Shown piece by piece: positions 1 through 54,705 of a DNA stretch of 54,705 nucleotides. Source of the DNA: Chromera velia (taxonomy: Eukaryota; Sar; Chromeraceae); the NCBI GenBank assembly GCA_018398765.1, contig JAHBMJ010000148.1, positions 1 to 54,705 on the forward strand, written 5' to 3'. Both the position numbers and the translations under genes were made by a program. The stretch's first letter is position 1, and each line of letters begins with the position of its first letter. The notes below the pieces were generated by a model. That model saw only the letters and a list, made by a program, of their open reading frames with translations, was not told where the DNA came from and did not search any database.

Positions 1-477
1 TAGCTGATCAATAATTTAATTCATCTATATTTACTAAACTAATTTAATAATTTCTTTACTTTTAAACTAAGACCATTAGCGATTTCCTCTGTATATTTCT
101 AAGAGTCTAAAGTGCAACGGAACAACACCTACACCAACATACATACATGTACACACACTAAGATACACACCTGCAGAGATGCAGAAAGACTCAAAACGGA
201 AAGGAATGGAAAAGGCTGAAAAGAAACAGAGCTTTGAGAGCCTGGCAAACCAAGAACAAGCCGCTGACGCAAATGCCGCACGATGGACCCACCTTCTACA
301 TGGGTACTCAGAGATGGTGCTTCCCTCAGGTGGATTTACTTGAACACACATTCAAAAGACATACATATAGAAAAGAGTCAAAGACAACAGCAAGAACAGG
401 GAGAGAAAAAAAAAAAGAAAATTCAAAACGTTTCAAAACGATCTAGAAACTAGCCTCTGAGGATTTGTCTCTTCACA

Positions 478-509
478 TATACACACACACACATACACAC
501 ACACACACA

Positions 510-552
<43 letters not shown>

Positions 553-600
553 AGACATACACACATACGTGCATGCATACACCCTCACATACACATACAA
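478..600. repeat. (CA)n microsatellite
   Basis: An almost uninterrupted AC dinucleotide tract with occasional T interruptions. It opens long reading frames on both strands (His/Thr or Val/Cys repeats) that are not genes. Confidence 0.95.
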
Positions 601-671
601 GGAACCTGGATGGGATGCGGATGGGGGAGAACGGTGAGGAGTTGGGACATGAAAAGTGGATTGGCTGGCGT

Positions 672-1064
672 CCTGAAGGGTGCCGGTGGTGGCTACACTG
701 CTCCTTTGGCCTCATTCCACTCTCTGTCCTACCCCAATTTTCCGGTAGTGCCGTGACCCCCCCTCCTAGTTGTTACCGGAAAAAACAGGTCTGATTCTTT
801 CGGTAAAGGGGGGGGTTCACCGATTTTTTTTGTCAGAAAAAAATTAAAAGTGGTTGTTTTGACATTAGTGATCGATTGGGACCACTTCTTTTTTTTTTTT
901 GACAAAAAAAGTTTTTGACCCCCCCCCCTTACTGGAAGAATCAGACCTGTTTTTTCCGGTAACTCTCAGGAGGGGGGAGTCACGGCACTACCGGAAATTT
1001 AGGGCAGGAAAGAGAGTGGAATGAGGCCAAAAGAGCAGTGCAGCCGCCACTGGCACCCTTCGGA
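672..1064. repeat. Foldback (hairpin) element, ~145-bp arms
   Basis: The left arm at about 672-812 matches the reverse complement of about 922-1064 at roughly 90% by eye. Shared cores include GGCCTCATTCCACTCTCT and TTCCGGTAGTGCCGTGA. The ~110-bp loop is rich in poly-A and poly-T, and its own ends (TTTTTTTGTCAG and TGACAAAAAAA) can pair as well. It looks like a MITE or foldback and would form a strong cruciform. No coding capacity is seen. Confidence 0.8.
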
Positions 1065-1299
1065 ACACAAGCTAGGGTATGATACCTAAAAAAAAAATAT
1101 ATATAATTTAATTACAAACTCTAGGGGTATGTGTCACTCTGATTAGCTATAACTCTAAAAAGTGGTTTTTTAAGGTTTTAAGGATGAACTGACCTTATTT
1201 CTACGATAACACAACTTTTTAAATTAAATCTCATAACCTTTTATATATAGGAAAATCAAGTCGCCCTCTGAGGTTCGCAAACGCTCATGACGTCGGTTT

Positions 1300-2000
1300 G
1301 CAAACCTAATCCCCCAATCTGACCAAACCTGTCTAAACCTGGTTCTAAATGGCTTTTGCATGAATACAGAGAAGATATAAAGCAAACACAACCTGGCATT
1401 TTACCAGGAAACATCAGATAAACCGATCATTCAACGAATGTAGAATAAAGTCAAGAACATAAAAGCTGTCTTCATTCTTTCATACTTCAACAGACTTATC
1501 CAGAGGTGCAATTTCCTTTTTAAACGCCCGGTCAACTTGCTCTAATTCTCTATCTTCAATTCGTAAGCCGCCATCAATGTTTAGTAGAGTAGGTTTCCAA
1601 ATTTCTCAATCATGTGTGTGGTTTCTACGGAGAAGCAATCAAGCAAACAAAGATCGTGCCGGGAAAGAAGAGAGGGGAAAAGGGGCGGGGGCAGGACAAG
1701 GAGAATGCACCGGCTACTGTGAATGCTGATGCGAGTGAGGCTGTATCCCCTTATTGAAACGCTCATACACAAAGTGTCACAGACGTGGTCCTACCAGCAA
1801 AAACGTACAAAATGTGCTTTTAACAGATCATTCACATACAGATTTCAGAAGTTTGACCAGGTTTGGACGGGTTTGAAGAGGTTTGGAAGGTTTAAGTCTG
1901 GTGCGACCATGGTTTCCAAACCAATTCTAAACCTGACGTAGTGAATGGGTTTTATACTCATCTAAACCTACCCTAACCTACCCTAACCTTAGCCATTCGA
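1300..2000. repeat. GGTTTG / AAACCT-rich, telomere-like degenerate repeats
   Basis: AAACCTG-type heptads occur at 1316-1347 and GGTTTGGA-type heptads in the opposite orientation at 1850-1890. A CCTACCCTAACC-like run lies at about 1963-1992. These resemble worn plant/alveolate telomere repeats (TTTAGGG type) embedded inside the outer inverted-repeat block. No gene is seen. The telomeric origin is inference. Confidence 0.35.
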
Positions 2001-2197
2001 CCTATTTTAGCGTTTTTTAAGCTTTTCTAGCAAATTGAGCTCCAAAAATCTCTTTTAAAACATCAAAAATTTAAGTTTTTATTGAAAAACCTAACTTCAA
2101 ACCTAGGGTACCCTCACAAAGTGTCAGACCCTAGGACATAAGCCAATCCACTTTTCTTGTCCCAACTCCTCACCGTTCTCCCCTACCAGCCTCCCAG

Positions 2198-2760
2198 CAG
2201 ATTCTCTGCTCCTTTGCCGCCCACCCTGGCCCACTTGTGATGCCGCTGGCCCCGGCCCATTTATGACGCCGCCGGCCCCGGCTTCGGGCCCCGCCCTGCC
2301 CCTTTATGGCGCCGCCGGCCTCGGCCCCGACCCCAGCAGTCGTGGCCTTTACTCAGTACAAAGTCTCTGCTCGCTCTAGTTCGCTTTAGGCTCTCCATGG
2401 TCGCTTGGACCTCTCTCTATGATACCGCCAGGCCCGGCCCCGGGCTGGGCCCCCTGCCTCGGCCTAGCTACCATGGGTTGCCGCCCTTGCCTCCGTCCTT
2501 GCACCGGCCTCCATGGATGAACGTTGCTCCGGCCCAGCGCTCCGGCCTGCTCACTACCTTGATCGGATTTCACCCGCTCTTCTTTGTTCTTTCACCTTTT
2601 TGTTCTATGGAGACTCACGCGTTGGGGCTAGACAGAGCCGGGGATGGTGCTGGGACAGGGGCCAGAGTGCCTCAAACACAAAAAAAAGACCCGAATAAAG
2701 ACAGGCAAGCAGTGAAAGGGAGATAAACGGCAAGCGGAGGCAGGCGACCCCCCCCCTCCT
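2198..2760. other. GC-rich non-coding stretch
   Basis: The stretch has strongly GC-rich degenerate tandem phrases such as GCCGCCGGCCCCGGC between 2220 and 2340, then a GC-rich tail. Open frames exist on both strands but are Pro/Gly/Arg-biased, short and without splice logic or domain signal. I see no supportable gene. Confidence 0.5.
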
Positions 2761-4195
2761 TCCTTTTGCTCTCTCCAGGTTGGCATACTCTCTCTCTTCT
2801 CTTTTCAAACCATACTTACTAGATGCATATCACTGACTTTGATAGACAGGCATGAATGCAAAATGGAACGACTGACACAGACCCTATAAAAACAAACCAT
2901 TCACTCAGAAAGATAGTCGTCACGTGGAGCCTCAAATGCTGTTCTGCAGCACGATCAAAGGCACCGACACCTGTATCCATTCACATCCGCAAGAGGCAAC
3001 AAAGCCAAAAAAGACGGTTCAAAGCAAACATCTGCTCAACAGTGCATCATGGACTAACTCATACAGAGAAACGGAAATGAACACTCACCAGAAAAAAGGT
3101 GAAAGCAACCCCAGTTCTTCAGTAGAGGCAAGAAGGCGTCCCAGATCTTGCATACAGTCACAGAGCAAGAAAAGAATGAAGTTCCAGGCGAAAGTCTGAG
3201 GTGCATCATGTTTCAACGTGTTGGAACGGCTTGCAAGCTTTGAGGAAGATAAATGGATGAACCCACTGAAGAGCACGTGAAAGCCGATTTGGCTCCCTCA
3301 AACAGCCTAGTGGGAGTCCTAAATCCTGCCTACAGATACATACCAAGAAGATAAGGAAGTATCAAAGTCTGGGTAAAGGTGGGCCAATGCCTGATATAAT
3401 GCAACGAGGGTCATGGATAGCTCACGTCTGAGAGGAGACGGAACCTCAAACTCACTAGAAGGAAGACAAAGAGGACGAAGAGAGCCCCAGTTTCCCCAGT
3501 GAGGCAAGCAAGAGCTTGAAAGCTTGCATCGGGGCATGAAGCAGAATAAGACAGCGACCAAAGATTAGGAGTAAAACGACCCTCTCCAATTTTACCTACA
3601 AAACCTACTTGACAGAACGAGACGTGGAAATAAACCCATGCCCAATAGAAAAGAAACGGCTGAGGTTCCACCCAAAATCTGCTCCCAAGGCGAAGCCTGG
3701 AGCAGCCTTGACTTCGACAAAAGCGATCTGATCTGAAAATATGAGGAAACATGAGCGGTGAACAGTAAACAGTTTATGGGCAGTGTGAAGAGAAATATGC
3801 AGTGTGACTAGCTTACCTTTGTCAAATTAGAGCTCATGCTGCATAGCCCTTCAATTCTACCATACGCGTGTATCAAAATCGGATTCCGATCCAATTTTAA
3901 ATTCTTTTGAAAGCTTTGCAAGGCCTAGGCGGCGTGCGCGGCCGCCGCAGACTATCTAGTGTTTTGGGGGGGCACGCGCAGACGCGACCACGCGGTCATA
4001 CGCCGCTTAGGCGCAATAAATTTTTTTCTAGCACTCACTAACTATAATTCATAAACGCAAAAATGCACTCGCAGAATGCTGAAAACTCTTTGTTTTTCTT
4101 TTTTAACAACTGTTTGGTGCCCTAAAATGCTTGCGGGATACGGTTGTTTTGGAGACCGTTTTGGTGTTGGAGACCGTTTTGAAAAATTTTTCCTT
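2761..4195. other. Unassigned region, no supported gene
   Basis: Frames are short and lack recognisable motifs. A segment near 3108-3170 is loosely repeated near 3483-3545 (both contain CCCCAGTT followed by AGTGAGGCAAG-like sequence and CTTGCAT), which suggests old duplicated debris. I could not assign anything else here. Confidence 0.4.
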
Positions 4196-5115
4196 CTTCT
4201 CTCTGGGAGGCGGAATGAATCTGAAAATGGATACAGAGAGGGATCTCTGTCTTATCTTATCTGCAAGACGGAATGAATGCAGAGAGAGGGATCTGTGAGC
4301 TTCTTTCTGGGAGGCGGAATGAATCTGCAAATAGATATAGAGAGGGGTCTCTGTCCTATCCTATCTGCAAGATGGAATGAATGCAGAGAGAAAGATCTGT
4401 GAGCTTCCCTTTCTGCGAGGCAGAATAAACCTTGAATGACTGCAGAGAGGGATCTCTGTCCTCGGCCATCTGCAAGAAGGAATGAATGTAAAGAGAGGGA
4501 ATTGTGCGCTTCATTGTCTGCAACAGTTAAGGAATGTGTGTAGAGAGAGAGAGATCTGCACCCTTACCTGTTTGTAAGCTAGAATGCATGCAGAGGATGG
4601 TTCGTAGCCTTCAGAATTATCCCTGTCCGCAAAAAGGAGTAGATGTAGAGGGATTGATTCTTACCCTTCACTGTCTGCAAGAAAGAGTGAATGCAGAGAG
4701 ACGTATCTATGCCCTTCGCTTTCTGCAAGAAAGGAATGAATACTGAGAGAGAGATCTGGGTTCCCCTTGTCTGAAAGAAAGAATAAATGCAGATAGCGAC
4801 CTTTGCCCTTGTCTGGCTACAAGCAAGCAGGAATGCAGAGAGGGATCTTGCCCTTCACTGTGTGCAGGAAAAAAGGAATACAGATGGATCTGTGTCTGCA
4901 AGGAAGAATGCATGCAGAGAGAGGGATCTTCATCCTTCGTTGCCTCCACGAAAGGAACGAATGGTCAGAGGGGGATCGGTGTGCTCCTTATCTGTAAGAA
5001 GGAATGATTGCAGAGAGGGATCTTTGCCCTCATCTGGGTACAAGCGAGAAGGGATGCAGATAAGGATTTTTACCCGTCATCGTGTGCAAGAAGAAACTTA
5101 AGGAATGCAGAGGGA
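4195..5115. repeat. Minisatellite built on GAATGNATGCAGAGAGGGATCT
   Basis: Units begin with GAATGAAT and contain CAGAGAGGGATCT and TCTGCAAGA. In the first part two unit lengths alternate (starts at about 4213, 4271, 4317 and 4375, so ~58 and ~46 nt), giving a ~104-nt higher-order dimer. Later units are irregular, at ~50-65 nt. Frames through it are repeat artefacts. Confidence 0.85.
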
Positions 5116-5629
5116 TGAAGCGCGAGGGTTTTTGCCATGGGTACGTTGGCCTGAGTTCTTTACTTTAATCCTAAAAATTCTTCAACGATTCATGTAGCCA
5201 AAGACTACAAAATGCGTTTACAAGGACGGCTTGGATGTTGATGGACAAAACAAGGTGCACGCGATAGAAGGAAAAATGTGTGTGGAGGAACCCGAGAACA
5301 GAATGCGTTCAGGTGAAGCAGCATTAATGTGAACATGTAAAAAGAGACACGAAGACCGAAGATGCTCTGGGGCACAAGGGTTCTCACTCAGACTGTTTGG
5401 CTCGGTAATAATCATATGCGCAATGGCATGTAAACAGAGTATGCTCATTCACGGGGGTAAGAAGAGTGTGGTGCGCGGTGACAGGAGAGGAGAATATGCT
5501 TAGGGGCAAGCAAAATGCGTATAGTCAGGGGAGCACAAGGATTGAATGCTCAGGAACAAGAAAAACGCGATGTGCAGGGGACTGAGGAATGAGTGTGTGA
5601 CTCGGTGATGATCTGGTGTGATCGTATTT
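5116..5629. other. Spacer with decayed repeat pieces
   Basis: No gene is seen. Fragments resembling the neighbouring repeat field (AGAATGCG and GGGCA phrases, and GACTCGGTGATGATCTGGTG at 5598-5617) suggest this is eroded flank of the 5.6-6.1 kb array. Confidence 0.4.
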
Positions 5630-6110
5630 GCATGGGCAGGAAGCAGAGAGAATGTGCGCAGGAGCACAAGTCAGAGAGAACGTGCGCACAGGCACAAGTC
5701 AGAGAGAATGTATGCAGAGGCACAAGTCAAACAGAATATGTGCATGGGCACTAGTTAGAGAGAATGTGCACATGGGCACGAGTCAGAGAGAATGTACGCA
5801 GAGGTACGAGTCAGAGAGAATGTGTGCATGGGTACCAGTCAGAGAGGATGTGCGCAGGGATACGAGTCAGAGAGAATGTACGCAGGGGTACGAGGAATGG
5901 GTACGAATATGTACAAATGTGTGTGACCGGGCGATGATCTGGTGTTATGGTATGTACGGAGCATGAGTCAGATAGAATGTGCGTAGGGGCATAAGTTAGA
6001 GAGGGGTACGAGTCAGAGATGCGAATGTGTGTGACCGGGCGATGATCTGGTGTCATCGTATGTGTGGGGTACGAGTTAGACAGAATGCGGCAGGGGCATG
6101 AAGAATACGT
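5630..6110. repeat. ~33-bp minisatellite with a longer-period component
   Basis: The phrase AGTCAGAGAGAATGT plus GGGCACA/GGTACG recurs every ~30-33 nt from about 5650 to 5900. A second phrase (CCGGGCGATGATCTGGTGT) occurs at about 5926 and 6035, with a relative at 5598, so there is also a longer-period repeat. Reading frames here are artefacts. Confidence 0.85.
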
Positions 6111-7054
6111 GTTCACGGAACACCGATTGAAACAGAGCTCCCAGTTGACTTAAGGTACGAAGAATGGGCAGGGGTAAAAAGGAGAGTTCACACTTAACTT
6201 AAGGCTGTCACGAAAAATCTTTGTGCGCAGGGGTACACGACGGAGTTTACGCTCGACTCAATGTACGAACAAGAAGAGAGTTCACCACTCAGCTCACAGT
6301 CAAGGGCACAAAACGTGTGGTGTGATAAAAGACGTGAGCATGAACCACAGTCGAACCAATCTCCCCTGAAATGAAGGAGGCTGGTTGCTGGGTGCTCACA
6401 GAGCCAGGTTAAACGAAGCGGACTCTTCCACACGAGGGGGTGTCCGTTCACTTTCACCGACTGTTTCACAGACGGTCTTTCAGATTCTCTTCTCTCACTG
6501 CTCTTGCTGTTGCTTCTGTTGGAATGTATCTTTCTTGCTGAAATAAGATGGTGAGTGGCGGCGACATGCGGCGACGACGCTCAAACGCTCGGCTAAAGGC
6601 TCTGCAGGCGCCGCCACGCCTTCCATGCATGCATCACTTGCGCGCGCGCACGCAAGATCAGTTCGCGCGCATTGCGCGCGGAAGTCACTGCATGAGTTAG
6701 ATATACCCATGCAGCCCGCTCAATCTCGGCCGGCCGCGGGGTGTTGCTGGATCGAAATTGCAAATTGGCAAAAACCAACCGTGTCAAAGCAAAGCACGCT
6801 TTTGACAAGCTTCTGCTTCAATGATATCTGACTTGCATGTGCTTCGCTTCGTTCAAGTTCGTTGAATCCCGTCTGCTTGTGCTTTCATCAGGAGACAAGT
6901 AGGCTGTTGAAAAAATCTTCTTCAAGCGTCAACAACACCTGTTGCTTGATCCTTTTCGCACTTCGGACTCTGCTCGTTTGTTTTCGATTGGGCTCTCTTC
7001 TCCTTTCTAAATCTGTTCGTGAGAAGGCAAGCAATTCGCAGACAAGAAGGAGTC
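6111..7054 (+). promoter_or_regulatory. Upstream region of the 7.06-kb gene, with CG-alternating palindromes
   Basis: No gene is supported. Between about 6625 and 6680 there is CATGCATGCAT, then GCGCGCGCACGC and GCGCGCATTGCGCGCG, a strongly self-complementary block ~380-430 bp before the downstream start. TGCATGCA is a known ApiAP2-type binding motif in apicomplexans. Use of that motif here is inference. Confidence 0.35.
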
Positions 7055-8896
7055 ATGAGGCGTCAGGAAATTCGAATGCACTCCTCGAACTCCAACCCTG
7101 TCCCTTCGGACTTTTCTATCCTGAAGGACAGCCTCAAAGATACCTTCCAGAGCATTCGCGATCGAGTGAAGGGAAACCTCCCCACCACAATCGATGCACC
7201 ATTGGCCAGTGCTAACGATGCGGTGAAGCCATTGACGGGCCTCGGGCCCGGCCTCAGAGACAACTCTGCCATTGTTCATAGAGCAACGTTGACAGGGGAC
7301 AACACTAGTGCGAAGGTCCTTTCAGAACTCCAGATGCAGCCCCCTCTTCTGACAGACTCCCTCAGTGCCTCCGAAGAGGATTCTGATGATGGTGCATCCG
7401 ATGAGGTCTCCCCTGTGATCCTCACAGGGGACTCCCTCCGTGCACCCCACATGAGGGTCTCCTCCCTCTTCCCGACAGAGGCCGAGCTAAGGGAGTTGGG
7501 GGGGGGCACTGTGCGCAACCCAACCTCCACCGAGGGGGCCGGGTCCATGGTTGGATCCACCGTTTCGACTTCTGCCTCTCGTGCTGGCCGTATGGGCAGG
7601 TCAGCCTGGGAGAACATTGCCGAAATCCAAACAGGGGTCCATACAGAGAGGGAAGCACAGCAGGAGCAGCAGCAGGACGATGGAGGCGTTCCCCCCCCTC
7701 CAGAGAACATCCAGGTTCCGGGTGGGGGAGACGGGGGAGATGAATTTGACAGACGTACCGCGGCCCTTTTCGGTACCACCGACATAAGCCGTCTTTTCCC
7801 CGATCTCCCCCGTCAGGGTGCCGTTGCCTCCCAGCTTCAGTCCTCTGTACCGACCTTCAACACCATCCTGCTCTCCCACAACATAGACCCAGATGATCCC
7901 ATACACGGCCCCATGGTGACACCCGACAATCCATCCCTTCGAAATTCCATTTCCGCCCTTAAGGAGCGTCTAGACCAGGATGCCGACTTCGCCTCCACCC
8001 ACGACAATCTTCACATCCAGTCAAGGATGAGAAAGAACAAGGCGGCCCGAAAGGCAAACCGTAACAACCGTCCCCAGGCTTCACTCAACCAGATGCTGAA
8101 GGGAGGCAAGGGGGGTGAGCACATTTCGTCTGTGTCCGCTCTTGTGGGCCTAGACTTTGCACTCGACTTCGAAGAGGACGACTCGAACAGCAACAACACA
8201 AACAACAAAGCACAACCCAGAGGATCCCGCTCCCCCCCTCCCCCCGCTGATGATCCCCCCCATGTCATGCCATCTCTCGATGAGACGGCAGTTGGGTGGA
8301 AGGAAGAGGAGGAAGAGGGAGAGGGGGAGGAGAATGAGGAGGCAGAGAGCGAAGGGCACCCGACCGTGACTCACAAGAACGTGAGTCAGAGGGGAAGGAT
8401 GAATTTGTCTGGGAAGGAAGAGGAGGAGGAGGGAGAGGAGGAGATGCCGTCCCTCTTCCGTGCCTCCCTCCTGAGGGCTGCAGAGGAGACCGAAGATCCC
8501 CGTCTCCAGGCCCTCAGAGATGAGCAGGAGCAGGAGGAGAGGCTGCGTCCTGCCTCTGATGCTCCTCTGACTGTCTTTGGTTTCTACAAAGGCAAGAAGG
8601 TGAAGGTGGCGGTAGGGGGTCCTCTCTGGCAGGACATGGAGAGAGAGAAGGCAAGGGGGGGGCGGGAGCCAAGTGGAGGTGAGACGAGGAGGAAGAGAGA
8701 CCTGCTGACTGAGGTTCAGTCGAGCATCTCCTCATCGAATGAGGGCGAGGATTCCTCGGAGGACGATGAGATGACTCAGGACTGGGGGAGAATGCGCAGA
8801 GATGCCAAGAAGACAAATGAGGAATTGATCAGAGGAGGAGCAGGAAAGGGAAGAGCAGGAGGTGCAGTCAGCTCAGCAAGCTCGAAGAAAAATTGA
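7055..8896 (+). CDS. Acidic low-complexity protein, 613 aa, single exon
   Basis: This is the longest uninterrupted frame in the window. I take the ATG at 7055 as the start; an in-frame ATG at 7076 is an alternative, and the frame is open further 5' without an ATG. The N-terminal ~60 residues look amphipathic (KDSLKDTFQSIRDRVKG). Ser/Thr/Pro-rich, acidic sequence follows. A middle segment with predicted helix (about residues 270-330) includes a basic RMRKNKAARKANRNNR patch, then Glu-rich tracts (about 410-480). Near the C-terminus a short ordered-looking stretch, FGFYKGKKVKVAVGG, precedes a Ser/Asp/Glu-rich tail. No known domain or membrane segment is visible. It lacks introns, unlike its neighbours. 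It may be a nuclear or RNA-binding acidic protein, but function is unknown. An upstream non-coding or short coding exon cannot be excluded. Confidence 0.7.
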   Translation: MRRQEIRMHSSNSNPVPSDFSILKDSLKDTFQSIRDRVKGNLPTTIDAPLASANDAVKPLTGLGPGLRDNSAIVHRATLTGDNTSAKVLSELQMQPPLLTDSLSASEEDSDDGASDEVSPVILTGDSLRAPHMRVSSLFPTEAELRELGGGTVRNPTSTEGAGSMVGSTVSTSASRAGRMGRSAWENIAEIQTGVHTEREAQQEQQQDDGGVPPPPENIQVPGGGDGGDEFDRRTAALFGTTDISRLFPDLPRQGAVASQLQSSVPTFNTILLSHNIDPDDPIHGPMVTPDNPSLRNSISALKERLDQDADFASTHDNLHIQSRMRKNKAARKANRNNRPQASLNQMLKGGKGGEHISSVSALVGLDFALDFEEDDSNSNNTNNKAQPRGSRSPPPPADDPPHVMPSLDETAVGWKEEEEEGEGEENEEAESEGHPTVTHKNVSQRGRMNLSGKEEEEEGEEEMPSLFRASLLRAAEETEDPRLQALRDEQEQEERLRPASDAPLTVFGFYKGKKVKVAVGGPLWQDMEREKARGGREPSGGETRRKRDLLTEVQSSISSSNEGEDSSEDDEMTQDWGRMRRDAKKTNEELIRGGAGKGRAGGAVSSASSKKN

Positions 8897-8934
8897 AAAC
8901 AGAGAAGAAGAATATTGGAGTGAGGGTGCTTGAC

Positions 8935-8951
8935 AGCGAGAGAGAGAAAGG

Positions 8952-8990
<39 letters not shown>

Positions 8991-8999
8991 AGAGGGATT
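8935..8999. repeat. (GA)n microsatellite
   Basis: A GA-rich purine tract just downstream of the single-exon gene stop, probably in its 3' untranslated region. Confidence 0.9.
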
Positions 9000-11173
9000 G
9001 GGGAGGCACCAGCTATACACCAAATGAAAACAAGAGACCCTCAGGTTCGCAAGCAAAACATGCCTCCCTGAACGGGCACGTTGAGAGATGCGTGGAGGGT
9101 TTGCGCTCTTCATCTCTCTCATCCACCGTCTCTTTCTCCCTCTCACGTTATTGTTCGCTCTCTCCCTCCTTAGATCTCTTCATTTGCTGTCTGTGCTCTT
9201 GCTGTGATCTGCCTCGTTTTCTCTTCCTCCCTCACTGCTTGCCCGTCTGCGTACACAGGTTTTCTTTTTTCTTTCATGCCTGTGCTCCATTCGTCGGAGT
9301 CTGTTCGCCCGAACGGAAGGGGGAAGTTGAAAGCGCCGGATGCGGCTGTGGACGAAAGAGGGGGCATGCCCTCAGCGAGAAAGGCAATTAATCTCTCTCC
9401 TTCTATGCTTCTGTCTCTCCACTTCGCTTTTGTTCAAGTTCCCTAAGATGAGTTCACTCACATGCCGAAGAAGAGAATCAGAAGAGTCAGTGGCGGGGAG
9501 CGAGCAGAAGAGATACATGGAGTCACGGAGGGGCACAGAAAGTGCATGGAGGCACTAATCCCCCAAATTCGTTGCCTCAATCCTTCTTTTGGACGGGTTT
9601 TTCCCTTCCGCAAGCGGCGCCACCGTTTTTCCTGGTAGTCCATCTTTGTGTATGCTCTGAGTCACAAACTAGATCACAAACTGAGGGTGTGACTCTCTGA
9701 TACAGAGCAACGAAGAGCAGCTATATTCAAAGGTTGCTAAAAAGTTTGCTTTTCGGAGCCTTTTCCCCCCTCAAATTCTAGGTCCTACACTGTAAAGCTC
9801 TAAACGACAAAAACTCAGGCCAACTTTCTTTCTTTCTTTCTTTTTTTAGACTTTCCCCCTAAAATCCCATAAAATATTCGCTAATGTAACGAGTTACTAT
9901 TCATCTAGAGGGTTGGGTTGGTGGTGGCGCAGAGGAAGAGAATGGGTCTCTAGCTGGGAGACGGACTCCGAGTTCGTTTCCCAAATCAACATGAATCGAT
10001 CTACTATTAAAGAAGTCTATAAACGCAGTTTGTCAATGCACGAGCCTATTTCTTGGTCTCAAATCAATTTATCAACATTACGACTCTGATCAACGTTCGA
10101 ACTTCTCTATTATAACTGCCATCCACTATCTAGAATAATTAAACGATCATCTGTGTCCTAACGTTGCTACAATTAAGTCGCTCTGCAACGCTTTACATAA
10201 ATTCAAATACCGAATCGGCTGACGCATGCAAACCGTGGGTCAGGGCTTAGACCCCGGCAGATCTTGACACCGCAAAGCCCGCGCCCGTTCCGATGCCTGT
10301 GGAATGCCTAGGTCCGCACTGGCGTCGCCGCCCGACCTGAGCCGTCCTGGCACCGCCAGGCAGTCCAGGACATTTTTATATATGCTCTATCCTAGGGCAC
10401 CAATAAATCACTTATCACTTATCTGTTCTAATCTGTTCCATCAATCAATCAATCAAACATATAATTTGAAAATAACACCTCGAACTAACTTCTAAAAAAA
10501 CCTTTAATTAAATTAAATTAGCGTTTCAGAAGCTATACTAATTTTAAGGGCTAGCAGCGTATTTTTTCTGTCTGTGTAAATATCGCTGTAACATCTTACC
10601 GTAAAAGTGCACATTTTATTGAAATCATACCATCAATGAATGTCTGCCACTGTCAGTAAGTTAAACACTCTTTCCAGCACTCTTTGTTTCTCCGCCGATT
10701 TGCATGCATTAATTAGCATTCATCGATCTGCATACGTATGCTAAATTTTGTTCTCTCCAGTATTAAATGTGACAACCGAAAAGACGGATTAATTAATTTT
10801 GTGATTTGTCTCGACGGAGAGAGGGGCGATGTGACACGCCACGGCAAAACACATCAAATCCACATGGAAAGAAGGAAAAAACCAACCAAACCCCCCCTCT
10901 CCTACAGCGTTGGACCATCTGCACAAGTTTCGAATCCACCTTTGATGGATCGACACTTTCCCTCCCGCCCCCTCATGAATTGGAAGACAAAAAACCGATC
11001 GTCCTTCCCTCATGCAGGTCGACCACGTGTTCGCATCCTCTTTAGAAAATACAGCGGCCGTACTCGTTCACCATCATGGTTTTCCTCTTTCCTTTCTCTT
11101 GCACCCATTCCGAATTCCTCTGCACATCATGCCCCCTCCCCTTCATGCAAACCCGATCAATCAACCACCCCCG
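9000..11173. other. Convergent intergenic region
   Basis: This lies between the ends of two converging genes. It holds a short (TTTC)n at about 9824-9844, a tRNA-like patch near 9915-9990 and AT-rich stretches. No frame here shows a domain, and the 510-aa plus-strand frame that runs into 11.2-12.3 kb is the antisense shadow of the Q-rich exon. Confidence 0.5.
9912..9992 (+). repeat. tRNA-like (SINE-like) fragment with pol III box matches
   Basis: TGGCGCAGAGG at about 9924-9934 resembles a pol III A box and GAGTTCGTTTCCC at about 9970-9982 resembles a B box, at roughly tRNA spacing. The acceptor and T stems do not pair well, so it is not a convincing functional tRNA. It may be a decayed tRNA-derived SINE head. 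Confidence 0.35.
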
Positions 11174-12194
11174 TCATCCTCCTGAGCCCAACAGACCTAC
11201 AGTCGAAGGCGCAGCAGCGGCAGAGGCCCGGTGATGGGCCGGGATGTGCAGCATGCCACGGGGGGCTCCCGGTCGTGTGGAGTCGGGGGGGTTCGTTCCT
11301 CCTCCCCCTCCTCCCTGCATTCCCCCCATCCCCCCGACTGCCTGCTGTGTCTGTTGCTGCTGTACCCGTGGGGGCTGGGAGATGGAGGGGGCGAAGGACT
11401 GAGAGAACGGAATTCCCAGCTGCCCCCTCGCAGCAGTGGCGGCGGACGGCTGCAAGACCGACATTGAGGTCTGTGCTTGCTGCTGCTGCCGTTGTGGCTG
11501 GTGCGTGTGTTGCATGGGCACCCTGTCCTGCAGCGGATGCGGGTAGTGGTGCGGGTAGTGGTGGAGGGCGGGCACAAAAGCATCGGGTTGCTGCTGCTGG
11601 TGGGGATACTGCATCTGCTGCTGCTGTTGTTGTTGGGCGAATTGGGATTGTTGGTGCGGCTGGTGCTGCTGAGGGTGCTGTGGGGGCATTTGTGCATAAG
11701 CAGTGGGAGGATGTTGTCTCGGGTCGGCAGCTGTCGTGGGGGCACGGGAGGAGAGACCCCATGCTCCTCCTCCTCCTGTGGCTGTGGCGGCAGCATTGGG
11801 TGGGTGGAAGGCGGAACCTGGGAGTTGCTGTTGCTCCTGTAAGGTTTGAGAGCGGCCGTTGGGGGCGTGAGGGGGGAAGCCGGCAGAGGGTTGAGGTGGC
11901 TGCATGCGGGTCTGGGCGTACTGCGCTTGCTGCTGGTTTTGGTACATGTGGGGATGCGGGTATACGTTCCCGTATTGGTCTTGGTAGTATTGGTGGTATG
12001 GGTAAGCTGCACCACTATAATTTGCACTATTGTAGGCTGGAAAGACTGGCTGCCCGTGTCTGTAGACGGCACCGCCCACCTGGATGTACTGCCCCCCAGA
12101 GTAGTGCACAATGTGCTGCTGCTGCTGCTGTGTTTTTGGCTCTGGAGAAAGACAGGTTTTCGTTCCGTAGGGACACACTACAGACATGTTCGTG
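11174..12194 (-). other. Prion-like Q/Y/H/P-rich C-terminal exon
   Basis: This terminal exon encodes about 340 residues with CAG/CAA runs (Q5-Q8), HYPHHYPHP-like repeats, Tyr-rich HQYYQDQYGNVYP and a Gly run near the end. Aromatic residues in a polar Gln-rich background are typical of phase-separating RNA-binding proteins. On the plus strand the same DNA reads as CTG repeats, which explains the long antisense frames. Confidence 0.75.
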
Positions 12195-13558
12195 CTGCAA
12201 GCAGCAAGAAAGAAGGGGAAGCGGGGGGGGAAAGGAAGGTATTGCGTACACCCAAAAAGACGCAATATAAATGGGCACGCTGTGCAGACGCGGAGGAAGA
12301 ATAAGCAGGAACAACAGGAGACGTACAGCAGTACAGAAGAAGAGAGCGAACTCAACAAAACAAGAGAAGGAAATCATTTCACGAAAATCAACAAAGACAA
12401 AGAAGACCAGAGGTGGAATAAACTGAACAGTAGAAAACAATCGGGAGGGAAAAGAGAGATCACGGGCTATCCCTTTTCTCGTTGCACCTGCACATCCGTG
12501 CGCTTCTCTGATTGTGTCTCTTCGCCTTGTTTTGTTTGTGTGCTTGTTTCTGACTCAGCTTTCTTTCTTTCTTTCTTTCTTCCTTCGATAGGCATGCAAC
12601 CGACCGATTCAGGAGGATCTTTGCTGTAATCGCCAGACCAACGCTCTGTGGAAAGTCCACAATCCTCCTGCCCTCCATGGCGGCCTCTAGAGAGGCTCGG
12701 TCATGGTACTGCATCAGAGTGTCCGTTTCTGGAACTCCCTCTGTCGTCGCCAGAAGCTGTCTTCTCCTCATCTCCCGCTTCATCGGCGAGGCTTCGTTGA
12801 ACGACCAATCGATGGACGTGGGAATCAGATCCCTGTTGACGGGCAGCTGCTTCAACCAGGAGGGAAGGAGATCCAGCTCCACGAATCTCTCACCTTCTTT
12901 TCGCTCCTTCCGTTTCGGTGGAAGCTGGGCTGCTGAAGGCAGGCAGGAAGACACGCAGTGCAAAAACTTTCAAAAACGTATAATTCTATCAATTGTTGAA
13001 CGCAGGCGATGTGAAACACACCACATATACCACGAACAGCGTTTCTATCGAGCGATGGTTGCATGGAGACTCGAGTGCAGAGACAAACTTTGTGCAGAAG
13101 AGTGCCAAATTTGCATGGACGGGACATAATTAGATGAGGCACTGTCGAAACAGGCAGGCATAGAAAACGAGGGAGACTGTAAATTACACGCACACACACA
13201 GAAAAAAGGCGGCTACTCTCTTCCTGCGGCATTGGTTGGTTTTGTCTTTCTTCCGCAGACTGACCCGACTGCTCAGGGACGGTCTGTATGTGGAACCCTA
13301 TGGATCCCACGGGGTCGATCTGCTCCCTCTCCCCTTGCTGCTGCTGCTGCTTCTGGGCAGAAGACGACGAAGCAGCAGTTGCAGAAGCCCCAGCAGAGGA
13401 GGAGGAAGAGCGATTTTCAGTGGGCAAACAGACGGAGGAGAAGATGTGACTCTTCCAACCTCCAGGGGGAGTGGGGGGGGGAGGGCGTTCGATCAGGTCC
13501 ATTTGCTTCAGAAGGGACAGAACCAGGGGACCTCGCTCTGCACGCAAAAATGCACACA

Positions 13559-13616
<58 letters not shown>

Positions 13617-16600
13617 TGCAGCCACACACGCGATAATGCACGCACGCACACACACATACATGCTGCGGACACACTCACATACCAACCTACACAGATTGTA
13701 AGCCTTCAAATTCCCTTCATTCACAGACAAGCAGAACAAAGAAAAGAAAGAGAGATCCAGTACAGATGCATGGACAGGCAAATAGAAAACTGTCCCGTGA
13801 AGATTGTAAAAAGGGCTGTCACAAGCCCTCGCCACAGACCCCCCCCCTTCCAAGTCACTGACCCTTAGCGATTCTTTTCACCTCCTCCAACGGACGGAAG
13901 ATGAACGCAGCGTGCAGATCATCAGGCGTCCCCCCGTGCAAGAATTCTTCCAACAAGGGCACCCCGGTGTCGTACTTGTACTGCAGAGGCACCCTCTCAT
14001 TCGGGAACAGACGTGCCGTCTGTGCCCGTACAGTGGGAGCTGCCGCTGGAGTTGCTGCTGTACCTTTCTTTGGGGTGCTCGCAGATTCTGCCCTCCTCTT
14101 GTCCTTGTCTTCCTTTTCCCCTGCAGCGAGGGAGTGCAGTTGCACATAGAAAAAACATAAGATGAGAGATGGGAACGGCCAGAAGATATGCATAATAAAT
14201 GCTTGCTCGAGGGCAGACAGAAAACGCAAACGAAGGGCTTCCGACAGAGACCCACAAAGATACCGGATGAGAAGTGCAGAGGTAGCAAAAAGGCTGGACG
14301 CAAGAAAACCACGACTACAATAGCTGAATGAGTCGATGCAAAGAGTTGCAAAGGGAGAAACAGACGAACATAAAAGGAAAAACGGTTGACACGTCAGTAT
14401 AGTGTGACGCTCGCACACACCTCCTGTCTGTGCCTGTGCCTTCGAAGGAGTCCCACTCGGTGTCCCTCCCGATCGCCCCGTCTGTAGATCCGCCCCTTTT
14501 CCCGCGGTCGTCCTCATAGGAGGGGCGAAGGAGTGCATGCTCGCGGAGGGCTGCACATGCAACCACATTCATGAAAAAGTACACACACCTAAACACACAC
14601 ACGCACACACACACACACAGAGCAACCGACAGTGAAAAGACACAAGGGCACTTTTGAGTCTCAGATTACACTGAGAGAAGCACACACTGACAAGCGTACA
14701 CACGTTCTCCACACACACTGACTCAAAATGCACCGAAAGAAGAGCAGAGACAATTTGAGTTGAGGAGAATGGCAGAAGGAAGAGGTTCTTCTCGCTGCTC
14801 TCATGGCTGTCGACGGGCTTTGTTTCTTTCTTCTTTCCAGTTTGCGCGTGTTCAGCCACCTCCCTTCTCTCTATCCTTCAATTTTCCGCTCTCTGTGCCC
14901 CCCCTTTTTTCTGAGGCTCTTACCCACCCTCTTTTTGTCCTCTTGAGGATCTCTGCGCCTCTCCGTTGCTGCCACCAGCTGATGCGCTGCGGGGGGGCTC
15001 GCCTTCTTGCGGTTCGGGTCCATCAACGACGGCGAGGCAGGCTGCAAAGAGAGAGGGAAAGAGAGAAGCAAACCAACAAATACATACGCCGTCTTTACGT
15101 TCTTGCATGCATGTTCTTGGTCTTGATTCGCACAGATAGACAGAATTTAGAGACGGATATGAAATGAGAAAAGGCAGGCCATCTTCGGAAGGAAGCCAAG
15201 GGAAGGGAGCAAATGAATGAAAAGGACGGACGACTCGATCATCATCCAGGGAGGGAGGGGCGCTTGAGTCAAATCATGCATGCAATCTTCCCCCCCCCCT
15301 TCGATTACTCTTTACTTTCCTCTCACAGGCACACCATTCACATCCCTTCCACAACTCTTCACTGACCGACACACAAAGAGCAACAACAGACGAAAAGGCA
15401 AACCAAGAAAGTCTGCAGCAACCATGCAACCCAGCAAAGAAAAAGGTGGCAGAAAGGAAGGAATGAGGGACACAGACAGACCCTCTGTTGCTGTTGCTGC
15501 TGTGCCTGCTGGAAGTGCTGCACGGGGACTGGCACCGGAAGGGCCCCGCTGTGGAGAAGAGGAAACGGAATGGGGGCCCCTTTCCCCGAGAGTTCTAAAG
15601 GGAGAGGCAGGGGGGTCCTCAAGACTGACGACGACGCGTGGTCGCTCCCCCTCGGCCTCTCCGAGATGGCAGGAGCGATCCGTGGAGGCGAGGTCGTGTG
15701 TCTCTCCTTCGGATGCAGGTACGAGGGAGTACCTCTCTCTGTGGGTGATTTGGACATTCCAGCCTGCAAGAGGGATGAAAAAAGACAAAGAACAGGAAGG
15801 AAAAGGAAGGCTGGTAAGCTTTTTGTGTGTTGATTGGGGCTCGAGCAAGCAAAGCATCTTCAGGGCTTTCTTGGAAGAGCCTTTTCTCTCTTTGTATCCT
15901 CCAGCCTCGATACATCCATCTTCACAATTTGAGGAATGTGTCCGAGTGGCAACATCCAGGGAGAGAGATGGATACAGGCGGAAAAAGGCTTTCTGGTTGT
16001 CTTTTTCTTTCACAAACAATTGCACAAACAGACACACGCAGGCAGACTTTTGTTTTTTTTTTTGCAGGCTCATCAACCGACCGCATGGGAAGAAGCAGAG
16101 TGTCTCTGTTTGCTCTGCGGGTCAACTGGGGGGCTGGAGGTGCCCATCGCAGTCTTCTTCTTCTCCTTCTGCCTCTCTGATGCCTCCTCCTCTGCTGTAC
16201 CTGCACCTGCTGCTGCTGCACGGGCAGACGACGAGGCTGGCGTCGGAGCGGGGGCACCCTGAGGGGGGGAGGCACGGACAGGGTGGGGGAAGGGAGAGCC
16301 AGGGCGCGTGGGGTGGAGTACGTGCGCGTAGGGAGGGGGCTGCGTTTGCGCTTGCTTTGCTTGTTGGGCAGGGCCAGTCCTGGAGGGAAGCACGGGAGCA
16401 GAGGGGTTCTTTGAGGCGGTCCTGTGGACGTCAGCAGAAAAGGCGGTCACGGGGTTGGGGGTGGAATCCACAACAGCCTTTGAGGGATTGGAATGGGGGG
16501 GGCTCTGGCTTGACTGAATTTTGAATGAGGAAGGAGGGGAGGAACGATTGATGACCTCTCTTTCTCTTTCCTCCTTTTCCTTCAGCCTGTGCTTTTCCTT

Positions 16601-19206
16601 TTCCCTTTCTTTTTCCTTCTTGGGCTTTGTGAAACCGTCCGCTTGAGGCTGAGCGTCATGAGAGGGAGAGGATTCTTTGTGGAGACTGAGCGATATCTCT
16701 TTTTTGGATCCCTTTTGCTTCATGGCCGAGGAGCCTTTTTCTCTTTGGTCGGATTCCTTCTCTTTCTCTCTCCCCCCCTTTTCAACGTTGGTGATCGAAA
16801 TGGAAGCGCCCGGCTCCTCGCCTCCCGAGGAGGGGGTGGGGAGGACTTTGGGTGTCGTGTCGGCAGCAGTGGCTGTGGCAGTCACGGTTTCATCAGAGGA
16901 GGAGCCTGGGTCTTCCTTCTCTTTCTGTCTGTCTCTCTCCTTTTCTTTCTCAGCAGGGAGGCCAGGCTGAGTCTGGTTCTTGGACACAGCGTTGGAACTT
17001 CCATTGGAAGGGGGAGGCTCTGCAGAGAGATGATCGATGTGATCAGGAAAGAAAGAATGTTCGAAGGGGAGTTGGTGATGTGGGAGACGTGGAAGGAAAG
17101 TATTTTGCCTGGGACGAAGGAAGGGGAAGGGGCCAATTTGCACATTCCAGACGGGAAACAGGACAATGGAAGACAGGAGAAGCCTTTCAGGTACGGGCAC
17201 TTGTCGGCATGCGTGGAGTGTTCATAGAAAGCGAAAGTGGCATGCATGGCGTTTCACCGACTGCGCAAAGCCATGCAAAGGTCGTCAAACATATAAGAGA
17301 GGCAGAGAGAGCGAGAGAGAGGCAGAGAGAGCGAGAGAGAGGCAGAGAGCCGTGATGCCAGAAGTACCAACCTTGTGGGCGGCCTTTTTGTTTTTCGGCT
17401 TGACTCTCCCCCTTGTCCTTTTCCTTTTCCTGGCTGCTGCTGAGGAGATTCAACGAAACGTTGGCGCCGGCCGGCAGCTTTCTGGTGCTGGACGCTCCTC
17501 CCGCCATGATCAAATTTCTCCGCGAGACCCCGTCTCTGCCAAGTGGCCCCCCTCTCCTATCCCTCTCTCTCTGGTCGCTCAGAACGGGAGTGAGGGGCTT
17601 TGCAGAGGGACCCATGGTTGGTGCACCGCTAACAGAAGAAACAGCAGCAGCCACAGAAGACCTCTCTCTGTCCTTTGTTCCAGACTGGTGTTTCTGTCCC
17701 GCCCCCCCGCTTCTCGGAAGATGGTCGTCTCGTACCGATGCCGTTCCTTGAGTCGAAGCCTGCAGAAAGAAAGAAAAAAAGAAAAGAAAGAAAGAAAGAA
17801 AGAAAGAAAGGAAGGCACGTGGGCAGAAAGTGTGTGCGGGAAAGAGGAGGGTAGACGGGTGGAGACGAAGTGTGAGGCCAATCGCGGTTGCATGCTACCA
17901 ACATGTGTTACGATGTGTGTCGTGCTTCGTCATTCGCAAAAGATGCGGGCTCGTAATCGAAACCAGAAAGGGCGACGAGCAATCACAGGAAAGAGTGAAC
18001 GGGCAAGGATAACAGAAAGGAAGGAACGCAAGGCGCAGCAAGAAAAGAGGGAACGATGCAAAAGGAGGGAAGGAGAGAAGGAATAAAGGAGGCGAGGACA
18101 CGGAAAGAAAGCACAAAAAAAAAGAGAAAAGCCGTCTGATCACTCACCCGGAGAGGCTTGCCGCTCCGTCCCCCTCGCTCTCCTTCTTCGACTTCTGCCT
18201 TTTCCCTCTCCTGGACCCCCCTTCTCCCCGCTCCCCCCGCCTCAGAACCGGAGGACCTCGGCAGTCTGTCTCTTTCCTTCTGACTGTTATGAGACGTCCT
18301 CCCTCCCCCCTCTCTGTGTCCTTGGGAGCCCGACCGCAGAGGAGCACTGGGAGAAGCAGACTCTGCTATCAAAGAGGACCTCTCTCCTCGAAGGCCCGAA
18401 ACCCCTGTCTGCCCCACCACCTTCCTCTCCCTTTCCTTCCCGACGCCTGTTGCTGCCGGCTTCAGAGTGATGTGGGACGCCGCCCCTCTTGCCCCAGGTC
18501 CCCTTGAGGTCATTAAGGAATGTCCACCACCCGAGAGACCTCCAGAAAGACCATGCATGCCCCCAGAACCTCTGCTAGACACCAACCCCCCCGTCTCCTT
18601 CCCATGTCTGAGGGGCACTGGCATCACGGGCCCCCCAGCAGACGATTCCTTGATAGGAGGACTGCGCGCTCGAAGGGCCGCAGACCCCAGAGCGAGCTTA
18701 CGTGTTCCGGTCGCCGGCCCCTGCAGAGAGAGAGAGGGTGAGGAGAAAATGACGCACAAATGAATCCTGTGGATTCAAACAACTTCCTTCAGACCGTGCA
18801 CGACTGAATCCCCAAGTCCGCATTCACTCTCAGTCAGGTAGACGTATACACCAAAGGCACCATACAGGTAGAGGTAGTGCACTTTTCGGCACACGGACCT
18901 TTCCTTCTTTCCCTTCCTTCTCTCCTTTTGCTCCCGACAAGTGATACGCCGACGCTGCGCCTGAGGGTGCCGAGGCCCTGGCAGTCCCCGAAGATTTCAG
19001 GAGAGGCCGCGGCCCGGCATTGGCCCCCCGCTGCAACAAGGCATAAGCACACCACCAGACAAAGCACACGAGTTGGATGAACTCCTCAAAAAAAGGAAAA
19101 AGGCACGAGCAAACAACAGTCTCTATTTGTTGTCTCCAAAGCTGTTGTTGCGCACAGATTTAGGAGAGCAACTTACAGCTTCCGGTTTCTTGGCAAAGGA
19201 TGCCAT
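11174..19206 (-). CDS. 12-exon gene: ~1,487-aa disordered protein with prion-like Q/Y-rich tail
   Basis: Exons in coding order: 19177-19206, 18899-19030, 18148-18720, 17372-17759, 16082-17019, 15482-15763, 14928-15041, 14421-14550, 13863-14120, 13265-13537, 12605-12929, 11174-12194. The total is 4,464 nt, with all splice phases compatible and no internal stop. It starts MASFAKKPEA and stops with TGA at 11174-11176. Residues 1-860 are Ser/Gly/Arg/Pro-rich with Lys/Glu-charged runs (about 375-687). Two ordered-looking segments follow: around 890-948 (TARLFPNERVPLQYKY, then FIFRPLEEVKRIAKG) and around 1040-1147 (LDLLPSWLKQLPVNRD). The last exon (about 1148-1487) is rich in Gln, Tyr, His and Pro, with poly-Q runs, typical of prion-like proteins of RNP granules. 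No catalytic domain is recognised. It could be a translation or mRNP scaffold, which is inference from composition. The acceptor at 12929 could be 12932 (one extra codon). Confidence 0.8.
13554..13616. repeat. (CA)n(GA)n compound microsatellite in an intron
   Basis: An ACAC run followed by an AGAG run, located in the intron just upstream (in gene orientation) of the exon at 13265-13537. Confidence 0.9.
17290..17350. repeat. GA-rich tandem repeat (~20-bp unit)
   Basis: The phrase AGGCAGAGAGAGCGAGAG is repeated in tandem about three times inside an intron of the minus-strand gene. Confidence 0.8.
17764..17814. repeat. (GAAA)n microsatellite in an intron
   Basis: A purine tetranucleotide run immediately upstream (gene orientation) of the acceptor for exon 17372-17759. 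On the coding strand it is a (TTTC)n polypyrimidine tract that probably helps define the 3' splice site. Confidence 0.85.
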
Positions 19207-20402
19207 TCTATCCACAACCAAGAAAGCAGCTCCTCCACTTGTGCTTGCTTATGCAATCTTTGAGCGATGTTGATGGTCCAAAAAAGAGGAAAGCACACAG
19301 GAGCTGACACAAAATCACACCTTCAGAACCGTGCTGCTCAGTCTGATACGAACATCTCAAACAGCAAAAATTGACAGGGTTGTGGTCGCATGAATGGAAA
19401 GACGGCACACCACGCATTTAAACATATAGGAGCTGCAGGACGTCACAAGAGATGCAACCCGTTACATCCCGTAACTGCCACCACTTGCCATGCACCTCGA
19501 TCGAGCTGAACATCGATGATCATCGATGCATGACAGAACATCGATCTCAGTGTGGCAACTGGCGGGGTTCATGCAGTGCAATCATTGCATGTGGCGGCGC
19601 GCAAGATTTTGTCCCCATATGCACGTAAACGTATAGGCGTCGCCATGCGTCGCCCCATCGCGCCACATGCATGCATCGATCGATCGCGCGATATCGCGCG
19701 CCCCTCGCATGCATATATCGCGATATAGCTCGGGGAGGTCGGAGACGCCGTCTCCTCTGACGCGTGACTTCCAAATCGAATTGTGTGGCAGTCTGATCAT
19801 GTCACAGGCCCAAAGAGGGCACCAAAATTCAACCTCCAGACTCGCAGCACGAGCGAAGCTGTATGTACAGTGTCGATCCTTGCACTGACTTTCTTTTTCA
19901 CTCACCTTTGAGAATCGCGTCAGGTGGTCGAATGCAAGCCTCACTTTGATCAGGCCTTTTTTGTGCGTGCCGACAGATCATCATATCGTCTTCGGTTTGG
20001 ACCTTCGTGGTCTTTCGTAGCGCTCACACAGTGCGCTATTAATACTCTTTGTCTGGCCTGCATCACCCGTCGAGTCACGTTTTTCCTAGCTAGTGTCAGT
20101 CAAACGATCCGGGCGAAATGGTTTGCTTCCCCTTTCTCGTGGGTGCGTTTGGGGCTGTCAAACAGAGATAGGGAGGGGAGGGGGGTGCTTCATTCATGCT
20201 CAAGTGCCAGCTCTTCTGTCTGCTATGCCACATAGTTCTTCTGTCTCCTGGTCGTCCACAGCTGGTCTTCTTGTGTCCCTGCTTGACTGCAGAGATTAGG
20301 AGTAAAAGCCAATGAGAACCGCGAGCCTTGACCAGTGTCAAGCAGACTGAGTGAGTGCTCTGAGTAGTGAAGAAGGAAAGATCGAAAGAAGACAGCAGCA
20401 CC
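19207..20402. promoter_or_regulatory. Divergent promoter region between the prion-like and RNB-helicase genes
   Basis: The two start codons (19206 on minus, 20403 on plus) face away from each other across ~1.2 kb. The centre is full of palindromes: ATCGATGATCATCGAT near 19513-19530, CATGCATGCATCGATCGATCG near 19668-19690, CGCGATATCGCG near 19685-19698 and ATATCGCGATAT near 19714-19727. GCATGC-type sites match a known ApiAP2 motif. The longer open frames here show no splice or domain support. Co-regulation of the pair is inference. Confidence 0.5.
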
Positions 20403-20925
20403 ATGGATCTGCGGGCGGAGCCTGGACAGGTTTTGGGGGATTTGGGGGACGAGGAGGAGATGCAGGAAGCCTTCGATCAGCAGTCTGACGGTCAGAGCGT
20501 GGACTCACAAGACGAGGAAGGGGACGATAGGGGAGAGAGAGAAAGAAGGTTGCAGAATGGCAGAGAACGGGTTCGGGTTGTGGCAGGCCAGGATGGGGAG
20601 CCTGGTGGTCCTGTGCGTCATCCATATCAGCCGTATATGAAGGAAGAGGAGTGTGAAAAACTGGTCGCACACTCACGAAAACTGAGTTTTCCCATGCCGT
20701 TTCCCCCCCCTGGTGCTGGGGGCTCTTCGTCTTCTGCCTCTGCTGCCTTCATAACTCCCACAAAGGAGCTGGAGGGTTTGATCGAGGGAATGAACAAACT
20801 CCTGGTGGGCGCCGTTTGCCGGGGCCCCCTGAAGGTGGTCTCTTCCTCGGACAGCGAATTTCGAGTAGCAAAGGTCAGTCAGACTTGGAGAGACAGACAG
20901 ACGGACAGATAGATACAGGTAGACC

Positions 20926-20980
<55 letters not shown>

Positions 20981-21021
20981 CGACCGACCGACCGACCGAC
21001 CGACCGACCGACCGACCGACC

Positions 21022-21052
<31 letters not shown>

Positions 21053-21973
21053 CGACAGACAGACACAGACAGACAGACCGACAGACAGACGCACCGACCG
21101 GCTGCGCGACCCACGAACCCACTGACGGACTTGTTCATACACCCCTCCACACACACTCACACACAGGGGGAGAGAGAGAACAAGAGAGGGAAACTTCTAT
21201 GCCTTGCAAGGGTCTCGCTTGGATTCCGATTCCCATCCATCATGCCCGCTCCCACTCAGTCTTCTTTCCTCTATGACGTTCACTCAACGAGAAACGTTTC
21301 TCGCCCGTCCAACTTCACTGGATGAAGAGACAGATGATCTATGGATGACCCTTGGTGGCACTGGACCCGACTTTCTTTGCATTTTATGGGATAACGAAGG
21401 TGAGTGCCTGCCTGCCTGCAGTCGTTTGTGACTGTGACTGAAGGACCGGAGTTTCTCCTGAATCGCCACATTTCAGTTTTGGGGCTCCCTGACAGGAATA
21501 GAGCGTGGCCGGGAGATATCGTGGTGGTCTCGGTGAGTCAATTTTCCTCCTCCTACTCTTGTTCTTCGCTTACTTGTCCTTGTGCTTCTGCCTCCTGTCT
21601 CTCCTCTGCTGTGATTCCACTTGAAAAAGCTTTAGGTTTATATTTCTCCTATGGCTTGCCAAGAGAGCCGAGAAAGGACAGCAATGAAAGAAGGAAGCGA
21701 ACAAGAAATGACAGTCGGACAGAAAGGGTGAACGCTAGAGCTTGAGAAACAGGGTGATCTCTATTCTTTCCTGTCCTTTTTTCGAATGTGCTTCCACTCA
21801 GATTTTGGCTGTGGAGGTGTCCCGCTCTTTCCTTGACAAGCGGAGGGCGGCGTCCGATGGACAAAGGGGTCAGTCTGTCTGTCTGTCTGTCTGCATGCGC
21901 CTCCCTCTTCGACTTTAATTTCCTCCCTCTTTCCCTTCCTCCTCTTCCTCTCTCCCCCCGGTCCCCCCCTTTG

Positions 21974-22005
<32 letters not shown>

Positions 22006-25000
22006 TTCTTTCTTTCTTTTCTTTCTTTCTTTCTTTTCTTTCTTTCTTTCTTTCTTTCTTTCTTACTCTATCTCTCTTCGGGCGTCTTTGTGTGTCGGTG
22101 ACGGTCTCATTCTCTCTTCGTCTCTCTGTTCGCTATGGCTTAGTGAGCCCATTTGACATACTGTCACTTACACCTCTTGTTCTCCTCTCCGTCTTCCTGC
22201 CGTCTTCTCTTTTCTTCGCCTTCCGTTGTTTCGTCTCCCTCACCGTGAGTGAGAGCGTTTCCTGATTTCCTTTTGCATCTGTTTGTTTGTTTGTTTATTC
22301 AGGTGCAAGTTCCTCGTGCTCTCCCGAATTCTCTTTTGACCTCCTCAACTGCTGCACCATATACGGATCGGTCCTGAGATCCGACCCGCTGGAGGAAGAT
22401 CTTCGGCCTCTGCAGTTCGTGTGCAGGTTCGTTTGTTCGTTCGTTCAATCGGTTGTTCGTTGTTCGGTTGTGTAGTTGTGTAGAGGGACAGTCGGGGTCC
22501 TTCGCTTTGTTTCTGGCAGTCGAGTTCTTTCGCATTTACGGACTCTGTCCCCTTTCGTTGTGCCTCACAAGATCCTCACTCGTATGGCTCTCCATGTCTG
22601 TGTCTCGGCTCCACTTCTGTACATTCTTCTCGGCCCCCATTTTCCTAGTGATTCAGACGGCACTCTCCCCGTCGTTTGTCTGCCCGTAAGATACAGAGAG
22701 AAACTTCTGTCTGCGAGTCAGCCATTCTTCGCACTTCGGCAGCTGGGGATCTGTTGGCGCGCAAAAGGGACATCTTCTGCAGTCGCAACGGAAGTCAAGA
22801 CTGTAAATGCAGACAAGGGAGCAACAATTTGTTTCGGCTGTGCTACAACGGACCTTGCTCCAGCATATGCTTAAGGTTTTTCTCATTTCCTCTTTGCTCT
22901 CTCTCCTGTGTGATGGCATGGGTTTCATTCTTTTTGTCTCTGCTGCAGAGTGAACAGAATGCAGGGCCAGGACTCCGATTGGCTCTTCATCCCGCTGCAA
23001 GTCGGTGGCTGTATTTATCTCGTTTTTTGCCTCCCCAAAGAAGGAAGAAGAAAGAAGCAATCTGGAGTCTCTCTCTGTCTTTGCTTTTCCCTCTTGCGGG
23101 TCCATGCTGCCCGTCCTCTTTCTGTCGTGTCTCTCCGAGCTGTAGGGAGACAGTTCTCTTCTCTTCACTTTTCTCCACGGACTTTTCCTCCTGCCTCTTT
23201 CTGCATTCAAGCTTGAGTGCCACAAAGGCCGAATGCTCTCGCTCCACCCCCTCACGCTCCTCACTCGGTTTGCCGCCTTCCAGACGGAGTTTCCTTCCAT
23301 TCGGGCGAAGGTCTCTGGGACCCCCCTTGCGAGACGGCCAGACAGGGGAGAGAGACATCAGAAGAGGACAGTCGAAAAGTGGAGAAGCCTGCTGGCTGCC
23401 TTCCCCACACACCATCTGTATGTGATCAGGTGAGTTAGTCTCCTCCCTCTCTTCTTTGTACTGGGTCTTCTTGTCCCCTCTTACCCATCTGATTTTTATC
23501 TCTCTGTCTGGCAAGGTAAAAGCTCCGGTCGGCCCATGTGTTCATCAATCAAACCTGCTTCGGTTCCCACCCAGAAGATCGCGTAAATATCTTCTGCAGT
23601 TACTGCTGTTGGTGCAATGTTCGGTCCGTTTGTGTTGGTATGGTTCATTCGTCTGTGCCTGCTTGCGTACCTGTCTGCTTGTGCGTTTCCTCCCAGGATC
23701 ATCAAATGGTCTCGGAGGCACGTCCGTCCGCTTGGTCGGATCATCGGTCGTTTTCGTCAGCCCCTGGCGTCGTTTTCTCTCGACAGGATCCTCTCGATCA
23801 AACACACGGTAGAGCTCGATGCCGTCACAGACGCACCAGCGCTTGTTGTGCAGAAACAGAAAGAGAGGGAGAAAGAGGGAGCGGGGAGAGGAAATGGAAC
23901 TAGAAGGGGAAGAGGTGGGGCTCTTTCAGGAGGGTGGGTGAGGGGACGGAGACGTCTTTCGGGAGACTCCGGAGATGCGGAGGAGGAGCACGACGCATTC
24001 GCTATGATCTCTGATGGCGACGAGAGTGCCCGGTCGGAATCGTCAGAAAGCGCTGAGGAGTCCTCTGAAGAAGAAATGGATTCAGATTCAGAAAATGGGG
24101 GAGGCAGATCGAGATCGATTTCGGTTTCTTCCTCTTTCTCCGTTGAGTCGTGCGATGGCGACGCGAATGCAAATGGGAAGGTGGAAGGAGACAAGAGAGG
24201 CAGCGGGGCTTGGGCCGCACACGCGAAAACTCTCCTTATCGAGGGGCTGAGAGAAGACACCGACTGCCGAAAGGACTTCCGTGAGCTCCGGACTTTCTCT
24301 ATCGATCCCCCAGGGTGCAAGATTCCTGAGGACGCGCTGTCTGTGGGTGGTTTGGACCCGAAAACTGGAATTCGGTCAGGGGGGAATGGACTGGGAGGGC
24401 AGGCGGGAGGACAGACTGACGGCTGCCGAGACGAAGAAGAAAAGAACAAAGTGTCGGGAAAATACTTTCTGTGTTTGTTTTGAGACATTCAGTCTGAAAA
24501 TGATATGAACGAAAAAGACTTTCCTGCACATGGTCATTGGAGAATCTTTCTTCGTCTGCTTATGCACAGCTTTTTTCATGCGTTGCTTTTGGTTTTGTTG
24601 GATCAACAGGGTCTCTCTCTCTCTGTGTGTGGGGGGGGGGGGGGGGGNGGGGGGGGTCTGAATCACTGGTCTGTCTGACATGGGTATGTACTCACTGCAT
24701 GCAGGTCCGTGTACGTGCACATTTCGGACGCCGTTCACATGGTGCCCCCTGGATCCTCTTCGGAGACGGCAGCAAGGAGACGGGGGAGCGATGTGTTCCT
24801 ACACGACCACCACGGGAGGGAGAAGAAACACGTGCAAATGCTGCCAGGGGCTCTGGTGCATCAGGCTGTTTTTGTGAAGGGTCAAGATCGGCTGGGAATA
24901 ACTTTCAGGTTCTTCGAATGTTCTTTTTTTCCTGCCCCTCCCTCCCTTTCTTCCTGCCTTCCCTTCTTTCTTTCTTTCTTTCTTTCTTTCGTTCGTTCGT

Positions 25001-28000
25001 TCGTTCGTTCGTTCGCTCGTTCGTTCGTTCGTTCGTTCTTTCTTTCTTTCTTTCTTTCTTTTCTTTCTTTCTTTCTTCCTTCCTTTCTTTCTTTCTTTCT
25101 TTCTTCCTTCCTTCCTTCCTTCCTTCGGGGAACGAAGGACGTTTGGAGGTCTGTTATGTATTTGGTGCAGTCAGGGGTCATCGTTGTGTCGATGTTTCTT
25201 TCTCCCCTCTCGCTACTGCAGTTGCGCTTTGTTTTGACGAACAGAACAGAGAGGCACCTAAATGTTCCCCTCTCACACTCTCACAGAGGTACCAAATAAG
25301 GCAGGCCCTTCTATTTCTGCGGCCATTCTGCACAGGATTGGCACTGGTCCTCTTGCTTCAAAAGGACGTCTCCCCCATCCTGTTTGTCTTTGGTCTTCTT
25401 TCCCCTGCCTGTGCTAGCACGGCTGTCTGCAAAGCTCTACGAGATGTCCATACAATTTCGTGCGCTCCGTTTCTTCCGCCCTTGCAGGTTCGATGTGCAG
25501 GTGGGGGACTCGAGTGGGAGACAGTTGGAGGTCCTTTCATGTCGCGTGTTCCGTTCGAAGCTGAGATCCCAGGCCACGCTCTCGTACAGTCAGGCTGCAG
25601 AGCTCCTGCAGACGGGGCGAGTCGGGGTGAAACAGAGAGGAGCAGAGAATGTGAATGTAGGGGCAGGGAGGACGGAGGTGGAAGAGGAACTGATGGAGAC
25701 CGTACAGCTGCAGAGAGAGGTCGGTTTGTTCGCCTATCGTTTGTCTCTTTGCTTTCGTGCAGAGGGGGGGGAGTGTGAAGAGAAAAGGAGGGGAGGGCAT
25801 CCAGTGATGTGAAGAGACGTTTGAGTGAAAGAAAGAAAAAAGGATTGATGGGTCTTGCTTCACATTCGTGCGTTCCAAGAAAGTGAATTAAACGAGCCAC
25901 ATAAGTCTGTCTGTCTCTCCATCTTTCTGTGTGTCTCCGCGTGTGTGTGTGCAGATTTGCGAAAGTCTCCGTTTCCTCTCTCTGCTCGCTGAGGGCCTCC
26001 GTGAGAGGCGAATGGAGAGAGAGGGGACGCTTGGGATCGTGTATCAGGAAGATGACTTCCCTCCAGAGGTAGGGTCGCCTTGTTTGCCTTTGCTTCTATT
26101 CTGGTGGTTGTCCACTTGCCCCTTCTTCTCGACAGTTTACTTTTTGTGCGCATGGAGTAAGGAGGGTACCTGATGCCGCCCTTGTCTTTTCATGACGGAA
26201 GCGCAATGTAGGCTGACATGGTGTGTGTGTGTGTGTGTGTGTGCGTGTGTGTGTGTGGATCTGCAGGAGAAGATTTCCAGGCAGTTGGTGTCCGAGCTAA
26301 TGATCTGTGTGAACTCGTGGGCAGGTGCACGTCTGATGGAGAAGTTGGGGGGGGACGGTCCGAGGTGGGTGGGTCCTTGTTGACTTTTCTTTTCTTTGCC
26401 TTTCTTCCTTTTTTCTTTGCTCTTTTTTTCCGGCTTTCAGTTTTTCTATCCTGGGAGACCGACTTGAGGATTTCTTCCCATACTTCTTCTGTGTCTTTTT
26501 CTTGTAACTAGGCTCTCACAGGTCCTCTCGTTGCTGGCAGACAAGAACTGCCTCTGAGATGAATGAAGTAACTGAGCAGACAGAGATCATACACAGTCTG
26601 TCACCAGGGCTGTGGTTGGATGCTCGATCATCTTCCGTCCCTTCACGAAGAAGACGCAGATGCTCGTTCTGACACACGTTCACCGTGTTCAAAAAGGAGA
26701 TAAGGAAAAACGCTCCACATCCAATAAATGGATGTACACTCACTTTGACTTCTCCGCTGATCCCTATGAATGAGCATGCATGCATGCAGACGGGTCCATC
26801 CCTGCCCCGACCTCCAGTGGACAGAGGCGGCGGCTTCTCTCTCTCTGGCTGCCGTCCCAATGTCTAACGTCAGTTGTTTGTTTGCTCCCTTGTTTTGCAA
26901 CGTTCCCTGTGAACTGAAAATACAGAAAGCAACAGTGAAAGTCAGACAGACGGAGAGAAATGAGGCATCCATCCAGCGACCCTTTTGCTTCCACTATCGA
27001 TCCCTGATTAATCCGGCCTGCAGGAGGAGCGTGCCCGCCTCGCCCCAAAGCTCGACTTCTCCTCCTCCGTCACTGCATGTCACGACACAATGATCAGAAT
27101 CGCAGAGCAGATCAAGGTGGCAGTCAAGGACGCTCAAGAAAACGCAGAAGACGATGAGGACGAAGAGGATCGACCCCACAAAGTAGATGAAATGGTCCGC
27201 TCGTTCGCTTTGCTTGCTTGTTTGCTTGCTCGGTTGTTTGTGGGAAGGAACAGCGGGCAGCAGGGAAGGGAGCGTTTGCTCCTCAAATCCTGCCTGCCTG
27301 TCCTCCTTTCTGTCGAGGTGAAAAAAGCGGCTCTGTTTATTTTTGTTTTGTTGAGGTCGTTTTGCTATTTGCCTCTGCATGTTTTCTTGGTGCGCTGCTT
27401 TTAGAAGGAACCAGACAAACAGCCAGCAGGAATGCAAACGTCGTGAAGTGCGTGCACCTGTCTCTCAATCCTCTCCTTGAGCTTTTTTTGTGTTCACTTC
27501 TTCCTTGCTCTTGTTGGGCCTGCAGATTCGAAGTTTTCTGTTTGCAATTCGAGGCCGCCTGTCTTCCCCTGAATACTTCTACATCCCCGTGGATGCCCCA
27601 AAGGAAAAAGAGACCGTGAAAGGACACTCCAAGCCTGACGACCTGTTCAAGGCCCTTAGCCAGAACGCAATCGCACACAGCAACATCCAGCAGCAGAAAC
27701 AGAAGGCGATGATGCAAACGAGAGAGTTAGTCGGTCAGGCAGGCAGGCAGCTCTCTGATGAATCCACGACAGAAGCGAAAAAGAGAGACGTCTGAGGAGG
27801 ACGTTTTTTTTGCTTTCATTGGTGTCGTTTTTCTTTTGGTTGATGTGGGAATGGCTGTGCGCAATCCACAAGTATGTCGACTCGCAAACTGAACGCTCGT
27901 TGTTATTTCGGCATCAAGACGAACACTGTGCACGTGTTTGCATGCAGGAACATCGAAAATCTGGAGAGGGACGCAGAGGAGTATCTGGCACTTGAGGAAA

Positions 28001-31000
28001 AGGAGGCCCGCTCTGTCTATCTGAAGAGTGTGCCTTTGGGAGAGGTCAGTCTGCTCAATCCTCTTTTTGAGCTGTCTGTCTTTCTGTCTGTTTGTCAGAA
28101 CTTTGCCTGCAACGACAAAGATGGCCCACATATTTTCTTGCCATCGGACATTCGTTTGGAGGGTGTGAAAGTGATCTGAGGTCACGGTGGCGTGCTGCAC
28201 TCAGGGTCGCAAGGCGGTTCTCTGAACGAGACCAGAGAGCCCGATTTGCATTGATCTTTCTTCTCCTTTTTTGCCCTCTATCTCTTTTGTTTTCTTCACT
28301 CGATCCAACAGAAGTTGCATTTTTTCCTGTCTATTTGACTCTCTACCTATCTGCATGCATGCACTCAATCAATGATGCAGGGCGAGGAAGACTCTCTGAG
28401 GGACATTTTGGGTTCTGTGGGGGACCTAGAGTCCTTCTGTCTCTTTCCTCCTGGAGAGTGAGTGAGTGAGTGAGTCAGGGAGGCAGGCAGCTACGGAGGG
28501 GTTCGGTCATGAGGGACTCAGCGGGAGGGAGGAAGGGAGGTTGTGTGTGTGTGTGTGTGTGGGTGGCTTGGGNNNNNNNNNNNGGGGGGGGGGGGGTGAG
28601 TAGGCGAGTGGCTGGGTGGTTAAGCATGCAGCCCGACCAGCCGGGAGACATGCAGTTTTCGGACTTCTCTTTTTCTCTCAAAACTTCTTACTGACTGACC
28701 CACTTACTCACTCTCCGTTTCCTTCTGTCTCTCTGTGTCTGTCCTCCGCTTCGGTCTCGTGATTCATCCAGCCTCTTCTCTCTAGCTAGGGATGATCACT
28801 CCATGGACAAATCCCTGATTCCTCTCTCTCTGAATCCTTCATCATTTCTTCCGTCCTGCCTCCTGCCTGTCTGCAGAGGTTGGAATGCCCGGTGCGGTAT
28901 TGCAACATTCAGAGAGCCTTCAGCAGCTGCACGTTGCCTTAGCGAAAGGAGAATGAACGGTCTGTCACTGTGCTTTCGTGTGTCGTCATGTTCTGCTTTT
29001 TTTCGGATTCCTCCGTCCATTTTCCTCCTTCCGTCATTCCTTTCTGATTCCTTTCCTCCTCTCTTCATTCTGTCTTAATTTATGAATCCATTCATTCATT
29101 CATTCTTTTCTCCATTCCATTCCTCTTTCGCTTCTGTTCTAAGCCTTCTCCCGCGAAGGTTCTTTTGGATTCTTTTTTTCGTTCTTTCTCCTCCTGTGAT
29201 TCTCCGGTACAGGTCCCTTCAGCGCCTGTCTCGGGAACATTCAAATTCTTGAGTGGAGGGATAAGACAAGGGAAAGCCTCGAGCAGAGGCGCGAGGTCAG
29301 TAGCTCCTCTTGGCTCGGTCTTGATGTTTGGTTTCCTTCCTCCGGCTCGGTCTTGCTTCTCTTTTCAGAGTGGAGGAAAGCTTTGGTGATTGGCTCGAGG
29401 TGAATCAAAAATGCTCGCTGTCCTTTCTCGGCTCATGTTTCTGCTGTGCTCTCCTGCGGTTGATGGCTGTAAGACATTTTCCTTCGACCTACAGCTCGGA
29501 GAGGCATTGAGAGGAACGAGAGAGAGGGATCATCCGTTCAATTACTTTTTTCTTTCGGTATTGTTGATAATTCTCTTCTTGCCTGTGCTTTCATGAATGA
29601 TTCCCTTTGCTCCTTTCCCCTCCTACCATGCCTTCCTTCACTCCAAGTATGCTATGCTGCCTGCCTGCAGGTACGGGACATGGCGGCGCGCATTAAGTGC
29701 AGACGGCAGGGCATCCCCGAACCCCCTCCCCTTCCACCTCCCCCTCCACCACAGGCACAGCAGAGGGCTTTCCCGACTGACTACAGACTCGCGCCCCCTC
29801 CTCCAGAGCCCTCAGCAAATACAAGAAGCCCTGCAACTCTGTTTCCCCAAATTCCGGGGGTGATGCCGGGGCCCGTTGCCGTCTCCGGTCCCGTCTCGTC
29901 CTTCCCGCTCTTTGCAACAGACCCCTACTTCCAGGTCACATCTCCCATCAGGAGGTCAGTCGGTTCGTTTCTATGTTGCATGCTCACCACTCTCACTGAT
30001 TCGCTTAGCACGCTCGCATTCACAGACTGACTCATCCTCTCAAGAAGCAACGCATTCATTGGAGTCTCAAGTGCGAATGTGCGTTGATTTGCTTTCCGTC
30101 CCTGCGCCAAAAGACTGCCAAATGACTCTTGAAGCTTTGTGACACTTTGCGTCTCCTCTCCTCTTCTCTTCTCTTCTCTCCGTGCAGATACGTGGACCTA
30201 ATTGGCTTGAGACTGCTGCTTTTACCGTCCGCTTTCCTCCACTCACTGAGGGACTCCGCAGAGAAAGAGAATGAAGTCGAAACAGCGCAGGGAAACAAAA
30301 AGAAGAAAAAGAAGAAGAGGGGCGACGGCGAAGGCGGGGCTGGAGGATCCGAACCACCGCCGAGCGACGAGGGTCACATGTTGCTTCCCCTGGAGTTTCC
30401 CTCTTCCTCCAAGGGACACGCGCTCCGGAATGCGTACAGAGACTGGGTGAGGGAGCTGCCCTCAACGGTTCTCAGGTTCAATCTCTTGAACAAAAGGGTC
30501 GGTCGGTCAGTTCAGTCCTCTCTTGCTCCAATGATCTTGTGAGAAGAGAGGAGAATAGTCGAACGAACAGGCATGAAAGAAAGAAGGGCGGTTGAATGAC
30601 GGGGACAACGTTGGGGGCATCCGGAAGGTGGACTGACTGACGTGTTGATGTGTGTGTGTACTTCTGTGCAGTAGTTTTGCTTTTTGTTCTGCCTGCCGTG
30701 TTTTTCACACCGCTCTAAAGGAAGAAAGACGCCTTAGAAAAAGAAGAAGAATGACGCCGCAATTCCTCAAGAGAACCGGTGATCGCATCTTTGCTCGAGC
30801 CCTCCTGTACTGCAGCAAGGGGGAGGTAGTGGAAACCCCAGACTCTCACCATCTTTCTCAGAATGTGTTTGTATCGAGTAGTGAGTGCCTTGCCTGCTTT
30901 TTCTCATTGAGTGCATTCAGGTGCGGGAGGTCCAGAAGGAGTTTGCCCTTCTCTCCCTGTGCCGTTGGATTGCACACGCAACAATCCGGGTGAGGGCCCT

Positions 31001-32003
31001 GGTGGGACCCCTGAGACCCTCCTCTATACAGCTGATCTTCCCAGGGGACTTCTCCCACAAACTTCCTATCAGGACAATGAGACTCCCTCTCGGATCTCTC
31101 AGGTCTGTCGGTCGGGTCAAAGGCCTTCTTCCTCTCTTTTCTGCTTCCAGCCTTCCTTCCTTTCTCTCATCGATACATGGTGGTAAATTTCACTCAGCCT
31201 CCAAGAGCCTTCGCCGCTTCTTCTTTTCTGTCTGTCTGTCTGTCTGTCAGGTCGGAACGCATTGTCGCGGCCCTGGAGGAAGCGGTGGTTCGGAGGCTGA
31301 AGTCAGACAGAGTGGTGATCAAGCCAGACTTCGACGTGGCCAACCCGGGAGGGGGAGGGGGGACCCCCCCTCCTTTTGTGGAAGTCAGCTAGTTGAATCT
31401 GCATGGATTTGATTCGACTGTTTTGTACTCAGGGTCGGATATGTGAAAAAGTGATGAAGCACTGAATCGGTCAAATTCAATATAACTCTCTGTCAAGGAG
31501 TCTCGGGCTGACTCCCTTTGTGCCCCGACCAGATTCATCGGTCTTCAATTGGAAAAGAAAGAAGAACGGCAAAAAGCGGCCAGGAAACATGGTAAGAAAG
31601 TATGCTTCTGCATGAGGAGTGCAAATCAAGACTCAACCAGAGAGGGGGGGAGGCAGGAAAAGAAATACCGTTCTTCAACATCTGTGTGGGGCTGTCTCAA
31701 CAGACCAAGAGCCAGTATGAAGCCTGCATGTGTTTTTTCATCGGGTGTTTCATAAATGTGTCGATCCTCGTCGTCGACATACATGCAGGTCGCTCTAAGT
31801 GCGTTCAAGACTTCCGTTGACGTGGAACTTGGGCTGAACAAGACGCTGCCAGTTCCTTGGGGAGCGTTGTCGGTGATGGCGCTGCACCTGTGCGAGCTCT
31901 CTGACCCACCCCTTCCCCCTGTGCTCCTGCCGGACCCTGAGGGACCCCCCCCTCCTTTCGTCATTTTTGCCAAGAAGAGTCCCGATTGCTTCCGGTCAGT
32001 GTC

Positions 32004-32055
<52 letters not shown>

Positions 32056-32057
32056 GT

Positions 32058-32095
<38 letters not shown>

Positions 32096-35000
32096 ATGCG
32101 TGCGCCAGCGAGAGAGGGAGGGAAAGACAGGACAGCTTTCTGTCAGAAGGTCTCAGGCATGCAGTGGGCTGCGGAATGGGAGCTAGAAGAAAGCAAAGAG
32201 GAAAGGAAGCAGAGAAGGAAGGAAGGAAGGAAGGAAGGACGAAGACTCCATCTTTATTCATTGGATGAGGATGCATTCTCTCTCCCCCGGCATTCCTCCC
32301 TCCCTGCCCCCCTCTCTCTCTCTCTCTGCAGAGCATATCCCGATCTGAGGGGTTCGGGTCACTCAGCTGACTCTCTTCGGAACTACGCGTCGTTCTGGCA
32401 GGGAATTCGGGAGGTGCAGGTCCGTCCGTTTCTTTCTTTCTTGGTTGCGCTCGGTTGGGGGTTTCTTCGCTTGCTGGTGCGTTCTTTCGTTCTGCGTTCC
32501 CACAGACTAGAAAAGGCGATGCCAAAGAGCAACAGCTCGTTCGCGAACAGAAATTTGCAAACAAAGGACAAACCGGCGTCCTGGGTCTCCGCCTGCATGT
32601 TTTATGCTGATTTTCACCCGTGCCAGGGGCATAACGTTTTTTGACAGCCTTCGACTGAATTTGTTTTTCTCTTCCAACTAATGTCCTCTCTTTTTTCAAA
32701 CTGAAATTTTATGTTTGTGTGTATGGTCATGTCTGCTTGCAGGCCCACGCGTCTGCAGTGCAGATGGATTTGAACAGCGCCTGGCTGGTTCCTCGAGTGG
32801 CCGAATTCGTGAAGAGGGAGAGGGTTACCACCATGGGCGTCGCCATAGGAGGGGGACCGGAGGAAAGGGGACGAGGAAGGAAGAACAGAAAGGGCAAAGG
32901 AAGAGATAGGGCAAGGGCGTTCAGGTCAGTCAGTCACGTAGTCTGTCGGTCAATGAGTCAGTCAGCCAGCCAGTCAAGGATATGAAGAGAGAGAGAAACA
33001 TTGGCTTTGAACGACCTGCCAGACACGCGCAAGTTTTCAGCGTCGAAATTGACTACTGTTGGAGCGCTAAGGAAAATAAAGGAGTGTCTCGACTCATGAT
33101 CAGCTGAGGGAAAAGACCGGACATACCTGTGAAGCCATTTTTCCTGCGTCTCACTCAGTATCCTGAAGTGCACCAGCCCGTTTGATCAAGCCGGCGTCTC
33201 CTGCTATCAGGCCTTGGCACACGAGGCTGTGGCTATGATGTGCCCTTGATGTGTCTGGCTGGATGAAGAAAATAGAAGATCAGCCTAACGAAGCAGTATG
33301 TATGGGTTTGGCCTTTCTGTCTGTGCGTTCAGATGGGAGGTCCACTGTTCTCTGGAGGACTCCTTTGGAGGGAATTCTCTGAGAAAGCTTCGGATCTCTG
33401 ACCTCGTCACTCTGAGGAAGGAGATCGCACCAGGACGGTCGGTCGGTCGGTCAGATGCGTGGATTCATTGATATTAATATATGCGTCGACCGTTGTACAT
33501 TGATTCCCTTCACCCAAGTGCTCGTTCCCCGTCTCCGGCGATCGGGAGGTTGCCGCGGCGACTTCGGACCTGTGCGCGCTTCTGAAGTAGTTTGCTGCCT
33601 GCCTGCTTGCCTTCATGCCTGATGTGTTCGTTGGGGGATCAGCTAGGGAGGCGCTCGAACGTGTCTGTATGTGAAGAGGGTGTGGGGGGAAGGGCTGATG
33701 TTGTCCTGTACGGCATTCAATTGTTTCGATCGCTGTCTTGAATCTCTATGTCTGCGAGTCGTTGTATATTTTTTCTCTAAACCGGCGGATTCAATTCTTT
33801 CTTCTGCTTGGTGACGCTCTCTCATGCATGCAGTGTGTGGATGGCGTTCGGCACTGTCACGAGCAAGTCGGCCCCTCGGGATGTCCCCGCAGAGAACAAA
33901 AGGAACACGCAAATGTGCAAGTAAGCTGAGGAGAGAGAGAGCGCGCGCGAGCGAGAGAATCAGTGTGTGTGGGAGAAACTGTGCTTTTTCTTTTCTTTCT
34001 TTCTTTTTTTCTTTGTTTTCACCTTGTCTTCATTCTCTCTCTTTTTTCAGTCTGTTCGGCTGCACCCCTTTTTCTGACCGTCAAAAAAAGAAAGAAAATT
34101 CACCCAAGAGGTTCGCGACCTCGAAAACAGGATACCCTGTGGGAAGTCTTCAAGTTCGCCGAAGAGCGTAGAACGAACAAGGACTCTCTACAATTCTTTT
34201 TTTCTTCTGTCGCTCCGCGCGTACAAATGCAAATGCAGGTATTACCTTGAGGGCCTGGAGTGCGAACACAACAAGAAGTACGGCAACTGCGTCTTCGCTC
34301 ATGGAGAGGCCGAGCTAACGAGACTGGAAACAGACATCGTCGTCGAGATCTCTCCTTGTTCGTCGGGACTCTCTCTGGAGGCTGGGGTAAGTGCGTCCCT
34401 TCTTCTTTCTGTTTGTCTGTTGGTCTATTTGTTCGTCTCTCTCTCTCTCTCTCTCTCTCTCCAGATGATGCGCCAGTGGACCATGTTCTCTTTCTCTCCG
34501 CAGTTCCTTGATTTTTCTCGGCTTGTTTTGTGCAGTCCTCTTCTGATGTTCTTCTTCCTGCATGTTCAATTTCGTTTGCGTTTGGTTGCTTTCTTTACCC
34601 TGTCTGCGTCCCGCCTGCCTGCCTGCCTGAACGTGTGCCTGCAGGACAGCGGAATTCCCCTAGAGGTCACGGAGCAGAAGCAGAAGTCAAGGCTTGAAAT
34701 TCAGGTCTGTCTCTCCCTGTGTCTGGGTCGCATTAAGTCAGACTCTCTGTGTCTGTGTCTCTTTCTCTCATTGTCTGGCTTACTGCCGTCCTGTGTCTGA
34801 CAGTTGTAGTCCTCTTTGATCGTTGCAGCAGGGCGGATGAATTCATCGTCCATCCTGAATGTTTTCTTTTCTCTCCCTTTGCCCGCGAATCTTGCATTTT
34901 CTTTCTCTGCCCGTTTATCTGGGTGCGTCAGGCGAGGCTGTGGGAAGAGAAGAGCAGGAAACAGTAGACAGTCTGTCTCTCTGTCGTCTGTAAACGTCAG

Positions 35001-35610
35001 ATTGTTTCCACTTTTTCGATTAAGGCACAAGCATAATAAATCATGCAGCCACATCTCTCTGCTCGAAATTCTTGTCGATGCGCGCACGAATCCATCCATG
35101 TACGAGAGAAGCTGAACTACTGAATGTATTAACATGACCGAGACAACCATTTCTGGATGAACAAGAGAACGAACGATGATGGAATGAAATGCAGATCACG
35201 GCCCTCCAGTCCCACGACAGAGAGGTCTTGAAGGCGTTGCGGGCCCTCGGACGAAGAGGACAGGGGATGCAGAGCATGACGACTCTTCTTGCTGAGAAAA
35301 TGGTGCGTCGGTCGGTCGGTCGGTGGATGCAGACCGAAAGGGTCGTCGGGTTTGTTCTGTAAAGTCACTCGGTTGGTGCGCTTCTGTGTGGTGGGAGGGA
35401 AGGGCTTTGGTTGGCGTGATGAGTGGAGGGAAAGGGCATGCATGGGGGATCAAGCTGCTGCCCTCTCTGCATGCGTTGTCGAAGAATATGTATTTGTAGC
35501 AATTAATCTGCATCTTTCCTTCGTCATTCTGCCTCATTTCTTCAATTCGAAAGAGGACCAGCTTCTCTGCGCCGGCTCCTGCGGGGGAACGGAAATCGTC
35601 CAATGAACAG

Positions 35611-35641
<31 letters not shown>

Positions 35642-37129
35642 CTCCTGCCGGCCAACGCACGCACGTATGCGCAGGTTGTTCGAAGCCCCGAGACGACAGC
35701 GTGGCTCCGAACCCACCTGAAGAAGAAGGAGGGAGGGGGCTGGTGGAGGGATCTGCCCCCCACAGTGCTGTCTGCCGTCGGCATGCCCGAGGCCAACGAG
35801 TTCCAAACAAAGGCGGTCAAAATGGCTCTCGGACATTCAATCAGCTGTGTGCAGGGCCCGCCAGGCACAGGTAGGGGTGTACGACTGTTCGTTCCTTTTC
35901 TTCTTTCTGTCTGTCTCTGGGTCGACTTTTTTCTTTCAGGCGCACACACACACACAGCAACATGCACAGGTTGGCCCGGGACTACCTGATTGACGTCCCA
36001 TGCCTGCCTAATGCGATCTCGAGAGGACGCACTCTTGGACTTTTTTGACGTCAGGGGCAATCAATTCAACTCTGACTCTGATCGTTTCACATTCTTGGGC
36101 AATTCGGCACTCTCTCTTCAGGGAAGAGCGTGACGATCGTGCACATCGCCAACGCCCTCCTGGTGCACATGGATATTCTGAATAGAGAGTACAAGCTGCC
36201 CCGTCAGAGGGTGCTTCTCTGTGCTCCTTCAAACAAGGCTGCAGGTGGGCCGGGGGGGGAGGGCTGATAGTGGGCATGGCGTGGGCGTACCTAAAGAAAG
36301 TCTTTCTTGCGACATGCAATTTGCACACAGCAATTGTGTACTTAGATCTGCTCAACTGTAGACTCGCTTCGGCCGCTCTAAAGCCCCACGCGGCATCGTT
36401 CTTGAAAGAGGTGCAATTTTGCTATTGCGTAAGCGTCCTTTGACTCTTCTCGTTCCGTCCCCCCCCCCCCCCNCCCCCCCCTTTTGTCTGTCCGGGTGAC
36501 TGCAGATGCCCTCCTCCAATTGCTAGTCCAATTTCTCGAAATGCGAAAGAAGGAGGAGGAAAAAAACAGAGGAGGAGCATCAGCTGCATCCCAAAACAGC
36601 GCCATCGGAGAACTGGACCCGCAAAAACTCGTCACTCGAGTCTACGCGCGGTCGATTGAACAGAAATTCTGTCCCTCATGGAGAGTCGATGCAGCCATGC
36701 CGGTGGGTGGGGGGGTCCATCAAGTGGTCTCTCTGTTCATTTAACTGTGCATCAAGAATTCGCATAACCCAACTTGGTGAAAAATACTTTCTTTCTCTCT
36801 GGACCTTTTTCTTCTCCTCTTTTTGATGCATACAAAAAAACTTGGTGAATCCAAACGTCTTCCTCCGCTCCCACCATGTCTCTGCACCTTTCTCTTGCAG
36901 GTCCGAGAGGACTTCGACATCGCCCCTTCGCTTCGCCGATTTGCTCTCCACGAGAAGGTGCGCCTGTGTACTCTGCATCTCAGTGCGCCGCCTTCCTTCA
37001 GGGAAAAGAATTCTGTTTGCCGTTCCTTCCTCAAAGGAGAGCACCCAACTTCGGTCCCCCCCCCTCCTTCCTCCTCTCTCTCTCCCTCCCTTTCTCTCCT
37101 CTCTCTTTCTTCCTCTCTGTCTCTCTCTC

Positions 37130-37210
<81 letters not shown>

Positions 37211-40200
37211 GTGTGTGTGTGTGGAAGGAAATGTACGTGTGTGGAGTCTGCAGGTCCGAAAGCGGCACCCTGACATCGCGCAGTGGGAGGCGATGATGCG
37301 TCCGGAGTCACCTCAGGACAGGAAGAATTTTTTCTTTCTCAACCAGGTCTGTCCTGCATGTTGGTCGGGCCTGTCAGCTAAGGGAGACGACACAGAGAGA
37401 CAAAAGAACAGAAAAGAAAAGAAAAGAGGAGAAAAGAGAAGAAGTGTGATGGGGACTGCGGGTCAAAACGACATTTTGGTGCTTGGCAGCGAAATAAGTC
37501 CTTTTTGTGCGTCCGTTCAATCTGTTTGGGGGGCATGCGTGAGGAGGGCCGCCGGTATCGGAGAGTCGGGCCGAAGGCACGGGCTTAGACGTTGACCAAA
37601 ACTCTCTCGTTTCCTCATTTCTCCCTGCAGAACGAGATCAGAGCGCACGAAGACAGGATTACGGAGGTCGAGCAGGAGCTCATTGGCGAGACCAAGTTCG
37701 TCGTCGCCACCTGCGACTCTGCACATCTCCGCTCGTCTATGGCGGTACGTCTGCTTGTTGAGAGCAGGGAGTGACGTATGTTTAGTGCAAACATGAGGAG
37801 GCACATCGATTCTAGACCCGATTGAAACAACGTACAAAGTCCGAGATTCACTCAAAAGCACATAGACACACAGACAGATACAAAAAGAGAGAAAACAAGA
37901 GAGAAAGGGCGGGCGAGGGGCAGTGAAAACCTATTGGTGAAAAACTAACTGTGTAGAGTCTCTTCCCCCGTCCCGGTGGAAAACGCTCACATGCAAACCT
38001 GCCAGTCTCCTGAAGAGGCCTGCGGCTCGAGAAGTAGAAGAGTTTGAAAAGGAGAAGCAATTGATTTAGATTGGCTGACTGACAGATCCCTTTCCCCTTT
38101 TCCCTTCTCTAAGATTGAACGCGAACATTCCCTTACCTAACGCTAGAAGTATCCGCAACTGGATACGAATGGCGATCATGGCGCGTCATGGTCATAGTCA
38201 CCCCCCCTGAATCTCTCAGACCGAGTCCTTTGAAACTGTCATCGTCGACGAGGCCGCACAGGCAGCGGAGGTCGATGTGGTCCTGTGCTGTCTCAAGGCA
38301 ACAGAGCGCATTGTCTTGGTCAGTCTTATCTTTCTTTCTCTTGATCGTTGGCCTTCTTCCTCTTTCCAGTTTGTCTTTATTTCTCATCAATGTGTATCAA
38401 CGGAAGGGCTGGCGAGAACATGGAAGATTGGAGGGCAAAAATGGTGCTGTGTTTCGCTTCAACTTCACCCTCTCAAATCAGAAACGAGGAGAGGCTATGT
38501 TGACCCAATGTCCTTTGTGCCCTCTTCTTCGTTTTCCCCTCAGTCAACCGCTTTCGTTTCGTCACACTTCATCACTCTATGTCGGTAAGCAAGACCTGAC
38601 TGCAGGCACTTTCTTTCATCATGCATGTGGAAAGAATCTGACTGACTCCGTCCTTGCCTGCAGGTGGGAGATCACCAGCAGCTGGGTCCTGTGGTGACGG
38701 AGAGGAATCTTCTCCCAGGAGTCTACAGGGCGCTCTCCCAGTCTCTGTTCGAGAGGATTTTCGAGGACGGAGGGCAGGGGCAGCCGCCGAAGAAAGGGGA
38801 CAACAAACGGCACCTGCTTCATGCACCGGAAGAGGAGAGGGAAAAGAGAGTAGATGTCCACAAGAGCCTGGTTCCGCACATCACTCTGAGGAAGCAGTAC
38901 AGAATGCACCCTGCAATTCGGGAATTTCCTTCCAGAGAATTCTACGCAAAGCAACTGAAGGACTCGGAGGAAATTGAGACCATGAAGGTCGGTCAGGCTT
39001 GTAGAGAACTTCTTTCGAGACGACTGACTTATTGTGTTCCCTCTCTTCGCTTTTTGCACTTCTTTTTCTCTTCATGCCTCCGATCTATTCGCTTTCTTAC
39101 CGTTAATACATGTTTTCTTCGTGTCCTTTCTTCCGGCTCGCATTCCACCCACCTTTCTCTTTTTCCGATAAGCTGATTTTCGCTCTGCAATGTCTTTGCG
39201 GCAGCCCCCGGAAAGCTTCATCCTCCTCTAGGAATGATCGACATTTTGTTGTACCCTCCCTGTCCGCCTGCTTGCCTGCCTGCTCGTGTGCGTGTGCGTG
39301 TCTGTCTGTCTGCTCGCTGAACATTCGAATGATCTGTGTGTGTGCAGCTCCTGGGGGACGACTCGGAAGTCTTCCCCTGGCCTGCCGGTCCCGACTGCCC
39401 AATTTTGTTCTGTGACGTGCGCTGTGCCCACAAAACCTACCAGGTCGGTCTGTCTGACGGGTACTGTCCGCAGAACACTTTTTCTAACGGCGTTGTGTTT
39501 TGGGAAAGAGGGATCGAGTTTTTTGGCCCACAAAACAATTACACAAAGACAAATAGGAGCACACAGTGTGTTGCAATTTCCAGGAACAGCAGTATGCAAC
39601 ACTCCCAAACAGCAGAGATTGGGAATTAGTTTTCTTTGTGCAGAAGGAACGAAGAACAAATTTCTTTGTTGCCGCGATTTGCACTTTGGACCATTTGTTT
39701 GTTCTCAATCCCAACAGCCGCAGAGGTTGGATGTTCGCGATCAGGACTGTTTGTCTTCTCTCTCTCTCTCTCTCTCTCTCTCTGGTTCAGTCTTGCGTTT
39801 ACACCTCGTTTGGATGTTGATGGGTTGATTGGATCGCAGTGGGTGACTCTGTTTCTTTGGCCTCAGTTTATTCTGAATTCCCTTCGTTGGTTTTTGTGTT
39901 GACTTAATTCCCTCCCTTAATTCTGTTCCGTTCCATTCGATCTCGCATGCAGAGTGCGCGGGAGGGGGACACGGAGGGACAGGCGGGGGCGTCAACTGGT
40001 CTCTCCACGAAATGCGTTGCCTTCTCTCTGGTCAATCAAGGTTGGTCAGTTGATTGACTGTCAGGGCGGGGAGCGAGCAGAGCGGCAGGACGAACTCTGA
40101 GCAGGTACCCTCATGTAAAGGAATTTCATCGAGTGGAGCGCTCTGTGCCTTTATTTTCGTTTTGTCTGTGCTTGACGAGTGGTTAGGGGCTTCGCATAGG

Positions 40201-43200
40201 TTGGGGTATGACGCTTTTTGTCCAAAGATATGTCTGTCTGTCTATCTCGCTGTTTCGAAGGAGGTAGGATGCAATGCAACGAGACAGCACTCTTACTTTT
40301 GACATTTTCTCTCAGAATCTCCTTTGCATGTGAGGCTTCCCCTCGATGCTGACACTCTGCTTCAGTCGATGAGCCCTGATTCACTTTGATTTCTTTCATG
40401 TGGCTGTCTGGTTTTTTTTTTTTTACCCAATAACTCCCGTTGAACAATATGCTTGGGACCCTCCACTCGACTGCGTGCAGGGGAAATCCACATGGTTCTC
40501 AAGTCAGTAGTCTCTTTCTTGATCACGTTTTCTTTCTGCTTCTCTTCCTTCCTTCCCTGAGTCGATCGATCGATCGATCCGTTCTCTCTGTCCTGCCTTG
40601 ACCCTGTGCCTGCATGCCGTCTTTCTTGTGGTGTATGTGCCCTTCCCCCTCTCTATGCTCGTCCCTTGGAACGTCAACAAACCCTCCCCGTTTGATCTTC
40701 GACTCTGCCTCTCACATTCCTGCGACTCCTTTAGCTCGAGTTCCTTCCCCTCTCTTTCTTCTCTCCCTGCAGGTGCTACAAGTACCTCCTCGCCAAGGGG
40801 ATACTTCCCAGGCAAATGGCAATTTTGACGCCCTACAAGGCACAAGCGGTTCGGATCCGTTTTCTTCTGGAGCAACACGCAGAGCAGGCACGTCACGTCA
40901 GAATGGGGCAGGCAGGGGATCGTGCACGCAGCAGCCAATCCTGTCAGATTGATGCGGCCGATTTTGTTCAGCTGACACTTCGAGCTACGAACCAGAGGGG
41001 TGTGGTGCTGATTGGATAAAACCTCAAAACGCCCCGCCCCTGCATCCGCATGCCTTTGCCTCTTCTCCTTCAGATGTTCCATTCTTCCTGTATATTTTCT
41101 ATTTGTGTATGCTTGCAGAACGGCCTCGCTTTGAGTCTGTATTGTATTGTATTATTGTATTTTATTATTGTGTATGTTTGTTTACTCTTCCTGTGTTTTT
41201 GTGTGGGCATGCTTGCAGAACGGTCTCGGTTTGAGTCTGGGAGAGTCCGGAGAGGAGATTCTTCCCGTCGTGGGGACTGTTCACGCTTTGCAGGTACCTC
41301 GGTGTGAACGGGAGGGGACGGGGGAGAGGTTTTAGCGTTTTTTTGTGTTGGTGTCCTTCTGCTTGTCTCGCTTCTTGGTCTGTGAGTACGACTGCTCGAC
41401 TGAGTCACTTTGCTGTTTCTTCACCACAGGTGCTCGGTCGGAAAGCAAGATAGATCGTTTGGTACTTTCATGTCGGTGCATGTTTGGTTTGATGAGTTTG
41501 TTGCAGGGCATGGAAAGGGAGTACGTGTTGCTGTCGTTTGTACGGTCATTCTCGGAAGGAGAGCTTGCGTCGGGGTGCTACCATGAACTCGGGCTGCCGG
41601 CAGAGCTGCTGGCGTCGGGGGGGTCCGGGAGGGACGGGGTGGGGCTGCCTCGGCAGAAGGGGGGTGAGAGGGTGTTCAGGGAAGTTGTTCGGAGAATGAT
41701 GAAGACGTCTCTCGGGTTCCTGTCCAACCATAGGTCGGGGGGAGGGGGGTGCTTGTCTGTTGTTTTCTGTGTAAGCAGGAGCATGTATCTACCTTCTCAC
41801 GCACGCACGGGAGGCTCGGTATGTCTTCATCCGAGGGATTCGGAAGGAGGCATACTGATGGCTTGATCGAGCACATGTATGTTTGCGTCTGTGTGTGTGT
41901 CTGTATTTGGATGTGTGTGCAGGATTTTAAATGTGTGTCTGACGAGAGCCCGACGAGGCCTGATGTTGTTCGGGAACGCGACCGTTCTCTCTGCAGACTC
42001 TTCTCTGGAACGCTTGGTCTGTCGGTCTGTCGGTCGAAAGGACAAGAGTGCTTCCTGCAGGGTTGGAAAGGTCTTGTGTTTGGGAGGACTATTCTTCTGT
42101 CGAATATTCGGACGTGGGTGTCGCTGGGTCTGTGAGAAAAAAATCCCATTTGGGTGAATTTTGGGGAGTTTGAAATTTCCGATCCATCTGTACTCTTTCT
42201 GTCTCCAACTCCCTTTTTTTGTTTATCGGCGAGCCGGCGACAGACCGTCAGCACACGCTCACATGCCAAAATACGAGATGAGAGAGCCTTTTTTCTGCCT
42301 GATTCATTCACAAAATGAGTGCGAGGTGCTTGAACGACTGAATGAATGGGTGTGGGTGAGTGCAGGTTCAACACTTCAGGAAGAAAAAGGCGTTGATGCT
42401 GTCAAGTGCCCTGGAGAGAGAGTTGATCAGACAGGACAACGCGAGCGGACTCGGAAAGGCTACAGTAAAGCTGCAAAGGGAGAGGGAGAGACTCGAAGCA
42501 GAGAGGGCGGGCAGGGCAGTGGCAGGCAGCGGGGGGGGGTTCCCGATGGACCGGGACAGAGACCAGCTTGCGAGTTTGTTCTCTGCAGGGGCGTCTCTAT
42601 CTGTGTTTGCGTCTCCGGACGAAGTGAATGGGAATGTGAACGGGCAGGGGGGGAAGGAAGCCGGGGGCATAGAGGACATGTCGGATTTGGAGCGTGCGTG
42701 GGGGGATATTTGGGATGAGGCCGGGGGAGAGGGAGGGAACGACCCCGCATTCAGAGGAAGTCAAGTAAGTCGATGCACCCGGCCGCCGATACGCTGAAGA
42801 CGCGATTGAAAGACTTCTTCTGTCCTTTTTCCTTGCATTGAAACAGCTTTGCGAAGGGCATGGATGGGGGATGGTCTGCGGTACTCGCATCATCTTCTCC
42901 TCTGGTCTGACTCCCTTTTTCGTCGTCGCCGCTCTACACAAACCAAAGCGTCCCTTGCCATACACCGTCAGCGTCAATCACCAACATCATGTGCGTCTGT
43001 TTGCTCCCTCTCTCTCTCTGTGTGTGTGTGGGTGCACAGGGGGACCAGAGGACGGGAAGAGACGGGACCGGACTGGGGCCTCCATCCATCGCAGATGTGT
43101 CACAATCGCAATCGCAACTCATGTCGGGGCGTCAGAGCGAGGTCTGTCCGCCCTGTGTCTCTGTCTCTGATTTTCTCTTTTTGGTTCGTCCTGCTTTACC

Positions 43201-43724
43201 GACGAGAAAAATCAGAATCAGTAGTCTCTATTTGCATTTCTGCAAAATGGCAACACGATGGCATTTCTGTTGATTGCAGCGAGGGAGCTCGTTCCGCTCG
43301 CAAAAATCTCATTTTGAAATCTGCGCGTGTTCCTCTTTTTGTGTTTCGGTTCTTGCTGTTTTCTTTCTTTTAGGTGGACTCAGGCAGTGAGTTTGACTTT
43401 GAGTCTTCTGATGAGGAGGAGGACCCGCACGGAGCTGGGGGCAAGGGGAGAGGAAACGGGGGGTTCTCTGGGGGAGTCGTTGGGGGGTTGTCCTCGAATT
43501 TCGATAATTTCAGGTGGATGGGTGGGTGGGTGGGTGGGGATCGCACGTTTTCCTTCCTTTTCTCTTTGGTGGGGATGCACGAGACAGCGTCGGAGGGAAA
43601 CGAAGGGAGAGGGAGGCAAAAACTGTTTATGTCTATCACTATCACTTTCAAGTGCTCGGACTGCATTGGCTCACATTTGGTACTGTTCACTTCTGCTGAT
43701 GGAGGGATCCGTCTTTTCAAGTCA

Positions 43725-43763
<39 letters not shown>

Positions 43764-43800
43764 TCCCTCTCCCCCCCCCTCTCTCTCTGTCTGTCTGCCC

Positions 43801-43840
<40 letters not shown>

Positions 43841-45157
43841 ATCCGTCAATGTATCTTCCTCAAGCTGTATCTATTTGTCCGTATCTCTGCTTGTGCGTTT
43901 GTCCCACCGCCTTTCTCCCTGATTCACTCTCTCCTACCCTCTTCTGCTCCTCCCTCCCTCCCTCCCTCCCTCCCTCCCTCCCTCCCTCAGGGACCCGTTG
44001 GCAAACACCGCACAGGGGGAGGGGGAGTTCACATTCCAGAGAAAGAAGGGGAGGGGAAGAGGGAGGGGAGGAGGGGGGGGAAGAACAGGGGTTGTGGCTT
44101 CAGGGCTGCCTCCCCAGTCTCCGCCCTTCGCCCCGGTATCCCGCACGTCGGCGTCTGGAGAGGGAAGACGGAAGGCCCCTCAAGCCCCCACGCCCTCCCC
44201 ACCTGCACCAAGCAGAGTCAATCCAGGAGTTCCAAATCGCATACAAGAGGAGCGAGCAGGACTGCGTCGAAACGAGGAGGACTACGATGACTGGGCTCCT
44301 CCCGTACCTCCTTCTCGGAAGGATATGAGAAGCGAATTCAGTCCTTCTCCCCCTCCCCCCCAAAATCAACAGAACCACGGTGCTTACAGAGAAAGAAACG
44401 GAGGGGGGGGGAGGGGGCGAGGTGGGTTGCCTTCCCCTCCGGGATTTGAGCAAGCCCCCGGCATGGACTTTGTATCCTCCTCCCCTCTGGAGACGCCCAC
44501 TAGGGGCCCCTCCGGACCCCCTCGAGGCCCCACCGCCTCCACCTTCCCCTCCTCGAGTTCTCGCACAGACAGAGAAAGGGGGGGTATGTATCCACATGGA
44601 GGGAGAGACATACATGAGTACGGGCAGTACTCTGGCAGTCACAGTCCGTATGATCATGGTGGTAGAAGGGGGAGGGGAGACGGGGGGGAGTTCAGGGGGG
44701 GCATGCAGGGACCGGGTTCTCCCTTCTCAGGAGGAGGCGACGAGGAGCATCTCTGGAGAGGGACCGCACCGTCCCCACAGCCGCCGCCGCCTCCTCCCCC
44801 CCCTCCCCCACCGCCTGGACCCCCTCCCCGGCTACAGCAGCCGCCGCAGCAACAACAAGCGAATGGAGAGCCTCCACAGTCCTGCCACCTGTGCCCTCAG
44901 CCTCTGGGGCTCTCACGAGAGTCCCAGAAAGCCCAACTTTGCCTCAGTTGTCTGACGGAAATGAGAGACGAGTGGGAGTCAGTCAAGAGACAGGCAGGCA
45001 GGAAGGAAGGTGACTCAGAGAGAAGAGGTGTGCACCAATCAATTTACATGCGTACACATGCCTTCCGGTTTTCTTGAATGTTCTTTTTCTTTCGTCACAG
45101 TTCCCTCCAGGAGTACCAGATTCTTGCCTACTGTGTGAGACGCAGGCCGGCTCTTGA
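20403..45157 (+). CDS. RNB ribonuclease - CCCH zinc finger - UPF1-type SF1 helicase fusion, ~2,980 aa
   Basis: About 54 exons join in compatible phase into one polypeptide (exon lists are in the domain entries). The start ATG at 20403 sits in AGCACCATGG. Order: acidic N-terminus, cold-shock-like region, RNB domain (about residues 330-1270, split by low-complexity inserts), OB/linker (about 1270-1635), CCCH finger (about 1660-1690), SF1 helicase (about 1790-2410) and RGG/Pro-rich tail with CxxC pairs. The RNB hallmark TSPIRR|YVDL spans exons 21-22, near 30 kb, so coding continues past the point where a separate upstream gene would end. RNB followed by a UPF1-like helicase is known in animal HELZ2, which also carries CCCH fingers. 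The expected role is 3'-5' RNA turnover with unwinding. The RNB acidic cluster is altered while all helicase motifs are intact. Uncertain points: the start of exon 2, the start of exon 16 and the last acceptor. A two-gene model is possible but needs in-frame coincidences at many junctions. Confidence 0.78.
20884..21100. repeat. (ACAG)n/(ACCG)n microsatellite in intron 1
   Basis: A long GACA/GACC run starts ~10 nt downstream of the exon 1 donor GTCAGT and has the same tetranucleotide register family. It generates long Gln/Thr/Asp and Ser/Val frames that are not coding. Confidence 0.95.
21970..22066. repeat. (TTTC)n microsatellite in an intron
   Basis: A pyrimidine tetranucleotide run in intron 4 of the fusion gene. 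Confidence 0.95.
24622..24656. other. Poly-G tract with an ambiguous base
   Basis: A run of more than 20 G with one N inside it, located in intron 8 of the fusion gene. It is probably a sequencing-limited homopolymer or a hidden short gap. Confidence 0.8.
24964..25128. repeat. (TTTC)n/(GTTC)n compound microsatellite
   Basis: Alternating blocks of TTTC and GTTC/GCTC lie in intron 9 of the fusion gene, downstream of donor GTTCTT. Confidence 0.95.
26220..26258. repeat. (GT)n microsatellite upstream of exon 12
   Basis: A GT run ending a few bases before the acceptor CTGCAG at 26266; it stands in place of a polypyrimidine tract. Confidence 0.9.
26790..30497 (+). other. Fusion gene exons 13-22: RNB second half with large inserts
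   Basis: Exons: 26790-26868, 27024-27194, 27526-27729, 27919-28044 (start could be 27948 only if phase were different), 28099-28170, 28381-28457, 28877-28959, 29213-29295, 29671-29954, 30188-30497. Exon 13 (RRVHPCPD) corresponds to the family RRHPPP segment and exon 14 ([12 protein letters not shown]) to the SSS helix. Exon 15 ([10 protein letters not shown]) corresponds to the LxRSM block. Exons 16-20 are a family-atypical charged insert. Exon 21 carries a Pro-rich insert and then [12 protein letters not shown]; exon 22 continues [11 protein letters not shown], has a Lys run, and ends LRFNLLNKR. The conserved SPIRRYxDL arginine and tyrosine are intact. Confidence 0.75.
28573..28583. other. 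Assembly gap of 11 N inside a G-rich run
   Basis: Eleven undefined bases are flanked by GT-rich and poly-G sequence, in intron 18 of the fusion gene. True length is unknown, and a missing exon here cannot be ruled out, though flanking phases already agree. Confidence 0.95.
30721..33437 (+). other. Fusion gene exons 23-30: OB/S1-like end of RNB module and linker
   Basis: Exons: 30721-30825, 30921-31102, 31251-31383, 31498-31599, 31789-31994, 32332-32419, 32743-32924, 33333-33437, all phase-compatible. Exon 23 ([17 protein letters not shown]) and exon 24 ([19 protein letters not shown]) resemble the end of the RNB helical region and a following beta-barrel. Exons 27-30 include [28 protein letters not shown] and basic [12 protein letters not shown]. 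This part has only weak family resemblance. The OB/S1 assignment is inferred from position and strand pattern. Confidence 0.6.
32005..32100. repeat. (CT)n(GT)n microsatellite
   Basis: A compound dinucleotide run right after the donor GTCAGT of exon 27 (exon end 31994). Confidence 0.95.
33834..34386 (+). other. Fusion gene exons 31-32: CCCH zinc finger
   Basis: Exons 33834-33920 and 34239-34386 join in phase 2 and split the finger one residue after its first Cys. The joined motif is [11 protein letters not shown], then [12 protein letters not shown], a C-x8-C-x8-C-x3-H finger ending in the FAHGExEL signature typical of TTP/HELZ-type RNA-binding CCCH fingers. The middle spacing (8) is longer than the usual 4-6. 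It lies directly N-terminal to the helicase, as expected for an RNA-recognition module. Confidence 0.8.
34645..35302 (+). other. Fusion gene exons 33-34: helical linker
   Basis: Exons 34645-34704 and 35195-35302 are both phase 0 at each end and encode charged helix-like sequence ([31 protein letters not shown]). They join the CCCH finger to the helicase. Confidence 0.65.
35608..35639. repeat. (CT)n polypyrimidine repeat before exon 35
   Basis: A CT run ~35 nt upstream of the acceptor for the exon encoding helicase motif I, probably acting as its polypyrimidine tract. Confidence 0.85.
36465..36481. other. Poly-C tract with an ambiguous base
   Basis: A C homopolymer containing one N, in intron 36 of the fusion gene, 25 nt before the exon 37 acceptor. 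Confidence 0.85.
37077..37230. repeat. (CT)n then (GT)n microsatellite
   Basis: A pyrimidine run followed by a long GT run in intron 38 of the helicase part. Confidence 0.95.
41100..41245 (+). repeat. Local duplication of a 3' splice site and exon start
   Basis: GCTTGCAGAACGG followed by TTTGAGTCTG occurs at about 41112-41140 and again at 41211-41240. Only the second copy continues into the conserved motif V exon (41219-41293). The first runs into AT-rich TATTGTATT repeats. Confidence 0.8.
42366..45157 (+). other. Fusion gene exons 50-54: RGG/proline-rich tail with CxxC pairs
   Basis: Exons: 42366-42764, 43040-43141, 43374-43513, 43991-45009, 45111-45157 (TGA at 45155-45157; an acceptor at 45101 with another donor is possible). 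Exon 50 begins [17 protein letters not shown], the end of the helicase C-lobe, then a coiled coil ([15 protein letters not shown]). Exon 52 is acidic. Exon 53 is a long Gly/Arg (GRGRGRGG) and Pro-rich segment with poly-Pro. It ends in CHLCPQ plus CLSCLTEM, a C-x2-C...C-x2-C pair, and exon 54 adds another CLLCE. The tail is likely RNA- or protein-binding. Confidence 0.65.
43733..43990. repeat. (CT)n, (GT)n and (CCCT)n microsatellites before exon 53
   Basis: The intron before the RGG exon contains a CT run (43733-43800), a GT run (43805-43838) and a CCCT run (about 43950-43988) that directly abuts the acceptor CTCAG. The CCCT run likely serves as the polypyrimidine tract. Confidence 0.95.
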
Positions 45158-46293
45158 ACCCACCGGCATGTGCTGCCGGGGGAATTGAGCGACAGACAGG
45201 GGAAACCTTAGGGAAGGGAAAAGGGACAGAAGAAGACCTGTGTGTCTTTTGGTCTGCACATGTGCTGTGACTGTAGCTGCACTTTGTCTCCCGTGTCAGT
45301 CCTCGCTTTCAAACGCAATGATATGAATGTCTACCGGCTTTCTGGCTGTTCTTTGCCGAACAGCGACAGAGTGACACTTGCTTCCTTTGTCTTCTGAATG
45401 CTTCCTGTTGCTTGCATGGCGCTTTTCACAGCTGGATGATAGAGCAACTGGCATCGGACGAGTGCTTGCCCTTCCTCGGAAATCCTCTTCTTCTCTTTTG
45501 CTCTAAGCTCTATCAGGGGGTCAGTCAGTCAGTCAGGGCTAGGGGGGGCTGTGTACTTGGGTGATTTCCCTCCCTCGTGAAACGATCGGCTGCACGATTC
45601 AGCCCTTTTGGCTGGCAGGAATGCCAACGTGGAAGTCTCCAGAGGACTTGAGGGACTTCTCAAGGACAGATGAAACATCATGTTTTTTTCTGTGAGATAC
45701 CTGAATTTTGCGTGGTGCTCCTTTCCTCTCTCCTCTCCTCTCCTCTCCTCTCCTCTCCTTTTACTCGTAGGCTTTTTCTCTACGTTTTATCAGACAAATA
45801 AATGAATGAAGCAATGCGTAAATGGACAAGAATGCATGATGCTGGCATGTATGGACAAGTGAAAACACTTGAACGTCAAATAACAACCGCAGCGGCTCTC
45901 CTTCTACTCCGACGCTCACGCGGGCGGAGACCCCAAAGGGAGGACGCGTTGGGCTGTGGCGATGGCTCGGTATCTCATCTTTGCGCAGGTCGGTTGGTGT
46001 CAGTCGAAATTCTTTTGTCTTTTCCTTTTCTCGCAAGCTGCGGTTGCTCGCAGATTGGCTGACCCCTCTGGCGCTCGCCTTTCTCCCTGCATGGAGGCTT
46101 GTTATCCCTCAGAGTGCTGCGGAAACAAACCCAGAGGGTCGCTGCCCAATTTCTTTTTTCGGAAGTTTTCTGAATGGCCCATTTCCCGTGGGCGCTTGTG
46201 GTCCTTCCACGACGGGGGCGCTTCTTCAATGTTTCCCTTTGTGTGCAATTGAGTACATCTGTCCGTCTGTCTGTCCTGTCTGCGTTGATACAG
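45158..46293. other. 3' flank of the fusion gene and start of an unresolved small gene
   Basis: No frame shows a domain. A CTCTC/CCTCT run lies at 45722-45762. A short ATG exon MARYLIFAQ followed by donor GTCGGT (45962-45988) could begin a small gene, but its phase (0) does not match the next supported exon (needs phase 2). Confidence 0.35.
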
Positions 46294-46549
46294 GAAGTGG
46301 ATTTGTTCGCAGAAGATGCAGAAGGAAATACCTGTGGTCAGTCTGCAGGCCTCTCTGCACGAAGCCATGAGTCGTCTGTGAGTCTGAATGACAGATCTTT
46401 CTTCTTCTGTATTCATGTTCCTTGTCTCGGCTCTTGTGTAAATGAAAAGAAGAACAAAATAGGAGAAAGGCGCACTGAGTGGCCCTGTCGTCGCTCTTGG
46501 AGAAATTCTTCGAATCCATCGCCTAGATAAAGAGAGGATAAAGAACTAA
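46294..46549 (+). CDS. Two C-terminal exons of an unresolved small protein
   Basis: Exon 46294-46377 (after ATACAG, donor GTGAGT) and exon 46480-46549 join in phase 2 and read KWICSQKMQKEIP, SLQASLHEAMSRL, then GPVVALGEILRIHRLDKER with TAA at 46547-46549. The sequence looks helical and protein-like. I do not recognise a family. The 5' exons are not found: the candidate start at 45962 is out of phase. It may instead belong with the downstream exons if the stop is bypassed by an unseen splice. Confidence 0.4.
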
Positions 46550-46654
46550 GATAGTCTGTGTCCTGCCATGCCTGCCGGCCTTGTTGGAAAGGGGCCTCGC
46601 GTCTCCGTCAGAGGTTCATCTCGTTTCGTTCTCTCCTTCTCGCTTTGTACAAGT

Positions 46655-47508
46655 GTCCGGGACAGCCCTACAGAGAAGACCGTCTACAGAGAGATGTTTG
46701 CCGGGTCCAAATGTCTGTCCCTTTTCGCCCAGGTTTCTGGTTCTTGTAAAAAAGTTCCGACTCTTCTTTTGACTCTTCGTTGTCATTCTAAGCTGCTTCT
46801 TTTTGCTTTTCTGCCCCTTACTCCTTTCCTGCTTGCATTTCTCGCTTGCTCGCTTACTTGCTTTGTTGTTTTATTGGTCGCTCTCTTGATGGATGCAGTG
46901 ACGCTCTGCGTGAGGGATCATTCACTCCTCGCAGCCCTTGCGCTGATCAAATGCGGTCAGTGGGCGTGACCTGTGTTCAATTCGTCGCAGCCAAGTTTTG
47001 TCTGGCTATCCCGAAATACCGAAACAGATGAGAATGAGCCGATACAGTTTTCTTTCTGAATGATGGAATGAATGCGGTGAGAGAGCCTCCTTGGAAGTGG
47101 GGGAGAAGGGAGTCAGCGGGCAGTCTGTGAATTGATGGGTGAGTCGGGGATACAGAGAGTGCTTTGATGGATGCAAAGAACAGTGAAGTAGCAGCCCGCC
47201 TTTGCATGGATGATTGCCTTTCCCCGTTTGCTCGCACACACGTCAGTCTTTTTTTATTTGGTGTCCGTTGACTTTGAGTGAGCCTGTTGTCAGAGCCTTG
47301 TCTGGCTCTGGCTGCTTGCTGGCCTGGCTGTTTCACGCCTTCTTCCTGCTTGATTCGCCCTCAAACGATATATTGTCCTTCCTTCTGTCCTCTCTTCCTG
47401 TCGGTTGTCCTTCCTTCCTTCCTATCTCCTGCATGGCTCGATCAATCCTCTCTGCAGACGTCCCATTCGACCACGAGAACATGAAAGCCCTTGGAGTTGC
47501 CAGCTGAT
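46655..47508 (+). CDS. Three exons of an unresolved small protein
   Basis: A possible exon ending at about 46735, an exon at about 46899-46958 (after GATGCAG, donor GTCAGT) and a terminal exon at about 47458-47508 (after CTCTGCAG) join in phase 1. They read CPGQPYREDRLQRDV, then TLCVRDHSLLAALALIKC, then DVPFDHENMKALGVAS and a TGA stop. The last two exons look like genuine globular protein. The upstream exon frame is chosen only on phase. No family is recognised, and no start codon is assigned. Confidence 0.4.
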
Positions 47509-47509
47509 C

Positions 47510-47587
47510 TCTCTCTCTCTCTCTCTCTCTCTGTTTGTCTCTCTGTCTCTGTCTCTCTCTCTGTTTGTCTCTCTGTCTCTCTCTCTG

Positions 47588-47625
<38 letters not shown>
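47510..47625. repeat. (CT)n microsatellite with TGTCT interruptions
   Basis: A pyrimidine run starting right after the small-gene TGA; antisense frames through it are Glu/Arg artefacts. Confidence 0.95.
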
Positions 47626-47627
<2 letters not shown>

Positions 47628-48619
47628 CCACTACGCGTCTGACTGCCTTCATTGCTCGTCTGTACGTCTGCATGAAAGTTTTTTTGGTGTGTAAGCTCCA
47701 CTTTTGGTTGTAGTGCCCGGGTGGTTCCTTCTTCTCTCAACTCTTCTCTTCTCTTTTGTCAGCGAACCTCAAGCTGGAAGTCCTTTCAAGCCTGTCTGCT
47801 GCAGGCCGTTGAACGCAAAAAGACAACATGGTTGTGTTCATATTCTGCCCATCTCTCTGTCTGGCTCCATCCCTCTCGTGCAACGTCCACTCGTTCTTGA
47901 AATTCACACCCATCGCTACCCGTCTGTTTCGTTTTGCTGCAAGATCACAAAAACTTTGGTGGCGACACAAAGCAATGCAAAGCGTAAGTTTTCGGGGAAG
48001 TGGGGGGATCTTAATGCAGAGTAGAGTGCTTTCATACTGTGTCTGGCGGCCGGCCCTCTGTCCATCTTAATCGAAGCGAGATGAATTAATGGATGGATTG
48101 TTGAGTGACTTGACCAATTTTGTGTATCATATCATTTGTAGTTGGAAAGGCCAAAATCCCTTTGCAAAGAGTGTCAGTGGTCTTGGCGGGAGATAGTCTG
48201 CCGAATGGCGGGGTGTTCACTTCACTACTGAGCAGGTTTCGGCTTCTAGTAGCCTGAACTTCTTGGTGGGTTTGAACCTAGACTTGAACGTATAGGTTGA
48301 CCAGCCGTATTAAATTTTTCAGCAACTATGCTACAACTGTTCAAGTTGTTGGGTCTTTTTTGAACGGTATAAACGACTACAAGCTTTAAACAGGTGATGG
48401 CCTAGTATAAAATAATCATCATCATATATCATATACGCCACAATCTCTCTTGGCATATTTCCAGGATAATTTCCTAGCCTATTTCCAGGCTTTTAACGTT
48501 TAATTAGCAGCAATGCATAAGACAGTTTTATTTTTCTAGCTAGTTCTATAACAGCGTTTAATAATAACTTTAATTTAATAACGAGATATCATAGCATAGC
48601 TTACCATGCAGTGCTTATA
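47626..48619. other. Intergenic region, no supported gene
   Basis: The first half has short frames without domains. From about 48100 the DNA turns AT-rich with ATCATCATCATATATCATAT-type sequence. I see nothing annotatable before the retroelement tail. Confidence 0.45.
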
Positions 48620-48794
48620 TTTTTTTTTTCCGGGGGCATTGACTTAAAGTTTGTTCCTAGCGTCTGGCCTATACGTCTTTCATCTCTTCCTTCTGTCCTG
48701 GTTACTGCTCTCGCTGCTATCTCTCTCTCTCATACGACCTCATACTTGATGCTCCTCTATCCGAATGCCTTCTTCGGCTTTTGCTAAATACTTC

Positions 48795-49163
48795 CTACCC
48801 CTCAGTCATGACTAACACACTGCCTATTCCTCCTTCCTCCCAGCCCTCCCCCTGCACTCCTCTGGTCCCCCGAATGCACGCGCTTGCCGCTTTTAGGTGG
48901 GCAATCTGCAGTTGGGCTCGGATCTGACCGCACGTCTTACTCACGTGTTGCTCCCATTTCTCACTCAATCGTTCTGCCACCCTCTTCCAGAACATCTTTG
49001 CCTCCCCCTCAATCGTCCCGTCGACCGCACTCACGAGTGGGGTGAAGTCGCACCCTCTGTCCGCGCTTGCCTGCCCATGTTTCCTTTTCTTTTCTTCTGC
49101 TGCTGCTTTGAGGGCTTGAGTCCAGGTCACCTTCTCCCTCGAGGCGGCGTGTAGGTTTATCAC
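48795..49163 (-). pseudogene. Retroelement C-terminal fragment
   Basis: The frame contains [12 protein letters not shown], then a helix with [12 protein letters not shown] and [16 protein letters not shown]. This is the usual sequence after the zinc-binding motif in this RT-protein group: a segment with PLV, then DG, then a terminal helix ending in CIRG. It is the last recognisable coding piece of the element. Confidence 0.65.
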
Positions 49164-49241
49164 CCTGGTATTGAAAATTGCTAGCCTTTGTGGAGCATAG
49201 GCCTCCCGGACTTGGAAGTCCCTCCTTAGCGCCGGATATCC

Positions 49242-49688
49242 CTACACCCCCCCTTCCTCTCTAATGATCGGCTCTTTTGCGTGGACCGCTCCTGCGGGGT
49301 ATACTTCCACTGCTAGACTCGCCCACGTACGGTTGACTTCGTCATGTTGCAGCGTAGGCAGTCCCCTGACTGGGTAGTTAAGGGCGTGTTGCAGACTCCA
49401 CCTTCCCCCACATCCCTCACATCTGCTCTTCTCCCCCCCTACCTTCCCCTGATATCGGATTGTCATCGCATCCCGGAATTCGTCTGGGCTGAGATTCATT
49501 CTGTGTTCCTTCAAGGGGGTGGCCGTCAGCCATCCTGACTGCCTCTTGTCTTTTGACTGCCTAACTTCCTCACACTGGTCCTCACTGGCTGCCTGCCCTG
49601 ACTGGCTGCCTAACCTCTCCCACTCCTTCTCTACTGCTTCTTTTACTGCTTTTTTGTGGGCTACCCTTACCTTCTGCCCCCTCTTCAC
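49242..49688 (-). pseudogene. Retroelement zinc-binding-like region
   Basis: The frame includes LSPDEFRDAMTIRYQ, then CEGCGGRWSLQHAL and LPTLQHDEVN, matching the C-x2-C...HAL...H pattern that follows RT in related elements. The family usually has Cys after HALS/N; here it is Tyr (HALNYPVRG), a sign of decay or divergence. Confidence 0.7.
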
Positions 49689-50087
49689 GTGCTCGTCTGC
49701 GTCTATGTCCTCTCCTCGAAAGATGGTCTCTGTGATCGCTTCACTGGCTGCGGCTGACGTCCTGTAGTCCCTGTCCGCTGTTTCGGTGGGTTTAGGGATG
49801 CCTAGGCCTAGCAGTTGGACCGAGAGGGCGGCAACGTCTCTCAGCCATACGTCATATTAGGTGGGGGGCCCTCCGTTCCGTCGTCCTTTCATCAGGGCGG
49901 GGATGAGGCAGTCTCTGATCATGCCTTCCAGCTGCCCCATCTGTCTTCCTACCCCTGGCACTACCCGCGCCACAAACTTCTATTCATACTGCAGGGATTT
50001 TGAACAGGCTGCGTATGCTTCGTGTGGGGCAAATTCTACTGCTGTTGCGACTCTCTCCATGCTTCCGGCCCACTCCTTCACCTTCTC

Positions 50088-50552
50088 CTACACCCATTCC
50101 TCTCTGTGTGCATCCATGCCTACATGCCCCCCTAGGAGACGCGTCCCCTCTACTATCTGCAGGTCGGAGAACTCTGCAAAAATCTCCTTGGCTTTCTGCA
50201 GAAATTGCGGGAGCACTGCAAGGATCAACTTGTCCACCTCCACTACATATCCTGCCGTGGGCCTCCTCTTGACTAACTTGCGCAGCCATGCTCGCAGCTG
50301 GCGTAACCAGCCGGTATTGGATGCGTCATCCGCATACCAGAGCTGGTGCCAGTATCTCTGGGGGGGATCCGGCTCCTGCTGTTGTTGCTTTTTCTTCTCT
50401 GTTCCAGCTACCACCCCTGCACTCCATCTGTCTGCTGTAAAAAGCCAGTTGCTTCCGTTTCGGGTCGACGCGGAGGCGGCTGAAGAGGACGATGTTGTGC
50501 GGTGCGAATCGCCAAGGGGTGGGGCGGGTGGGCGAGCTAAGGGGTAGTACAA
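50088..50552 (-). pseudogene. RT motif C (YADD) and thumb-side region
   Basis: HQLWYADDASNTG is the RT catalytic YxDD box, followed by WLRQLRAWLRKLV, GYVVEVDKLILAV and EGTRLLGGHVG, the order seen in cnidarian and protist RT proteins. The two catalytic Asp are intact. Upstream the frame runs into Gln-rich and then GGA-repeat sequence. Downstream coding continues in another frame across about 49984-50090. Confidence 0.75.
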
Positions 50553-50672
50553 GTGGAGGGAGGAGGGGGAGGAGGAGGAGGATGAGGAGGAGGACGAGGA
50601 GGAAGAGGTATGGAGGGAGGAGGAGGAGGAGGAGGAGGAGGAGGAGGAGGAGGAGGAGGAGGAGGAGGATGA
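50553..50672. repeat. (GGA)n trinucleotide repeat inside the RT region
   Basis: A GAG/GGA run that reads as poly-Pro on the minus strand, inserted between RT motifs B and C. Confidence 0.95.
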
Positions 50673-50806
50673 TGAAAGGGCGGCTGCCTGTCTACCTGTC
50701 TTGTGTATCGGGTTATCTTCTCTTCCTGTCTGGTTTGGTATATGAGTGGTTGTGGCGGTGGGTATATGCTCTTCGGCTTCCTATCTTCTGTCTCTCGTCC
50801 CTGTCT

Positions 50807-51135
50807 GATTCTCTCTGTCCGGCTGGCTGCTCTCACTCGTTCCTGGCTGTGTCTTTCTATCCGCCTGTCTGCTCTCCCTCGCCCCTAACTGATTCTCTCT
50901 GTCCGGCTGGCTGCTCTCACTCGTTCCTGGCTGTGTCTTGCTGTCTGCCTGTCTGCTCTCCCTCGCCCCTGTCTGACTCTTTCTGTCCAGCTGGCTGCTC
51001 TCGCTCGATTCTGACTGTGTTTCTCTGTCTGCCTGTCTGCTCTCCCTTATCTTTGTCTGTTTCTCTCCGGCTGCCTGGCTGCTCCCGCTTGCTTCCGACT
51101 GTGTTTCGCTTTCTGTTTGCCTGCTCCCGCTGCTT
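50807..51135 (-). repeat. 84-bp tandem repeat inside the RT region (~4 copies)
   Basis: The phrase TCTGTCCGGCTGGCTGCTCTC recurs with starts near 50811, 50895 and 50979 and a diverged copy after 51060. The period is 84 nt, exactly 28 codons. On the minus strand it encodes Arg/Glu/Gln-rich repeats (GEQTGRQ, REQPAGQ). It sits between the motif A/B block and the YADD block. Confidence 0.85.
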
Positions 51136-51137
51136 CG

Positions 51138-51385
51138 GAGAGCTCAGACGAGGGGAAGGATGGCGATAGCGTACCCTGCTACCGATATCGGGTCCCCTTG
51201 TGTCCATCCCTCTCTACTGCTGATGGTGGTAGTCCCATGGGTTCCTCTTAAGAAGAGCTCTGTATCCCCTCTATAACAGTTGAAGAGGAATGTGGAGGCT
51301 CTGGGCCAGAGTATGCGGGTATTCCACAGCCCCGCTGTGCGATTTGCTGCGTTAAAGGCGTTTTCGGCATCTATTAGGAAGGTTC
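51138..51385 (-). pseudogene. RT motifs A and B
   Basis: On the minus strand the frame reads FLIDAENAFNAANR (motif A, catalytic Asp), then LWNTRILWPRAS and EGWTQGDPISVAGYAIAIL (motif B), ending at a TGA near 51138. It is offset from the upstream RT frame, so a frameshift lies near 51385-51400. Confidence 0.75.
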
Positions 51386-51870
51386 TGAATGCCTAAGTTC
51401 TCGGGGTTGTCGCCAGCTTCCTGTGTGAGGGTCTCCCAGAGCTCTCTCACTGTATGAATCCCCCCTTCCAGGCCTCCCATGAGGCCATTGCACAGCTGAT
51501 TGGCTCTGCATGCCTCCTGCAGTTCCTCTCTAGTCTCCTTCATCACTGCTTTTCTGAGGAGGCGCCTGATCGCCTCCCCGATTCCTACCGGGCGCACCCC
51601 GGGGCATTTGTCTAGCGCGATCAGTCGGCATGCCATGAGTGCCTTCACCTGGTCCCACTCGAACACCCTCCTCCCCATTTCTGTTGCTAAGTTGGCGAGT
51701 TCTTCCCTTAACTCTCTACTCTCCCTCCCTAGGCTCAGGACTGCGGTGCGGAGCTGTGTGCTATCGAATTTAGACGGCCCTGCGCTGCCTTGGAGGCAGC
51801 GTGCTACTGCGGCGATGTCCTCCTCGGTGATTAGGAGGGGTGTGAGGGTGGGGAGGCCCTCTCTGGGCAT
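51352..51870 (-). pseudogene. RT N-terminal block (fingers)
   Basis: The frame contains LQGSAGPSKFDSTQLR, LMACRLIALDKCPGVRPVGIG (the LDK-PGVRPI-G block) and CRANQLCNGLMGGLEGGIHTV, typical of RT proteins of this type. The last ~13 residues are out of frame relative to motif A. Confidence 0.8.
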
Positions 51871-52008
51871 CGCTTCTAGTGCTGCTGCTTGGGGTGTTTT
51901 TCCGGGGGGATGTTTGGCTTTCAGGGTCTCTACTATCTGGTAGTTTTATCCTCTCTTGGTGAAGGTATCTTCCCCATCCAGGACCTAGTCTAGGATTCCC
52001 CCTTTCTC

Positions 52009-52305
52009 TCAGCCTGTCAGTATCCGTATTCCCCTCCTCATCTCCCCTGCCTGGATGAAGTTTCGAAATTTCCTCATCTCGGGGAGGCCCGCTATCTTCT
52101 CGAGTTCTTCTCTTTTTGATTGGCTCTCGCTTTCCCCCCTTCTGCTGCTGCTGTGGGCTCTTCTGCTAATTTTGGTTGCCTCCTGAAGGAGGGTTTCTCT
52201 TTCCTTCTCCCCCTGCTCCCATAAATCTAGCCTGCTCTCGATGGTCTCCCATACCTTCTTTGCCTTTTTGATACGGGGGTCTCTCCGGAGGGTAAGGTTT
52301 AGCAT
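52009..52305 (-). pseudogene. Retroelement upstream helical region
   Basis: Charged helical sequence (DPRIKKAKKVWETIESRLDLW and a Ser/Arg-rich stretch) lies upstream of the RT block on the same strand and probably belongs to the same polyprotein. It is interrupted on both sides by frame changes. Confidence 0.5.
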
Positions 52306-52606
52306 CAGCAGGAGCGCTTCGCTTAGGTTGTCCCCGCTCCTAATCCCTGCAATTAAGGATTGCGTCAGCCGTACTAGCCTCCTCCCTGTGCCCCTTTTTG
52401 GGAATGCGTACTGCCCGCTGGGGTGTAGATGCTGTGCATGCCTCCACTCTCTCTTCCACCTTCCCTGAGCGAGGGAGGCTTCCCTCTTGGCTCCCTAGGG
52501 GCCCCGTAGGCTGCTTCTATGAGGCGGTCGGCCTCCTCTCTTGTCAGGGGGCGCTTTTCTTCCTCGGCCGCTCGTATGCTTGCATTCGCCTCGCTTTCCT
52601 TCTCTC

Positions 52607-52825
52607 TCAGTGGTCGATCGTGCGGGGCCTCGCGTGGGGGGCCCCTTTGGTCTTCTCCTGCTGCTGTTTGGCTGTGCGAGGGGCCTCGGCTGTCTTCTTC
52701 TGCTGCTGTTTGGCTGCGTGGGAAGCCTCTGCAGTCTTTTTTTGCTGCTGTTTGGCTGCGCGGGGAGCCGTGGCCGTCTTTGTCTGCTGCTGTTTGGCTG
52801 TGTGGGGGGCCTCGGCTGTCTTCAA
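52607..52825 (-). pseudogene. Retroelement N-terminal 16-residue repeats
   Basis: A 48-nt tandem unit repeats about four times and reads KTAEAPHTAKQQQ-like on the minus strand (Lys/Thr/Ala plus QQQ). An ATG opens the frame at 52825. It looks like the start of the element's protein, and the repeat length keeps frame. Confidence 0.65.
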
Positions 52826-52845
52826 CTGACTGTACTGATAATTGA

Positions 52846-53365
52846 AACTTTTGTACTGGAAAGTGACTTTGAAAAATTTAGTTTTTAAAACATTAAAATA
52901 GATAGTTTAACCTTTAAACTAATTGATTTTCATAATTTATTTAAGACTATTTAAGCTTAGTAAGATGTTTAAAAAATGAAATAAAAAAATGTATATATAG
53001 AGTATATATTTTTTCAAAACCATAAATTGTCTCAGACTGGTACCTATCATCGTAAATTAACGCTAAGACGAAAACACAATAAAAAATGTATCTGAATGGC
53101 TCTGAATCGATCCGATTGAAGCATTTCTTCTCATGATCATAACTGTTTTGTTTTCAATTCATATGAGGCACTGCTCAACGGCGGGCGTGTCAGAGGCAGG
53201 GNGGGGGGGGGGAGGCATCTCAGTATATATCAAACATGCACACCCATGAACACCACCTGCAGAAATACGTGCACACAAACAGAAAGTCAGTCGAATCGCC
53301 AGAATACACATAAAAGCATATATGCAAATACAACTTATATCTTTAATTTACATCAGAATGATATA
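52846..53365. other. AT-rich spacer
   Basis: Strongly AT-rich sequence with no gene seen. It contains a poly-G tract with one N at about 53202. Confidence 0.6.
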
Positions 53366-54118
53366 ATATGAAAGCAGGAAGACCGAAATTGGGAAAGCAA
53401 TCGGACGGGCAGGAAGGCCGAAATCGGGAAGGCAATCAGGCGGCCAGGAAGGCCGAAATTGGAAGGCAGTCAGGCCGCCAAGAAGACTGAAATTGGAAGG
53501 TAGGAATGTAGGCAGAAAGAACGAACTCTGGGAGGCAGTCAGACACACAAGAAGGCCGAACTTGGGAAGACAGTCGGGCCAGCAGGAAGAACAAAATTGG
53601 GAAGGCTATCGGGCAAGCAGGATAACCGAAATTAGGAAGCGTTAGGAGGAAACTTGGGCAGGAAGGAAGGCCAAAATAGGGAAGGCAATTAGGCAGGCAG
53701 GAAAGCCGAAATTGGGAAGGCAACCAGATAGGCAGGAAGGCTGAAATTGCGAAGTCAGTCAGGCAGACAGAAAAGCCAAAATTTGGAAAGCATTGAGGCA
53801 GACAGAAAGACCCAAATTTGGAGGGCAGTCAGGCAGGCAAGAAGGCCGAAATGGGAAAGCAGTCAGCATGGCAGGAATACAAAACTCTGGAAGGCAGTCA
53901 GGCAGGCAAGAAGGCCGAAATTGGGAAGGCAATCGGGCAGGCAGGAAGACCAAAATTGGGAGCGCGGCGAAGGCCGAAATTAGGAAGGTAATAGGGCGGG
54001 CGGAAAAGCTAAAATTGGGAAGGCATTTAGCCAGACAGAAAGGCCGAAAGCTAGAGGGCAGTCAAGTAGGCAAGAAGGGCGAAATTTCGGAGGTAGTCAG
54101 GCAGGTAGAAAAAAACAT
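53366..54118. repeat. ~39-bp minisatellite (GGCAGGCAGGAAGGCCGAAATTGGGAA)
   Basis: The phrases AGGCAGGCAAGAAGGCCGAAAT and TTGGGAAGGCAATC recur every ~38-40 nt, with about 18-20 diverged copies. Both strands give long frames (PSCLPDCLP-like or RQEGRN-like) that are repeat artefacts. Confidence 0.9.
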
Positions 54119-54490
54119 AGGCTCGGCACGTAGGGGCGCTGCTCCTTTTTACAGTCTGAAGACTGCAGCCTTAACGAAAATGCAAAGACCTACCTCTGGA
54201 GGAGTTAAAGAAGGAGTGGGACACAAAACAAGCATCTCTTGGAGGAGACCCACGACCTGCAAAGAGCAGAGGAGGGGGGCAGGGGTGAACAATACATGCA
54301 AAGGGAGACGGCAGTTTTGTGCCTTGCCAAGGGCAGACCGGTCAGTCATTCAGAAACCATAATGGCCAGGTTGCAGCCATACAGGAACACTTACAGACAT
54401 CGTACAAAGCCTTCTGCATGCACCAAGAAGGCTCATCTCTGCAAACAAGATTTTTTCAATTCCCTCACTGGGAGAGGGGGGTGGACCCTC
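54119..54490. other. Short spacer after the minisatellite
   Basis: No gene is seen. There are A-rich and GGAGGAG phrases, and short frames only. Confidence 0.4.
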
Positions 54491-54496
54491 TTGTAG

Positions 54497-54705
54497 GGGT
54501 ACGAAACAACGCAATTTGGTACTCTTGGTGGAGGGTGGGGGTCCGACCTCCTCTGCAGGTTTGCGTCCAAAATATGTTTAGGACGCAAACCTGCAGAGCA
54601 GGTCGGACCCCCCCCCTCTACCAGGGGTACCAAATTGCGTCGTTTCGAACACTCTTAGACACATTTTGGATGCAAACCTGCAGAGCAGGTCGGACCCCCC
54701 CCCTC
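54497..54705. repeat. Near-perfect hairpin element plus a further partial copy at the window edge
   Basis: About 54510-54568 is the reverse complement of about 54578-54642: both arms carry ACGCAATTTGGTAC, GGTCCGACCT and CTGCAGGTTTGCGTCC in mirrored order around a short AT-rich loop. A third piece in right-arm orientation (GCAAACCTGCAGAGCAGG) starts near 54671 and runs off the window. Confidence 0.85.

Follow-up and report, generated by a model that had tools for sequence, protein, structure and literature searches.

A predicted protist protein of Chromera velia that joins an RNB domain to a UPF1-like helicase and is probably sister to animal HELZ2

Background

The 3'-5' exoribonuclease HELZ2 is an interferon-stimulated, LINE-1-restricting protein whose RNB domain degrades RNA 3'->5' in vitro, and for LINE-1 inhibition its helicases matter more than RNB (PMC9839780, in excerpt). 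In HELZ2 the RNB domain is followed by an S1-like/1B linker and then by a UPF1-like helicase, an order also found in the window, by which we mean the whole 54,705-nucleotide stretch of DNA analysed here; a second helicase, absent from the window, precedes RNB in HELZ2 (same excerpt of PMC9839780). UPF1 and NAM7 have a helicase core that resembles that of the window protein, with a stalk and subdomain 1B to which a part of the window protein can be aligned by eye, but they have no RNB domain, and UPF1 carries in addition a CH domain. Ssd1 and the RNase II pseudonucleases are not known to carry a helicase, and judged by architecture alone the Ssd1-type proteins form a separate lineage. They have lost catalytic Asp residues and kept the RNB fold (excerpts of PMC8934651 and PMC8097288). 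Among the literature matches listed, judged by title and the start of the abstract, there was no paper on such a family outside animals.

Results and discussion

Gene model and domain order

The gene model was predicted from genomic DNA with a finder bootstrapped on the same gene and then curated by hand, and is therefore not blind. Its features are given below, where the E-values of the relatives' profile are those of a search of a single protein.

20403..45077, + strand: whole gene, 49 exons and 48 GT-AG introns, 2,878 aa when spliced, with collinear profile matches
20796..23733, + strand: cold-shock-like (OB) region upstream of RNB, residues 132-336, exons 1-7 (relatives' profile 3.8e-31)
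24250..27152, + strand: RNB core, residues 509-835, exons 7-13 (Pfam PF00773 1.9e-34; PDB DIS3L1 7.4e-13; relatives' profile 1.8e-24 over residues 509-759)
24298..24339, + strand: RNB active-site motif, residues 525-538, with D527 and D536 kept and I533 and E535 replacing Asp
27160..29895, + strand: RNB-internal insert with a Pro-rich end, residues about 840-1100, exons 13-19 (poor alignment to type A relatives)
29938..30191, + strand: second RNB signature TSPIRRY, residues 1119-1125, split by intron 29955-30187 (relatives' profile 1.7e-10 over residues 1106-1137)
30921..31102, + strand: S1-like segment past RNB, residues 1228-1287, exon 21 (unspliced ORF match 2.5e-5)
32332..35302, + strand: predicted stalk and subdomain 1B of the helicase, exons 24-30, residues about 1401-1660 (aligned with HELZ2 and UPF1; relatives' profile 6.3e-59 over residues 1208-1775, linker exons 21-32)
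33916..34302, + strand: putative CCCH finger CX8CX8CX3H in a predicted 1B hairpin loop, residues 1554-1576, split by intron 33921-34238
35675..42368, + strand: UPF1-like SF1 helicase core, exons 31-45 and the first codon of 46 (Pfam AAA_11/AAA_12; PDB NAM7/UPF1 2.3e-35)
42474..44880, + strand: acidic, Gly/Arg/Pro-rich low-complexity tail, residues 2340-2814 (composition)
44883..44951, + strand: C-terminal CX2C...CX2C pair, residues 2815-2837 (pattern; putative function)

The introns range from 148 to 579 nt (median 326.5), with G at +5 in 94% and C at -3 in 98% of them, and the only stop in the spliced frame is the last codon. Simple repeats and Ns are present in the introns, and no Rfam match was found within the window. 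The first gene-finder runs had yielded an over-split model of 228 exons, which was replaced through higher site penalties and hand curation; a candidate exon at 29369-29399 was left out because its phase gave a stop, and donor 24452 was rejected for 24374, the longer form keeping the phase and adding 26 residues inside RNB. Less sure are residues 1-131, about 795-1100 (exons 13-19, for the most part an insert without alignment) and the low-complexity tail after 2340, the least certain part being the insert itself at about 840-1100. The first-pass annotation had likewise read one gene of phase-compatible exons running without a stop into the helicase, with an exon junction at 29954/30188 inside TSPIRRYVDL, and both readings hold; its size of ~2,980 aa and its end at 45157 are revised to 2,878 aa and 45077.

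A model-free check was provided by a family profile of nine relatives, the window excluded, that was run against six-frame stop-to-stop ORFs of at least 15 aa over the whole window. It matched 18 of 1,791 unspliced ORFs (domain E<=0.2), all 18 on the + strand and with a rank correlation of 1.0 between profile and genome position. That two adjacent genes, one for an RNB protein and one for a helicase, were wrongly joined by exon chaining is highly improbable. The gene model is a prediction from genomic DNA, the introns hold repeats and Ns, and some exons align weakly to the relatives, all of which would suit such an error; however, the stretch that contains the linker exons matches the relatives in the spliced protein at 6.3e-59, which makes two separate genes very unlikely. 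Unspliced linker ORFs also match the profile in order (30.9 kb, 2.5e-5; 31.8 kb, 0.066; 34.2 kb, 6.9e-4), and the relatives are single proteins, some of them from transcriptomes. At the level of genomic DNA, we regard it as confirmed that the RNB domain, the putative CCCH finger and the helicase belong to one collinear predicted gene.

A Pfam scan of the first 2,516 of the 2,878 residues, run as the parts 1-1430 and 1431-2516, gave RNB (1.9e-34), AAA_11 (1.8e-40) and AAA_12 (2.3e-38). The helicase core extends over residues 1691-2304, keeps all SF1 motifs that were looked for, and matches the relatives' profile at 2.2e-118 (residues 1804-2314, single-protein search). It is the one helicase in the 2,878 aa, with no AAA family in residues 1-1430, in agreement with the order RNB, CCCH, single UPF1-type helicase proposed at first pass, unlike the helicase-RNB-helicase of HELZ2. 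Neither a UPF1 CH (zinc-binding) domain nor OB_HELZ2 (PF25049) was detected at E<=1 in the scanned residues 1-2516, whereas the latter is present in HELZ2 proteins P0014 and P0015. We infer the names cold-shock-like for residues 132-336, whose resemblance to the cold-shock part of DIS3L1 was sub-threshold, and S1 for residues 1228-1287; in hhalign, linker part 1 matched that of HELZ2 over 83 columns (prob 50.7; reversed 0.1).

Relatives in dinoflagellates

In a search with the helicase region, 8,000 candidates were scored and 1,297 matched; among the best 120 of these, RNB was present in 43 (11 alveolate-type, 32 HELZ2-type). The RNB region, searched against 8,000 candidates at E<=0.01, matched a single protein, the DIS3-like P0001; it missed all the fused relatives, so the RNB half of the predicted protein is far diverged. 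An alignment-based search, in which 8,000 candidates were scored, gave 13 matches at E<=1e-20. Three of these, P0005, P0122 and P0123, are fusions, and two of the three are type A proteins additional to those of the helicase-region search; at that threshold it returned no HELZ2 proteins, a result that says nothing on eukaryote-wide spread. RNB and helicase occur in one ORF in EukProt records with TRINITY transcript names (P0009, P0010 and P0012), and none of 600 pattern matches in viral contigs was confirmed.

The predicted RNB-helicase fusion is common to the window and dinoflagellates, and these nearest relatives fit the initial description of the source as an alveolate alga. Type A proteins (P0005; P0122, Prorocentrum cordatum; P0123, Symbiodinium natans 'UPF1') have the domain order of the window protein, a CCCH in the same loop, and a low-complexity tail with a C-terminal Cys/His pair (CX3-4C...CX2H in all three); they differ from it in retaining D1, D3 and D4 of the RNB site. 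The window protein groups with them weakly (80/45 in the helicase tree, 92/71 in the RNB tree). P0005 has a weak TPR match past the tail, and a search of the window for what lies beyond the Cys/His pair in type A proteins found nothing. Type B proteins (P0002 of Polarella, P0004 of Cladocopium, P0006 and P0008 of Symbiodinium, and others) also have RNB and then helicase, and belong to the same helicase clade (in a tree without P0008), but they differ in extra N-terminal domains and in the loss of all four active-site Asp; among the aligned rows the finger is shortened in P0002 and P0010 and gone in P0006 and P0012.

A CCCH finger that appears to lie in subdomain 1B

The CCCH pattern has a single match in the whole protein. 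In residues 1-2516 Pfam gave no CCCH match at E<=1, so that of the domains expected at first pass RNB and the helicase were recovered by profile, and the finger by its pattern and its place in relatives. The pattern arose in 7 of 5,000 shuffled linkers of the window protein, and per 5,000 shuffles in 44 for P0005, 16 for P0122, 159 for P0123 and 77 for P0010. It occurs in five of 14 alveolate-type rows, P0010 among these having a short form, and in full length between RNB and helicase in the window and all three type A rows. In HELZ2-type linkers it was seen in one of 32, with no comparable finger between RNB and helicase. From the alignment, the finger seems to be placed within subdomain 1B of the helicase: the window aligns by eye with the UPF1 stalk/1B, where the direct profile match is 19.6% over 32 columns, and the alveolate 1B part matches that of HELZ2 at 56.5%, and the assignment to 1B therefore depends largely on the HELZ2/UPF1 alignment.

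The RNB active site

E. coli RNase II and RNase R have the full DxxxxxDxDD signature of RNase II/DIS3 exonucleases. The window protein departs from it with D-I-E-D (D527, I533, E535, D536), in which a metal-binding Asp is replaced by Glu and the second Asp by Ile, whereas the three metal-binding Asp are kept in 10 of 10 HELZ2 rows of the active-site alignment. All four Asp are lost, with a 3-residue gap besides, in 10 of 10 type B rows, and the RNB active site of the protist family seems, from these alignments, to be eroding. In the first-pass proposal of a protein that could degrade or bind and unwind RNA, "could degrade" is the weaker half of the functional guess, because Glu and Ile stand at Asp positions.

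It would be rather unlikely, in our estimate, that the protein is still an active exonuclease-helicase in which Glu535 stands for the metal-binding Asp and RNA is decayed 3'->5' while being unwound. D527 and D536 are kept, Glu is a conservative change, the three metal ligands persist in type A, and the second Asp is also missing in two mammal HELZ2 rows (Y or N); Dss1 tolerates Glu at the second Asp site (PMC8097288, in excerpt), and a single D->E change does not necessarily abolish activity, which tells against a mere clamp. However, Asp occupies the Glu535 site in all 13 rows that are neither window nor type B, as well as in P0122 and P0123, a large insert sits within RNB, and in the excerpt of PMC8097288 from which the Asp roles are taken the loss of catalytic Asp is regarded as inactivating.

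Relation to HELZ2

The window protein is not HELZ2 itself. In the careful helicase tree it falls inside an alveolate clade of 13 rows (100/99; helicase trees and linker profiles were built without P0008, which is close to P0006), and with its 12 relatives it joins the RNB-following helicase of animal HELZ2 (100/95). AU tests gave p-AU 0.028 with the alveolate rows held with UPF1 and 0.038 with HELZ2 held with UPF1, modest values for groups named after the tree was seen. Within a sampling that has HELZ and MOV10 outside it, the helicase tree favours one old fusion common to alveolates and HELZ2. The linker profile, in plain local runs, matched HELZ2 at 94.6% (E 6.4e-8, 331 columns), with both reversed controls at 0.2%; the HELZ2 linker matched UPF1 at 97.0%, so part of this match is helicase 1B, common to HELZ2 and UPF1.

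The first-pass annotation had left the choice between deep ancestry and an independent fusion, in which an RNB of DIS3/RNase R type would have become fused to a UPF1-like helicase in an alveolate ancestor, the likeness to HELZ2 being convergent. We hold the latter to be unlikely: the careful tree joins the two families, the AU tests reject grouping with UPF1, the whole linker matches, and the order RNB then helicase is identical. Convergence would nevertheless sit well with the difference in overall layout (first helicase and OB_HELZ2 absent, a finger in 1B), with the 8.4% match of the type B linker subset alone to HELZ2, and with the quick helicase tree, where the HELZ2 first helicases, left out of the careful tree, are included and alveolate, HELZ2 and remaining rows meet at an open fork. 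The RNB tree (four outside rows; sampling without DIS3L1 and DIS3L2) is not decisive, since its three clean groups are unrooted and give no sister pair, and the fusion is not placed from it. Common ancestry is thus the option favoured: the protist family is probably sister to animal HELZ2, as far as the sequences tell, and the fusion probably predates the animal/alveolate split or moved once between lineages.

Proposed mechanism and significance

In this protist family the predicted protein likely serves, as a single chain, in RNA/RNP remodelling and decay. Most likely it would use ATP to remodel RNA or RNPs, while its RNB channel would chiefly hold on to RNA and have weak exonuclease activity or none. 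By analogy with UPF1-like enzymes, the motor would use ATP and move 5'->3' on one strand; at a duplex it would then come upon the displaced strand at its 3' end. Since RNB channels take in RNA by this end, the RNB part could capture that strand. In type A relatives RNB may degrade the captured strand, in the window protein (D-I-E-D) it would more likely be a weak nuclease or RNA clamp, and in type B proteins it would be a pseudonuclease. The CCCH finger, apparently set in the subdomain with which UPF1 closes over its RNA, may tune RNA grip or sequence preference. Sharing with dinoflagellates, the apparent place of the finger within 1B and the altered RNB site are points that the first-pass annotation did not foresee.

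We tentatively suggest, at somewhat less than even chances, that the RNB-helicase fusion, interferon-induced in animals, is an ancient machine predating the animal/alveolate split, to which alveolates added the 1B finger and in which at least one paralogue line turned the exonuclease into a clamp for the displaced strand. If this is true, the protist family would give HELZ2 an older origin in RNA surveillance. Intact, intermediate and lost active sites would form a natural series on the role of the nuclease in a protein where the motor may do most, and the finger inside 1B would be a testable route by which a UPF1-type motor may gain RNA preference.

Gene structure and domains of the fused protein

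A single gene at 20403-45157 joining an RNB exoribonuclease fold, a CCCH finger and a UPF1-type helicase had been proposed in the first-pass annotation, and this gene proved to be real, with the end of the model now placed at 45077. The gene was rebuilt by means of a small splice-aware finder, for which this same gene served as training set, and was then curated by hand. The model has 49 exons and a single open frame of 2,878 residues, and it contains the exon junction that the RNB signature had been said to span. All 48 introns are GT-AG, and their splice sites follow a strong consensus of this locus: position +5 is G in 94%, and C precedes the AG in 98%.

Features of the window
20403-45077, + strand: gene for the RNB/CCCH/UPF1-like helicase protein
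24304, 24322, 24328 and 24331, + strand: codon starts of D527, I533, E535 and D536 in the RNB active site
29954/30188, + strand: exon junction spanned by the RNB signature
24648, 28573-28583 and 36473: short N runs inside G- or C-rich runs in introns, representing assembly gaps
41096-41139 and 41196-41239: acceptor and start of exon 43, partly duplicated in tandem (44 nt, 84% alike, 100 nt apart)
6950-18083, both strands: long open frames
49242-52494, - strand: open frames (51352-51945 and others) reading IALDKCPGVRPVGIGEAIRRLL...GGLEGGIHTVREL

None of the gap Ns falls in a called exon of the gene, and the upstream copy of the exon 43 acceptor may be either non-functional or used in alternative splicing. 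Outside the gene, the wording of the - strand frames recalls what we take to be a retroelement reverse transcriptase; four of them compared with Pfam gave nothing better than E 0.047. Six of the 6950-18083 frames gave nothing better than E 0.18 in Pfam, so these long frames may be compositional.

The Pfam scan, covering residues 1-2516 of the 2,878, detected RNB (1.9e-34), AAA_11 (1.8e-40) and AAA_12 (2.3e-38), and no CCCH finger. The best solved-structure relatives were DIS3L1 for the RNB part (7.4e-13) and NAM7/UPF1 for the helicase part (2.3e-35). Only a single helicase domain was detected in the protein, and all motifs sought were present in it.

A rival reading of 20403-45077 is two separate genes, one for an RNB protein and one for a helicase. 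A profile of nine relatives, built with the window protein left out, gave five matching stretches along that protein. One of them (residues 1208-1775; 6.3e-59, an E-value from a one-protein search) covers the linker, the finger and the helicase start. When splicing was not assumed, 18 of 1,791 raw six-frame ORFs matched the relatives' profile at domain E<=0.2; every one of the 18 lies on the + strand, and their order follows that of the profile (rank correlation 1.0). Three relatives (P0009, P0010 and P0012), EukProt records with transcript-assembly names, each carry both halves in one transcript-derived ORF. Two genes therefore appear very unlikely from these comparisons.

Relatives and the RNB active site

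Of 8,000 candidates scored in a database search with the helicase region, 1,297 matched at E<=1e-6, and RNB was present in 43 of the best 120 of these, 32 being HELZ2-type and 11 alveolate-type. The latter come from Polarella glacialis, Cladocopium goreaui, Symbiodinium sp. CCMP2592 and S. microadriaticum, and also include P0003, P0005, P0007, P0009, P0010, P0012 and P0013, the last presumably from Breviolum given its symbB gene name. A second search added proteins of Prorocentrum cordatum (P0122) and Symbiodinium natans (P0123), while the RNB region alone as query of the protein database retrieved none of these fused relatives.

Some relatives carry further features. The C-terminal 180-200 residues of P0008 and P0009, which belong to a second dinoflagellate type (type B), resemble a Hint (hedgehog/intein-type autoprocessing) domain, the best Pfam matches being Hint in P0008 (7.7e-6) and Hint_2 in P0009 (0.002), both under curated cut-offs. 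P0008 also has repeated Cys/His-rich CCCH-like units upstream of its RNB part, and PF11717, which we take to be Tudor-knot, is in the precomputed domain lists of P0009 and P0013. P0072 (jgi, 2,677 aa) follows the HELZ2 plan of helicase, RNB, helicase, and groups with a sponge Dysidea row in both helicase and RNB trees.

According to PMC8097288, active RNB members have four Asp; Mg is probably bound by the first, third and fourth, whereas the RNA end is contacted by the second. In a 24-row alignment (P0122 and P0123 were read in a separate comparison), the DIS3 row has all four, P0072 keeps the three metal ligands, and HELZ2 rows keep these in 10/10 and the second Asp in 6/10. The type A relatives P0005, P0122 and P0123 retain all three ligands, with the second place taken by V, I and M, respectively, whereas all ten type B rows have lost the four Asp together with a 3-residue stretch. 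The window protein reads D527, I533, E535 and D536. It thus lacks the second Asp, as type A does, and in addition has Glu at a metal-binding position occupied by Asp in all 13 other non-type-B rows of the 24-row alignment. The published rule of thumb would class its RNB as a probable pseudonuclease, but Glu is a conservative replacement here and the RNB may still be active.

The CCCH finger and its probable place in subdomain 1B

In an alignment with HELZ2 and UPF1, the part of the linker beyond the S1-like segment resembles the stalk and 1B barrel that belong to the helicase itself, with moderate profile support to HELZ2 (56.5%) and weak support to UPF1 directly (19.6%). The finger is recognized by its pattern, which arises in 7 of 5000 linker shuffles, and by its position in relatives; in the same alignment it falls in the hairpin loop between the animal UPF1 strands GHVIKVPDN and EIAIELR. 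Five of 14 alveolate-type rows match the pattern (the window protein, P0005, P0122, P0123 and P0010, the last relying on an upstream Cys). The alignment shows a shortened finger, CX4CX4CX3H, in P0010 and P0002, and none in P0006 or P0012. In contrast, only one of 32 HELZ2-type linkers matches, in a manner unlike the window's finger. The UPF1 regulatory loop, which influences RNA affinity, also sits in 1B (PMC8657986, PMC12305709); in our reading it seems to be the adjoining loop rather than the same one.

Probable common ancestry with HELZ2

In a careful helicase tree (60 rows, 427 columns, HELZ and MOV10 absent), the window protein and 12 relatives formed one group (100/99), as did 16 RNB-following helicases of HELZ2 (100/99), and the two joined at 100/95, with UPF1, SEN1 and others falling elsewhere. 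With groups named after inspection of the tree, holding the alveolate rows with UPF1 was rejected (p-AU 0.028), as was holding HELZ2 with UPF1 (p-AU 0.038). Profiles of the linker, built for each group from 13 and 16 rows with the window protein included, matched one another at 94.6% (E 6.4e-8, 331 columns), against 0.2% in each of two reversed controls and 0.5-2.5% for upstream regions of UPF1, SEN1 and MAA3-type proteins. HELZ2 nevertheless matches the UPF1 1B profile at 97.0%, so that the linker signal is partly a general helicase one, and the type B subset alone reached 8.4% against HELZ2. A quick tree with seven HELZ2 first helicases does not resolve how the alveolate, HELZ2 and remaining rows branch, the RNB tree, in which four of 29 rows belong to neither fusion, does not settle ancestry, and HELZ and MOV10 are possibly nearer kin of HELZ2. 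On balance, one old fusion behind both the alveolate and HELZ2 proteins seems a fairly likely reading of these sequences, and it may have passed between lineages.

Among the HELZ2 features tested, the window protein lacks three (first helicase, OB_HELZ2 and full metal site). The original finding was understated: together with the dinoflagellate proteins, the window protein belongs to an RNB-1B(CCCH)-helicase family that probably shares its origin with HELZ2.

Possible function

UPF1-like motors travel 5'->3'. Unwinding a duplex with a tail, a motor of this kind would displace one strand from the 3' end of that strand onwards. Since an RNB channel takes in RNA by this same end, capture of the displaced strand would be a natural job for a chain holding both parts. 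An intact active site would lead to decay of the captured strand and a lost one to clamping. According to PMC9839780, RNA is degraded in vitro by the RNB of human HELZ2, and LINE-1 inhibition is more impaired in helicase mutants than in the nuclease mutant. Judging from its fold, the window protein is expected to be an RNA/RNP remodeller in which decay would be weak or none.
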